From Pteria penguin (lineage: Eukaryota > Mollusca > Bivalvia > Pterioida > Pteriidae), in NCBI GenBank assembly GCA_035048485.1, contig CM068583.1, positions 22,233,341-22,297,340 on the forward strand: a DNA stretch of 64,000 bases. The letters run 5' to 3'. Both the position numbers and the translations under genes were made by a program. Numbering within the stretch: the stretch's first letter is position 1; each line of letters starts with the position of its first letter. This document shows positions 1 to 64,000 of the stretch, piece by piece. The notes under the pieces are model-generated. The model did no database searches and was not told the origin of the DNA. It saw only the letters and a program-made list of their open reading frames with translations.

Positions 1-479
1 TCTAAAAATAAATACCAATTGTCATACTGAATTATATACTTCGTTATTGTCATGCACACTAAAAGGGTAGATGCACTATGTTCATTTGATACTTTTTGTC
101 TTAAAGGTACGATGACAAGTTAGCACAGCACAGTTCCAATGCTTCTACAACTTCCCAATCCCCTCACACCCTGCCTTCTCCCTCATGACCTTTCCCTACA
201 CAATGAGTAAGTACATAGAAATCAGGATAAGAATCCTCGTAATCAAACAAGATGTGCTTATACCTGTGTTATAAAGCTTTTTTATGTTATGACTTAAATA
301 CACCTGAGGTATAATTTGTTCTGGGAGGAAAGTTGTTGTCTTTTTCTCTGACATGAATTGAAGAGCATTGTAAACTTTCCATTTTGATGCACTTTTTTTA
401 ATAAAAAAAATTAGATGACTTATTACAGTTGGTATCTTGTTTGGCTTGCAGTGTAAAGGTATCTGGTTTGAGTTCACTG

Positions 480-1095
480 CTGGCTTATGGCATTAAGGTC
501 AGTAGTTTGAGTTCCATTGGTGGCTTGTGGCATAAAGGTCTGTGGTTTAAGTTTCACTGGTGGCTTGTGGCATAAAGGTCTTTGGTTTAAGTTTCACTGG
601 TGGCTTGTGGCATAAAGGTCTTTGGTTTAAGTTCCACTGGTGGCTTGTGGTATAAAGGTCTGTGGTTTAAGTTCCTTAGGTGGCTTGTGGCATAAAGGTC
701 TTTGGTTTAAGTTCCACTGGTGGCTTGGGGCATAAAGGTCTGTGGTTTAAGTTCCAATGGTAGCTTGTAGCATAAAGGTCTTTGGTTTAAGTTCCACAGG
801 TGGCTTGTAGCAAAAAGGTCTTTGGTTTACGTTCCACTGATGGCTTGTGGTATAAAGGTCTGTGGTTTAAGTTCCACTGGTGGCCTGTGGCATAAAGGTC
901 TTTTATTTAAGTTCACTGGTGGCTTGTGGTGTAAAGAGCTGTGGTTTTGAGTCCTACTGGTGGCTTGTGACATAAAGGTCTGTGGTTTGAGATCACTGGT
1001 GGCTTGCGGGATGGGTGGTTTGTGAGACTGGTGGCTTGTGATATAAAGGTCCATGGTTGAAGTTCCACGGGTAGCTTGTGGGATTGGTGGCTTGC
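480..1095. repeat. 40-bp minisatellite
   Basis: About fifteen imperfect copies of a 40-bp unit built around TGGCTTGTGGCATAAAGGTC followed by a (T/G)TGGTTTAAGTTCCACTGG half. Later copies are truncated or diverged. The array lies upstream of the terminal exon at 1578 and so is probably intronic in that gene. The open frames across it are a consequence of the repeat and are not treated as genes. Confidence 0.85.
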
Positions 1096-1577
1096 AGTGT
1101 AAAAATTTATGATTTGTACTGCATCAGGTAGATACCTTTACCAATACATGAGATATTCTAAATCAGATACCTTCAGAAACTAACAAACAAATTAAGAAAC
1201 AAATTATAGGAAATTATATCTGTTTACCATATAAACAAGTAGTGTTTTGTGTATATTCTGCTGCTACTTTGACCATATAAAAGAGAAATTGAGTTGAAAT
1301 AGCACATGTTAAGGATGATATTCACACCAGTACATAATAAACATGGTTACTCTTCCAGAAACTTTTCTTACTGTGTACATGGAACAATATTTTTGTATTT
1401 ATGAATTCAAATACAGTTTGTTCTTGATATGTTGATCCATAAGGGTTCTTGAACAATTTTGTATGTTGTCACAGTAATGGCATTTTAGTTCTCTGTATTC
1501 AGGTATTTAGTAGTGTGTTCCACTAGTTTAGATCTTTGGTGAATATGAAAATCATCTGCATTTTACTGTTTTTGCAG

Positions 1578-1806
1578 TGTTGAAACAATGCTTGAGCAGA
1601 ATCCTAATTATTTGGAGGAGTCTGATAAAGGTAATGATGAAAAAGATGAAAAGAAGAGAAAGAAGAAAGAAGAGAAAAAAGAGAAGAAAGAAAAGGAAAA
1701 AGAGAAAAAGATAGCAGAAAAGACAAAAAAGTTAGAAGACAAGAAAACAAATGAGAAAACTGAAAAGAAAGGTGTACGAAGATTTTTTAGCATAAGGAAA
1801 AAATAA
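1578..1806 (+). CDS. Terminal exon of an unidentified host gene, Lys/Glu-rich C-terminus
   Basis: The exon follows a good splice acceptor (a T-rich stretch ending TTTTTGCAG) and is open in one frame to a TAA at 1804-1806. It encodes roughly 75 residues: a short acidic start (LEQNPNYLEESDKG), then a long charged Lys/Glu run that looks like a single alpha helix or coiled coil, and a basic end RRFFSIRKK. An AATAAA-like signal begins directly at the stop codon. Upstream exons lie outside the window or in the unassigned left 1.5 kb, so the protein family cannot be told. Low-complexity composition makes homology guesses unsafe. Confidence 0.5.
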
Positions 1807-4800
1807 AAATGCTAAGTAAATTTTTGAGTGTGATGTGACTTCTGTGACCCATATGTAAAATTTGAAAAAGAAATTGTCTAAGTTAGCATTATATACTTAA
1901 TTTTTAATCACCATAAATAATGAAAACATTTTAATGATAATTTTTTTTATTTACATGAAAGATAACATTTTAATGATCATGTCATATCATTTTATCTACC
2001 TTTATGCCTAGCTTTTCTTTTTAAGAGGAAGGAAGGTGCAGGGGATTTGTGTTTATTTAGAACATATTAAACCATATGTTATTTTCAGCAAATTGAAAGA
2101 GAGAAAAATATTTTGTTAATATTTGTTTCATGTTTATTTAAAGAAATTGATATTATATAACGATAAAACTGCTGTTCTTACATAAATGTATGCTGAATAT
2201 GAAAATTATAGTTTGCTTTTAGATTGTTATATGTCCCAACATGTTCAATGGTTTCCTATTATAGGAATACTCATTAAAAAAAATATTGAGTCTCTTTCTG
2301 CAGTTTGAACATCTCTTGTCTTATGAATTCAATTTATTTTGCCCTCAAACACAATTAGGGTTTATGTTAGTTCTGTATGTCCTTTACACACCTTTCTTAA
2401 AGGTAAATTTTGTCTTGGGATGATTGATTGCCATATCCGTAAGAGATTCTTATTGCTTTTATGGAATAGAAAAGTCTAAGTCATGTAGAACTTTTTTTTT
2501 TGTCTTAAGAGTACTATTGAACTTTGTTGCTGTACAGGGAATTTGCCCCATTGTCTAGGTTTAATTTGTAAGACTGTTTATCTTTTAAATTCTTAATTAT
2601 ACAATTATACTTCAAGCAACCATCAGGAAAACAGTTATGAAAAAAAATTATCAGTAACTCTTGCAGAAATATTTAGTTTTGCATATGATCTGTTTCATTT
2701 TGTATACAGATAAAGCTTCAATAGAAATAAGAATATGTTCAATACCTTAATTGTAATGCTGGTATTTTTCTTGCAGTGTATATAGAATATTGACTTTTGT
2801 CTTTTTATTGTGGTCTATATGTTTGTAAATCCTGTACAGTTTATGCTTGGCTCAAATCTGACCCAATTTTCAAATCATACTCATTTTATATTATTCTAAG
2901 ATTTACCCTTCCCACGCTCAGTTCAAGCCCAGTCCCATGTTTACATTTATTGACAGGGCTTCTCCTGTCTGTTGGCTACTCCAGTCTCATGTGTTGATAC
3001 TCAATTGATTACTATTTGATTCTAAATAAATAAATGTTTTGAATGTAAAAGTGACTGACATGGAAAGAAAACTTGTTTTTTAATATTGCAATGTTAATTT
3101 GATTCAAATATGTATGCAATCTTGAAGACTGCTTTGTATGTTGTTTAAATTAGTTCTATTTAGTTTCATATATTTTGAATGGATCCTTCATTTGTTTTTA
3201 AAATTTCTCACTTTACATGATAGACCTTTTATGTATAAAGCAAGAAATAATGTTATTTTCTTTGGGTTTGGACTTCTGGTTATTGTTCATAAGTTGTTTG
3301 AAAGTTCCTTTATGATTTTTAATCTTAATAATTGGTTATAGTTAAGTTGTATTGTACAACTTCTAATTTTTATTACCAGTAAATACATGTTTGCATGTTT
3401 ATTTTCATTTTGTGTGTGTACACGTCCATCATGTAGTTTGCAAAGATAGAAATTGAATATTGAAAAAATGCTTCCTAGTGAAATTGTGTCTTTTGTGCAT
3501 CACATTTTTGAAAATTACACATTTGGCACACCAAGCTTCACACTATAATTCTATATGCTTAGACATGTGATTGGGAAAGGTCTGAACTTCAGCTTTTCTG
3601 TTACCCTCATTATTCAAGAAACATAGTATAGGTATAAATGACCTGCACTTTGCACTAAAACATTTTGCATAATGTAAAATAATCTAAAAAAAATGTAACT
3701 TGCAGTATATTAAGAAATTTCTTTACCCCATTTTATGAGTGATATATCCCATGGCAAACGATAATGTTGAAAAGGATACTGGTACTCAAGCTGTTGCAAT
3801 AGAAATAACAAGAGGACATATTGGTAGTTAGGCATTAACAAGTGTTTAATTATAGGATGAGTTTAATTCTTTGGTTTCTTAATTTTTCCTTTTCATGCAT
3901 TGTTATGGTGCTTGTAAAGCATAGCAGCATGAAAGGATCAGTGTGTACATATGTCTGTCAGTTGGTCACATCTGTTTTAACTGTATTAGCAAGCAACACA
4001 TTTTCCTAGAAAACACCATCCTCAGCTTATCAGAAACATCAGCACATTCTTGTATTCTCTGTATGTTAATCATAACTTAAAATTCCAAAAGCCTATATTT
4101 ACATAAACATTCAAACTTTAAGCTCATCATAGATGTTTGTGTTGAATTCATGCAAGCCTTGATTAGCATTATTCTCATTGTTTCATAGTGAATTTGTGCG
4201 TGTCAGTACATCTGAACTAGATTATGAAGAACCATTTGTGACAGCACTGTAAACTGGGAATCGTCCATATATAAGTATGTATCTGTGTAACTTTCTACAC
4301 TGTAATTTACGCGTGATTGTAAAATGATCTTACAGAAGATATCTGTTGATTAGTTCACTGGATGGTGCTTAACTTTGTTAATTTTGTTTGTTGATCTGTA
4401 ATTGATTATTCTAATAAATAACCAATTGTTTGTATGGGGTTTCATTATTGTATGCTGCACACAGCAAGTACAGGGAGTATGTATGTATGACATTGTCTGT
4501 CTGTCTGTCTGTTTCCATTGAAGCTTCACTGGTTCATTAAACTTATAGATAATGTATGGTTGATATTTCACACATTCATTATCCATGACACAAATTTACT
4601 CCAGCTCAGAGAGAATCTATGATCAAAAGGGATGTTTTGTGCCTAACTTTTCTGTTACATTTATATTGCCACAATGTTTTGATATAAACTTTGACCCAGT
4701 ATTATTCTCTAGGATCACAATAAGCAATGGACAAAATTAGTATTTGCTCCATAAAACTTAAAATAGTTTGCTGTAATATGGATCTGTTGTATTCTTCATA

Positions 4801-4860
4801 CAGTTGTCATTCATAGTATGACTTAGATTTCATTTAATTTAAAAGAATGCTAAAATGCCC
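1807..4860. other. AT-rich 3'UTR and intergenic DNA, no gene seen
   Basis: Strongly AT-rich sequence with several AATAAA-type signals (for example near 3025) and a short (CTGT)n tract near 4497. The open frames here are short, hydrophobic and lack splice or start context. The first part may be the 3'UTR of the preceding exon. I see no supported coding sequence. Confidence 0.5.
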
Positions 4861-4869
4861 CCTTTAGCT

Positions 4870-5390
4870 CCACGGAACGAAAGTCCGGAGGGACAATGTC
4901 ATAGCCCCGGCCTTCTCATTGTCGGCATAGTCTTTTGCGGCATCCGTAGACAAAACTTTTTACCGGTACAGTTTTGATATTCCACATATGGATTCCCCAT
5001 TACCAGGGCTTTCAATTGGTATGATGACTTTTGACCCAATGACCTCGATCTCGGACTTTGACTTTCTTCTTGAAAACTTTAACTTCAGCTATATTTTTTT
5101 AACTGGAAAATATACAGCTGTGGTATTTCACATACATACTCCTCATGGCAAGGGTTTTCAAATGAAAACAATCTTTTTGACCTAGTGACCTTGACATTTG
5201 ACCTACTTTTTAAAAACTATAACTTGGGCTTATTTTATGAACTGGAAAAGGTACAGTTTTGATATTTTATATATGGATTCCTCATGGCCAGGACTTTCAT
5301 TTGGTACCACTACTTTTGACCCAGTGACATTTACCTTTGGCTTTGACCCACTTTTCAAAAATTTCAACCAATGCTTAACAATATGAACTA
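4870..5390. repeat. Interspersed repeat with TTTGACCCAGTGACC units
   Basis: Three diverged direct repeats of roughly 110-150 bp, each carrying a variant of 'CTTTTGACCCAATGACC' and 'GGATTCCCCATGGCCAGGG'. This resembles the low-copy internal repeats of non-autonomous mobile elements. No termini could be defined. Confidence 0.5.
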
Positions 5391-5509
5391 CTTAAGAAGT
5401 TCTCATGCAACTGACTCTTCTGACTGAAAGTTTTAGCCTGAAAAGAAATTTACCTTGTATTTCAATATCTTGATAATATGTTTAGTTTGATTTTTGTAGA
5501 AATCTGTGA

Positions 5510-5511
<2 letters not shown>

Positions 5512-5540
<29 letters not shown>

Positions 5541-6642
5541 AAGCTATTGTGATCAATCACCGTCCATCGTCCGTCGTTAACTTTTCACATTTTCGACTTC
5601 TTCTCCAGAACCACTGAACAGAATTTGATGAAACTTGATAAGCATGTAGTACTCATGGTCCCCTACAAGTGTTGTTGTTTTTCGTCCGGGTTCATCAACC
5701 GGTGGCGCCACCACAGGCAAAAGTAGGTCAAAGAGGGTACCCTCCTTTGACAAACTTCTTCTTCAGACCGGGGGCATACACAGACAAACCGAATGCATAG
5801 GAATGATCTAGAGGGATGTGTGAAGAAGTGTTGTTATTTTTGGTTCCGTTCCGAAATCAAATTTTTGACGTTTTTTTGTACTTGTTAGTTTTAATGCAGA
5901 AAAGAGGTATTTTTTTCTTTTAGTAATCATTGATGCATTAATTTGGTTTAATTTGATCATTTTGATGGTAAGAAATACTACTGCGAAGAAAATTTTTCAA
6001 TATTGTATGTTTTGGATTTTTTATGAATTTTTTAAGACTTTCAAGAAAAAGGGGGGTGGGATAATTGGTGTAAACATTTCACAGTTTGCACTTTTTCTTC
6101 GGAACCACTCGCTGGAATTCAATGAAACTTGGCATGCATCAAATACTCAAGGTCCCCGACAAATGTGGTCATCTTTGTCAGGATCCATGAACAGGTGGCA
6201 CCACCACAGACAAAAGTAGGTCACAGAGGGTACCCACCTTTGACAAACTTCTTATTCAGATCGGGTGCATACAGCGACAAACCGACTGCATAGGAATGAT
6301 TTAGAGGCATATGGGAAGAAGTGTTGATATTTTTTGTTCCATTCCGAAATCAAATTTTTGACGTTTTTTTCATTTTTATTTTGGACTTTGTTATTTTAAT
6401 GCATTAAAGAGTTATTATTTTCTTTTAGTAAACATTGATGCATTCATTTGGTTTCATTTAATCATTTCTATGGTAAGGAATGCTGGTGCAAAGGAATTTT
6501 TTCAATATCTCGATTTTTGAATTTTTTATGAATTTTTTAAGACTTCCAAGAAAAGGGGGGGGGGGACAATTTTTCATATCTTCAACTTAATCATCTAGCT
6601 GTTCAGGTGAGCGATATAGGCCCATTTGGGCCTCTTGTTAAT
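5512..6642. mobile_element. Non-autonomous element with TAGCTCACCTGAGC ends, copy 1
   Basis: The left end reads TTAGCTCACCTGAGC and the right end carries CAGGTGAGCGATATAGG, forming short inverted ends. Inside are two diverged direct repeats of about 480 bp (compare about 5575-5990 with 6065-6510), each containing a 'TTCTCCAGAACCACT' type segment and 'GTAGGTCAAAGAGGGTACCC'. No transposase frame is visible. A second large copy lies at 22.8-24.7 kb and a fragment at 15.4 kb. Confidence 0.6.
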
Positions 6643-7254
6643 CCTCTAGTCATGATGGGCAATATATGAAAAACCTCGTCAACGCCTTAGAAGAAAATCT
6701 TCAGCATTGTAGAATCTAAAACCTTACACAAATTTTAGCCATGGTAAGATGACGAACCCTTTTGATTTTCAAGTCTGAGATATTTTGGTCAATAACTTCT
6801 TTTAGATATTTCTATGAGGTAGGGAAACACAATTTCCTGAATGATCTGCTTCTTACATTCATTGTCTTCGAAAATTAACTCCCATTACCGATGAGCTTTG
6901 TTGTCTTCTGACAACTTTTATTACAAATTTGTGCTTCATGAAAACATAAAATAAATAACTGAATTTTACTGTATATTATTGAAGAGCACGAGCACAAGTG
7001 TAATTTATTTATCGTCAAAACCAAGACTTCAAATTAAAAAAAAATCGTAACCAATGCAAGATTTAAAAAAAGCACGTATTATAATAAGGATTTTACTTGA
7101 ACCTCAAAAATTGTGACGTATATTCACATGGACGACGGGGTCGATTTCGGTATATCGGGTCCTTGCACGTTTGATTATGGCGATCTGGTTTTCAGTTAAA
7201 AGGGCTCTTTATACTTCTCGTGTTCTGTTTCATCATCATTATTTTAATTAAAAT

Positions 7255-7665
7255 CAGAGCCTGTATGTTCAATGGATAAGGTGCACGACTCGTGACTGAG
7301 AGGTCCTAGGTTCAAATTCCGTCGTAAGCAACCCCTGTCTTTTGGATGAGACAGACATCCAGTGGCATGGTAGGCGTGGCACCATTGGCGGATTTAGAGG
7401 GGGTTGAATCCCCCTATGGTCGGACAATTTTTCCAAAACGGGTCATTTCCAACCAATTTGGGGCTGCAATTCCCTCCACTCCCTTTTCTATACCGAATAG
7501 TGCAAAACATTGGTCATGGAAGGCTGCACCCCCCCCCCCCTTTTTTTTAAATTTATAGATCTGCCCACGGGCACGTTAAAGATCCCTCAATGCCTCGGAC
7601 CTGTTCCAAAGCTATAAATTTCTGTGCAATACCTCAAACAGATGCCGTCACCATATATATAAAAT
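7255..7665 (+). mobile_element. tRNA-derived SINE (family A), interrupted by another insertion
   Basis: Box A-like (TTCAATGGATAAGG) and box B-like (GGTTCAAATTCC) promoter segments are followed by the family body ending in GATGCCGTCACCATATA. The body is split by an insertion at about 7382-7570. Related copies are at 49.9 kb (+) and 57.0 kb (-), which share the ATGCCGTCACCATATACGTG tail. Confidence 0.65.
7382..7570. mobile_element. Short inverted-end element nested in the SINE
   Basis: It starts CATTGGCGGATTTAGAGGGGG and ends near AGATCTGCCCA, a weak inverted match. The ends resemble the CAGTGGCGGAT(C/T) elements elsewhere in the window, but the interior differs and includes a C14/T8 run. No coding capacity. 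Confidence 0.45.
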
Positions 7666-8642
7666 AATCATGGAGTGACGTATGTCAGTAATCTATCAAT
7701 ATTAAAAAATTACTAAAATCACACTTGAAATTGTAAATTGAATTTGTGAAAAAAAGTATAATGTTGTACATGTTGTTTCTTTTAAAAAGGACAATTAAAC
7801 AGAAACGCAGGTGCGTTCAATAAAACGAATGACAGTCTGAAACACAATGCAAGGCATCAAGGGACAAGACTGCCCCGCGGGGAGTTCCCTATCCCATCTA
7901 TTTTGGGCAGTCAATGAAACTGCTTTCAAGGAACACGCAAAACCTTGTATATAACCAAAACAAAAGCCACAACTGTCGATTGTCAAACATTTACTTATTT
8001 TTTTACATATTCATAGTACACAACAATAATTGGAATAATAAATATATGGCCAACAGAATCTGAAGATCCTATCATAACAACAAAATAACATGCACCGTCA
8101 CGTTATTTCCCGCACGCTCCATTTTGTAGATATATACAAGATTCGATGCATTTCTCTTTATTTCATGGCGCAGAAAGGAGAAGAATATTTGTTGGAAAAG
8201 TGTCCATTTGAAGAGGATTTGTTTGAAGGGGTTTCGTTTAAAGATTTAGCCCTTGGTATTCTACCGTATCTGTCAATGAAAACATGAAAATTTCAAAATT
8301 TTCTCGGACAGTCTTCCAAAGAAATTTCATAAACGAGCATTAAACCAATTGTTTTATGTACCAAGGATCATGGGAAATGTTCAGAATCTGAATATTAATT
8401 ATCTTACAACAACACCGTAACAAAAGCACAATGATCATAAAAGCAATTTTCATCAGTTATGAAATAGTGATATGGTAATTTATAGAACAATATGATCAAA
8501 TCTGTAGGGGAATTGAAAGGAGGAAACTGATGGTCTCTTTGAAGAAATTATAGGAAAGGTAAAAGAGAATCATAAATGCTCTATCTTAACATACACATAT
8601 ATATGCATGGATGTTAATCATGAAATTTGTGCTCTTACATAC

Positions 8643-8723
8643 TTGTCGTAGTCGAAATCTCCCAGTGCGTTAACACTTTCTGCGCTCCAGCATACACGAG
8701 TGTTTTCATACACGACATCATCT
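8643..8723 (-). CDS. Cytoplasmic-tail exon of receptor gene 1 (Sushi-TM)
   Basis: An 81-nt exon between acceptor TTCGCAG and donor GTATGTAAG, phase 2 in and phase 2 out, which matches the phase of the exon at 10576-11028. It encodes DDVVYENTRVCW... ending DFDYDK, with two tyrosines in acidic context (VVYENT, DFDY) of the kind that can be phosphorylated. This is the last exon I could join with confidence; the 3' end of the gene was not found. Confidence 0.55.
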
Positions 8724-10575
8724 CTGCGAATATAGATATATAGGATTTAACACAAATATTCAGAATAATAGGCCATTGTGACAAGTAGGAACTGGGAGCA
8801 TAATTTCTTAGCGAAATTCAAGTTTCTCCCTCTCCTTTCATCCCACTTCTGAAATGCTTTCTAAGACCAAGAACAAGTACAATATACGAAATGAAAAATC
8901 ATCTAGGAAGAAAAAAGATTAGTAATATACCAAATAAACAAAGAATGTCGATATTTCTACAAAAATAATGAGCATCATTTGTATGTTATGTCTTTATGAC
9001 GCACTGATTTTTAACTGATTTATAACTCATAGTGATTCCAGGTAAACAGCGTTTTTGTCCGGATTGCGCAGAATTCCGTTCTATAGATTGATATGTGTCA
9101 ACATTCTCAAAAAGTTTTTGCATGAAGCAAATTTGAAGTTGAAGGACCGAACAGTTGTTATTTTGCATGTAACATGACTATGATATGTTCTTCTGATTTC
9201 AGTTTTGCTTTTCTAATATTTTCAGTCCGGGAATACTGCTGTTGGCAGATTTTTTTTTATCTCTTGTGATATTTCTGAAAGTCTTTTCGAGAGGGCATTT
9301 CTAAACTATTTCCAATTCTTTTCTGATTTCCTTTGACAATTTGAGAATTTTATCATGTATATAAGTTAAAATCATTCGTTTCATGATATTTTAATTGACA
9401 ATACATGACCTTACAATAAAGGGGTATTAAAATACGAAGTTATAACTAACAAAACTAAAAAAGTTTGAGCTCTAGGAATATAATTGCAATGAAGTAGGGA
9501 AAGAAGAGCCCGGACCGTCAACCTTTAAATCCACCACTGTCCCCGATGTTGCTTGTCTAAACTGAATTATTGCATGTGACCTCTCTCAAGGCCAAGGTCA
9601 AAAAAAAAAAAAAAAAAAACCCCAAAAATTCGTAACCTCATCGTAGCTTCTCATTTTCAAATTTCCTTTATCTAACCATGAACTTAAACGGACGACCAAA
9701 AGTTTGACTGCCACCAGAGAGACAGGTAGACTGACACCGGAGAAAATGATCCCTTCGTGTTGCGTTGCTTTATAGATGAAACAACAAAACATGTACTCCT
9801 ATTATGGACTTAATTCATAAAAGTAACAAACTTTCCTAAATCATAAATTTCATGGGCCACTACTCCTATAGATATTACCAGTAGTATCATTAATTGCCTT
9901 TTGACATCTTGACCCTCAAATATATAAGCATCCTTCCCTTTTAGTAAGTTTTTAAATTACCTCTGTCTAAAAGAACTTGACCTGTAAAATATGTGAAAAA
10001 TGATCAATTTCTGATGAACATTTAATGATATAATAATACATGTATATTAGAATCACCTGCTAACCACTTATTTCAGACTTTTCTATCAGCTGTGACCTTG
10101 ACTTTGAGCTTATTTACCCCCAATCATTAAGGTTCTACCTCTCTTGATAAGTAAGCATATATCAAAATCTGGTTTGAATATGATGAAAGTTACTTAAGTA
10201 ATAATTCAGAAACCAATAATGACAGTCTATTTGCGTCAGCAGTGACCTTGACCTTTGGACCCCAAAATCAGTTGGGTTCTTTCTTTCTTGATTAGTAAGC
10301 ATATATCCAAATTTAGTTTGAATATATTGAAAGGTACTTGAATTATCATCCGGAAACCAATGTGTGACAGAAGGACGGACAAATCAAACATTTAATGCCC
10401 CTTGCTATACCTCGCGGGGGGGGGGGGGGGCATAAAATGGTGAACTGAGTTTTGATGTAGAACAAAATCAACTAAACCTATTTTACATGGCATTTTCGAA
10501 GATTCCAAAAGAAATGTTTGTTCAGTTGGTATTATCGAAAAGTCCCGATAGCCTGCGATTGTCTAAAATACTTAC

Positions 10576-11028
10576 AATTGGTCTATGGCGGAATTCTCAT
10601 CAATAGAACTTTCATAACCGGACACTGGACTTTGCCATTGGTCCTGGGACACTGAATCGACATAATCCCCAGAGATCCGCCCCTGCCACCTATCACTGGA
10701 CGCGGTACTCTGCCACTGATCTTGTGACACAGAATCAACATCGTACCCATGCATTTGTCGCTGCCATCTGTCTCGAGTACTCTCGTCGTCACAAAAAGAG
10801 GGATTTATAAACGTTTCAAAGTTCTGTTCTATGGCATCATTTTGAAAATCTATTATTTGATCTCTGTATCTGTCCATAACGTCGGAATGTTCGTCTGTCG
10901 CGTATGTCGTCTGCATCCTAGCACTGATGGAGTCTGCTTCGGGAACGGTCACATCCCGTCGATACCGCTTGTCGTAAGGAAAATATTCCATCGATGCAAC
11001 CGATACTGTGCCTTTCATATATTCATCT
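10576..11028 (-). CDS. Large cytoplasmic exon of receptor gene 1
   Basis: A 453-nt exon, acceptor TTATTTCAG and donor GTAAGT, entirely open, phase 2 to phase 2. It encodes about 150 hydrophilic residues with several Tyr motifs (DEYMKG, MEYFPYD, SGYESS) and two or three imperfect internal repeats of the type VDSVSQDQWQS. It follows directly on the transmembrane exon in phase and so should be intracellular. No recognised domain is present. The repeat of acidic/Gln/Trp units is the only notable structure. Confidence 0.6.
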
Positions 11029-11540
11029 CTGAAATAAGAAAAAAATCAGTAAATATCTATTTAAAATAGATTATCGTATCACATGACTGGCGTAATTGGC
11101 TTTCTTAAAGTTGGGGGACACAACTTACAACTCTCTACTGAAAATTGATAAGATGAAGTATCAAGTTTTAATGAAGACAGAATATAATAACAAAATAAAT
11201 CGTAGGTCAAATGTAAAGGTCAATCATTATGCCAAATGTTAGAGATTGTCATATTGAATCTATATAATGAAATATATTAATGCCTTATAATTTAATTTCA
11301 GAGGCAAAGCCGTATTATAAAGCCTATTTAATCGTATATTAAGAAATTTCGTTTATACCTCGATGGAAGTAAAAAAAGATGTCATGTGATAATTGGCCAC
11401 GCCAATCGTTAGACGTTCTATGATAAGCCGTTAATTTTGATTGGTTGGCATGGCTATCAATGCGCTAAATTTAAAATTCCTTATTTACAATAAATATTTC
11501 AAATTTCATCAAAACGTTTGTTTATATTAATGGAAATAAT

Positions 11541-11698
11541 TAAATTATAAGGAATGAAATTAATAATTTATTTTTCTATGGAAGTATAGAAGTAAAACCG
11601 ATTTACAACTTTGTATAATCCGCGAAGCGGTACCGGTAAATGGTTTAACTTCTATGCCTACATAGAAAAATAATTTATTGATTTCAATCCTTAAATTA
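11541..11698. mobile_element. MITE-like inverted repeat
   Basis: Imperfect inverted arms of about 55 bp (left arm TTATTTTTCTATGGAAGTAT, right arm the near complement) around a short centre with GCGAAGCGGTACC. No coding capacity. Probably a short non-autonomous DNA transposon in an intron. Confidence 0.6.
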
Positions 11699-11714
11699 GT
11701 TACAGTTCAAAACG

Positions 11715-12310
11715 TATAACCCATGTTTTTGAAGTGTTAGAAAATATGATCAAGGTCAAGGCCACTATATCAAGCGACATGGCACAGAATGAAAGCTCTG
11801 ATCCTGATAATATTGGATACGAAATACGAGAGCCCTACCTCTTCGGGTTATTTAGATGTAGCTCAATTTAAACACTGTTAAAAGTTTTGAAAATAAGGTA
11901 AAAGTCCAAGGTCATAGTCACCAAGTTAAATGTTATGGTCCTAAATGAAAGCTCCGGTCAAGAGGAATATATGTGTGAAATATCAAACCCCATTCCTTAA
12001 GGTTCAAATGATTTTGGCAATATTTTGGAAAACGAGGTTAAGGTCCCTATGTCAGAAGCCATGACTCTAGTCATAAGAAATTTATATGTGAAATATTGAA
12101 GCCTTGTCCCTTGAGGTTTGAAACATATAAAATAAAGTTTTTGTAAAATGGGTCAAAGTTCAAGGTCAAAGTCACGTGGTCAAAAGTAACGAGCCTAAAA
12201 TGAAAGCTCTGGTCACTGGGAATTTATATCTTAATTATCAAAGCCCTCTCCTCAGCGGATATTGCCCAGTTTAAAGTTTTTTCTGCGGACGCCGACGACG
12301 AGACAACGAT
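11715..12310. repeat. Interspersed repeat with diverged tandem units
   Basis: Three or four diverged units of about 140-160 bp with common pieces AAGGTCAAGG, ATGAAAGCTC(T/C)GGTCA and GTGAAATAT(C/T)(A/G)AAGCC. The right end has CTGCGGACGCCGACGACGAG. This is typical of a non-coding mobile element; its termini and class are unresolved. Confidence 0.5.
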
Positions 12311-13023
12311 AGACACATTTCATCCCGGCAGCGAAAAGGGGTGTTTTAGTCTTCTCAAAAATTGTAAGATAAAAAATTGTGATATTATTAATACAAAATC
12401 TTTTTCAATCTTTTGAAATAAGGAGTGTGTTAAAACTTATCTGAATAATCTAAATAGTCATGTTCCCATTATGCTGAGTTATGTTCAGAGTGAAACGCTG
12501 TCATTCTAACGACTTTTAGACAGATGTAATTTTCTTGCATGTTACAGCCGTTATCAAGGTCTACTTTATCATTACAATGTGTCCTTGTCCCTGAAATAGC
12601 TCCATATTTTATATATTTTGTAGTGTGAGGTTACATTACTGATTCATTTCAGAAAATGAATTACTACAGAATCTGACAACCATGACAACGAGCTTTATGT
12701 TGTCCTCCGTTGGTCAAGCTTTCGCGCAATGGCTGTCGTTAACAAATTGCAAGTTCCGGTCCTGTATGCTTGAAATAATGAAGCACATTTAGGAGTTCAG
12801 CAGTCATGTAATGACTTAAGATATCTGACATTGTTTGCTACACTACAATAAAACCTCTCATAAAGCCCACCTGTATCAAGCAGGCAACGTTTCACTTTAA
12901 TTTATTTCCCTTCATTACATAAAATGTTTTGATGTCAAATTATATTTTGTAGGAGTGGTCTATTGTACATTTTTATAGTACATGTATTATATATGATGCA
13001 TCATTAAAATTTGGACTAAAATA

Positions 13024-13060
13024 TATATGTGTGTGTGTGTGTATGTGTGTGTATGTGTAA
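13024..13060. repeat. (TG)n microsatellite
   Basis: An interrupted TG/TATG run after an AT-rich stretch. Short and unremarkable. Confidence 0.8.
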
Positions 13061-14117
13061 ATTAAAAAAAAAGAACAAAATTATTTATATGCTCCTTGTA
13101 TATATTTTTGTCATCTTTCCCTTCCTAAGATGATAATTCAGGGCATGCAGATCTTTGATTTCGGAATTCTCTCTCGTGTTGGATGATCTTTTCGTCGCCA
13201 AAAAGAGCTGGCTACTACCAAAGGTGAAACACTTAACGATCAAATGATGGTTTATTTTAGTGGTCGCTTTAGAAGATACCTCTGTAGCTAAAGATTTCTG
13301 TTTACAGACCTTTTCCGGGATAATGTTAATATGTACTCTTTTCAGGGATTGACATAGTATGAGGAAATCTATTAATATCCATGTGTGCGTCATGTGTTGT
13401 ACGTCTTATGAATCACAATACACTTTTCCATATTCAATGTTCAATATCCATACGCTACCTTCTAGTAAGTTAGAGCGATAGGGCATGCCTCAAAATAACA
13501 TTTTTTGTTGCTTCAAACCCTCGGAGATATCAAAATAAAAAGAAAATACTTTGTAGCATGTGAAGTTTAATCAAAACAAATACGATGAAGGGAGACTCCA
13601 AAAGAAAACAAATTTCAGTAAATACTAACTTTAGCAGACTTGAATGCAGATTTTTTAAGTTACTCGTCAAGTTTATTTACCTTGCCCTCAAAGATGCGGC
13701 TTCCGAATTAAATCACGTAATAAGTTGGTTGTAAACATCCTGTTTACAAACATCGTGTTTTAGACAACCATATCTCACTTAATACGATGAATTTGATCAC
13801 AGTATTTGCAAGGGCCCCTATTTAAAATATGTTTAGGCTTATATATATAATCAAAATAATTTAGATTTATCTACAATATGCACTGTACTAGCGAACATAG
13901 GGTATACAGCTTTAACAGGTGAATCGTGGCACTCTGCAGACACATTCAATAGACTTTCTTAACATTCTGTAAAACTCAATAGTCATTATGTTACACTAAA
14001 GTTTAAAATATTTATCATTTTTAAACTTTATTGAAACAATCTAGATTGTTATAATAAAGTTTAAACATAATAAATGTTTAAACATTTAATTAGCGTAACA
14101 ATTACAATGTATCTCAC

Positions 14118-14277
14118 CAGTGACGGATTTAGAGGGGAGAGGCCGGGGGCCTGGGTCCCCTCCCACTTTCGTCACATATTTATTAGTAAAAATCCAGATT
14201 TTACACCAAAAATGGCTGAGAAGTTTGTCTAATATCCATTTGGCCCCCTTTTTTCAGAAATCCTAAATCCGCTACTG
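14118..14277. mobile_element. CAGTGGCGGAT-ended MITE, copy at 14.1 kb
   Basis: It starts CAGTGACGGATTTAGAGGGG and ends CTAAATCCGCTACTG, an inverted terminal pair. The interior includes AAAATCCAGATTTTACACC and ATGGCTGAGAAG, shared with the copy at 25.75 kb. Non-coding. Confidence 0.7.
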
Positions 14278-14282
14278 CTTAC

Positions 14283-14412
14283 CTTTCATATTTTCTGTGT
14301 TTACATGCAAGTCTTCCTATAACTATTGTCAGTCCAACCATGACAAGTAATGCGCATGCCGAAAACACTCCTATGTAAAGCTTGGTGGACTCTGGAACGC
14401 CGTAAATAATAT
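14283..14412 (-). CDS. Transmembrane exon of receptor gene 1
   Basis: A 130-nt exon with acceptor ATTGTAG and donor GTAAGC, phase 1 in and phase 2 out. It encodes a short juxtamembrane segment (DIIYGVPESTKLY), one hydrophobic helix of about 22 residues and a basic stop-transfer sequence (CKHRKYER). Length, phase and layout match the TM exon of the second receptor gene at 55736-55859, which supports paralogy. Confidence 0.7.
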
Positions 14413-14582
14413 CTACAATAGAAACAGAGTGTTCACGTGGATAATATCCACAACAGAAATAGAGTGTTCACGTTGATAATATTTACAAAAGAGCGTTCAT
14501 GTAGATAACCTTGCAAGATAATGGCCTTTTAAAGGACAAATAAGGAAACTTAAAACGTAGTAAAACTGTTACAATAGGGTAC

Positions 14583-14780
14583 CTGTACAATGAGGAAGGC
14601 TCTTAGTACTCCATTCAAGCGTGTCGAGACATTTTATGACCTCATGACCCACTACGTAATAGTTTTCCGGACACGTCACTGCTACTTCTGTTCCGATATA
14701 TCGCTGCTGAGTACTCATGTTAATTTCCGGTATTTCGTGTGACGTGTTCGTCTTTGGCAGCGTATGTAAAGGAGGACATT
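14583..14780 (-). CDS. Sushi (CCP) domain exon of receptor gene 1
   Basis: A 198-nt exon, phase 1 to phase 1 (the classic phase of mobile extracellular modules), acceptor TATCAACAG and donor GTACCC. It encodes CPPLHTLP..., then TCPENYYVVG, IKCLDTLEWS and PHC: four cysteines with the Tyr and Trp spacing of a Sushi/complement control protein module. It joins in phase to the TM exon, predicting a type I membrane protein with an extracellular Sushi domain. The signal-peptide exon, expected further upstream on the minus strand, was not found. Confidence 0.72.
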
Positions 14781-15389
14781 CTGTTGATAGAAAAACATGA
14801 ATACAGACAATGAGAGAAAAAGCCAGGAACTGTTGTTTTGTTTACCACAAGGATAACTTGGATGTATAAACAATGTGAACATGTTACATGTATCTGTCAT
14901 TTGCAAGCAACCAATAAAAAGGATCAGGATGATGCGCGGAGAGTGAAAGAGTAATTTCATTATTGTTGTTTATTTGTATATTTTCGATTCGTTTTTCCAC
15001 TCCTTTTTTTAACCATTTTAGTGTATTTACTTAATCTCTCTGAACGAATATTCTTTAACAGAAAACGGTATATTTTTGTTGCTGGGATAAGACTCAGTAT
15101 GGTCAACTTCTTCGTCAAGGTTACATACATTCACTACTTTTATATATGAATCGTTAAACTACTAGCTAATTCAATGTTATAAAAACAATTTTACATATCT
15201 TTCATTGAATCGAATTTTCGTTAAAACTTACATTACGAAGGACTTTCAGAGAAATATACTGCAGGAAAATTCCAATGAAATTAAAACTGTACGACATATA
15301 CCGGTAGTTTGTTATTATTCAAAGTGTAGTTTCGAAATTTCCACATCAAATGCGTATCACTGAAGTAGGTATATAAATGTGCATGCATT

Positions 15390-15800
15390 CTTTTTAGCTA
15401 AAGGCTCAAACGAGTGTTTATAATCGTCCGGCGTCCGTACGTCTGTGCGCCCTTCATTTTTTCCTCAGAACCCATGAAGAGATTTTGATGAAACTTAATA
15501 TGAATGAGGTATCAATGGTCCTCTACATGTTTTTTTTTCAGTCTTATTTTTCCAGAGATGGATTTCAAGTAAGATACAGTAGGTCCTGGAGGGCACCCAT
15601 CTTTGAGAGACCTCTTCTTCTGATAGGCTACATAGAACGAAAAACTAAATGCATCAGTGTTCTCTAGAAGAGTATGTGAAGACGTACTATTGTTCATGGA
15701 TTGTAATGAGATTTTCGTCTTTTTTGCTTGGGGCGGGGGTAGGGGGTGTGTTGGCATGATCATTCTTTCATTGGTTTTCGCATTGTAGTTAGTAGCGGAA
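15390..15800. mobile_element. Fragment of the TAGCTCACCTGAGC element family
   Basis: It begins TTTAGCTAAAGGCTCAAACGAG and carries the 'TTTTTCCTCAGAACCCATGAA' and 'TTTTGATGAAACTTAATATG' segments also present in the copies at 5.5 and 22.8 kb. Truncated on the right. Confidence 0.45.
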
Positions 15801-15982
15801 GAGACATTAGTTGTCGAAATCCGCATGTGGTGCACCAATGAAACCTGAATGTATTGTAATGTATGTAGTATGACACCAAGATGTAACGTTAGTGTTGTTT
15901 TGCAACTCCCTATTTCGCCAACTTTCTGTAGATCCTCCGTGACAAGTCAACAAAACAAAACTTCTAACCTAATTGGTTCTGG

Positions 15983-15984
<2 letters not shown>

Positions 15985-16021
<37 letters not shown>

Positions 16022-16078
16022 TAATTTATTTATCTATCTATTTATTTATGTTTTATTATTTATCTATTATTAGTTTTG
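15985..16078. repeat. (TTA)n and TTTA-rich low-complexity tract
   Basis: About a dozen TTA units followed by degenerate TTTA/TCTA repeats. Confidence 0.85.
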
Positions 16079-17078
16079 TTTATCATTCATTTTGTTTTGT
16101 ATGATCAAGATTAAGATGTTTCTAGCATCCCTAATGTTTCACAACTAAGAGAATTTTCCCCTCAAAATTGACAGGGTTTTCAGTGTCGGAAATGAGCAGG
16201 TACATCAGTCCCTTGAATACATATTAAAAACCACGTGTAGAGTCTGTTCAATGTACCACGGTATAAGTCATCAGATCGGCCGAATAAGTAGCTTGGGGTT
16301 TATTTTGTTTTGTTTTTGGTTTTTCTGATTTGATTTAAGATAGAACAGAGTTCAGAAAAACACAAAAACGTCTATAAAAGTGCATTCACAATAAACACGG
16401 TACATACATGCATGAAAGGAGGCGAGAAACAGAATCACTTGATAGATATTACTATTCCGTCCGCGCTGGAAATACTTGAATGAACTTCCTTCGCGGGCGT
16501 TTTGATGGATCACGATGCGCCGTAAATTGACGTTAACTCATACACATTCCGATTACCGTCAATTACACGCGTGAACGTCATACAGAATGACACGTTTATA
16601 GTAAATAGATGAGGTCAAGCACTTCTAAGACTTGTTTCAATTACAGGACACAACTAAGAATTCATCAAGACTGTATATAAATTAAATCAAAGTAGAATTG
16701 TATAAAATGTATTGCAAAGTAAAATTAAAAAAAAATGTTCAGGTTGAATTGATGGTTACGTATGTTTTTGTGTTGAATTTTTTTTCAATAATTTCTCGAA
16801 TAGATTTTATATTTCTCCTACAGAGAGAATCGACAGGAATTAAAAAAAAACCTGAAAATTTTGTTAACAGAATATCACTCACAATTCACATTCACAGTAA
16901 TAATGCTCTATATAAGGAAGTTCGGTAAAAGCAAGTTCTTTTTTTCTAACATCCTTATGTCGAATTTATCTACGATTATTATTAGGCAATGGTAAATTCC
17001 GATTTGAATGAAATAGGAGGAAATTCGGTGACAGAATATTAAAAATCACTAGTCTTGCTACAGGACTTATACAACCTC

Positions 17079-20990
<3,912 letters not shown>

Positions 20991-20991
20991 G

Positions 20992-21163
20992 GGGGCAGGC
21001 GTGGTGTAGTGGTTAAGCGCTTGGCTTGCGGCGCCGACGATCCGGGTTCGATTCCCGGGTTGCGCCACTATGTTTAAGAGGTTGGTAACCTCCTGCTTCC
21101 ATGTCGCGATATAACTGAAAAATTGTTGAAAGCGACGTAAAACACCAATCAACCAAAACTTAA
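20992..21163 (+). mobile_element. tRNA-derived SINE (family B), copy 1
   Basis: The tRNA-like head has box A (TGGTGTAGTGGTTAAGCGC) and box B (GGGTTCGATTCCC), then the body TGCGCCACTATGTTTAAGAGG and the tail GTTGAAAGCGACGTAAAACACC. The acceptor stem does not pair, so this is a SINE and not a functional tRNA. A minus-strand relative lies at 50.74-50.87 kb. Confidence 0.75.
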
Positions 21164-22796
21164 CTTAAATACTGGTAGGAATAATGAGAGATACTGCATG
21201 GATTTTAGAAGGGTAGGACTTAAAAAGAAGAAAAATAAATAAATACAAAGGAAAAATAAAACAAAGAAAAACAAAATAATAATGAAAGAAAATCATAATT
21301 GTGTATAAATTTCTGATGTTTTGTGAAAAGCCCGCAAAAATTATTCTCTCTTCCTTTTGAAACAGGAACGCCTTGACTCTGTCCTTGATGCATACTTGCA
21401 GAGCACGAAATTCCTGATCTCAGTTAGATAATTTAAAGCCAAACTGACAATCAAACTGTTGCGTTAAAACAGAAAACTGGTGTGTGACCAGTAGAAAACC
21501 TTAAACGGGTGGATCAAAGACTCTATGAAAATACCGATAAATTTAATCATTTATTTTATTTTGTGTATGATCGAAAGTTGTATTAATATTGATTAATATG
21601 ATCAATATTTAAGATATGACTGTTTCAGAGGTTTAATATTCATTCATTTTATTGAAATAAACTATATCAATTAAAACAGAAAATATCGTTATCACATCTA
21701 TACTACAGAACTAAACGAAGAACTTTCGTACTTATACACGTATAGATATAAGGTAAAACACCTTTAAAGCGGCTTTACCGTACAGTACCATCCCATCCTA
21801 TATTACTACATGAGAATAAACAAAGAAGATACACAGGAACATTTATAGAAAAGGAATATCCTACCTTAAGAATTCAAAATTATCCTTATAATTCATTGCC
21901 GAGAGATGAAACAACTCTGTGTATGTATTCCAGATACAGGGATGAGAAAACGAGGAAGCGGGCGATCTACCTGACTACGTCATTCACCAGCGCCCACAGG
22001 GCACATTGTGCAGTGTTTGGTCACATTGCTCGTATAAACAGTACAACTTTCATTACTAATGCAAGGTATACTTTTACTGGGTTTAAGGCAATATATATCT
22101 CTGTATAATATGATTTTCTCGCTGGTTATATTTTTCACTATTTTTTATTTATCAAGAGATAAATGTGAAATATATGAAAAAGTGTTTAAAAATGATATGA
22201 CATCCCTGAAAATAACTTATGAAAACTAAACATGAATGAACTTGGGATAAAGTAAAACACAAAGTTTGGGAAATAGATAAATAAAATAAAATAATTAAAT
22301 GATTTGATTAATTAAGGAAACTAAAATATAACACTGTCATTCCAAATGAAATTCAGAATTAAATATACTGAAATATGAAGTACGTAAAAATAATATATAT
22401 TTAAAAAAACCCCGAACATTTATAGATGACGAACAACGAACTAAAACCAGATAAGCAGAAAAATATGTAGAGAAATAAATAAAAAGAAAAGAAATATACC
22501 CTTCCCTTATTAGATACATAAAACCATTCTCATCTATAGACTATTGAAACAAGTCGACAATCTACACAGTAAGAAGTTACGGTAACAACTACAACAGCAG
22601 CAACAGCAACAACAAGAACAAAAAACCCCAACAATAATTACAACAACAACAACAGGCCGGAACTGAATAAAAATCCTGCTATGACATTATATTGAATTTC
22701 TCGCCAGTATCACATTTCATCTCCTAGTTTGTCGACATGTTTGTTGGATAAAGAGTTAGACTATGTATCTAACATTAAAACAACATGTTTGTTCCT

Positions 22797-24676
22797 CTTA
22801 GCTCACCTGAGCCAAAAAGACTCACCTGATCTCTTGTGATGATTCCTCGTCCGGTGTTCATTTCTCAGGCTGAGCATCTGGCGATTTCTTCTCCAGAAAT
22901 GTAAAGAGGACATAATGAAACTTTGTAGGGAGGAAGTAATTTCAAAAGTCCGCTATATATATTGCTATAATTCAATCTCATTGTAACTTGATCTATCACG
23001 CTACTTGGTTTTACTATGTTCGCAACATGATAAACTGAGAAGTGTGATAGATTGAGTTTTAAAAAGATTGGCTATAATTTGGCTAGATTTGTCAAGGGGT
23101 GGATTCAGGGCAGTGGCCCCAGGGGGTACCTTACCTTTGTTAAACTTGTTCAGATCTACTGCATAAATTGACAAACCAGATGCATCAGAGTGATCTAAAT
23201 CTAAAGATGTATTGTTGCTTTTAGTTCTATGCAGAATAAACATTTTACTTATTTTTAAGGCATTGTTGCACATTATAGGGTGTTTTCTTTAATTTATTCA
23301 TTGAATATTATGCTTATATAGGATTAAGTATGTGCATTTAATATGAAGAATATAACTGCTGTTGTAAAGAATCGAAGTGTAACACTATTTTAAGAATGTT
23401 TATTGCAATTATTTTTATGCAATATTAATCTTTAATGACTTCTTCTTAAGAGCTAAAGAAAGGGTTTTGATGAAACTTAGCAGTGAGAAGGTCCCCCACA
23501 TGCATTACTAGATTTAGGGTAGATCCATCAAGGGGCGGAACCAGGGTAGTGGGGCATAAACCCTTAGAGGGTATCCTCCTTGGACAAAAGACAGACTTCT
23601 TTAGAAGATCGGGGCATAAATAAACAACATAATTATATCAGTGCTCTAAAAGGGTTTCTTCAAAAGAGTTGTTGCTTTGTTGTTTTTAGTTTCATTCTGA
23701 AATCAAATTGTTGACACTTTGTTTTACATCTTTCCGAACTTCGTAATTTTTGCATATTTTCAGTTTCTGTCTTTCATTTTCTTATTATACATTGTTACTC
23801 TGACAACAAACAACCCCCCCCCCCCCAAACAAACAACCCCCAACACCAAGAGCGACGCCCGAAGGGATGAAATTTGAAAGATTAGAAACATTCCCTCTTT
23901 GCCTATTATTTAGGACCTCACGATAACACAGTCTTTGGCCCTTGGCTGCAATCCTGTGAAATATTATGGAAATCCATGAAGACAGTAAAAATTCGTGACA
24001 AAGAGAAGAATTTAACCCCTTCTTCTTATTTTCGCTTTCTTCCATGTCAAAAAATGTTAGAGTACAGAAGAAATAGAGTCCTGAAAAATATTATTAAAGT
24101 TCATATACCGGTATAAATCTGGCACCAGTTTAAATTTGAAAGAGATGGAGTGAGAAATGAATTTCTTACAATTTCACGATGAAAATACCAAAGAACCATA
24201 ACTCTATACGGACAAAACCATGCATCTTCTTTCGTTTTATCAGATTATTGTGTAGACGTTTTATGAAAATCCATTCGATTACTGGGTACTTAAGTTATTG
24301 TGTCCCATAAAAACTGCCATTATCATATCGATGAGAAAAAAAAAAAAATAAATCAAAATTTCATAACTCTGTAACGACAAGACAATACAAAATCAAAAGG
24401 GCTCTTCCTCGATCTTATTTGAGAATTCTGTATAAGTTTTATGGAAAACCACAACGTTTACTAAAGTTATTGCGCCCCATAGCGGACGGACAGACATACT
24501 AGAGGACAGGTGGACGAAAATCACCATACCATTATCTGTCCCGTCTATGACGGGCGTATAAAAATGATTGCAAAAAGAGTTATAAGATTTTTGTTTTCAT
24601 TTTTTTTCAATATTTGAAAAAGGGATGTACTTAAAGTGCTCAGGTGAGCGATACAGGCCTAGTTGTGTCTTTTGTT
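22797..24676. mobile_element. Non-autonomous element with TAGCTCACCTGAGC ends, copy 2
   Basis: The left end is TTAGCTCACCTGAGCC and the right end GCTCAGGTGAGCGATACAGG. The interior contains the family segments TTCTTCTCCAGAAATG and GATGAAACTTAGCAGTGAG, plus a C14 run near 23815. About 1.9 kb and non-coding. It is larger than the copy at 5.5 kb because of extra internal sequence. Confidence 0.55.
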
Positions 24677-25748
24677 TTTACAGATATTTAACAGTTATCT
24701 ACGTGTTAACTGGATTGTGTGACGTCAGCAGGAGATGCTAACGTCTAGCTAGAAATCCACCACTGACCATTGTGACATTTTCTTGTCTGTCATCCAAAAT
24801 TTACATTAGGACACAACAACAAAGAACCAAAGCATATTTTACTGAGTTTTGTATAGCGGACTAAAATTCAGAATCGAAGATTGTAATCACGTTGTGCCAG
24901 TGGTGGTGTCTATGCCATGAAGTCGGTGACTATCTGTCATCATTATGTGTTCTATATAAACGCCTAGCAAGATATGGGCATGTATTTTCTGATCAATGCT
25001 ATCGGAAATAGACGTTCCAATGCAGTCGAAATTATGCTTTTATAAACATCGGCCATTCTTGTTTTTCAACATTTCTTGATACAATACCCCTGCAGTAAAT
25101 ATTAAAGCAAAACCATCAGGAAGGAATCCAACAGAGCCAAACCACACGGGTAAATCTCTATCTAAAGATGGAAGAATTGAAGTCTAGCTCCTATACAATG
25201 CCCCCTTTTTTTAAAAAACAGACTTGCAAAATACTAGGTACAGTTTTTATCCAGGGAATTCCCCAGTGCGTGGTGTTCCCCGTGAGAATTGATCAAAGTG
25301 ATGAAGAGAATTTGACCTTTAACTTGGTAAATATTTGGACTCGTGTAACAACCCAATACCTAAGATAAACTATGATTCAAGTTCAAATTTCCCCACCCTA
25401 TACTCGTGTTATCTTACAAGGTATCTAGATATCACAGGAACCAAGCGCGTTTAGACAGCTGTATAAGTGTATAGAAGTGTATATACTTATACATCTGTTT
25501 AAGCGCGCATGGTCCCTGTGGTCAATACAAAGGACGGTCATTATATTCGTTAACGATGTGTTGAAGATAATTTTGGAACTTAATATTCTGACTTCCCGTA
25601 AGATGAAAATAAATAATCTGACCTTATTCGAACTGAAAATAACTATTTTGACTTACAAAACATTAAAATCATCAATAACATATTTTTATTATTCTTAAAG
25701 ATATTGAAGCATAAAGATACATCAATATTTGAACTTCAGCATACAAAT

Positions 25749-25894
25749 CAGTGGCGGATCTAGAGGGGGCCCAGGTCCCCCTTTTGGCCACATATTTAAT
25801 AGTAAAAATCCAGATTTTGCACCAAAAATGGCTAAGTAGTTTGACTAATATACATGTGGAGCCCCCCTTTTTGGAAATCCTGGATCCGCCACTG
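25749..25894. mobile_element. CAGTGGCGGAT-ended MITE with CAAAT duplication
   Basis: Perfect terminal inversion CAGTGGCGGATC...GATCCGCCACTG, 146 bp, flanked on both sides by CAAAT, which suggests a 5-bp target duplication. The interior closely matches the copy at 14.1 kb. hAT-like CAGTGGC ends would predict 8-bp duplications, so the superfamily is open. Confidence 0.75.
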
Positions 25895-26236
25895 CAAATG
25901 TTTAAACAATAAGATGATGATCGCGCCTCATATTTACCTTGTGAACTTGCGTACTTTTAAACCAACTCATTGAAACGAACGCCCCAACTTGTGACCTCGA
26001 TTTACATCTGTTATTTACAAATAGCTACCAATATGGGAAATGTATTTTACAAACATTTCATTTCTTAGACTACAATGTAATTAAAATATAAGAACGGGAA
26101 TCTCTTTATGTGGTACTGTAGTATAAGGCTTTCCATAAAATAAATCACCCAATAAAAAAAAAATTCTGCTCACCGAGAGGTAAGTCTGGACAGTAAGTAC
26201 CAATTATCGTCATCTGTTAACAACGAAGTTCGATAA

Positions 26237-26242
26237 AACCTT
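26237..26242. repeat. Target-site duplication, left (AACCTT)
   Basis: AACCTT directly precedes the first base of the Polinton left TIR and is repeated directly after the right TIR. Six-base duplications are the hallmark of Polinton/Maverick integration by a retrovirus-like integrase. Confidence 0.93.
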
Positions 26243-26279
26243 AGTAGTGTAACGATCCCCGATAATGCAAAAAAATGAG

Positions 26280-26336
26280 TTGACCTAATTGTACTATAGT
26301 ATGTACTGATTTGACCTAAACGTACTATAGTAGGTT
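26280..26336. promoter_or_regulatory. Subterminal paired palindromes TACTATAGTA
   Basis: Two direct copies, 31 bp apart, of TTGACCTAA..GTACTATAGTA about 40-90 bp from the element end, each containing the palindrome TACTATAGTA. They are duplicated in inverted form in the right TIR at about 45721-45777. Candidates for binding by integrase, terminal protein or another replication factor; the role is inferred only from position and symmetry. Confidence 0.5.
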
Positions 26337-26426
26337 AAAGATGAGTTCAAAAAGTGTCCTTGACCTTGGATTGAATGTGGAAATTGTACTTGTTAACCTT
26401 GAGTTTACTTTTCTAAAGAAATGGTT

Positions 26427-26442
26427 AGCCCTTAAAAGGGCT
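26427..26442 (-). promoter_or_regulatory. Histone-type 3' stem-loop, left TIR gene
   Basis: On the gene strand it reads AGCCCT-TTTA-AGGGCT followed by AACCA and then TTTAGAAAAGTA, 21 nt beyond the stop codon. It fits the metazoan histone mRNA stem-loop pattern (6-bp stem, UYUH loop, ACC(A/C) flank, purine-rich downstream element). The T run lies on the opposite strand, so it is not an intrinsic terminator for this gene. Confidence 0.6.
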
Positions 26443-26463
26443 GTTTTTTTTTCTTCCTGTCCC

Positions 26464-26772
26464 TTACCAGCATAAGGGGCAGTGGCGACGTGCCTTTCTC
26501 CTCTCACTTCGTCTAACTGTAGTATTGAGGAGTCTATCTACCAAGTGACCCACCCGGCAGGGTGGTGTACTTCTCCTACCGGATGGATGATCTTGTCTCT
26601 CTTCCTCGGGTTCTCTTTTGATGATTGTTGCGTTCAATGGCTGATCTGGCTCAATTTTGATATCATTGCCCGATTCTCGCTCTCTTAATATCACACGGCC
26701 TATGGCCGGCTCATGGATCGTGTAGATCAATCTCCTCTCCCAATCAATCGTGATTCTGATACTCGCTTCCAT
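26464..26772 (-). CDS. TIR-encoded protein, left copy (102 aa, unknown)
   Basis: The start is the Met of MEASIRITIDWER. The upstream open frame is rejected because it runs through the TATA-like and promoter repeats. The protein has an N-terminal beta-like part (RLIYTIHEPAIGRVIL), an acidic middle with KIEPDQP and IKREPEEE segments (the IK.EP shape resembles SUMO sites), a conserved CRVGHLVDRLLN and a basic tail ending CPLCW. It is about 80% identical to the right TIR copy. Family not recognised. Transcribed outward from the TIR promoter toward the element end, with a histone-like 3' stem-loop. Being present once per TIR, it is effectively a two-copy gene. Confidence 0.75.
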   Translation of the reverse strand: MEASIRITIDWERRLIYTIHEPAIGRVILRERESGNDIKIEPDQPLNATIIKREPEEERQDHPSGRRSTPPCRVGHLVDRLLNTTVRRSERRKARRHCPLCW

Positions 26773-26844
26773 GTTGTCGAAAAAATAAAATTTTTTCAGG
26801 TAAAGTACTAGAACATATTCTGAAGTATATATACTAATGTAAAC

Positions 26845-27088
26845 GCGGACGTGTAAGGAAACACCTTTTTGGTAACATAAACATTCTAATGTAAAACATA
26901 AACAATTTAAATTCAATCTACCATAAAACGCGGACGTGTAAGGAAACACCTTTTAGGTAACCTAAGTGTACTAAGACAAAGTCTTAAAATATTTTACTGT
27001 AATTGCGGACGTGTAAGGAAACACCTTTTTGGTAACCTAAACAAAGTCTTGAAATATTCTCATTTTTGCGGACGTGTAAGGAAACACC
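26845..27088. promoter_or_regulatory. Promoter repeat array of left TIR (4 copies)
   Basis: Four copies of GCGGACGTGTAAGGAAACAC(C) start at 26845, 26930, 27005 and 27068, each usually followed by TTTTTGGTAAC. The array lies between the divergent genes at 26772(-) and 27160(+). The outermost copy is next to TATATATA at about 26825 and the innermost next to TATAAATA at 27098. The right TIR has three copies. Probably a bidirectional promoter or enhancer, possibly also a replication element. Confidence 0.75.
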
Positions 27089-27159
27089 CTTTTTCAGTAT
27101 AAATAATAAGATTTTTTCTAGAGAAGCGCCACTTTTGATTCGAGATTTTTCGATTCAAG

Positions 27160-27582
27160 ATGAGTTCATCGAACAATATCGACTTTGAGTCCCTTTTGGA
27201 GATGTTATTGAAGGATGATGATATGCAGGAAAAGGCAGGAGGGGGGCAAACATCATCTATCCCCACTACAGTAAATCAACAGCCACAACATCAGGCACAA
27301 CTTTTACAGCAGCAGCAAGCCCAGCCGCATCAACAACAGACACAGGCACAGGTACAACAGCAGCAAAAGCAAAAGCAAAACACCAACATTGCGCTGCCGG
27401 CGCTGCCTAAGATTAGTTCAACGCAGCAGAACCGATTAACAACAACAAGGGCGCTGCAGCGTCGGATTCACGTGCTGGAATCCAACCAGAAAGTACTGAT
27501 TGAGGAGCTAGGAAAGACCAGACATTGCCTCAGAGAGTTAGCTAAGATAGTGTTAGCTAATAAAGAAGACGAAGAGATGTAA
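27160..27582 (+). CDS. Gln-rich coiled-coil protein (140 aa, unknown)
   Basis: It starts MSSSNNIDFESLLEML at the inner TIR boundary, 62 nt after TATAAATA. It has an acidic hydrophobic N-terminal helix (ESLLEMLLKDDD), a low-complexity Gln/Ala/His middle of about 60 residues made largely of CAG/CAA codons, and a C-terminal helix of about 45 residues (RALQRRIHVLESN..., heptad-like) suited to oligomerisation. No known domain. The acidic segment plus Gln-rich linker plus coil is reminiscent of transcriptional regulators, which is only inference. The 3' end carries a histone-type stem-loop 22 nt after the stop. Confidence 0.65.
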   Translation: MSSSNNIDFESLLEMLLKDDDMQEKAGGGQTSSIPTTVNQQPQHQAQLLQQQQAQPHQQQTQAQVQQQQKQKQNTNIALPALPKISSTQQNRLTTTRALQRRIHVLESNQKVLIEELGKTRHCLRELAKIVLANKEDEEM

Positions 27583-27604
27583 ATCAACAACATCAAAATA
27601 AAAA

Positions 27605-27620
27605 GGTCCTTTTAAGGACC
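27605..27620 (+). promoter_or_regulatory. Histone-type 3' stem-loop after the Gln-rich gene
   Basis: GGTCCT-TTTA-AGGACC followed by ACCT and, after a short spacer, ACGAAAAGTAG. A perfect 6-bp GG..CC stem with a UUUA loop preceded by an A-rich run: all features of the histone mRNA 3' processing signal. An overlapping AATAAA sits just upstream at about 27595. Confidence 0.65.
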
Positions 27621-27832
27621 ACCTAAAGCTTTACGAAAAGTAGTCATTTGTTGAATGCAACAATTATTTACTATGACTTTTCAGGAAATAAAAGAAGACG
27701 AGGAATAAAAATGTAAGTTTTTTTTTCTGTATAATGTATAACGGGTAAAAAAATATAAGTTTTTTTAGAAATAATGATACGAACTCGTTTAAATGTTTTC
27801 AACCTTATGGTTACTTTTCTAAAGATATGGTT

Positions 27833-27848
27833 GGCCCTTAAAAGGGCC
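27833..27848 (-). promoter_or_regulatory. Histone-type 3' stem-loop after the acidic gene
   Basis: On the minus strand GGCCCT-TTTA-AGGGCC, then AACCATATC and TTTAGAAAAGTAA, 23 nt downstream of the stop codon at 27872. Same architecture as the other four stem-loops in the element. Confidence 0.65.
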
Positions 27849-27871
27849 TTTTTATGATGTTAAAAATCTTC

Positions 27872-28153
27872 TCATTCTTCTCTCTCTGGAGGGTAACTTG
27901 GGTGGTCATAGTTCAGCAGCCTTTCGATCTCTCGGTCTTGTTGCCTGCTATACTCCATCATTTCTTCTTCTTCTTCCTCACTCATTTCCTGGTCGTTCTG
28001 CTCGTTGGTGTGATGGAGGATATTAGATAGTAATTGACTAAATATCCTCCACCAAAACAAACTCCTAGGGTTCCGTCCCGGATGACCAATATGGATACTG
28101 ATATCCTCGTCTCCCACTCTGAATGTGATTACACCTCTTATTTCAACATCCAT
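27872..28153 (-). CDS. Acidic small protein (93 aa, unknown)
   Basis: MDVEIRGVITFRVGDED start. The N-terminal half is beta-strand-like (GVITF, ISIHIGHPG), then WWRIFSQLLSNILHH, then an acidic run of Glu and a C-terminus ..YDHPSYPPEREE. Its opening is loosely like the TIR protein (both have E-x-R-x-x-I-T near the start), so a distant relationship is possible. Upstream on its strand are a TATATA-like box (about 28184) and a diverged copy of the GCGGACGT promoter motif (28203). Convergent with the Gln-rich gene, both ending in stem-loops. Confidence 0.6.
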   Translation of the reverse strand: MDVEIRGVITFRVGDEDISIHIGHPGRNPRSLFWWRIFSQLLSNILHHTNEQNDQEMSEEEEEEMMEYSRQQDREIERLLNYDHPSYPPEREE

Positions 28154-28202
28154 TTTGAAATGAAGTCTTAATACACGGTAAATGACTATATACTGTCAAA
28201 TT

Positions 28203-28223
28203 GCGGACGTCAAAGGCATCACC
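28203..28223 (-). promoter_or_regulatory. Diverged copy of the TIR promoter motif
   Basis: GCGGACGTCAAAGGCATCAC(C) matches the TIR repeat at about 16 of 21 positions and lies 50 nt upstream of the start codon at 28153, the same spacing as at the TIR genes. This links a non-TIR gene to the same putative regulon. Confidence 0.55.
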
Positions 28224-28425
28224 TTTTTTCATGTATTCAGAAGTGAAGGTCGAGCTATTTTCGTCACACAGTCACGAAAAGAACTCGAGTTTTTTTTAAA
28301 CTTAACTAAGAAAATACGACAAACGATAGAGATAAAGTAAGACATGTTTTATTCACATAATTACATGATCAATAAAATTGTCGTTTACACATAATCAATA
28401 AAAATATCGTTTACACATAATGTCA

Positions 28426-29226
28426 TTACATGATCAAAGCGATGTTTTTCTTGGTCATCTTTTTCTTTGGTAACGTCTCCTTTTTTTCTGCAATCTTTAC
28501 TTTCTTGGGAGCTTTCATGTTAGGAGTTTTCGGAGGAGGCATACTCGGAGTGGTTTTCGGACTCGGTGGTTCCGTGATTACAGGACTAGATGGTTGTCGA
28601 GCCTGTGGACACTCGTTAGCCCAATGTCCTTCTTCGTTACATCGAAAACAATTTCCCTTGATCGCTTGTTGTTGTTGTCTCTGAGGGCACTGTCTAAACC
28701 AATGTCCAGGTTGTTGACAATGGAAACACACATTATTAGGAGTGTTCGTTTCCGCTGTGTTGTATTTAAATTTCTTACGGCTAGGTTCGCCTGTATCATC
28801 GTCACCATCATTATCGTGGTACCTCTTGTTAGCCATTCGTTTCTTGATCTCACGTAACATATTTTGGGCATCAGCAACGTGTAAGTTCATTTCACCCATG
28901 CCTACATTGATTTGCACGGTTTCTAGCTTGGTTTCTTCCACGGTCTTTTGCAGTGTAGCTAGCGAACTCGTCAAGGTATCTTGGTTTTCTTTTAGGGTCT
29001 GCATCTCGACCTGATGTTTCTGTGCGACGAGGCTCTTCAATTGAGTCAGTAGAGCCTCTTCGTTCGAAGGTAACATGAGAGTATCATCGTTCTGCATCCC
29101 TTCGTCACGCATCAAATCTTTAATGAAATTGGTAGGAATCTCTGGTGGATGCATGCTCGTTTCGTCTATGAAGGCAGCAGAAGAACCAGCAGTAACAGTA
29201 GCAGTAGGAAACCTCGGTTGAGCCAT
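28426..29226 (-). CDS. CCHC zinc-knuckle protein, Gag-nucleocapsid-like (266 aa)
   Basis: The N-terminal third has predicted helices and a coiled coil (EEALLTQLKSLVAQKHQVE and a following Leu-rich stretch). Residues about 165-205 hold two CX2CX4HX4C knuckles (CFHCQQPGHWFRQC and CFRCNEEGHWANEC), the RNA/ssDNA-binding module of retroviral nucleocapsid and CNBP-type proteins. The C-terminal part is Pro/Thr-rich (PPSPKTTPS) then Lys-rich. A nucleic-acid-binding role, for example in packaging or replication, is likely. It is divergently transcribed from polB across a 250-bp promoter with repeated TGACCTTGAC motifs. Its 3' end uses AATAAA (about 28347-28353 on the minus strand), not a stem-loop. 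Confidence 0.75.
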   Translation of the reverse strand: MAQPRFPTATVTAGSSAAFIDETSMHPPEIPTNFIKDLMRDEGMQNDDTLMLPSNEEALLTQLKSLVAQKHQVEMQTLKENQDTLTSSLATLQKTVEETKLETVQINVGMGEMNLHVADAQNMLREIKKRMANKRYHDNDGDDDTGEPSRKKFKYNTAETNTPNNVCFHCQQPGHWFRQCPQRQQQQAIKGNCFRCNEEGHWANECPQARQPSSPVITEPPSPKTTPSMPPPKTPNMKAPKKVKIAEKKETLPKKKMTKKNIALIM

Positions 29227-29294
29227 GGTTGTTTTCTCTTGCGTGATGAATGCGAGAATGAAGTCTGTCGTTTACTCTCGTCTTTTTTAAACGA

Positions 29295-29465
29295 AATGAG
29301 TGACCTTCACCCTTAAAATCTTACCTTCACCCTTTAAATATGACCTTGACATTGATATGAATGTTCTAGACTTTTTTTTTCTAAAGTTGACCTTGTATTA
29401 GATCACATCAACCTTGACATAGAAATAAAATTTTACAAATGACCTTGACATTTCAAGGTCATAGG
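29295..29465. promoter_or_regulatory. Divergent promoter with nuclear-receptor half-sites
   Basis: About seven copies of TGACCTT(G/C)A(C)-type sequence, including a TCAAGGTCA on the + strand near 29453. TCAAGGTCA is the extended half-site of NR5A/ERR-type nuclear receptors (known). They lie between the zinc-knuckle gene (-) and polB (+). Confidence 0.55.
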
Positions 29466-29470
29466 AATCG

Positions 29471-29477
29471 TATAAAA
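29471..29477 (+). promoter_or_regulatory. TATA box of polB
   Basis: TATAAAA, 54 bp before the preferred polB start (29525). Its position makes the upstream ATG at 29483 unlikely to be transcribed. Confidence 0.6.
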
Positions 29478-29524
29478 AACCCGTGAAAACGCGATCGAGA
29501 TTAAAACGCGAATTATCAGTCACG

Positions 29525-32500
29525 ATGCCAGTCACGAGAGAATTATTGAGATCGAGAAAGTTTCGCACGCTTCTACGACGATGGATACAAAGACATGGTG
29601 GAATAGAAGGAGCTAGACGTCGCCTGCGGGAAATGAACAAGTCACCGCAAGATTTCTATACCATCAAGTTGAATCGATCACACAAGTCCAGAAAATTCAA
29701 GACCAGTGGTATACGATACAACGTACAGTTTAAAGCATTGACTCGAGAGATATCTCCAGGTCAGCTGCCGAGGTTTCTACCTAGGGTCATGAATTCGTTA
29801 GTAAACGATTTGAAAAGTAAGTGCCATGCCAAAGACAAAGACTACATCAGACTGATCATCAATCACCCTTCTCTGAAGTCCGAAGTATGGGTACCTTTCA
29901 CCATGAGTCAACACTTGTCTAGCGAAATGGTCTTGGCCGAAATACAGAAAGTACAACAGAGTAATGAAGACTTTAAGTTGGAAGACGGGCAAACAACGAT
30001 AGACGTCATCCACATCGAGATGCCTTATGGAACGGGAGGTAACAAGGCGAAACATCTGCATGCCGAAAAAGATGAATTTAGGAAAGACAAGAGATCCATC
30101 GTTCGGATCGTAAACGATTCCGACAACATGTGCCTAGCTAGAGCCATCGTGGTCGCCCGTCTACAAGCCCAGAAACCCACGGACCCCAAAGAGATGCAAG
30201 AATGGAAAAAGGCATGGTTTCGTATGAAAGTTTCCGATAGATTCCGTGATCAAGAAAGAGCAGCTAAATCACTATGTCAGGAAGCGGGCGTGTCCATAGA
30301 GCATGGGTGTGGACCTGTAGAATGGGGTAAATTCCAGACGGTCCTGAGTCCACAGTACAGATTGAAAATCCACCATCAGTTGACAGAAGCTAAGAAGATA
30401 AAACTACAGTTACTGTACAAGGGGGACGTGAGAAACAACATGAGACCCACCATGCTGAATATCCTGTATTCGAACCAACACTACGATACCATCACGTCTA
30501 TGACTGGTTTGATCGAACGTCAACATTACTGCGACTTTTGCGACGTCGGGTATACCCACAAGGAAGATCATCGCACGAAATGTCCCGTGAGGTGTAACTA
30601 CTGTTTGAATTCACCACCGTGCCCCCAGGACGATTCTAAGGTCACGTGTCAGAGCTGCAAAGGACATTTTCCCAACATGCAGTGTTATTGGAACCATCTG
30701 AAACCCAACAAAGTGGGAAAGAGCATATGCGACCTCATGACGAGATGCCGGGATTGTGGAAGTTGGATGAGTAAAGTACTGATGAAAATACACCGCTGCG
30801 GCGATAAAGAGCACGTCTGTTCCATCTGTAAGACCGTGGTGGAACAGGATCATCTCTGTTACGTACAACGTAAACCTAAACCTAAGAAGAAGAAAGGAGA
30901 AAAGAACTCGTACATCTTCTACGACTTCGAATGTAGCCAGGACACGGGAGTACACGTTCCAAACTTTTGCGTGGCACATCGAGCTTGCGATGCATGCATA
31001 CACTCACCCATCGAAGAAGAGTGCGAGACGTGCACCCCATTACCCGGAGGAAGAGAAGTCATCTTTCAAGGAGAGAAAACCTTAGAAAACTTCATGAGCT
31101 GGATATTTTCTAGCTGTGTCACGAACACCAACAGAGAAAAGAAATCATGCCACGACGGTGTGACGGCCATCGCTCACAACATGAGAGGATACGACGGTCA
31201 ATTTATTTTACATTTCCTGGTCAATCGTGCATGCATGAAACCCGACGTCTTGATGAGCGGAGCCAAGATCATGACGATGTCTGCCAACGGAATACGTTTC
31301 ATCGATTCCTACAACTTCATGAGTTCCTCGTTGAGTAAATTACCCAAGGCCTTCGGATTGACCGAATTGAAGAAAGGTTACTTCCCTCATCTTTTCAACA
31401 CCCCGGTCAACCAGCAGTACTCGGGTACCTATCCTCCGATGGAAACGTACTTGCCCGACTCCATGGAAACCGAGGCTCGACGTCAGTTCATCTCGTGGTA
31501 CGAAGATAAAGTGAAGAGCGGAGAACGGTTCAATTTTGCCACCGAGATGCGAGAGTATTGTCGATCCGATGTAGACATCTTGAGAAAATGCTGTGGAAAG
31601 TTCCGAGAAACCCTTCTGAACTTGGTCGACGTCGATCCCTTTGCGGAATGCGTCACGTTTGCCAGTGCCGCCAACTTGGCGTTTCGACGCAATTTCATGC
31701 CTAGAGATAGTTTGGCCATCATACCTACCGAAGGATACCATCCAAAGCGCAAATATTCCATCAAAGCCCTACGATGGTTGAAATGGATCGCTCACGACAC
31801 CAATCACGACATACGACACGCTCGCAACGGAGGGGAAGTCAGTATTGGACCATATACCGTGGACGGTTACGATACCAACACCCAAACCATTTACGAGTTC
31901 CACGGATGTTTCTGGCACGGTTGCCCCGAATGTTTCCCGAACATGATACATGAGGACCATCCGATACAACACGCACTCACGTTTGGGGAAATATATCAAG
32001 CCACGCAACAACGACAAGTCAATCTGAACGAAATGGGATTCAACGTGACCTGTATATGGGAACACGAGTACGAACAGAAGATCAAGGACGACCCGATGTT
32101 TGCCGAGTTCATTCTTTCGACGTACAAACAGATAGCCGATCCGCTGGAACCACGAGATGCACTGTTTGGAGGTCGCACCAATGCCACTCGATTGTATTGC
32201 GACGAAGGAGATATGCGTTACATCGACGTCTGTTCTTTATATCCATTCGTATTGAAATATGGTATCTTTCCCATCGGACATCCTACCATCATCACGGAGA
32301 AATTCCAGAACGTGAGGGAATACACGGGACTCGTCAAGTGTCGCATCTTCCCACCCCGTGGATTGTATCACCCCGTATTACCCTACCGCACGGATCATAA
32401 GTTATTGTTTCCTTTATGTCGGACGTGCGTGATGAGTAAAGAGAACATAAGATCCGACTACCGATGCGAACACACGGACGACGAGCGAGCACTCACGGGT

Positions 32501-33499
32501 ACTTGGACCACGCCAGAAATCGACATGGCCTTAGACATGGGATATCGAATAGATCGCCTGTACGAAGTGTGGCATTTCGAACAATCCAGCAACACGCTAT
32601 TTCGAAAGTATATAGATACCTTTCTACGCATCAAACAAGAAGCCAGCGGATTCCCTAGCGATTGCGATACGGAGGAAAAGAAGTTATCGTACATCGAGGA
32701 AGTGTTCCAGCGAGAAGGTATACGGATGCAGGAAGTATGTAAAAATCCCGTGTTACGTACCATAGCCAAATTATTTCTGAACTGTCTGTGGGGAAAATTT
32801 GCTCAGCGACTGGCTCTGACTCAGAATCGTTACTTATCGGAACGGAGCGAACTGATCGAGTTGTTACACGACGATACGAAAGACGTCAAACACGTAGAAG
32901 TCATCACCAACGCCGAAGACGATTCCTTAGACATGGTATTGGCAAGTTTCACGGACAGCAACGATTTCATACCACCGTGTCCCTTTGGTAACGTGGTCAT
33001 CGCCTGTTTTACCACCTCTCTGGCTCGTCTCAAGTTATACGATGCATTACACCGACTAGATAGAAGAGTACTCTATTTCGATACAGATAGCATCATCTAC
33101 GTTCACGACAAAGACGCCTGGTCTCCCACCATCATGGATAGTTTGGGATGTTGGACCGACGAATTGAACGGAAAATCTATCACGACGTTTGTATCGGGAG
33201 GACCGAAGAACTATGCCTACCAATTAAGCGACGGAAGCACGACATGTAAAGTGAAAGGTTTGACCTTGGACTACCGTACCAGTGAAATCATTAACTTCGA
33301 TTCTATGAAGGAGATGGTTTTAAGAAAACTCGAAGGCCTCGACATTGCCGAGGAAAAGATCAAGGTCGTTTATCCTTCAAAGATCGTCCGTGCAAAAGAT
33401 CATACTCTTCACACTAAGGTGACCAGTAAAGACTATCGCGTGGTGTATGATAAGAGACAAGTTTTAAACAATCTCGACACTTTACCTTACGGCTATTGA
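29525..33499 (+). CDS. Protein-primed family B DNA polymerase (1324 aa)
   Basis: Replicates the element using a protein primer. The start at Met 29525 is preferred because an in-frame ATG at 29483 lies only 6 nt after the TATA box. Order: basic N-terminus; an OTU-like NMCLARAIV segment near residue 200, common in Maverick polymerases; a Cys/His-rich zinc cluster at about 340-450; exonuclease motifs DFE (about 467), HNMRGYDGQF (about 550) and YCRSDVD (about 678); an inserted FHGCFWHGCPEC motif (about 792) typical of Maverick polymerases; polymerase motif A DVCSLYP (about 900), motif B KLFLNCLWGK (about 1082) and motif C YFDTDS (about 1184). All catalytic acids are present and the frame is unbroken. 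Downstream small genes follow within 10 nt. Confidence 0.96.
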   Translation: MPVTRELLRSRKFRTLLRRWIQRHGGIEGARRRLREMNKSPQDFYTIKLNRSHKSRKFKTSGIRYNVQFKALTREISPGQLPRFLPRVMNSLVNDLKSKCHAKDKDYIRLIINHPSLKSEVWVPFTMSQHLSSEMVLAEIQKVQQSNEDFKLEDGQTTIDVIHIEMPYGTGGNKAKHLHAEKDEFRKDKRSIVRIVNDSDNMCLARAIVVARLQAQKPTDPKEMQEWKKAWFRMKVSDRFRDQERAAKSLCQEAGVSIEHGCGPVEWGKFQTVLSPQYRLKIHHQLTEAKKIKLQLLYKGDVRNNMRPTMLNILYSNQHYDTITSMTGLIERQHYCDFCDVGYTHKEDHRTKCPVRCNYCLNSPPCPQDDSKVTCQSCKGHFPNMQCYWNHLKPNKVGKSICDLMTRCRDCGSWMSKVLMKIHRCGDKEHVCSICKTVVEQDHLCYVQRKPKPKKKKGEKNSYIFYDFECSQDTGVHVPNFCVAHRACDACIHSPIEEECETCTPLPGGREVIFQGEKTLENFMSWIFSSCVTNTNREKKSCHDGVTAIAHNMRGYDGQFILHFLVNRACMKPDVLMSGAKIMTMSANGIRFIDSYNFMSSSLSKLPKAFGLTELKKGYFPHLFNTPVNQQYSGTYPPMETYLPDSMETEARRQFISWYEDKVKSGERFNFATEMREYCRSDVDILRKCCGKFRETLLNLVDVDPFAECVTFASAANLAFRRNFMPRDSLAIIPTEGYHPKRKYSIKALRWLKWIAHDTNHDIRHARNGGEVSIGPYTVDGYDTNTQTIYEFHGCFWHGCPECFPNMIHEDHPIQHALTFGEIYQATQQRQVNLNEMGFNVTCIWEHEYEQKIKDDPMFAEFILSTYKQIADPLEPRDALFGGRTNATRLYCDEGDMRYIDVCSLYPFVLKYGIFPIGHPTIITEKFQNVREYTGLVKCRIFPPRGLYHPVLPYRTDHKLLFPLCRTCVMSKENIRSDYRCEHTDDERALTGTWTTPEIDMALDMGYRIDRLYEVWHFEQSSNTLFRKYIDTFLRIKQEASGFPSDCDTEEKKLSYIEEVFQREGIRMQEVCKNPVLRTIAKLFLNCLWGKFAQRLALTQNRYLSERSELIELLHDDTKDVKHVEVITNAEDDSLDMVLASFTDSNDFIPPCPFGNVVIACFTTSLARLKLYDALHRLDRRVLYFDTDSIIYVHDKDAWSPTIMDSLGCWTDELNGKSITTFVSGGPKNYAYQLSDGSTTCKVKGLTLDYRTSEIINFDSMKEMVLRKLEGLDIAEEKIKVVYPSKIVRAKDHTLHTKVTSKDYRVVYDKRQVLNNLDTLPYGY

Positions 33500-33508
33500 A
33501 GGAACAAG

Positions 33509-33920
33509 ATGTGTGACGACACGACACAGCGTTGCTCAAACGTTTGTTTGAAGTGTGACCATGACGAAATAGAAGAACTGTTTGGACCACAATATTATCC
33601 TTGTCCTCACTGCAAGAGAGAAACGTTTGAGGAAGACTTGGGATGGTATTGTTACCAGTGTCATTTCGAGGTCTGTGAAGATTGTACTCATCCAGACAAA
33701 TGTCCGTTTTATCGATGTCGACATTGTCAAAAACAAGTCCGACGATGGAATCTGTTGTCTTAAATGTAAACAGCTGATTTGTAAGTCGTGTGTGACAACG
33801 ACATGTATCTATCTTCAATGTGAATTTTGCATGGAAGGTATCGAAGAAGACAAACTCGAAGATTCCATTTGTGCAGACTGTCGCGAAATAGTCGATAGAC
33901 ATTGGTCTAAGAAACATTGA
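33509..33920 (+). pseudogene. Cys-rich zinc-binding protein, frameshifted
   Basis: Frame 1 runs 33509-33763 (84 codons: LKCDHDE, CPHCKRE, CYQCHFEVCEDC, CPFYRCRHC) and then stops. A second frame, one base further on, continues the CxxC pattern from about 33755 to a stop at 33920 (CCLKCKQLICKSC, LQCEFC, CADCRE). The continuity of paired CxxC motifs indicates one RING/zinc-ribbon-like protein of roughly 135 residues split by a +1 frame change. I see no canonical slippery heptamer, so mutation or a sequence error is more likely than programmed shifting. It starts 9 nt after the polB stop. Confidence 0.6.
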
Positions 33921-33960
33921 AAAAACGAATCATTTTACCGTCGGATGCCGAACGAGCAAG

Positions 33961-34236
33961 ATGTGCGACGACATTCGTCCGATGATTAAACTGGCACTGT
34001 GTATGAACATGAACCTACGTAAATGTAATGGATGTTTTCGAGGAGAATCATGTGATTATGATTTCGAAAGGATCATGAACAATGTGTTACACGACGGGAA
34101 CATTATATCGGACATCATCATGTTAGTGTGTCGTTTTCATAAGACTTTTGTGCCTAGAGCCTACGTGAAAGAAGAACTCATAAATGTTTTACCTTTGTAT
34201 TATTCGAAACTTCGTTCTATCTATTGTTGTCAATAA
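33961..34236 (+). CDS. Small Cys-containing protein (91 aa, unknown)
   Basis: It starts MCDDIRPMIKLAL, sharing the MCDD opening with the preceding Cys-rich gene. Contains CNGCFRGESC and further single cysteines, then a helical C-terminal half. The stop is followed at once by AATAAA. Probably a small accessory protein; no family recognised. Confidence 0.6.
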   Translation: MCDDIRPMIKLALCMNMNLRKCNGCFRGESCDYDFERIMNNVLHDGNIISDIIMLVCRFHKTFVPRAYVKEELINVLPLYYSKLRSIYCCQ

Positions 34237-34395
34237 ATTTGTATAGAACACAATAATGTAAAACATTTGTTTGTACAAATAAAATTTGTGTAAAACATTT
34301 GTTGTAAAATAAATTTGTGTAAAACATTTGTTGTAAAATAAATTTGTGTAAAACATTTGTTGTAAATAAATTTGTGTAAAACACAATAATGTCTT
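34231..34395 (+). repeat. Tandem polyadenylation-signal repeat
   Basis: Four to five copies of a unit of about 28-30 bp, TGTAAAACATTTGTTGTAAAATAAATT, each carrying AATAAA or AAATAAATT. It lies in the gap between the polB-side genes and the ATPase gene and so may act as a strong transcript 3' end. Confidence 0.7.
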
Positions 34396-34434
34396 ATTAT
34401 TCATGGTCTTAAGCTATCGACGTCATTTGACGTC

Positions 34435-35109
34435 ATGACTTCAAACGTGAGGGTCATAGATTCGAACTTGATCGACGATGCATTCGTGTTTAAACACGAA
34501 TTTACCATGGTGGTAGCCGGACCTAGTCGTTCGGGAAAAACAGAATTTGTTAAGAAGTTGGTGAATCTGAAAGATTTCATCATAAGACCACCACCCCGAC
34601 GAGTCATCTGGTGTTATCGAGAATGGCAAAAGGCTTACGAAGACATGAGAGGTGACGTCAAGTTCATCAAAGACATTCCAGAAGACGACGAACTCTTAGT
34701 ATCCGATACTACCGTTCCCCATCTCCTGGTCTTCGACGACATGATGGGTGGTAAAGCCGGCGACTCCATCGTGGATTGGTTCACGAGAAAAGCCCATCAC
34801 CGCAATACCAGTGTGGTATATATCACGCAAAACGTGTTCGACCGAGGACCTCATCATCGCACCATTAGCTTGAATGCACATTACCTGGTGTTGTTCAAAA
34901 ATCCTCGAGATAAAAATCAAGTGGACGTGTTATCGAGACAGTTAAAACTTCCTCACATGAACCACGCCTATCAAGATGCCACCGCTCGTGCTCACGGCTA
35001 TTTGGTGGTAGACCTGACTCCCACCACACCGGACGAGTATAGATTACGTTCGGACGTGTTTCATCATCCGGAAGAAGGAGGAATCGTCGTGTATGCTCCC
35101 AAGCTATAA
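34435..35109 (+). CDS. A32/FtsK-HerA-type DNA packaging ATPase (224 aa)
   Basis: Walker A GPSRSGKT (residues 29-36), Walker B LLVFDD (acids 101-102) and a downstream ITQN polar sensor (130-133) give the fold of the packaging ATPases of Polintons and large dsDNA viruses, which drive genome translocation into capsids. A later LKLPHMNHAYQDATAR region contributes the conserved C-terminal helix seen in this family. Length is typical, the frame is intact and all motifs are present. It begins the run of + strand morphogenesis genes. Confidence 0.92.
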   Translation: MTSNVRVIDSNLIDDAFVFKHEFTMVVAGPSRSGKTEFVKKLVNLKDFIIRPPPRRVIWCYREWQKAYEDMRGDVKFIKDIPEDDELLVSDTTVPHLLVFDDMMGGKAGDSIVDWFTRKAHHRNTSVVYITQNVFDRGPHHRTISLNAHYLVLFKNPRDKNQVDVLSRQLKLPHMNHAYQDATARAHGYLVVDLTPTTPDEYRLRSDVFHHPEEGGIVVYAPKL

Positions 35110-35157
35110 GAAGTCCGACTCGAAACGTTCGAGGTCATTATTCGACAAACCGACGAG

Positions 35158-35856
35158 ATGCCAGGATCACGGCCGAGAACTTCGGGAAAATTGATAGAAC
35201 TCTTGAGAAAGTTGAAAACGACTAAAGATGCCAGACGAAGACAATTTCTACTGGAGGAGGGTCGTAAATCTCTATTGAATTGGTTCAGCATGGTTTGTAG
35301 GAACATGATCAACGGAAGCATGCCCATGACCAAACCGACGGAAAAATTCGTCAAGAAACATTTCGATATCTTACAGGCGATAGCCGATCGGAACACGGAT
35401 CCCGACGAAAGACGACGTCTCATCTTGAAACGAGGTGGAGCTGGATTCTTGGGTGGGGTCATCATTCGCAACATGATGCAATGGCCGCAACGTGAAAACG
35501 ACAATAAGCGTTTTTACCGAGTACGTAACAGAAATCCCTTGGAGAATCCTCCCCTCAGACACGGTGTCAGAAGAACACCGCAACCCAAGCGTCAGAGAAA
35601 ACAGAGAAGAGCACAGCCTAAACGTGGGAGAAGACAGAAAAGAGCACAGCCTAATCGTCAGAGAAGAGCACCGCAACCTAATCGAAGACGTAACAATTCA
35701 CCGCCCATCATGAGTGCAGCAGCACGTGTGGCGTTAGAAGCGGCTAATCGTAACTTCGGTGCTAACGTGGAGCCTTATTTCAAGGCTTTCAAGAAACCCA
35801 TACCCCCTTTGAGACTCAAAAGAGACAGTGGATCCTCCTCTTGGGTACCTGTATAA
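35158..35856 (+). CDS. Arg/Gln-rich basic protein (232 aa), putative nucleoprotein
   Basis: The N-terminal 110 residues are helical and basic (KLIELLRKLK, LLNWFSMVCRN) and end in ILKRGGAGFLGGVI, a Gly-rich hydrophobic segment shared in style with neighbouring small proteins. The middle (about 140-185) is a tandem array of QPKR/QPNR-type units, highly basic and suited to DNA condensation. The C-terminus ends SSWVPV. A virion core or DNA-binding role is inferred from composition and position; no specific homology recognised. Confidence 0.6.
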   Translation: MPGSRPRTSGKLIELLRKLKTTKDARRRQFLLEEGRKSLLNWFSMVCRNMINGSMPMTKPTEKFVKKHFDILQAIADRNTDPDERRRLILKRGGAGFLGGVIIRNMMQWPQRENDNKRFYRVRNRNPLENPPLRHGVRRTPQPKRQRKQRRAQPKRGRRQKRAQPNRQRRAPQPNRRRNNSPPIMSAAARVALEAANRNFGANVEPYFKAFKKPIPPLRLKRDSGSSSWVPV

Positions 35857-35879
35857 AGTTTTGCACCAAAAAAAAAAAA

Positions 35880-35890
35880 TATATATAAAG
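35880..35890 (+). promoter_or_regulatory. TATA box upstream of the 120-aa gene
   Basis: ATATATATAAAGG about 70 bp before the ATG at 35954, following an A-rich run. Suggests a separate late-type transcript start for the morphogenesis cluster. Confidence 0.5.
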
Positions 35891-35953
35891 GAGACGACAC
35901 ATACGACAAGGTGGCATTACTGAAAGACACGTAGTCTGAGAAACATCATCATC

Positions 35954-36316
35954 ATGGTTAAAAAGAAAACGGCAGGTTTACGAGCTCATGCAGATTTCAT
36001 CCGGTTATTGGGAAATCCCTCTTACTCCAAAAAGTTTAAAAAGGCCATGCTACGAGAAGCTCCAGACAGCTGCATCTGCAAATTGTGCGAATGTATCTTG
36101 AACGTATTAAAAGGCGTGGTACCTTTGACTCCTCATCAGAAAGCCAAGTTAGCTCCAACGAAGCAGGTGTTGAGACTACTCGTCAAACCGGGTAAAAGCA
36201 TCAAAGATCGACGAAAAACGTTGATACGACAGACCGGAGGAATATTTCCTTTACTTCCACTACTTCCTGCAATATTAGGTCCCGTACTGGGAGGATTAGC
36301 GGGTGGTGGACGTTAA
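35954..36316 (+). CDS. Conserved small Polinton protein with Gly-rich hydrophobic tail (120 aa)
   Basis: The central CECILNVLKGVVPLTPHQK followed by a basic LxxLLVKPGKS..RRKTLI segment and a C-terminal hydrophobic GGIFPLLPLLPAILGPVLGG is, from memory of the family, a pattern repeatedly seen in animal Polinton-type elements. The tail LAGG|GR fits the adenovirus-protease type I site ((M/I/L)XGG|X), so processing during assembly is possible (inference). It likely acts in the virion core or at membranes. The next gene starts 8 nt beyond its stop. Confidence 0.7.
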   Translation: MVKKKTAGLRAHADFIRLLGNPSYSKKFKKAMLREAPDSCICKLCECILNVLKGVVPLTPHQKAKLAPTKQVLRLLVKPGKSIKDRRKTLIRQTGGIFPLLPLLPAILGPVLGGLAGGGR

Positions 36317-36323
36317 ACAAATC

Positions 36324-37160
36324 ATGGCGCGAAAGATGGTCTTGGTTCCTAACGCTCTATACGAAGAGATGCAACGCAGTAGAGATCCCATGACTTTACC
36401 GCATCCTTTACCTTATCCACCCGAAGTCACGGCGGCCGTAAGAACGGGACAAGAATTGGATGCTTTAACGCAAGGACCCAGTGATTTAACACCATCCCAG
36501 AGAAATGCATTGATAGGACAGAGTTTGTATCGTTATCGTACCTACTTGGATCATACGAAACAAAACAGTCCCGTCAACTTACCGACGTTACCGAATACTC
36601 AGGGAAATACCGATGTCGCGGGAGAAGATCCGACGGTAAAGGAGGGGCTGATCGAACAGATCGTGAGTAGCGCCCCTAAACCCATGCGTGCCAAAGCCAA
36701 GATGTTGATTCAACACATTCAACGCCATCCACAGATCTTATCCTGGGACGAAAAGGGACAAGTCAAGTATCGCGGAAAAGTCGTTCCCAACACCAACGTC
36801 ATCGACTTGATCGGAGATGCCGTGCGTAGTACGGATCGTAAGGGATTCAGACCACAAGGAATAGAAATGTTTACTCGAGGTCTAGGGGAAATCAACGTCC
36901 CTCGCGATTACGTCCGCTACCCGAAATTCATCAGACATTTGAAGACGGCACCTACGCCCAAAGTCACACCACCATCACCACCACCATCACCACCACTACA
37001 GGATTCACAGAGGCCGACGCCATTCCTTCCTAAATCCCCCGCACGAGAAAAGAGATCGGTAGATGAAGAAGAGGAGGAGGAGGAGGAAGAGGGTGGATTT
37101 TCCTCGCCATTAAATACGCCCTTTAAGACTCCCAAGTCTCATTCCGAGATGGAAAAGTGA
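36324..37160 (+). CDS. Conserved Polinton virion-associated protein of unknown role (278 aa)
   Basis: Start chosen at MARKMVLVPNALYEEM (36324), leaving 7 nt after the previous stop; a Met 21 nt upstream would overlap. The N-terminal MVLVP...YEEM and a middle domain of about 90 residues (AKMLIQHIQRHPQILSW, GKVVPNTNVIDLIGDAVR, IEMFTRGLGEINVPRDY) are characteristic of proteins that sit beside integrase and capsid genes in Polinton-type elements. The tail is Pro-rich (PPSPPPSPP), then a run of nine Glu. Function not established. Confidence 0.7.
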   Translation: MARKMVLVPNALYEEMQRSRDPMTLPHPLPYPPEVTAAVRTGQELDALTQGPSDLTPSQRNALIGQSLYRYRTYLDHTKQNSPVNLPTLPNTQGNTDVAGEDPTVKEGLIEQIVSSAPKPMRAKAKMLIQHIQRHPQILSWDEKGQVKYRGKVVPNTNVIDLIGDAVRSTDRKGFRPQGIEMFTRGLGEINVPRDYVRYPKFIRHLKTAPTPKVTPPSPPPSPPLQDSQRPTPFLPKSPAREKRSVDEEEEEEEEEGGFSSPLNTPFKTPKSHSEMEK

Positions 37161-37183
37161 TGGATAACGTTCAGTCCTAGATC

Positions 37184-38317
37184 ATGGCTAGGCGGAAGCA
37201 GTTAATCTTATCCGATCTATTACGCGACATCTTTTACGATCCGGGACAACCTGGTGGATATGGAGGAGTTCGACGCCTGTACCGACAAGCCAAACGTTTA
37301 GCACCCGTTTCCTTAAAGTTCAAGAAAGAAGACGTAGAAGAATGGTTGAGAGAGCAATCGACATATACGCTTCACAAACCCATCAGACGTAGATTTCCAC
37401 GCAATCGTACCGTGGTGACCACCATGGACGAACAGTGGCAAGCCGATCTAGCAGACGTGTCCAACCTCAAAGACGACAACGACGGGATGACGTTTCTCTT
37501 GTGCGTCATCGACGTGTTTTCCAAGTATGCCTGGGTAGAACCTCTGAAAAACAAAACTGGAAAGGAAATGATCCGAGGATTTCTAAACATCTTGAAAAGA
37601 GCCAAGTCCCGACATCCGAGACGTTTTCAAACGGATAAGGGCAAAGAATTTTTAAACAAGGATTTTCAACGCATGTTAAAAGAACGAGACATTCACTTCT
37701 TTACCACGAACAACACCGATACGAAAGCCAGCGTGGTGGAACGATTTCAAAGGACTTTGAAAGCACGCATGTGGAAATATTTCACTCACAAGCGAACTCG
37801 ACGATACGTGGACGTCTTACCTAGATTCGTGAAGAGTTACAACACATCCCGTCACTCGACCATCGGACGGGCACCGGCCGACGTGAATCCCTCTAACGTC
37901 ATCGACGTGTGGCAATACGCTTACGAGAACCTCGGACCTAAAAAAGGGAAACCACCCAAGTTCAAAGTCGGAGATCGAGTGCGCATCAGTAAAGTCAAGC
38001 ACGTGTTTACCAAGGGATACTTACCGAATTGGACGACGGAACTCTTTACCATCAAACGTCGAGTAACGGGGCGTTATCCGTACGTCTACGTCCTCGAAGA
38101 CGATCACGGCGAACAGTTGGAAGGAACGTTTTACGAAAGCGAACTTCAGAAAGTGATCAAGTCGGACGACGTCTACGAAGTCGAAAAGGTGATCGAAACT
38201 AGAAAACGCCGCGTCGGAAAGAATCGCGTCATTCGAGAAGCGTTAGTCAGGTGGAAAGGTTATCCACCCAGTTTCGATTCATGGATTCCTCATCAGAACC
38301 TCATCGCATTGACGTAG
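37184..38317 (+). CDS. Retrovirus-like integrase with chromodomain (377 aa)
   Basis: Inserts the element and makes the 6-bp duplication. The N-terminal region has GGYGGVRRLYRQAK. The RNase H-fold core carries D88 (QWQADLAD), D151 (QTDKG) and E186 (VVERF), a DD34E arrangement with all three acids present. A basic DNA-binding segment (FKVGDRVRISK) follows. Residues about 322-377 form a chromodomain (YEVEKVIETRKRR... LVRWKGYPPSFDSWIP), as in chromovirus and Polinton integrases, predicted to bind methylated histone tails and bias target choice. Intact. Its last 37 nt overlap the next gene in another frame. Confidence 0.95.
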   Translation: MARRKQLILSDLLRDIFYDPGQPGGYGGVRRLYRQAKRLAPVSLKFKKEDVEEWLREQSTYTLHKPIRRRFPRNRTVVTTMDEQWQADLADVSNLKDDNDGMTFLLCVIDVFSKYAWVEPLKNKTGKEMIRGFLNILKRAKSRHPRRFQTDKGKEFLNKDFQRMLKERDIHFFTTNNTDTKASVVERFQRTLKARMWKYFTHKRTRRYVDVLPRFVKSYNTSRHSTIGRAPADVNPSNVIDVWQYAYENLGPKKGKPPKFKVGDRVRISKVKHVFTKGYLPNWTTELFTIKRRVTGRYPYVYVLEDDHGEQLEGTFYESELQKVIKSDDVYEVEKVIETRKRRVGKNRVIREALVRWKGYPPSFDSWIPHQNLIALT

Positions 38318-38610
38318 AGGAGAGTCCGATACCACCTATCAACAACAACAACAACAACAACAACAATAACATCGTGCGTTCATGGAAGTGGTGTGGCGAA
38401 GCGGTACCTAGAAGCGAGATCGTATTTTTCACCCAAGCGTTCGTGGCGATGACGGTCATCTTGGCGGGCATCATTTGTCTGGCTTTGGGACAAGACAACA
38501 GAGAATTTTGGATGGTGATGCTGAGCGGAAGTTTGGGGTATATAATGCCCAGTCCCAAGATGAAACAATCAAATTGGGTGCGATCGCGACTGGAGAAGAC
38601 GTTAACATGA
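38281..38610 (+). CDS. Two-helix membrane protein (109 aa)
   Basis: Start chosen at MDSSSEPHRID, inside the integrase end. The upstream in-frame Met lies deeper in the integrase. It has an Asn run encoded by (AAC)n, then two hydrophobic helices (about 46-70 and 77-95) and a conserved-looking GYIMPSPK at the end of the second. Small GY(L/I)(L/M)P(N/S)P proteins next to penton genes are common in Polintons (recalled pattern). The stop TGA overlaps the next ATG (ATGA), so translation of the penton gene may be coupled or rely on leaky scanning. Confidence 0.7.
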   Translation: MDSSSEPHRIDVEESPIPPINNNNNNNNNNIVRSWKWCGEAVPRSEIVFFTQAFVAMTVILAGIICLALGQDNREFWMVMLSGSLGYIMPSPKMKQSNWVRSRLEKTLT

Positions 38611-39575
38611 GTTTCTACATGACATTACCCAGCGATGGATCTTTGGAAACCTTTCCGAACAACACCCTGTCTTCTTTCCGTACACACTTACCTCAGATGA
38701 TGGACTTAGACGACGGGGAATGGGAAGTAGGATTGAGCGAGATCGTCTATCCCACCACCGTGGAAAACGTCAAAGAGGGAGGCAACTACATGGAGATCAT
38801 CGTACCCAGTTACTTTCGAGGAAGATCCGTGACACCGAGTCCTTCCGAGCGTTTCAAGATTAAAAAGCTCACCAACAGCTTACCGTTCAGTGCCGCCGAC
38901 CGTCCCGACATACGTGTTCCCATCGCCCACCCCAGTTTCAGCATCCCCATCGTGGGCGTGACCTACCGAGTCGAAATCATGACGGGATTTTACAGTTCCA
39001 TCGAAGGAGTATTGGCAGAATTGAATCACGTACTTAAACACGGATTCGGAAGCATCTTGAAAGGGTTGGCAGACGAAAACGAGACCGATTTCAGAGAGCT
39101 GAAGTTCGAGTATTTGAAGACCTTCAATCGAGTACAGTTGTTGGTCAAGGGACCCGATCACGGTACCAAATACATCTATCCCGTCCGATTATGTCCGGCT
39201 CTGGCGCACATGTTGGGATTCACGATCGATTCGGATCCCTCGTGGATGACCAAGACGACCTACGGCGTAGTGACTCCGGATCTCTACATAGGAATGAGTG
39301 CCCTGTACCTGTATAACAACATCACGCGATCACAGATCGTCGGATCCAAGAACCTACAGCTCTTGCGCATCGTACCTTTCAAACAACAAAGGGTCGACAC
39401 CGATGCAAACTCGCACGGACATTGGGAACCGCGCCTGGTGGAATACATACCTCTGGCCAAAACCCACTTCGATACCTTGGCCATCCATATATACGACGGA
39501 TTGGGGGAACGAGTCTCATTCTTCAACGGCAAAGTCATCGTGAAGCTACATTTTCGTCAGAAGCGCTACATTTAA
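38607..39575 (+). CDS. Minor capsid (penton-like) protein (322 aa)
   Basis: Start at MSFYMTLPSDGS (38607), chosen because the family begins with the 'FY(V/M)TLPS' strand and because it makes an ATGA overlap with the membrane gene. An upstream in-frame Met lies inside that gene. The N-terminal PNNTLSSFRTHLPQ...GEWEVGLSEIVYP is the signature of the Polinton minor jelly-roll capsid protein that forms pentameric vertices. The rest is beta-rich, ending VIVKLHFRQKRYI. Intact and of normal length. Its last 31 codons are duplicated downstream at 39885. Confidence 0.82.
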   Translation: MSFYMTLPSDGSLETFPNNTLSSFRTHLPQMMDLDDGEWEVGLSEIVYPTTVENVKEGGNYMEIIVPSYFRGRSVTPSPSERFKIKKLTNSLPFSAADRPDIRVPIAHPSFSIPIVGVTYRVEIMTGFYSSIEGVLAELNHVLKHGFGSILKGLADENETDFRELKFEYLKTFNRVQLLVKGPDHGTKYIYPVRLCPALAHMLGFTIDSDPSWMTKTTYGVVTPDLYIGMSALYLYNNITRSQIVGSKNLQLLRIVPFKQQRVDTDANSHGHWEPRLVEYIPLAKTHFDTLAIHIYDGLGERVSFFNGKVIVKLHFRQKRYI

Positions 39576-39626
39576 ACCATGATCGTTCATCGAGGGGTGG
39601 TCCGTCAGAGAGGTCGGGGCTTGGGT
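39481..39626 (+). repeat. 146-bp direct repeat, copy 1
   Basis: Contains the last 31 codons of the penton gene and the first 16 codons (MIVHRGVVRQRGRGLG) of the next gene. It matches 39885-40030 with only a few substitutions. Confidence 0.92.
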
Positions 39627-39878
39627 CGTGGTGTTCGAAATCAACGAGGAGGAGTATTTTCGTTACCGGTTCTTGCATATAAAGCAATGAAAAAAAGAGA
39701 AGAACAAAGTAAAAACGCTCCAAAACCCTCAATGAAAGATTTGTTTAAAGTATGGAAAGCTCATGCTTCTCTTATAAGAGAAGCGCAAACGAAAAGAGGA
39801 CCTAACGGAATGTATCTGGATCCCTTAAAAATAGTTATGAATATGCATGGTAATCCCTTTACCATCTTTCCATCCTAA
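39579..39878 (+). CDS. Duplication-flanked small basic protein (99 aa)
   Basis: The first 16 residues, MIVHRGVVRQRGRGLG, come from the duplicated segment. The remainder (RGVRNQRGGVFSLPV, then a Lys-rich helix and FKVWKAHASLI...) is unrelated to the neighbouring core gene and more AT-rich in codon use than it. The gene lies between the two 146-bp repeats, as if inserted or created by segment duplication plus capture. It may be expressed using the start region of the core gene. No family recognised. Confidence 0.6.
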   Translation: MIVHRGVVRQRGRGLGRGVRNQRGGVFSLPVLAYKAMKKREEQSKNAPKPSMKDLFKVWKAHASLIREAQTKRGPNGMYLDPLKIVMNMHGNPFTIFPS

Positions 39879-39884
39879 GAGGAA

Positions 39885-39980
39885 CCATCCATATATACGA
39901 CGGATTGGGGGAACGAGTATCATTCTTCAATGGCAAAGTCATCGTGAAACTACATTTTCGTCAGAAGCGCTACATTTAAA
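39885..39980 (+). pseudogene. Fragment of penton gene 3' end
   Basis: A second copy of the last 31 codons of the minor capsid gene (IHIYDGLGERVSFFNG...), including the stop, with no start of its own. Part of the 146-bp direct repeat copy 2. Confidence 0.8.
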
Positions 39981-40030
39981 CCATGATCGTTCATCGAGGG
40001 GTGGCCCGTCAGAGAGGTCGGGGCTTGGGT
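39885..40030 (+). repeat. 146-bp direct repeat, copy 2
   Basis: Matches 39481-39626 at an offset of 404 bp and ends inside the first codons of the core-protein gene. The high similarity points to a fairly recent duplication. Confidence 0.92.
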
Positions 40031-40705
40031 CCCCTGATAGGACTGGGAGCCAAAATGATGATGGGACCCGGAATGTCGATAGCTCAGTCGGTCTTACCAG
40101 CGATTTTACCCGCACTCATGGGACAAGGAGGTCGAGGACGACGAAGAAGAGGGCAGACGGGATCGGGATTTAAGGATATAGCCTTGTCCTTTCTCAAAAA
40201 AGGGGGAAAGAAAGTATTGAAAGGAGCACTCAACGCGGGACTAGACATCGTGAATCGGAAAAGAAACTGGAAAGATGCTTTTTTACATCACGGCAGAGAA
40301 ACGGCTAGCGACATTCTGTCGTCGGCACCTTCCGACGTATTCACCAGCGTGGTGATGCCGGAACCCAAGAGAGCCAGACCGACCGAGGAAGGCGTCAGAC
40401 GAGCTCTCGCAGAAGTCGTCAAGCGTCATAATCCCGTCAAACGAACTCCTATCACGGCAGGAGTCAAACGAACTCCTACCACGGCAGGAGTCAAACGTGC
40501 AAATCCGGTCAAGAAAGCAGGTGCCGTGGGACCCCGGGCTCCCATAAAAAGAAGAGCTGTCGGAAAGAAACGTCAGTCTGGAAAAGGACGTGTCAGAAGA
40601 AAGTTGGGTGTTATACTACCCGCCGGACCAATCCAGAGAAAACTGAAATCTGCCAAGAAAAGACTGAGATCTATCAAGAGAAGATCGATAGACATATTCG
40701 ATTAA
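39983..40705 (+). CDS. Basic virion-core-like protein (240 aa)
   Basis: Arg/Gly N-terminus (MIVHRGVARQRGRGLG), a Met/Gly/Ala-rich hydrophobic stretch (about 17-45), then a basic domain and a Lys/Arg-rich C-terminus with a repeated VKRTP(I/T)TAG unit. Three segments, LIGL|G, MMGP|G and LMGQ|G, fit the adenovirus protease type II consensus (M/I/L)XGX|G, as expected of a core precursor such as adenovirus pVII/pX/pVI. DNA condensation in the particle is the likely role. It sits between penton and major capsid genes. Confidence 0.68.
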   Translation: MIVHRGVARQRGRGLGPLIGLGAKMMMGPGMSIAQSVLPAILPALMGQGGRGRRRRGQTGSGFKDIALSFLKKGGKKVLKGALNAGLDIVNRKRNWKDAFLHHGRETASDILSSAPSDVFTSVVMPEPKRARPTEEGVRRALAEVVKRHNPVKRTPITAGVKRTPTTAGVKRANPVKKAGAVGPRAPIKRRAVGKKRQSGKGRVRRKLGVILPAGPIQRKLKSAKKRLRSIKRRSIDIFD

Positions 40706-40706
40706 G

Positions 40707-42038
40707 ATGATGCACAGAGAATCATGCGAGTGTTCGACGGAGGGCTTACAGTTGAATCGAGTTCCACAAACGATGACGGTGTTGGAGAAAGCCCAATGGG
40801 AAGAATTTTATCCCGTGAGTTCCATCGACAATCGAAATCCGACGGCACCGATCGAATTCGATATCAAGGGACACGGGGAGGACTTTTTAGATCTTTCTCA
40901 GACTTTCGTCTACATGAAATTCAAGGTCACGAAAGCGGACGGAACGGATTTAGGCGCCGACACGCAGGTCACTCCCGTCAACAACATCATGCACAGCATG
41001 TTTTCGCAGATCGACATGTCCATGAACGGCAAGACCATCACCCCGAGCACCGACACGTATCCGTATCGAGCTTATTTGGAGACTTTACTCTCGTACACTC
41101 CCGAGACCCTCAGGAAACAGATCAGTAGTACCGACTTGTGGTTCACGGATCAAGCTGGACGCATGAATGCCGTCAACCCGTACGAGGACGATAAGACTGC
41201 CGCCGGCTACAACATCGGTCTGATCCAACGTCACAAGAAGATCTAAGAAAGTAAATGGTTGGAATTGTACGATCGCATACATCTGGACATGTTTCAACAA
41301 GGGAATTTCATCGTCAACGGCGTGGACGTCCGCTTGAGATTCAACAGGGCTCGTACGTCGTTTTGTCTGATGGGAAACGAGGACGGTAACATTCACATCG
41401 AACAGATGATGTTATTCGTGCGTAAAGTGAGACTCATGCCAAATGCGCTGTTAGGAGTCAATCAGATGTTGAACACCACGACGGCCAAATACCCCATAAG
41501 ACGCGTGGAAGTGAAATCCTTTACCATTCCGCAGGGCACTCGTTCGAAGATCACGGACAACGTGTTTTCCGGACAGTTACCCAAACGGGTATTCTTTTGC
41601 ATGACGAAAAATGCAGGCTACAACGGAGCTTTGAATCGGAACCCGTTCGATTTCGGAAACTTCGATCTGGAGAAAATAGAAATCAGTCTGAACGGAGACG
41701 TCCAACACACCAAACCCTACGAACCGAACTTTGACGACAATCTATACCTGCGTTCTTACATGTCCTTGTACCAATCCCTGGGAAGGATCGGCGACGATTG
41801 GGCTCCAGACATATCCTACCAGGAATACAAGAACGGTTTCGCCATTTGGGGATTCGACTTCACCACGGACCAGAACGGACACGTAGCCGATAAATTTCAC
41901 ATGGTAAAAACGGGTAACATGCGCATCGAACTTCAGTTCGGCACAGCGTTACCGACCGTCATCAATTGCATCGTGTATGCAGAATTCGACAACGTCATAC
42001 AAATCAATAAACAGAGGGAAATCGATGTCGACTATTAA
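40707..42038 (+). pseudogene. Major capsid protein (double jelly-roll), one in-frame stop
   Basis: The N-terminal SCECSTEGLQL and EFDIKGHGEDFLDLSQTFVYMKF are signature sequences of the Polinton hexon-like major capsid protein. The frame is interrupted by a single TAA at 41244-41246, after RHKKI, and continues in the same frame (ESKWLELYDRIHLDMFQQ...) to 42038. About 443 codons in total, otherwise undamaged. It is either a nonsense mutation that abolishes full-length capsid, a sequencing error, or stop-codon readthrough. The context gives no reason to prefer readthrough. The last 14 nt overlap the protease start. Confidence 0.85.
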
Positions 42039-42627
42039 AGCCCTGGATACTCATCAACTGTACGATATTCTGTCTCGCGATCCATACGTGAGTCCTCATT
42101 TTGGAGGCGTGTATCCTCGGGACGCCTTACCGATTGGAAGCGACGGACGATCTTTCGTCATCAACACGGACGAGGCCGATAAACCGGGAGAACATTGGGT
42201 GTGTGTTCACTTCGGAGAGGACGGGATAGCCGAATATTTCGATTCCTACGGATTACCACCATGGGCGTATGGCGATATCGTACGTTTCATGCGATCCAAA
42301 AGTCGAAGCCTAGTCTACAATACCGTACCTTATCAAAGTTGGGATACCCCCGTGTGCGGACATTACTGTATCTATTACCTACACCACAGAAGTCGAAAGG
42401 TACCCAGATCGGATATGATGCGTTGGCTGATGTCGTATCACCTACCGATCCCGTCCAAGACGACATGGAAGAAAGAAGACAACGATCGTTTCATTTACCA
42501 ATGGTATCGAGAGAACGTGATCCCGAGAAAACCCAGACCTTTAACGATGAAGAAACAGACTTGCTTGTGTCGGAAAGCGCCGAATCTCGTACATCCCGCC
42601 GCTGCTGTGACGTCTGCCTTGACTTGA
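42025..42627 (+). CDS. Adenain-like cysteine protease (200 aa)
   Basis: Start at MSTIKALDTHQL (42025), overlapping the capsid stop by 14 nt; a more distant in-frame Met lies within the capsid gene. The catalytic set has the order of adenovirus protease/Ulp1 (C5/C48): His57 in GEHWVCVHF, Asp73 in EYFDSYG, Gln104 in VPYQS and Cys111 in VCGHYCIYYL. It would process core and capsid precursors during maturation. Length and spacing are close to adenain. Intact. A Cys-containing basic tail (KKQTCLCRKAP) follows the catalytic domain. Confidence 0.92.
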   Translation: MSTIKALDTHQLYDILSRDPYVSPHFGGVYPRDALPIGSDGRSFVINTDEADKPGEHWVCVHFGEDGIAEYFDSYGLPPWAYGDIVRFMRSKSRSLVYNTVPYQSWDTPVCGHYCIYYLHHRSRKVPRSDMMRWLMSYHLPIPSKTTWKKEDNDRFIYQWYRENVIPRKPRPLTMKKQTCLCRKAPNLVHPAAAVTSALT

Positions 42628-42698
42628 CTTCTTTCATACTCATGATTTTAGCCATTCAATTGTTCATTGTAGGTTTAGCTTTGCTTAACTATGTATGA
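42465..42698 (+). CDS. Overlapping small tail-anchored membrane protein (77 aa)
   Basis: Read in the frame next to the protease, overlapping its last 163 nt and extending 71 nt past it. MEERRQRSFHLP start, an acidic TFNDEETDLL segment, RRCCDVC and one C-terminal helix (LTSFILMILAIQLFIVGLAL) ending just before the stop. The non-random hydrophobic end outside the protease gene argues it is real, but the first Met is uncertain. Confidence 0.5.
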   Translation: MEERRQRSFHLPMVSRERDPEKTQTFNDEETDLLVSESAESRTSRRCCDVCLDLTSFILMILAIQLFIVGLALLNYV

Positions 42699-42952
42699 TA
42701 TTATGTATGATATTATGTCAAAATGTATAAATCAAAATGTATATATCAAATTATGTCAAAATGTGTTAATCAAACAAAAATATTTGTCGAGTATCCGAAA
42801 TGACCAAACTTGGACGATGGAGACATCGCTCCGAGCCGTAATGGCAGAGTTTAAACAAAGTAGTGAGACAGATATTTGATTGTAAATATGCATTGTAAGT
42901 GAAGAACAAAGGGACGGTCCTAATCCTTGTTCTTTACGTTGTGTTAGCGGGA

Positions 42953-42958
42953 CAATAA
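42953..42958 (+). terminator. Polyadenylation signal of the capsid-protease cluster
   Basis: AATAAA in GGGACAATAAATTG, about 330 nt downstream of the protease stop, before the next promoter. The intervening 42700-42950 is AT-rich with short TATGATAT repeats and no gene. Confidence 0.45.
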
Positions 42959-42989
42959 ATTGATTCAAAACATATTCTTCTTTGTTTGT

Positions 42990-43207
42990 CTCAAGTACAA
43001 GGTTAATTGAATAGAACAAGTTCAAGGTCGTATAGACAAAATGTTATTTGAATACAAGTTCAAGGTCAATTGATTTAAAAACAACTTCAAGGTCGTGTGG
43101 AAAAGTCCAGAACCTTCAGTACAAGTTCAAGGTTATTTTGAAAAAAACCCAAGTTCAAGGTCAAGGTCATCAAGTACAAGTTCAAGGTCGAAACCAGATA
43201 TATAAAA
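42990..43207 (+). promoter_or_regulatory. Promoter with six TTCAAGGT half-sites and TATA box
   Basis: AAGTTCAAGGTC or close variants occur at about 43020, 43058, 43085, 43125, 43152 and 43189, with an additional overlapping CAAGGTCA. TATAAAA at 43201 lies 47 bp before the ATG. All sites are on the same strand, as expected for monomer-binding nuclear receptors. Confidence 0.6.
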
Positions 43208-43247
43208 TAGGGAAAGAAAGCAAGACTCGTCATTATCATCAATCATC

Positions 43248-43892
43248 ATGAATACTTCGTTCGACAGACCAAACCCGGAGCACGTTCACCTTGCCAAACA
43301 GAGATTCGCCAACATGTTACATTCCTTGAATGAGGAACTGAAAGGACAGGGGCTTCGAGACCTCAAGATCAATTTACAGTTCGTCTATGATATGTCGCCA
43401 GCAGAAGTATACACCCAGTGTGCCAGTGATCTCGTTCAAAGGATGTTGTGGAATCTATTCATACGCTTCGAACCTGAAAAGCGTAACGTGAACTTGAAAG
43501 CACTGCTACAATGTCTCAATACCAAAAACACTCGCAAGGCATTCGATCTGGTATACGATGCTTGGGAAGAAATGATCGTGACTTTGAAAGATTTGACGAT
43601 CATATCCATGCACAGAGTCTATCGATACGAAGAAGAAAAAAAGGATGTCACTATGAGCAAACCGCAAAATCAAGAAGAAAAGGATGTCACTATGAGCAAA
43701 CCGCAAAATCAAGAACTATCCGATTCGGAAGACCACGACGACCATACGCCGTTCCGAGTGGAATACGTTGCCGTTCATCCCGATTGCATCGGGGAAGAAG
43801 ATCACCAAAATCAACTCATGTTAGAAATCTGTCCGAAGTGTCGGAAATATAACGAAGCCTTACATAAAGACGAAATAATGATGCTCTCTTAA
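43248..43892 (+). CDS. Unknown element protein with duplicated 13-aa unit (214 aa)
   Basis: MNTSFDRPNPEHVHLAKQRF start behind a TATA box. The first 130 residues are helical (FANMLHSLNEELK, DLVQRMLWNLFIRF). At about 128-153 a 39-bp tandem duplication gives two copies of KDVTMSKPQNQEE. The C-terminal part has CPKCRKYNEAL. No family recognised. It has its own nuclear-receptor-like promoter, which sets it apart from the capsid cluster, and is followed by a second small gene. Confidence 0.65.
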   Translation: MNTSFDRPNPEHVHLAKQRFANMLHSLNEELKGQGLRDLKINLQFVYDMSPAEVYTQCASDLVQRMLWNLFIRFEPEKRNVNLKALLQCLNTKNTRKAFDLVYDAWEEMIVTLKDLTIISMHRVYRYEEEKKDVTMSKPQNQEEKDVTMSKPQNQELSDSEDHDDHTPFRVEYVAVHPDCIGEEDHQNQLMLEICPKCRKYNEALHKDEIMMLS

Positions 43893-43930
43893 AAGACAGA
43901 GTCGTAATAGAAACTCGATCAGTTACCGTC

Positions 43931-44206
43931 ATGTTGTCGAGACTACTACAGTGGCAGATTTGGTTCTCTTTAACCATCCTTAGACGTTCGCAATGGAGAG
44001 AAATGTTATCCGACATAAAAAACTTGAGGGACTATCACGAAGTAGTGATCGCCATGTTTAAAGACGGAAGAGTGTCCGAAACAAAACTATACGTGTTAGA
44101 ACTCTTTACTAAAGATCTGTGTCGAAAATTCGGAAGCGATGTATTCAAAGACTCCTTCGATAGAGTGAAAGATAGACTCATGAGATTAAGACCAGTGACT
44201 GTGTAA
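43931..44206 (+). CDS. Small helical protein (91 aa, unknown)
   Basis: MLSRLLQWQIWFSLTILRRSQW start with an amphipathic or membrane-leaning N-terminus, then a charged helical body. It lies 38 nt after the preceding gene and is probably co-transcribed with it. Several AATAAA signals follow at about 44265-44300. Confidence 0.5.
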   Translation: MLSRLLQWQIWFSLTILRRSQWREMLSDIKNLRDYHEVVIAMFKDGRVSETKLYVLELFTKDLCRKFGSDVFKDSFDRVKDRLMRLRPVTV

Positions 44207-44394
44207 ACATTTTGTATGACGAAATATGTAAAATAATAATGATAAACATTCTGCCATTGCTATGTAAATAAAATCATAATAAACTCATAATAAAATAAGA
44301 CTTACCGTGTTTTTGTTATTGCATCAACCCTCGAGTTACTTTTCAATTTTGTAGTATTGCATCGACCATTTGGCTACTTTTCTTAAGATATGGT

Positions 44395-44410
44395 GGCCCT
44401 AAAAAGGGCC
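44395..44410 (-). promoter_or_regulatory. Histone-type 3' stem-loop after the Pro-rich gene
   Basis: On the minus strand GGCCCT-TTTT-AGGGCC, then ACCATATC and TTAAGAAAAGTAG, 22 nt past the stop codon. The loop is UUUU, where the other four have UUUA. Confidence 0.62.
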
Positions 44411-44432
44411 GTTTTTAGTTCTTTTAAAGAAC

Positions 44433-44978
44433 TCAGTGACCCCCGCATTTGCGGGAGCCACACGCCGGGCACGACAGTGCCCGTCTTCTAGCAGCACAAG
44501 AAAGTGCTGATAGAGGACGGGGGGAAAACTGCAATAGTTCCGGCTGGAACGGAGGTTCGGGAGGCTGTGATAGAATTTCAGCATCCCAATCTTCTCTCGG
44601 TACAGGAGCTGGATGTGCTGCCGCTGCCGGTGGTGGTGGCCTTACCGGTGGTGGTAGCCTTACCGGTGGTGGTGGCCTTGCCGGTGCTGACGTCAGTACT
44701 GGTACTTGTGGTGGTGGAGGGGGTGGCGGGTAGTTCGGAGGCCCGTGATGTTGATTGGGCCTCCAGCTAAATGGTCTTAAGGTCACCACCTGTCTAACTG
44801 TACTTGTCTCCTTTTTCTGTTCTTCCTCTCTTTTCTTTTCGATTAGATTGCTAATTTCATTAGCAATTTCATCCAATTTATCCGCCATCTCTATCAACTC
44901 TATTGCTTTTACTCTGTGTTTCTCAGAAATTTCTCTTAGGCGTATTGAATACTGCTCCATACTGTATAAAGAACTCAT
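44433..44978 (-). CDS. Coiled-coil, Pro-rich protein with C-terminal Cys motif (181 aa)
   Basis: It starts MSSLYSMEQYSIRLREI at the inner end of the right TIR. Residues 5-58 are a charged coiled coil (EMADKLDEIANEISNLIEKK). Residues about 75-130 are Pro-rich (PPPPPPPQVP, RPPPPVRLPPPVRPPPP). The C-terminus is CPACGSRKCGGH, a possible zinc-binding pair. No family recognised. It occupies the mirror position of the Gln-rich gene at the left end and shares its promoter type and stem-loop, but the sequences are unrelated after the first three residues. Confidence 0.65.
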   Translation of the reverse strand: MSSLYSMEQYSIRLREISEKHRVKAIELIEMADKLDEIANEISNLIEKKREEEQKKETSTVRQVVTLRPFSWRPNQHHGPPNYPPPPPPPQVPVLTSAPARPPPPVRLPPPVRPPPPAAAAHPAPVPREDWDAEILSQPPEPPFQPELLQFSPRPLSALSCAARRRALSCPACGSRKCGGH

Positions 44979-45065
44979 CTTTAATACGAAAATCTTGATT
45001 CGAAAAATCTCGATTCAAAACTGGCGCTTCTCTAGAAAAAATCTTATTATTTATACTGAAAAAAG

Positions 45066-45224
45066 GGTGTTTCCTTACACGTCCGCAAAAATGAGAATAT
45101 TTCAAGACTTTGTTTAGGTTACCAAAAAGGTGTTTCCTTACACGTCCGCAATTACAGTAAAATATTTCAAGACTTTGTCTTAGTACACTTAGGTTACCAA
45201 AAAGGTGTTTCCTTACACGTCCGC
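45066..45224. promoter_or_regulatory. Promoter repeat array of right TIR (3 copies)
   Basis: Inverse copies of GCGGACGTGTAAGGAAACAC(C) at 45066, 45129 and 45204, between the divergent genes 44978(-) and 45298(+), each adjacent to a GTTACCAAAAA or similar segment. TATA-like boxes flank the array (TTTATA near 45048, TATATATA near 45236). Confidence 0.75.
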
Positions 45225-45297
45225 GTTTACATTAGTATATATACTTCAGAATATGTTCTAGTACTTTACCTGAAAAAATTTTATTTTTTTCGACGAC

Positions 45298-45594
45298 ATG
45301 GAAGCGAGTATCAGAATCACCATAGACTGGGAGAGGAAATTGATCTACACTATACATGAGCCAGCCATAGGACGGGTCATCTTAAGAGATAGAGAGTCGG
45401 GACAAGATGTCAAGATAGAGCCAGATCAACCGATGAATGCTACGGTCATCAAAAGAGAAGAGACCCAAGATTCACCCGGTAGGAGAAGAACACCACCATG
45501 CCGGGTGGGTCACTTGGTAGATAGACTACTAAATAACCAACTAAGGCGCAGTGAGAGGAGAAAGGCACGTCGCCACTGCCCCTTATGCTGGTAA
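45298..45594 (+). CDS. TIR-encoded protein, right copy (98 aa, unknown)
   Basis: Homologue of the gene at 26464-26772, with the same MEASIRITIDWER start, CRVGHLVDRLLN core and CPLCW end, but four residues shorter in the acidic middle. The first codons and last about 45 nt are identical to the left copy, while the region between has many mostly third-position differences, so both copies appear to have been under protein-level constraint. Ends in a histone-like stem-loop 20 nt after the stop. Confidence 0.75.
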   Translation: MEASIRITIDWERKLIYTIHEPAIGRVILRDRESGQDVKIEPDQPMNATVIKREETQDSPGRRRTPPCRVGHLVDRLLNNQLRRSERRKARRHCPLCW

Positions 45595-45614
45595 GGGGTA
45601 AGAAGAAAAAAAAC

Positions 45615-45630
45615 AGCCCTTTTAAGGGCT
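45615..45630 (+). promoter_or_regulatory. Histone-type 3' stem-loop, right TIR gene
   Basis: AGCCCT-TTTA-AGGGCT preceded by an A-rich run and followed by AACCATTTC and TTTAGAAAAGTAA. Identical to the left TIR copy. Confidence 0.6.
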
Positions 45631-45814
45631 AACCATTTCTTTAGAAAAGTAAACTCAAGGTTAACAAGTACAATTTCCACATTCAATCCAAGGTCAAGGA
45701 CACTTTTTGAACTCATCTTTAACCTACTATAGTACGTTTAGGTCAAATCAGTACATACTATAGTACAATTAGGTCAACTCATTTTTTTGCATTATCGGGG
45801 ATCGTTACACTACT

Positions 45815-45820
45815 AACCTT
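45815..45820. repeat. Target-site duplication, right (AACCTT)
   Basis: AACCTT directly after the terminal ...CACTACT, matching the left flank. Confidence 0.93.
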
Positions 45821-46227
45821 AATGAATGAACATTTATAAAGTTAGTCTTCTAATAAAGGTTCAATGTAAAAGTCAAGGAAAATCAATAATCTGATTTCGA
45901 GAATCAAGAATATAAACGTTGTCCAACCCCTGTTTTAAGAATCCCATAGTCATTGCTCTACAATGACTGGTACTAAGAAGGTTTCCAATGATTTCCCCGC
46001 TATGTATCGTCTGAGGTCTTATCCGAAAGTACGCTAATTATCCAGCTCTGGAAGCATAACACCGTCTTTTTTATGACAAACAATTTGCAACTGTAAAAGT
46101 CGCTACATCAACCAATATTTGATATACAGATATACAAAGAAACAAATTATTATTGACAGTCTTATTTATTATGTTGTATTCTATCATAAATACTGATGAA
46201 GATATAAAATGAATACTTTATACCATG

Positions 46228-46538
<311 letters not shown>

Positions 46539-46539
46539 A

Positions 46540-48680
46540 TAATGATGCCATTCGATGGCCGTACGACATGTATAGGTATGAATAGTAAAGGGTGTTCTCA
46601 TTCAATATTTCATCTATAAGGAATCAATGTAAGACTTAAAGAAAATGAGTACTTAACTCAGTAATTCATAATCTATTATAATAAATATGTGATATAAATG
46701 AGATTAGTGCAATAATATTTATATTTACACTACCTCTTTGTACATTATGTATTTTCATTGTAACCATCATCGACTCAAAGCATCCAAAGATTGCCTCCTC
46801 TTCTGATGTAGTTTCACACAAGAAATATTTAACTTAAAGGTTTGAATAATTAAAAACAATACATGAAATGTGTGGACACTTTAATGGTAGTTAAATAGTG
46901 ATATAATAGATATTTATTGAATTATGTGCTAAATCCAAAACTCTACATTTTTATTCTTTTTCACTTCAAATTAAGAGTAAAACATGAGGGACAAAGCAAG
47001 AAAATACAGTCATATTGACATTTTTTCCCATTGATAAAATTCATTGATTTCTGAATCCTTTTTATTACTGTTTTCGACACTAAAACATGAATTTACAAAG
47101 TACATTGTTCCACCAAAACAGAAAAAAACATCTATAAACATATAAAATAAAAATTTAATAGAAAGAACAGTTCGTAGTTTGAAACGGGCGATTTTTTTTT
47201 ACCTTCTATATCACACATCTGCAAAAGATTATTCTGAAAGCTTTCTCTTTTTTACGTTTGTCATAAAATCCACTTGTAGCATCTGAATCCCTTTGATCAA
47301 TAATAACTACAGCGCACTAGATTAAAACAATGTAGATCCCGTAGAGCAGCATTCAGCTTTCTGCCTATTCGTCAATTAATCCTTGATTTTACGCAATTAT
47401 CAAGGGTGAGTTTAGTAACTTAGTTGCTAGCTGAGCCATGGCCTACCGGCTAACCTGTTGTACTAAACGCTGTGACAGGTTAGCTAAACACAGTGATAGG
47501 CTAGCCAAATGCAGTAATGGTGCTTGGATTATTTGGGGAAAATAAACCATCATGAAGTTTGCTAGTATCATGCTCCCTGGACAAAGAATGGTAAATCTGA
47601 TTGCAGATGTTCCGTATCGAGAACGGGGCTACTGTTTCATTGTATCAGGGGTTCTGGTTGGACAAAGCTATTTAATTGATCTTTGCAATTACACTGATTG
47701 TGTTGTAAAATTATGGATTTTATGCATGCATCAAAACTCTGATGTAGAGTTTTTTTTACCTGGAAAAATGATACTATTTACGTTTGATATTTAGTATGTT
47801 TTAGGGGTGACCCCCTCCAGCAAGATTTTCTCAAAATTAAGGTTGACTATCTATAGTACACTGTTAAAATTTCGACAGAGGAAAGGCTGACAAACGTTTT
47901 GATACATGGATCACATAATGCTAAGATAAAGAATGTTGTGTATATCTTGTAAACTTGATAAATCAACATTGGACCGTATGCAAAAAAGAATTGCTATTCT
48001 TTGACCCTTTGTGCTATGTCCAAAAGGATAACGACGGTAGATAAAACCTATAATGGATACATATTAATTAGAAACGGATTCGTTACAAATAATTAATTAA
48101 AAATGAAAAAATAATACTGATAGGGAAAGAAAGACATAAACAAACCAAAGTGCTTTGAAGATTTGGTTGATGGTCTTCACAACGATCCCTCATCATAGCT
48201 ACACAAGTCTGTGGTAGCCGATGCTACGTAATGGATACGGTAGCCGTTCGTTCGGCAAGATGGCAGAGTTACATAGAGGCTAGGTTACTGAACGTACTTC
48301 AGGTAATGATTGATTTAATAATAATAATAAGGATGAATATTCAACGTGATAATTGAAATTTGTATGAATAAAACTAATATAAATGTAACTAAATACGTCA
48401 TTGTTGTAAAAAAAATTCATGATATATGCTATCCTTATTTTCCATATATTATGCCATCAGTAGCATGCATGTTAAGCTTGCACCTCAAATTAAAGAGGAT
48501 AACTTATGTAGTGATTAATGACTATGATAGCTTTATGATGTCTTTTTACTGAATGCTGATTTGAATCAAATTTTGACTAAGAAAGTATTTTGAAGCAGAT
48601 TGAATTATCAAAATTCTTTTGTTTTTGGAAAGTGAATGTAATTTGGAAGAAATTTTATCTCAACCATCTGTAGGGATGTT
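46540..48680. other. AT-rich host DNA downstream of the receptor gene, no gene seen
   Basis: Contains a small repeat of GGTTAGC/GGCTAGC segments at about 47440-47510. Short open frames (for example 47552-47794 +) have no supporting context. The last 100-200 bp before 48686 would be the 3'UTR of the receptor gene. Confidence 0.4.
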
Positions 48681-48685
48681 CTTCC

Positions 48686-49368
48686 TTAAAACAACACATC
48701 ACTATTTTGTGACTGCGGGGCGTCTCCCGAAACTATATATGGTGCGTTACTTAGCTGGTACCGCCCCATATTAAAACCATGCTCACTCTCAGTTCTTCTC
48801 CGATCGTGGTTTGGAATTTGGAAATTTTCGGGAAGGTCAACTGAGTAAGGCCGTCTGTATTGCCTAGCAGCGTGGTGATGCGGAGCAAGATCCGCGTAAG
48901 GTAGGCCTCCATTATGCATTTCGTTGCTATGGCGATGGTTTGTAGTTTGGGCATGACCTACTGCTGGAAACGGCGAATATTCATTCGGTAAATGACGAGG
49001 GTGCACAGAAGACGTGTCCGGCGAGTGATAACTGGGAGGCGAATGCATTGGACTATCCAGTAAAAGTGGTAGTGAATTGCGTGGCCTGCCCATACCACGC
49101 GATGGTAGAGGTGGCAGCATGCTGGACGGATGGCTAGTTAAGGGTTCTCTGATTGGTTCCCTGTTATCTCTCAGATATTCCCTAGTCCTGCTTGGTTCTC
49201 GAAATTGATCACTCATCGGTTCATTATAATGGTTCATTGTTTGTTCCCTGAATGGATTTCTCATTGGTTCATGAAAGTTGCCCCTTCCTGGTTCCTGGAA
49301 CTGATTGGTCGGTAACCCTCTTAGGTTGTCAGTTATTGAAAATCTTTGTGAATCATCATTTGGATAAT
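48686..49368 (-). CDS. Last exon of receptor gene 2: disordered tail
   Basis: Acceptor CTTTTTATCAG, a 683-nt exon, stop at 48686-48688. The N-terminal part has five or six (R/H)EP(M/S)...F repeats (FHEPMRNPFREQ, YNEPMSDQFREP), then Pro/Ser/His-rich sequence with PPLPSRG and MHSPPSYHSP and a few Tyr. No domain. Probably a signalling tail. Confidence 0.65.
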
Positions 49369-50977
49369 CTGATAAAAAGGTGAACACGAACTCAGTGGTG
49401 TGGTATGATGTTAATGAAACTTAGGATATAAAACAACCGAAACTAAATATAATGATATACGAACAATGCGTTAAGGTCATATCTGATATTTATATATGTG
49501 TGTTTACTATGATCTTTCTCTATATCTGAATCATTGTTTGTGTCTACCAATGACATAAGTGTATCTGGTTCGCACATATTGTATTTGGTTAGTTTCTTTG
49601 TTTAATATTGAGAAACAACAGTCTCGACATATTTATTCACTGTAACTTTTCAAACCCACTTCCATCCATCCAACCTTATTGTTATTATTACAGTTTTTCT
49701 TTGTTTGTATGTTTATTTTGAGTTTGTTTTTTTTTCCTTCCTTTTTTGTGAAAACAATGAGCATTTTAGTTTTACTTTCGTCAGTCATAGATTAGACCTA
49801 TATACATATATATATCTATTTATTGTTAAATGAGGTCATTCCATACATAGCCATATCTCACTCTGTAAGGTGATGAACTTTTGATCGAGAGGCCCGGGTA
49901 CGAGTCTCGCCGGTGGCGCGTGGGAGCCCTGGCAGTAAAATTCGATGTCCCGTCCTGTGTCATGGTAAATAATGCATGTAACAAATTCGTCACTGGTTCA
50001 GATGGGTATGTCGTAGGTCTAAATGTATGTGAACAGCTATATACATATGCCGTCACCATATACGTGCATTTATCTTGGTTGTGTGATGGAAAACAGTGAA
50101 TCAAACAATCATTCCGTTCATAGACAAATGGTTTATGAATTACAATATAAATCAAATACTTACTTTGTCTATGTATGGGCTGGTCAGCCGTATTGTACGA
50201 GAAATTCACAGGCTGTGGTGGTATTGGTCTAGAGATGACCAGTACGTTGTCCTTGTTATTCCACAGTATATCGTCATCAGTCACTTCTTCACTGGTGTCC
50301 TTTACGGTGACCTTGACCGGGGATTCTAAACCCAAAGCTCTCGCACCTAAAGGTAAAAAAGGTCAAAAAAAGTGCGAAAGTGGTCTTGATTTAATAGAAA
50401 AGATCTAAATCTAATGTGAAAATTTACAGTACAGAAAAAAAAAAAATAAAATAGGCAGTGAATTTCTATGTATACCTTGGATATGAAGATCGATGAGATT
50501 TTCTGCAAAAACGATCTTCTTTTTAGCACCACTTGAAGACCATACTTTGTACATAACTCTGCGAAAATAAAAGCATTTTTTAATCTAAGAAGTTGAGGAT
50601 ATTTAAAAACTTGATTAAATGCATTTTACTTGAGGAATAATATGCTATTGGAATAACAATAACTGTATATTACACTTTAGGACTCCCCTGTATCGTTTAT
50701 AATAAGACTGCATCCTGCATTGTTAATATACGTTGATTAGTGATTTACTTCGCTTTCAACATTTTTAAATTCATATCCCGACATGGGAACAGGAGGATGC
50801 CAACCTCTAAAACATAGTGGCGCACTCCAGGAATCGAACCCAGGTCGTCTGCGCTGTTGATACAAGAGTGGTATATTGCAGTCTATATACATACACAAAT
50901 TGAAATTATCTAAGAAGATGATGATGATAATGATGATGATGATGATGAAGATGAAGAAGAAGATGATGATGATGATA

Positions 50978-51013
<36 letters not shown>

Positions 51014-54000
51014 TTTGAATGCGAGTCTTTTACAACTGTTAACAGAAAAAGATGTTTTATCGCCTTAAATTTGATAAAAGAATTCATTTCTTGTGAAGAA
51101 TTATATCACTGCATGAACATGATTTTAGTCATTAATGGGATGGGCGACCTTAAATACAAAAATTACCTTTGAGGATTATCTGAAATTCTCTGGTTTCGTA
51201 CATTGTCATTGTTTAATTGATCATTATTATCTGGGAGACATATCCCGGGGTGGGGTTTCATCCAAATTTGATCCTTGGGTAATACCATCAATGTTTGGTC
51301 GGAGACAGCCACCAGGGCGTCATCAGTATCAATAATGGTGCCGTCTATCTCTAAACAGACCCTTTCTGCCACACAGCGGAAAACTGTGGAACCTGTGGTA
51401 CGATATAATGATGAGATGAATTAATGCCTTACACTGACCTGTTATCTCTTGAATATGTCGTTGTTATATACAATATTGTTTTGATTATGTTGTTGTTGTA
51501 AGCGCAAATAATAATTATATAGTGTTGTTTATTATTATATAGTAATATTGCTAGTATTATATTGATAGCGTTGTTGTTAAAATCGGTAATGATATTTTGA
51601 TAGTGTTGTTATAACTACTTGTATTATTATGATTGTGTTGTTTTAACTGCTAATGTTGTTTTGACTGTGTTATTGTTATAACCACTAATACATTTGTATT
51701 TGTTATAACCGATAGTATTGTTTTGATTGTGCCGTTGTTATATCCGCTAACATTGTTTTGAATGTGTTGTTATAACCGCTAATATTGTTTTGTTGTGCGT
51801 AGGGACTTCTTTAATGAAATTAGCATCAACACTGTGGCGGACTTGAGGCAATATGTGTTTAGATCGAACTTTACGAATTTTGCGGTTTTGATAAATTCAC
51901 AAAGAATCGTAATAAAATATTTCTTATAACGTGTACCATCTAAAATCAGCAAAACTTAAAATAGATGGGAAAACCCAACCCTTCCACCCCCTCCAATTTT
52001 AGGAAAACCCCCAAAACAACCCATAAAAGAAAAAAAATTACAATGGTTGTGAACTTATATCATGGGGCATTATATGCTTCATCGATACATTGTAGACACT
52101 GATGGACATCTTACACTGAGTTTTGAGACCCGTAAGATCTCTGGCCAATATCAGTTTCCGTCGATTCCTGTCACATGTACATACGTCAAATGTGAGACTG
52201 AAATAGAATCAGAATAAATAACATTACGCAGGTAAGTAGTCTGGCAGGCTCGCTACTTTACTGATTGGTAGAAACATAACATGTAATTACAAAATGTATT
52301 TGAAATCGTAATGGCCTTTTGGTATTTAGACAGGGATTTGTAATGTGCTTTATTTGTAGTGCTTTTGTGATTAGTGGGAAGGTGGGCCCGTAAACCAGTT
52401 AACCACACCAATTGAGTGACAATTATAATTTCAATTGACTGTCTTAAATCAAATCCACAACTGCATGATAATGGATTATTTTGAGATTGCTTTTTGTATG
52501 TTTATTTTCATTTATTGTCTGCATTTCTGTAACGACTTTCTCATACTACCAAGTCCGATTTCTTATTTCCCCCTTCTTTTAGATATATTCATATACCAGT
52601 TGAGGCTGATTTTGTGTTTTGTATTATAAGAATGAAAAATAGGGTATTGGTATCATATGACTATGACACTCCTAACAATGCACTATAATGAACATTCATG
52701 GACTTCTGGACTCCAGAGGTGAGATCTAGAACAGGTGCACTGGAGGTGTGAATAGGTGTCCGGGAGGTGAGAATTGGTATGCGAAACGTGCGGACAGGTG
52801 TCCGCGAGGTGTAAACAGGTACCAGGAAGGTGAGAACAGGTGTCCAGGAGAAGTAAGCGTCTCCCACTGGACTAGCCATCCCTACCGAAAATAATTCGTT
52901 AGATATTCACAATGATCTCTGTTTTTATTTTTCAGTTATACATGGGGCAAATGCATACTCTATATACAAAGCAACGCGCTACAGAAATTAATACAATGGT
53001 AATAATGTGTTATTGTTGTAGGTATAAAACACACACACACACACACCTACACACACACAGACAGACACACACACACCATCATGGATCATGGGCGTATTGT
53101 TGTTGGTATTGTGTACAAACTGCTGATGCTAATCGTTAAAAGACCAGATGGAATTCTCTGATTTTCCTAAGTGACATTTAATTGATATCTAATTAATTTA
53201 ATTTAATTTTTGCACAATATTGAAAGGTTCTATATTCATCATAACCACTAGACCGGTGTCACTGCTGGTGGATTGATAGTTCCCGAGGGCATTATAAGTC
53301 TAGTTTTCAGTGTTTTTGTACTGAAGGTCTACTTGTCAGTGCTTTTGTGTTGACTTGAAATATGTACTTAAAATTTTCAGTCATGAAATTATGTAAATCA
53401 CTCTAAAACTAAGGAATATCTCACTCATGCATAGCTCTGTCCTTAGATTGATTCTTTGGTTCACTTTTCGGTCATTTTGGTTTCAACATTGCTCTTCAAA
53501 TATTTATATCTTATATGAATTCCAATCATTCGGCTAAGATCATCACTGAAGAGACATAAGTTGTCGAAATGCGCATCTGGTGCATAACATTGAAAGGTAT
53601 GTATGTTCTATATTTATTAAACTGAATTCCTTTAATTTTCAATTTCAATACATAAGTTTTAGATCTTTTTTCGACAATAGCCACAGTTAATGTTTGTTTC
53701 TTACTTATTCATATTAGAGGGATTGTTTTCCGGACGCCACACATCGTTATTAGTTAGGGCAATCAAGACTTTGTCGGCACATGCCATCAAGCTAGCGTCA
53801 TTCTCTACTGTCGTGCCGTCTTCCTCTAATACAAATCTGGCATTGGTCAATCCGACTTCCTGCTCCACTACAATTATAGAATTGGTCACTTCATTAAAAC
53901 TTGTACATATCATTAGTCACGTGACATATCTGATCAGTTGATATTTTGAAATGTTTTAAAATATGTGAGCTACGTGTAACCTTATTGAGTATATCAATTT

Positions 54001-56031
54001 AAATTCAACTAAATATTAAATCAGAGGCACATGGAAGGAAAATTATTTTGCTGTTTTTGAGGTGAGTCGGAAGGTGGGAGTCCGTAAACCGGTTAACCAC
54101 ACCAACTGAGTGACGTTTGTTACTTTAATTGACTGTTCTAAGTCGGTATCGTAACCGCAACACAATCGAATATTTTTGTAATGTTTTTCCGTGTTTATTT
54201 CACTATTATCATGTTTTGTGTGCATGTCCTTGGTGATTTGTGTCTACAGCTTTGTCAGATGTCTTCTGTTTTCTTTTTAAATAAACAACAAACTTATTAT
54301 TATTATTATTTTTCTTGTTGGAAAACACACTATCGTCTTTTCTTGTGTTGAATACCATTTCCTTTAACCTCATGGCTGTATTTACATTACTTTTCACAAA
54401 TGCCTCTACATGTGTATGAGGTTTTACATGTGTGTGTATGTTATCGTGAATGAGTTTTGTTTTGTATCACGGATTTCAAGACATTATAACCTGACCGACC
54501 TTTATCTTTAAGGTGGTTGATCCCATTGGCAACTATAACTTTCTTACGGGATCGATGAACCGTCCATACCTTGTACACACTACAAAGACATTGAAAGAAT
54601 GAAAAATAGTCATGAACAAGCAGAAAAATAGGAAAATATTACAATAATCTGCACCAGCTTAAACTTGTAGCTCATACTCTGAAATAAAAATAAATAACAT
54701 TGTAGTTATGTATCGCTTGGAACATTCGTGGATTTCCGGCAAGCAGAGGAGAGATCATATGCGAGACCAGTGGCTCGGGTTGAGTAAGCGTTTCCTGCTA
54801 GGCAAGTGACATCCGCAGAAAATGCCTTACACTCCAAATGTCAAAACAAGGGAACAAATGTCTGAGCGTTTTGCAAAGTTTATCGTTTGTCAAATCTGTC
54901 AAATCTTTAGAGAATACCAATTTCTGTACGGACAATAAAATGCATAAACACGATAGAATGCGCACGATTGTAATAGTATTTTACGATCTAGAATAGTACA
55001 TAGAAATGAGGCGGTGCTGAAAATGACAATGTTATCTATTACTATGAAAGGGTCATCTCCATAAATAATATGTGCACATAGCAATTCATCTGTATCCTCT
55101 CCTTTATCTATTGCTGGGTGTTTTGCTTAGATAATAGATTTTGCAGTTTTTAATACATACCTATTGTTACGCAAGTCGAATTGTCCTTCGGACGTATGCA
55201 TTGGAATTACTGTATCCGATCCAGCTTTCTTTAATCTGAAACAAACTGATTGAATATATAGGCAATATTTGTCAGAACACAAAATTAAATCACCCATTCG
55301 GGACATGAAAATAAATGAAATAAACTTATCAAAATTAATCATTCCGGTAATGTCACTTTTACAACAGGAAAGGATATAATATATATTCCCTATTGAACGA
55401 GATTTTACAAAAATTAGTCATCTTATCCATATTCAGACTGATTTTTAAGATTGCCCTTTTTGTTTGACAGTAATGGCGTTTAGGTCGCAATGCCTCTCTG
55501 ATTTTGTATTCTGCATCACAGGTATTCGTAAACAAATCATGTAATAACTTTGAAACGGCCCCTTTGGTTTAGCCTATACTATAAAATACAGTATTTTATA
55601 CTATAGGCTAAACCAAAGGGGCCGTTTTAAAGTTATTACATGATTTGTTTACGAATCATTTGGTCTGCATTCCCCAGTAAGATTTCACAAAGAATGGAAA
55701 AGTACCCCTAATCGTTCTCTTTTTATCTCTTATACCTGTGATTTCGTTTTACGACAACCACTGCTATAACTACCAGAATGACAACGAGTGCACAGCCTCC
55801 TCCCAGACCCCCTGCGATGTATATCCATTTTTCGGTATGAGACTCCGCAGGAGGTTTTGCTGGAATTAAACAACAGAGAGAAATTATTTTGAATACTCAT
55901 CGCAGCTATTTTTTGATTGTATGGACAGAACACATTTGTGATAGAGAATTGACATTTATTGAACATAATCATTGCCTAGTATATGTGAAACAATAAATCA
56001 TGATTCATTCATAAAAACTAAAGTATTTGAC

Positions 56032-56089
<58 letters not shown>

Positions 56090-56608
56090 CTGACCCATTG
56101 CAGTTCTTTTAAAATATAGAGGTAACACGAATCTGGATTTATCCTAACTGCTGCACTATATTGTTACAGATCTATGTTTGTTCTTGCATATTTTATTGTA
56201 AATCGTTGATCCAACTATTCTGAGAAACCTTGATCCTTACAGATTGGTCAAAGTGATTTCCTCCGGTAATTAAACTGTGTAATCTGTACGGAAACTTGTA
56301 TCTGATCGGGTCCTATTCAGACACAATCTCCAAAGCAGAGTTGTCGTCCCTTTACAATTCACATTAAAGGGAGTGCAAGGACCGTAACTCTGCTTTGGAG
56401 ATTGATTCAGACACTAATTTGTTTCAGTCCTGACAATCATATGGTAATTTAGACCTTATTGCTTACAGAACTCTACTTCTAAGTTGGTAACTCGAGTGTT
56501 CTGCTTTAATGTGAGGATCTCAACTTTACTCTTTTTGGGCCCTTGCTTTTCTCGAGCACATCTGACTTGGTAACCGAAACGCGCTCGAATAAGAAATATA
56601 CAATCACT

Positions 56609-56649
<41 letters not shown>

Positions 56650-57503
56650 ATATATCGTCGGATGAGAACCAGACTGTTCTAACTACCAATTTGACAAAAA
56701 TCGAGTTATATCACTGGATTCGTCTTTGGATCGCGCATCTTTTCTAACATTTACATTCGTCAATATACACTTGGTGGGGGAGGTAGGGTCATTTTTCCTA
56801 AATTCCATCCTGTTATATCTCCATAATTTCTATTGAAATCAATGGAAAAAATCTATATCAAATTTATAGATAGGAACAGTACCATTCTGTTCTATCTCTG
56901 TGTCACGTGATATTTTCTCTCTTTTCATTGGTTAAAATGGACATAGAACATTGATTGATTGATTGATTTTTGTTTTACATCACACCACGAATATTTCACG
57001 TATATGGTGACGGCATCTGCCTGATGCGGGGCATACAAATTTTGACCTTTGCAACGGACCCACCCGAAGCAGTGAGGGATCTTTAAAGTACCATACATAC
57101 CACGACACGGTTCCTCGGTTTTTACGGTCTCATCCGAAAGACAGGACACCGACATGACCAGAGCGGGACTCGAACCCCGGCCTCTCGATCAGGAGTCCGG
57201 CGCGATACCACTAGGCCACGCCGGCTTACATAGAACATTGAAGTTTTACTCAAATTCATAAGAAAATTTAGAAAAATGTTCTATCTACATTTGAAAAACT
57301 TCAAATTTAAAGAAACCTGATCATAATTTGTGGTAAATAAAGATTTAAATTAAATCTTTGACGCCTTATGCATGTTATTAATCTATATAATTTATCTTAG
57401 AGAGAATGTAGAAGTGAACAATTGTATTCAAACTTCAAACTCGATTTTCTCTAAACTAAAAATTTGATAGTAGAACACTATGGTTCTCAAGCGACGATAT
57501 ATG

Positions 57504-57559
<56 letters not shown>

Positions 57560-57737
57560 TATAAAGCACGAAGACACTAAACCTAACAAGGCACACTATA
57601 TTTCGTTTATATTCGTTCGTAGCTGTGATGCATCTAGCCTTCTTATCTACTGAGTTACCGGAGCTCCACAAAAATAGAGCATTAGCTAATCGTATGCATG
57701 ACAACACGGCCGCTGAAAGTGAAGGGATTTACCCCTA

Positions 57738-57824
<87 letters not shown>

Positions 57825-58075
57825 CACAAAAAAGGAAATTGTAACAACATTCACTATTCATAAGTATCGGATCAACCTCAATGAAGGTTAATGCAAATCG
57901 CTCGAGAAAAAGGGGTCAATATAAAAGCACAGGTAAGCGATAACGATACCAAAACAATTAAAAAACTGCCAAATTTTCGAAGCAATCTGCTTCTTCTTGT
58001 CCTGAAGAAGAAGCAGATTGCTTCGAAAATTTGGCAATTTTTAAATTGTTTTAGTATCGTTATGGCTTACCTGTG

Positions 58076-58138
<63 letters not shown>

Positions 58139-59267
58139 CAACACCTAGTGCTATTAGTGACATCTAAAGCAGTGGCGGATCCAGGATTTCCGAAAAGGGG
58201 GGCCCACACCTGTATTATCTGAACTACTCTGGATCTGGATCTGGATTTTTAGTAATAAATATGTGGCGAAAAGGGGGGAGGGGCTCTAAATCCGCCACTG
58301 TAAGAAACACTAGATCTATTGTTATTTAATTTTACAAATTCTTCTGAAATCGTTGATGTACATGTAATATAAATGATAGGTGCAATATATATCAAGAAAA
58401 AGTGGTATTACCTATACAGTTTTCTGCCGGTAGAGAACTCCACGTTCCGTTGGTACATGAGAGAGTTGCTGTTCCATTCACCATGTAGGCCTCAGAATTA
58501 CATATTATCTTTGCAGTGATTTCATTCCCGTTTTCAAGACACTCGTACTTTATTTGGTAATGGTTTATAGTCTGCTTTGTGAATAAAACTGATTGGGTCT
58601 TTGTCAAGCTCTTTGATCGTAGATATTTACAAGATGACGAAACACCCGTGCATACAACTGGAATAATTTTTTACAAATAAAGAGTAAACATGCTTTTCTA
58701 AGATTTAATCTGATTATTATTTATTTTATTTATTCTAATTATTGTATGGGCAGTACAACCCGTACTTCAATCGCAACTGTTATCTTTCTCAACGCAGTTT
58801 TATGAATAAAAAGGTGAAATTTTGTTAACATTCACTGCCAATTGGATAATGTAAACTTGCATTTTTAATGAAAACATCACATTGTATTCATTGGTGTCCT
58901 TGTATTTTCTACTCACGAAAGTGTCTTTTTAAAACAATTTTAATGCAGTAGGATTCTTAGCATGCTGCTCTTGTTATGTGGAAAAACAGGAGAAACATGG
59001 ATATCAATAAACCTCATCCTTCTTGTACAATGACCGATTTAACGACTAAGTCTTCAACGTAAAATGTAGAACCAAGACTTTATTCAAGCCAGGCGCATTA
59101 GTGAACGAAACAAACTTAGAGTTTCAATATTTTAAAACGAACATCTATAAAATATAAATACAATACAATACAATAATTAACATACCATTGGATGGTGTTG
59201 AAGCTTGCACTGTATGGTACACAATCAGGCAGAAAATGCCAAGAATATGAAGAGCGGAGAAGCCCAT
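48686..59267 (-). CDS. Receptor gene 2: signal peptide, Sushi, TM, three CIDE-N-like domains (675 aa)
   Basis: Eleven exons on the minus strand, in transcript order: 59186-59267, 58412-58657, 55736-55859, 55161-55235, 54500-54579, 53705-53867, 52115-52197, 51167-51392, 50476-50558, 50164-50346, 48686-49368. All introns have AG/GT borders and all phases agree, summing to 2028 nt with the stop. Domains: signal peptide; Cys-rich Sushi-like domain; single TM helix; then three modules each built of an 80-83-nt exon (pattern YKVW...KK..VA..L..L) plus a following exon (LEEDGT...D.....DKVLIAL..W), the CIDE-N/CAD fold known from DFF40, DFF45 and CIDE proteins. A Pro/Arg/Glu-rich disordered C-terminus follows. 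It looks like a type I receptor with an intracellular CIDE-N array; the downstream pathway is unknown. Confidence 0.75.
49862..50098 (+). mobile_element. tRNA-derived SINE (family A), overlapping host intron
   Basis: Degenerate tRNA-like head (GATCGAGAGGCCCGGGTACGAGTC region) and the family tail ATGCCGTCACCATATACGTG. It lies in the intron between the last two exons of receptor gene 2, in antisense orientation to the gene. Confidence 0.6.
50164..50346 (-). CDS. CIDE-N-like domain 3, second half exon
   Basis: Acceptor TTACCTTTAG, donor GTAAGT. Encodes SPVKVTVKDTSEEVTDDDILWNN..NVLVI. It is more diverged than the other two: the acidic turn is retained but LEEDGT has become VKDTSEE and the final Trp is absent. 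Confidence 0.6.
50476..50558 (-). CDS. CIDE-N-like domain 3, first half exon
   Basis: 83 nt. Encodes VMYKVWSSSGAKKKIVFAEN and a LIDLHIQ helix, matching the first beta hairpin and helix start of CIDE-N. Phase 2 in, phase 1 out. Confidence 0.68.
50735..50872 (-). mobile_element. tRNA-derived SINE (family B), copy 2
   Basis: On the minus strand it has box B GGGTTCGATTCC, TGCGCCACTATGTTTTAGAGG and tail GTTGAAAGCGAAGTAAATCAC, matching the copy at 21.0 kb. Confidence 0.7.
50916..51012. repeat. (GAT)n microsatellite
   Basis: About 30 GAT/GAA/AAT triplets. Intronic within receptor gene 2. Confidence 0.88.
51167..51392 (-). CDS. CIDE-N-like domain 2, second half exon
   Basis: Acceptor TACCACAG, donor GTAATT. 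Encodes RVCLEIDGTIIDTDDALVAV and SDQTLMVLPKDQIW, keeping the L.E.DGT and terminal Trp of CIDE-N, then an Asn/Asp-rich linker. Confidence 0.7.
52115..52197 (-). CDS. CIDE-N-like domain 2, first half exon
   Basis: Acceptor TCTATTTCAG, donor GTAAGA. Encodes TFDVCTCDRNRRKLILARDL and a TGLKTQ helix. Same length and phase as the domain 3 exon. Confidence 0.65.
53029..53080. repeat. (CA)n microsatellite
   Basis: Interrupted CA repeat in an intron. Confidence 0.85.
53705..53867 (-). CDS. CIDE-N-like domain 1, second half exon
   Basis: Acceptor AATTGTAG, donor GTAAG. Encodes ARFVLEEDGTTVENDASL and ADKVLIALTNNDVWRP, the best CIDE-N match in the gene (LEEDGT, alternating acidic strand, final W.P). Confidence 0.78.
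54500..54579 (-). CDS. CIDE-N-like domain 1, first half exon
   Basis: 80 nt. Encodes VYKVWTVHRSRKKVIVANG and INHLKDK. KVW followed by basic residues and (V/T)A..L..L is the usual CIDE-N opening. Confidence 0.72.
55161..55235 (-). CDS. Juxtamembrane cytoplasmic exon, receptor gene 2
   Basis: 75 nt, phase 2 to 2. Encodes LKKAGSDTVIPMHTSEGQFD, linking the TM helix to the first CIDE-N-like domain. Confidence 0.65.
55524..55656. repeat. 133-bp near-perfect palindrome
   Basis: Two arms of about 65 bp (ATTCGTAAACAAATCATG... and its complement), differing at one or two bases, with essentially no spacer. Intronic, 80 bp from the TM exon. Would form a long hairpin in the transcript or a cruciform in DNA. 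Confidence 0.88.
55736..55859 (-). CDS. Transmembrane exon of receptor gene 2
   Basis: 124 nt, acceptor TTAATTCCAG, donor GTATAAG, phase 1 in and 2 out. Encodes KPPAESHTEKW, a Gly/Val-rich helix (IYIAGGLGGGCALVVILVVI) and a basic KRNHR stop-transfer. Matches the corresponding exon of receptor gene 1 in phase and layout. Confidence 0.78.
56038..56090. repeat. (GA)n microsatellite
   Basis: About 25 GA units in an intron. A (CT)n run of similar kind is at 56611-56646. Confidence 0.9.
56333..56404. repeat. Inverted repeat around AATCTCCAAAGCAGAG
   Basis: AATCTCCAAAGCAGAGTT and its complement flank a 36-bp loop that itself contains TCCCTTT...AAAGGGA. A hairpin-forming small repeat. Confidence 0.75.
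56951..57225 (-). mobile_element. tRNA-derived SINE (family A), fullest copy
   Basis: On the minus strand: box A (GTGGCCTAGTGGTATCGC), box B (GGGTTCGAGTCCC), GTCTTTCGGATGAGACCGT, GGTACTTTAAAGATCCCTC and the tail GATGCCGTCACCATATACGTG, ending in (ATCA)n. Intronic in receptor gene 2, same strand. Confidence 0.8.
57507..58137. repeat. Three (TA)n tracts around an inverted repeat
   Basis: TA tracts at about 57507-57558, 57739-57821 and 58078-58137. Between the last two lies an inverted repeat (57922-58080) with arms of about 75 bp containing GCTTCTTCTT...AAGAAGAAGC and AAGCACAGGTAAGC, a fold-back element. Confidence 0.8.
58170..58300. mobile_element. CAGTGGCGGAT-ended MITE at 58.2 kb
   Basis: CAGTGGCGGATCCAG...CTAAATCCGCCACTG, 131 bp, related to the copies at 14.1 and 25.7 kb but in the opposite orientation. 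Confidence 0.72.
58412..58657 (-). CDS. Sushi-like extracellular exon, receptor gene 2
   Basis: 246 nt, phase 1 to 1, acceptor TTATTCCAG, donor GTAATACC. Encodes VCTGVSSSCKYL..., YECLENGN, IICNSEAYMVNG, LSCTNGTWSSLPAENC. The last four Cys with Tyr, Gly and Trp match a Sushi/CCP module; two further Cys in CTGVSSSC are extra. Confidence 0.72.
59186..59267 (-). CDS. Signal-peptide exon, receptor gene 2
   Basis: MGFSALHILGIFCLIVYHTV then QASTPSN and donor GTATG, phase 1. A classic signal peptide with probable cleavage after VQA. The first coding exon; its phase fits the Sushi exon. Confidence 0.7.
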
Positions 59268-59854
59268 CAATACTCTGCAATGTAAGTTAATGGTCAACAA
59301 AAATTGGCATGAATATGGAATTATTTTCTATTTTTGGGAATCAGCGTAGCTCAGTTGGTAGTGTGTGGTGGCGATAAGTCCCGACTGACTTGTGTTTTTG
59401 TCCAGTCTCTTTGATGAATAATCGAGTCTATCTCTGTTGTCTGGTGATGATTGAGAGAGTGTCATGTTAACTTAGTCCAAGTCGAGGATTACCTATGCAT
59501 GGACAAGATGACTTGACATGAGGGTAAGAGGATTTCTCAATCAGCACCAGACAATATAAATTGATTGCATTTTTCCCATCTGTACTCTTACCAGAAGGTT
59601 TGATGGTAAACAGTGACACGTGTTTTACACGTTTGACCCTATTAACAGAGGAGCCAACTACTATCTTTTTACTAAACTGAAGTCAAGAACTTTAACGAAT
59701 ATCATTTGAAATACACAAATCAATGAATATTTTTGGAACTATCTAAGTTGTATTTCATCGTACATAATCAACTATCATTAAACACCACAAAGCAACAAAT
59801 ACATTACGTCACATTGATACACAATGACGTCAAAATCATGCCAGTAACGGGTTT

Positions 59855-61255
59855 CATCGTCATTTCCAGTAAAGCGTGTGTAGTTTACCTTCCACACCCC
59901 ACTCCCGTTGATGGCAGGTTGATCATTTCCAGTAAAGCGCGTGTAGTTTACCTTCCACACCCCACCCCCGTTGCTGGCAAGTTAATCATTTCCAGTAAAG
60001 CGCGTGTAGTTTACCTTCCACACCCCACCCCCGTTGATGGCAGGTTAATCATTTCCAGTAAAGCGCGTGTAGTTTACCTTCCACACCCCACCCCCCGTTG
60101 ATGGCAGGTTGATCATTTCCAGTAAAGCGCGTGTAGTTTACCTTCCACACCCCACCCCCGTTGATGGCAGGTTGATCATTTCCAGTAAAGCGCGTGTAGT
60201 TTACCTTCCACACCCCACCCCCGCTGATGGCAGGTTGATCATTTCCAGTAAAGCGCGTGTAGTTTACCTTCCACACCCCACCCCCGTTGATGGCAGGTTT
60301 ATCATTTCCAGTAAAGCGCGTGTAGTTTACCTTCCACACCCCACCCCCGTTGATGGCAGGTTGATCATTTCCAGTAAAGCGCGTGTAGTTTACCTTCCAC
60401 ACCCACCACCGTTGATGGCAGGTTAATCATTTCCAGTAAAGCGCGTGCAGTTTACCTTCCACACCCCACCCCCGTTGATGGCAGGTTGATCATTTCCAGT
60501 AAAGCGCGTGTAGTTTACCTTCCACACCCCACCCCCGTTGATGGCAGGTTGATCATTTCCAGTAAAGCGCGTGCAGTTTACCTTCCACACCCCACCCCCC
60601 GTTGATGGCAGGTTGATCATTTCCAGTAAAGCGCGTGTAGTTTACCTTCCACACCCCACCCCCGTTGATGGCAGGTTGATCATTTCCAGTAAAGCGCGTG
60701 CAGTTTACCTTCCACACCCCACCCTGTTGATGGCAGGTTTATCATTTCCAGTAAAGCGCGTGTAGTTTACCTTCCACACCCCACCCCCGTTGATGGCAGG
60801 TTGATCATTTCCAGTAAAGCGCGTGCAGTTTACCTTCCACACCCCACCCCCCGTTGATGGCAGGTTGATCATTTCCAGTAAAGCGCGTGTAGTTTACCTT
60901 CCACACCCCACCCCCGTTGATGGCAGGTTGATCATTTCCAGTAAAGCGCGTGTAGTTTACCTTCCACACCCCACACCCCGTTGATGGCAGGTTTATCATT
61001 TCCAGTAAAGCGCGTGTAGTTTACCTTCCACACCCCACCCCCGTTGATGGCAGGTTAATCATTTCCAGTAAAGCGCGTGTAGTTTACCTTCCACACCCCA
61101 CCCCCGCTGATGGCAGGTTGATCATTTCCAGTAAAGCGCGTGCAGTTTACCTTCCACACCCCACCCCCCGTTGATGACAGGTTGATCATTTCCAGTAAAG
61201 CGCGTGTAGTTTACCTTCCACACCCCACCGCCGTTGATGGCAGGTTGATCATTTT
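59855..61255. repeat. 63-bp minisatellite, about 22 copies
   Basis: Unit around ATCATTTCCAGTAAAGCGCG, TGTAGTTTACCTTCCACACC, CCACCCCCGTTGATGGCAGG. Most units are 63 bp, a few 62 or 64 because of C-run slippage. Copies are very similar, indicating recent expansion or homogenisation. A 63-bp unit gives 21-residue repeats in open frames on both strands, which are not taken as genes. It lies about 600 bp upstream of the receptor gene 2 start codon. Confidence 0.92.
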
Positions 61256-61259
61256 GTAC

Positions 61260-63720
61260 AAACCATGAGGATAACTCTGTGAATATGGGAGAAACAGTTA
61301 CCATAGATTTCCTTTGATCCTCTAGATCTGAGATCGTTCGCTGCTTCCGGTATCAATTTTCAATTCTGAACCTCTCAGTGGCATATAGTCACGGGTTCAA
61401 GCAACCTGTGTCCCTGTGATAGAGTTTAAACACTGGAAGGATCAACAAGCAGTAGTACAAATCGCTGATTTAATTATTTCTAATATCTAAGACTTGCAGT
61501 GATCGGGAAGGCAAACTGGATCATTGGGACCATGGCCCCCTTTCCTCAGACTTCAATGGGCCATTTTCAATTTCTATGTGCCATCTTTCACTACAAAAGG
61601 GACATTCAGAAAATTCAATTTTTGCAAAGTTGTATTTTGTGTCATATTTATCAGATGTAACTATTGAGTAATTAAGGGTACAGGACAACAATAACAAATC
61701 TGTTCAACAAAGAAGGGAAATTCAGTTTGATTTAATTATACGTTTTTGTTATGAAATTCTGCAATGAGTTAACAGAATTGTGGTTGAGAAGTCCTTAATT
61801 TGCCATCAATTCTGATTCTGATCAATTTTTCACAATTTGTGGGACTTAGTCTATAGCGAAATTTGGTAGCAATGATATTCTAAAGACCCAGCACCAACAC
61901 TTTTATTTTAATTAGAACCATGATTTTTCGGTGCCTGTAGCCTGTTTTACTAACAATCTTTGGTAAACCCGTACTGTAAACGTAGTTGAACACGATAAAA
62001 ATGCGTTTCACTGAAAATCATGAGCGTAAACCCAATTTATGTGGCTTTCACTCTATAACGAATTAGAAATGCGTATGTCTGCTATGGCGAAATTTTGGCA
62101 CTCGCTGTCAACGCACAGACTGTATCCTAGCTGTGAGTGAGTTTTTATGCTTTGACCTTATAGTCTGAAATATCGGTGTTTATATAAAAGTGTTATGAAT
62201 GGATGTGGAAATAGTCATGGAATGCACTGAAAGATGACATGTCATGTATTTCAATTTGTATAACATACGCACAGCGTACGCATATCATACAAAGAACGTA
62301 CGCAAGTGATGCGCAGAGCGTACAATGTACGCAATCAATTATACACAGACTTACGCGGACTTGGTCAAATTTTTACAATTCGTTATGCGTACGTTGCGTC
62401 AGTTCATTATGGTGTGAAAGGGCGTTTACGTGAAGTAGTAATACGTTGTTGATCTCGTAGAAACCTGATTTACGGTTACGACTAACGTCTACGACTGTTA
62501 GTAAATCGGGCTACTGGTCCGGCTGTTTTTTTTTCAAGATCAGCTGATTGGGGAGTACATGCAACTTTACTAAAACGACCACTATCGCTAATGTCAGATA
62601 AAGAGGCAATAACTGACGGGAAGCTAAGCTTTTTAAAGCGCTTTGGATAGGCTTTGGGGATCGTTTTCGAAAGCACCGTTAAGATCGTATCGCTGTAAAT
62701 CATGCGTCTTTATCAAACCAGATATTACGAAGACACTAATGTCAAAAACTGAAAACGCACATCGCGGAACCAATGTTCGCAGCTTCGAAATTTGAATGCG
62801 CAATAAGGCGCACGGAGTAAGTGGTTTAATGCGCCATTTTCGATCTGAATGGGACTATGTCGCAGGGCGCGTGGCCTACCCGATCACTGGACTTGTTAAA
62901 AGAAGTCATCAAGACAAGTAACATATTTGCAGGCTTCATTATATACATGTACTTCTGGTCCCTTGCTAGAGGTAAATATTGTTATAACATTATCAATAGT
63001 CTTTAATATCTTTATTAAGGATCACTTGTCAGACTCCACTATTATTATAACATGTCTATATTATTAGTTTTAATACTGTGATTCTGTCCACATGATAGAT
63101 ATAAGCCACTCAGCGTAAACAACGAAGAAGTTCCGAAGGGTTAACCATATCTCGAAGTCCAAGGAATAAAAGGACAATATCGTGTATAGTGTCATATTCA
63201 GACAAATGAGAGTTTAATTGAAGGAGACCAGGTGCCCGGGAGGAGAAAGCTTCCCCTGTTTGCATGCAACATGCATCCCAAAAGTCTTGTGACAAGCCCA
63301 GGAAGTAAATACACATATTTACTTATATGAGCACATGAAGGAGGACACTAAGTCAGTTTATCTCATTCATGGTATGAAATGTTGTTGAACTGAAATTTCG
63401 GTGTCGGAAATACACGTGAACAAATGTCTATATGTATGTTATATGTATACATATGATATCAAATCAAGTATAGTCAAAAAGGTGGTTAGTTTGTATGATA
63501 GAATCCCAGAATGTCGGTTAACATTCTTGAAAGAGTTACCTCAAATTGCACCACATCCCTATATCTACCATATGCTCTTCAAGTAGACATATTTTGTTAT
63601 TTTTCATTTGTTTTTCATTTTCACTGATTTTGTATGTCCTCTGGTTTTATGATTTTTGGACTTGTGCTTTGGATTTATCCATCATCTTTACATAGAACTT
63701 CCTCAGTGACAATTTCAAAC
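61260..63720. other. Host DNA with no supported gene
   Basis: A region near 62270-62340 has repeated GCGTACG-type segments. Short open frames on both strands (for example 62482-62703 -) lack splice or family evidence. Confidence 0.4.
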
Positions 63721-63814
63721 GTTCCTCAATATACTATGGAATCCGGATAGTGCCATATTCTATGGAATCCGGATAGGGTCATATTCACACCATCGCATTG
63801 TAAAATTGTATAAC

Positions 63815-64000
63815 TGAAACGCAGTGGTGCGATTATGTAATGGCGATGACGCGATAATGCGATGGCGATGACGCTGTGATGCGATAGTGCCATGGTGATG
63901 ACGCGATAATACGATGGCGATAACGCGATAGTGCGATGGCGATGACGCAATAGTGCGATGACGATGAAGCGATGGTGCGATAACGCGATAGTGCGATGAC
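63815..64000. repeat. GCGATGGCGATGACGCGATA tandem repeat at right edge
   Basis: Degenerate 9-21-bp units of GCGATGGCGATGACGCGATA type continue to the end of the window. The GC content is far above its surroundings. Confidence 0.85.

What the first reader, a model, noticed from the sequence alone, without database searches (positions are those of the whole stretch)
26427..45630. Five Polinton end genes finish in histone-mRNA-type 3' stem-loops
At 26427(-), 27605(+), 27833(-), 44395(-) and 45615(+), each gene strand has an A-rich run, a 6-bp stem (G/A)GYCCT..AGGRC(C/T), a TTTA or TTTT loop, ACC(A/T) and then a purine-rich (A/C)GAAAAGTA. All lie 20-23 nt after a stop codon. Known: the metazoan replication-dependent histone stem-loop has this stem, a UYUH loop, an ACC(C/A)-type flank and a purine-rich downstream element that pairs with U7 snRNA. 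Inference: these element genes borrow the host SLBP/U7 pathway to make non-polyadenylated, S-phase-linked mRNAs, while the other element genes use AATAAA. I know of no description of this in Polintons.
Basis: partly seen in the sequence, partly recalled or inferred. Interest (0 to 1): 0.9.

Follow-up and report, generated by a model that had tools for sequence, protein, structure and literature searches.

The report
Polinton genes with histone-type mRNA ends
Four small genes at the ends of a virus-like transposon in a mollusc genome finish in the same hairpin-plus-tail signal that the animal's own histone genes use, which suggests that the element uses the cell's histone-mRNA machinery instead of ordinary poly(A) tails.

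Summary
All five hairpins are where stated, 20-23 nt after stop codons of small ORFs; the two in the inverted repeats are one site copied, so four are independent. RF00032 scores two over its cut-off, one just below, the TIR pair 28.4 bits. In the host genome, H4, H2B, H2A, H3 and H1 of a histone repeat end in the same stem-loop and downstream element, (C/A)GAAAAGTA. A model from 11 host non-Polinton sites finds exactly these five in 64 kb (50.6-60.8 bits, E<=8.2e-10). Genome-wide, stem-loop plus downstream element occurs 431 times (reversed pattern: 0). Of 100 places listed, 31 lie in the histone array and 69 form 23 clusters, 8 with all five sites. Of these 69, 24 were fetched: 24 follow homologues of the four genes, and an outer pair not used to find them pairs in all 24. 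One of 12 distant loci, a Polinton contig, carries the stem-loop too. Nothing here measures RNA; U7 was not found. A 2025 paper counts six 'histone 3'UTR stem-loop' in polinton-like viruses without discussing them. Most likely these genes make non-polyadenylated mRNAs through host SLBP/U7.

The parts
26243..45814 (.). Polinton/Maverick element, 19.6 kb, bounded by inverted repeats and a 6-bp target-site duplication AACCTT (26237-26242 and 45815-45820)
   Evidence: flanks printed, boundaries read by eye; inverted repeats; PolB, rve+chromo integrase and A32-type ATPase in Pfam
26427..26442 (-). histone-type stem-loop of the left TIR gene (AGCCCT-TTTA-AGGGCT)
26406..26418 (-). histone downstream element CTTTAGAAAAGTA of the left TIR gene; the string ATTTCTTTAGAAAAGTA is shared with host H3
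26464..26772 (-). left TIR gene, 102 aa, stop 21 nt before the stem
   Evidence: dN 0.073, dS 0.68 against the right copy
26845..27087 (+). four copies of GCGGACGTGTAAGGAAACAC between the divergent TIR gene and gene A, presumed shared promoter region
27160..27582 (+). gene A, 140 aa, Q-rich, stop 22 nt before the stem
27605..27620 (+). stem-loop of gene A (GGTCCT-TTTA-AGGACC)
27629..27643 (+). downstream element of gene A, CTTTACGAAAAGTAG
27872..28153 (-). gene B, 93 aa, acidic, stop 23 nt before the stem
27833..27848 (-). stem-loop of gene B (GGCCCT-TTTA-AGGGCC)
27812..27824 (-). downstream element of gene B, CTTTAGAAAAGTA
44433..44978 (-). gene C, 181 aa, proline-rich, C-terminal CPAC motif, stop 22 nt before the stem
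44395..44410 (-). stem-loop of gene C (GGCCCT-TTTT-AGGGCC)
44375..44387 (-). downstream element of gene C, CTTAAGAAAAGTA
45298..45594 (+). right TIR gene, 98 aa, stop 20 nt before the stem
45615..45630 (+). stem-loop of the right TIR gene, same sequence as the left
45639..45651 (+). downstream element of the right TIR gene, CTTTAGAAAAGTA
45067..45224 (-). three copies of the promoter-region repeat in the right TIR

Best explanation
The terminal genes of this Polinton (the TIR gene, A, B and C) end in working host-type replication-dependent histone 3' ends. The transcript folds a 6-bp stem with a 4-nt loop that host SLBP binds; the GAAAAGTA element, which begins 12-14 nt after the stem (13 in all five host histone genes), is the site that host U7 snRNP pairs with; the histone cleavage complex cuts a few nucleotides after the stem, giving a capped mRNA without poly(A). 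As for histone mRNAs, this should tie accumulation of these mRNAs to S phase. Shown: the sequence elements, their identity with host histone ends, their fixed place after genes, and their retention with paired changes. Inferred from the known histone pathway: SLBP and U7 binding, cleavage, absence of poly(A), S-phase timing. The genes in the middle of the element carry no such signal, so the element would have two classes of mRNA.
For: In one host histone repeat 5 of 5 genes (H4, H2B, H2A, H1, H3) carry the same stem-loop and (C/A)GAAAAGTA element. A model built from 11 host non-Polinton sites finds exactly 5 sites in the window, 50.6-60.8 bits, E<=8.2e-10, and no other at E<=1. Sites follow stops by 20-23 nt on the coding strand. 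With two further copies (C8, C13) the stem is intact at TIR 5 of 5 ends examined, window included, A 3 of 3, C 2 of 2, B 2 of 3. In the 7 comparisons between copies with intact stems the 47-nt core is better kept than the next 89 nt, clearly for gene C (44/47 against 50/89) and B-C8 (46/47 against 68/89), modestly for TIR (42-43/47 against 74-75/89). Two of 6 stem pairs have two-sided changes; 0 of 500 shuffles reach the covariation score. Genome-wide 431 exact matches against 0 for the reversed pattern; 24 of 24 fetched non-histone loci lie after TIR/A/B/C homologues, and the outer pair, not part of the pattern, forms in 30 of 30 loci. The TIR gene is under purifying selection. A distant Polinton contig, L005, has RF00032 at 35.8 bits after a zinc-finger ORF.
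Against: No RNA evidence. No U7 gene: the only RF00066 hit (27.8 bits, cut-off 34) pairs with the element no better than shuffles. AATAAA lies 14, 104 and 121 nt after the gene A stop and 257 nt after the right TIR stop, so poly(A) ends are possible there. In the copies C8 and C13 the stem of gene B is lost once (C13), and GAAAAGTA has a one-base change in 3 of 8 sites (C8 right TIR, C8 gene A, C13 gene C). The covariation count has limits: the alignment was fitted to the model, the rows are related, most cells of the broken B stem fall on gaps and are set aside, and 41 of 500 shuffles reach the number of pairs with two-sided changes. 11 of the 12 loci found with PolB in public collections had no RF00032 hit over the cut-off; two come from one 316-kb viral contig and the other nine are contigs of 3-13 kb. 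The TIR sites score under the RF00032 cut-off.
Confidence: 0.86

Rival explanations
1. Histone-type ends serve only as stability or translation elements, or as a backup: the genes are mainly cleaved and polyadenylated at downstream AATAAA sites.
For: AATAAA within 400 nt after gene A and the right TIR gene.
Against: 3 of 5 sites have no AATAAA or ATTAAA in the 400 nt after the stem. The downstream element, which would be absent from a mature histone-type mRNA, is also retained (exact GAAAAGTA in 5 of 8 orthologous sites, one-base changes in 3), which points to 3'-end processing. Host H4 also has AATAAA close to its stem.
Confidence: 0.09
2. The hairpins are DNA-level signals (TIR replication, packaging or a palindromic protein site) and look like histone ends by chance or descent.
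For: Two sites are inside the TIRs; four of the five stems match the pattern on both strands with at most 2 mismatches.
Against: The asymmetric features (loop TTTA or TTTT, downstream element) follow the gene strand at all five sites; host histone genes share stem and downstream element.
Confidence: 0.03
3. Passive capture: a host histone 3' end was picked up once and duplicated inside the element, without present function.
For: Three of the sites resemble each other beyond the core (62-84% over 58 nt), so they may share origin by duplication; one stem is broken in copy C13.
Against: Retention after four ORFs without detectable similarity to each other, paired changes between orthologous sites, and presence in many copies; a diverged remnant with a TIR-type protein about 30% identical still has two sites.
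Confidence: 0.02

Closest known systems
Metazoan replication-dependent histone mRNA 3' end (Rfam RF00032, SLBP/U7 pathway)
   Same: Stem, loop, A-rich 5' flank, ACC-type flank and purine-rich downstream element, with the letters of the host's own histone genes.
   Different: Attached to four non-histone genes of a mobile element; stop-to-stem 20-23 nt here, 26-38 nt in the five host histone genes; TIR and B sites have AACC after the stem.
Polinton/Maverick self-synthesizing transposons
   Same: PolB, rve integrase with chromodomain, A32 ATPase, inverted repeats, 6-bp duplication.
   Different: No description of histone-type mRNA ends on their terminal genes turned up in the searches made.
Histone 3'UTR stem-loops counted in polinton-like viruses (PMC12220804)
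   Same: 6 such stem-loops listed among non-coding RNAs of a PLV/virophage collection (section 16 read).
   Different: A number in a list; in that section no gene, position, downstream element, host comparison or mechanism. The supplementary tables could not be opened, so I cannot say whether any is of this kind.
Host 116-aa and 113-aa gene family (C2 arrays, C3)
   Same: Non-histone protein genes with the same stem-loop and downstream element.
   Different: Host genes, not part of the element; the 116-aa protein has relatives in 8 named molluscs; the kinship of the 113-aa proteins was judged by eye.

Membership tests
Replication-dependent histone 3' end (RF00032) | covariance-model match over the curated cut-off | tested here: inconclusive
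   2 of 5 sites over 34 bits, one 33.3, TIR pair 28.4; one TIR site each in copies C8 and C13 reaches 41.6
Replication-dependent histone 3' end (RF00032) | same stem-loop as the host's own histone genes | tested here: met
   5 of 5 genes of one host histone repeat; host-only model
Replication-dependent histone 3' end (RF00032) | histone downstream element at the spacing of the host's | tested here: met
   (C/A)GAAAAGTA in all five window sites and in host H1, H2A, H2B, H3, H4; begins 12-14 nt after the stem here, 13 nt in the host (read; model alignment)
Replication-dependent histone 3' end (RF00032) | downstream element pairs with host U7 snRNA | tested here: inconclusive
   no convincing U7 gene found; a pattern search for it did not complete
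Replication-dependent histone 3' end (RF00032) | short 3'UTR on the coding strand | tested here: met
   20-23 nt stop to stem
Replication-dependent histone 3' end (RF00032) | SLBP binding, cleavage after the stem, no poly(A), S-phase expression | not testable with these tools
   needs RNA and protein assays
Polinton/Maverick | family B PolB, rve integrase, packaging ATPase | tested here: met
   DNA_pol_B_2 2.2e-52, rve 3.8e-13 with Chromo, Pox_A32 4.3e-5
Polinton/Maverick | terminal inverted repeats and 6-bp target-site duplication | tested here: met
   (duplication read by eye)
Polinton/Maverick | major and minor capsid genes and protease | tested here: inconclusive
   the ORFs presumed to be these gave no Pfam hit

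The most novel reading that the evidence does not exclude
Animal Polintons have a general, old strategy: their terminal, fast-evolving regulatory genes are expressed as non-polyadenylated, S-phase-gated mRNAs through the host's histone SLBP/U7 machinery, and the downstream element changes with the U7 of each host. The histone pathway would then not be private to histones but a separate class of animal mRNA ends that both a mobile element and a multicopy mollusc gene family use.
Probability: 0.5. Interest if true: 0.93.

Novelty: new variant of a known kind. Interest (0 to 1): 0.88.

Why it matters
Histone mRNAs are taught as the animal mRNAs that lack poly(A) and end in this stem-loop (recalled). 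A virus-like transposon that uses the same end on its own genes would show that the pathway can be borrowed, would give a simple way to couple a selfish element to host DNA replication, and predicts that poly(A)-selected RNA-seq under-reports these genes. It is directly testable: total-RNA 3'-end data from dividing mollusc cells should show it.

Tried and rejected
U7 gene: the single RF00066 hit (L022, 27.8 bits) was examined; its 5' end pairs with Polinton and host downstream elements no better than shuffles, so I reject it as evidence. Pairing with the human U7 5' end, recalled from memory, was mixed (at chance for the window sites and L005, better than chance for host H3) and is not used.

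IMG/VR: single-protein scans with PolB and ATPase found no relative; the PolB alignment found two loci of one 316-kb viral contig. A stem-loop pattern gave one hit, L013, which lies inside a coding gene of a phage-like contig and is taken as chance. A stem-loop plus downstream-element pattern gave none.

Homologues of the TIR protein in the protein database: none. Pfam on A, B, C and the TIR protein: nothing significant.

The RF00032 search of the host genome scored 75 matches, 73 over the cut-off, but did not list the window's own five, so its list is incomplete; of its 14 control genomes one had a match, below the cut-off. The pattern search lists 100 of 431 places; my cluster and gene counts rest on those 100 (31 in the histone array, 69 elsewhere) and on the 30 loci laid out.

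In one search some of the 24 are weaker: L053 matches gene C at 33% and no in-frame stop before the stem was found; L061 matches only the last 22 residues of gene A region; L060 has its stop 39 nt before the stem. Other stop-to-stem distances there are 18-25 nt. In one search three further host-model matches with E 0.19-0.67 (L011 twice, L028 once) were ignored. L033, L034, L037 and L038 had no match at E<=1.

Dropped before a count: the 31 listed places in the C1 histone array were left out of the cluster table. The two TIR rows of alignment A2 are near-copies.
Full report
WHAT WAS CHECKED. The pattern RGYCCTTTTWAGGRCY occurs without mismatch at exactly the five stated places. RF00032 scores 35.1, 34.4, 33.3, 28.4 and 28.4 bits there and matches nothing else in the window at E<=5. 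The stem is 6 bp in all, the loop TTTA (four) or TTTT (gene C), and each lies 20-23 nt after the stop of an ORF of 93-181 aa on the same strand. The 211-nt outer inverted repeat is 100% identical, so the two TIR sites are one site copied.

THE ELEMENT. PolB, integrase with chromodomain and A32-type ATPase, inverted repeats and a 6-bp duplication AACCTT at 26237-26242 and 45815-45820 (read) make this a Polinton of 19.6 kb. The ORFs presumed to be capsid and protease gave no Pfam hit. The four stem-loop genes sit at its ends. The TIR gene is read outwards; gene A (left) and gene C (right) are read inwards from a TIR region with four or three copies of GCGGACGTGTAAGGAAACAC; gene B converges on gene A. 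The middle genes have no such signal at E<=1. The two TIR proteins differ at dN 0.073 and dS 0.68, so this is a selected protein, although the ends around it are homogenised.

THE HOST. The genome search placed the window in an unnamed 838-Mb genome. A tandem 116-aa gene in it has relatives whose 8 rows with an organism name, among the 120 listed of 161, are all molluscs (Pinctada, Mytilus, Tegillarca, Mactra, Ruditapes, Mercenaria, Patella, Dreissena), and the best named PolB relatives are oyster proteins. So the host is a mollusc, probably a bivalve; the species was not determined.

THE DECISIVE COMPARISON. The host histone repeat (L023) holds H4, H2B, H2A, H1 and H3. All five end in the stem-loop followed by TTTTTCGAAAAGTAG, CTTTCGAAAAGTAG or, in H3, ATTTCTTTAGAAAAGTAG. 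The Polinton sites read CTTTAGAAAAGTA, CTTTACGAAAAGTAG or CTTAAGAAAAGTA. A model from 11 host non-Polinton sites finds exactly five sites in the window, at 50.6-60.8 bits, E 8.2e-10 or better, and no other at E<=1. A paper on another bivalve, Lucina pectinata, says that all its histone mRNAs have the stem-loop near the stop and some a purine-rich element (PMC6210712, one passage seen).

CONSERVATION. Two further copies on C8 and C13 (76-96% nucleotide identity in the long aligned pieces) keep the stem at the TIR ends examined (5 of 5 with the window's), gene A 3 of 3, gene C 2 of 2 (C13 with a G-U pair; no gene C match in the C8 pieces fetched) and gene B 2 of 3; in C13 the stem of B is broken while the downstream element remains. 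GAAAAGTA itself is exact in 5 of these 8 orthologous sites and has a one-base change in 3 (C8 right TIR, C8 gene A, C13 gene C). Between orthologous TIR sites the outer pair changes from A-U to G-C on both sides. Over 11 distinct rows 62 of 62 counted cells pair, 2 of 6 pairs have two-sided changes, and 0 of 500 shuffles reach the covariation score, though 41 of 500 reach the number of two-sided pairs; the rows are related, the alignment was fitted to the model and cells of the broken B stem that fall on gaps are not counted. With the window and L005 alone the figures were 7 and 47 of 500. The core is better kept than the next 89 nt in the 7 comparisons with intact stems between copies; the exception is the broken B of C13 (38/47 against 78/89), and the window's two TIRs are identical in both parts.

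GENOME-WIDE. Stem-loop plus downstream element occurs 431 times, the reversed pattern 0 times. Of the 100 places listed, 31 are in the C1 histone array, and 6 of 6 of these fetched follow H2B. The other 69 form 23 clusters, 8 of which have five sites in the window's order or its mirror image over 18-23 kb. Of these 69, 24 were fetched: 24 lie after a match to the TIR gene (9), A (5), B (5) or C (5), one of them (L053) only 33% identical and without an in-frame stop before the stem. The outer stem pair, which the pattern does not contain, is a standard pair in 30 of 30 loci, H2B included. A diverged remnant (L030) encodes a TIR-type protein about 30% identical (0 of 2000 shuffles score as high) near two more sites (63.7 and 50.8 bits); the stem-loop of that ORF itself seems cut short by a breakpoint.

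BEYOND THIS HOST. Of 12 loci found with PolB in public collections, one, L005, carries RF00032 over the cut-off, at 35.8 bits. It is an 8.9-kb contig filed under a bacterial bin, with a PolB relative, ORFs that by eye resemble capsid, protease and chromo-integrase, and an 89-aa C2H2 zinc-finger ORF before the stem. The host-only model gives it 25.6 bits, E 0.0015. Its downstream stretch is AAAAAAGAGA, unlike the mollusc's. The other 11 have no hit. This is one case only.

MECHANISM. Shown: the signals and their retention. Inferred from established knowledge of histone mRNAs: SLBP binds the stem-loop, U7 snRNP pairs downstream, cleavage leaves no poly(A), and SLBP restricts it to S phase. Since a downstream element is lost from the mature mRNA, its retention points to 3'-end processing rather than only stability. 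I think that the element times its terminal, presumably regulatory, genes to the host's replication phase.

NOVELTY. Searches for Polinton with histone stem-loop or histone mRNA, for Polinton with stem-loop, transcript and capsid, for Maverick with histone, stem-loop and transposon, for histone stem-loop with transposable element and virus, for RF00032 with virus, and for SLBP and U7 snRNP with viral genome or transposon (listings seen) gave no description of this. [quoted passage not shown] The library holds open-licence papers only.

LIMITS. No RNA data, no U7, no named host; the genome tool answered only at times, so SLBP and the remaining 331 places were not examined.

Noticed in passing
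L024 (G000:C2:70597500-70602500), L031, L025: A tandem array of about 1.4-kb units encodes a 116-aa non-histone protein with the same histone stem-loop and downstream element; similar 113-aa ORFs on C3. Named relatives of the 116-aa protein are molluscs: apparently a multicopy mollusc gene with replication-dependent histone-type ends.
   Followed up: partly
window 26241-26451 and 45606-45816 against 26464-26772 and 45298-45594: The outer 211 nt of the TIRs are 100% identical while the TIR gene just inside differs at dS 0.68; identity stops at the A-run before the stem-loop.
   Followed up: partly
window 44336-44346 and L032: Downstream of gene C a further TGAAAAGTA occurs in the window and two in copy C13, as if the downstream element were multiplied.
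   Followed up: no
window 40707-41246 and 41259-42038: The presumed capsid gene (judged by size and position, no Pfam hit) is in two ORFs in this copy, so the copy may not be intact.
   Followed up: no
L026 (G000:C9:18317000-18326500): An SR-rich, lysine-rich 238-aa H1-like protein, perhaps a sperm linker histone (by eye), with the highest RF00032 score listed (43 bits).
   Followed up: no
window 39481-39627 and 39885-40031: A 147-nt direct repeat, 97% identical, 404 nt apart inside the element.
   Followed up: no
L039-L062 and the list: Several copies with all five sites in this genome, some with genes A, B and C over 95% identical in protein to the window's: probably a recently active family.
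   Followed up: partly
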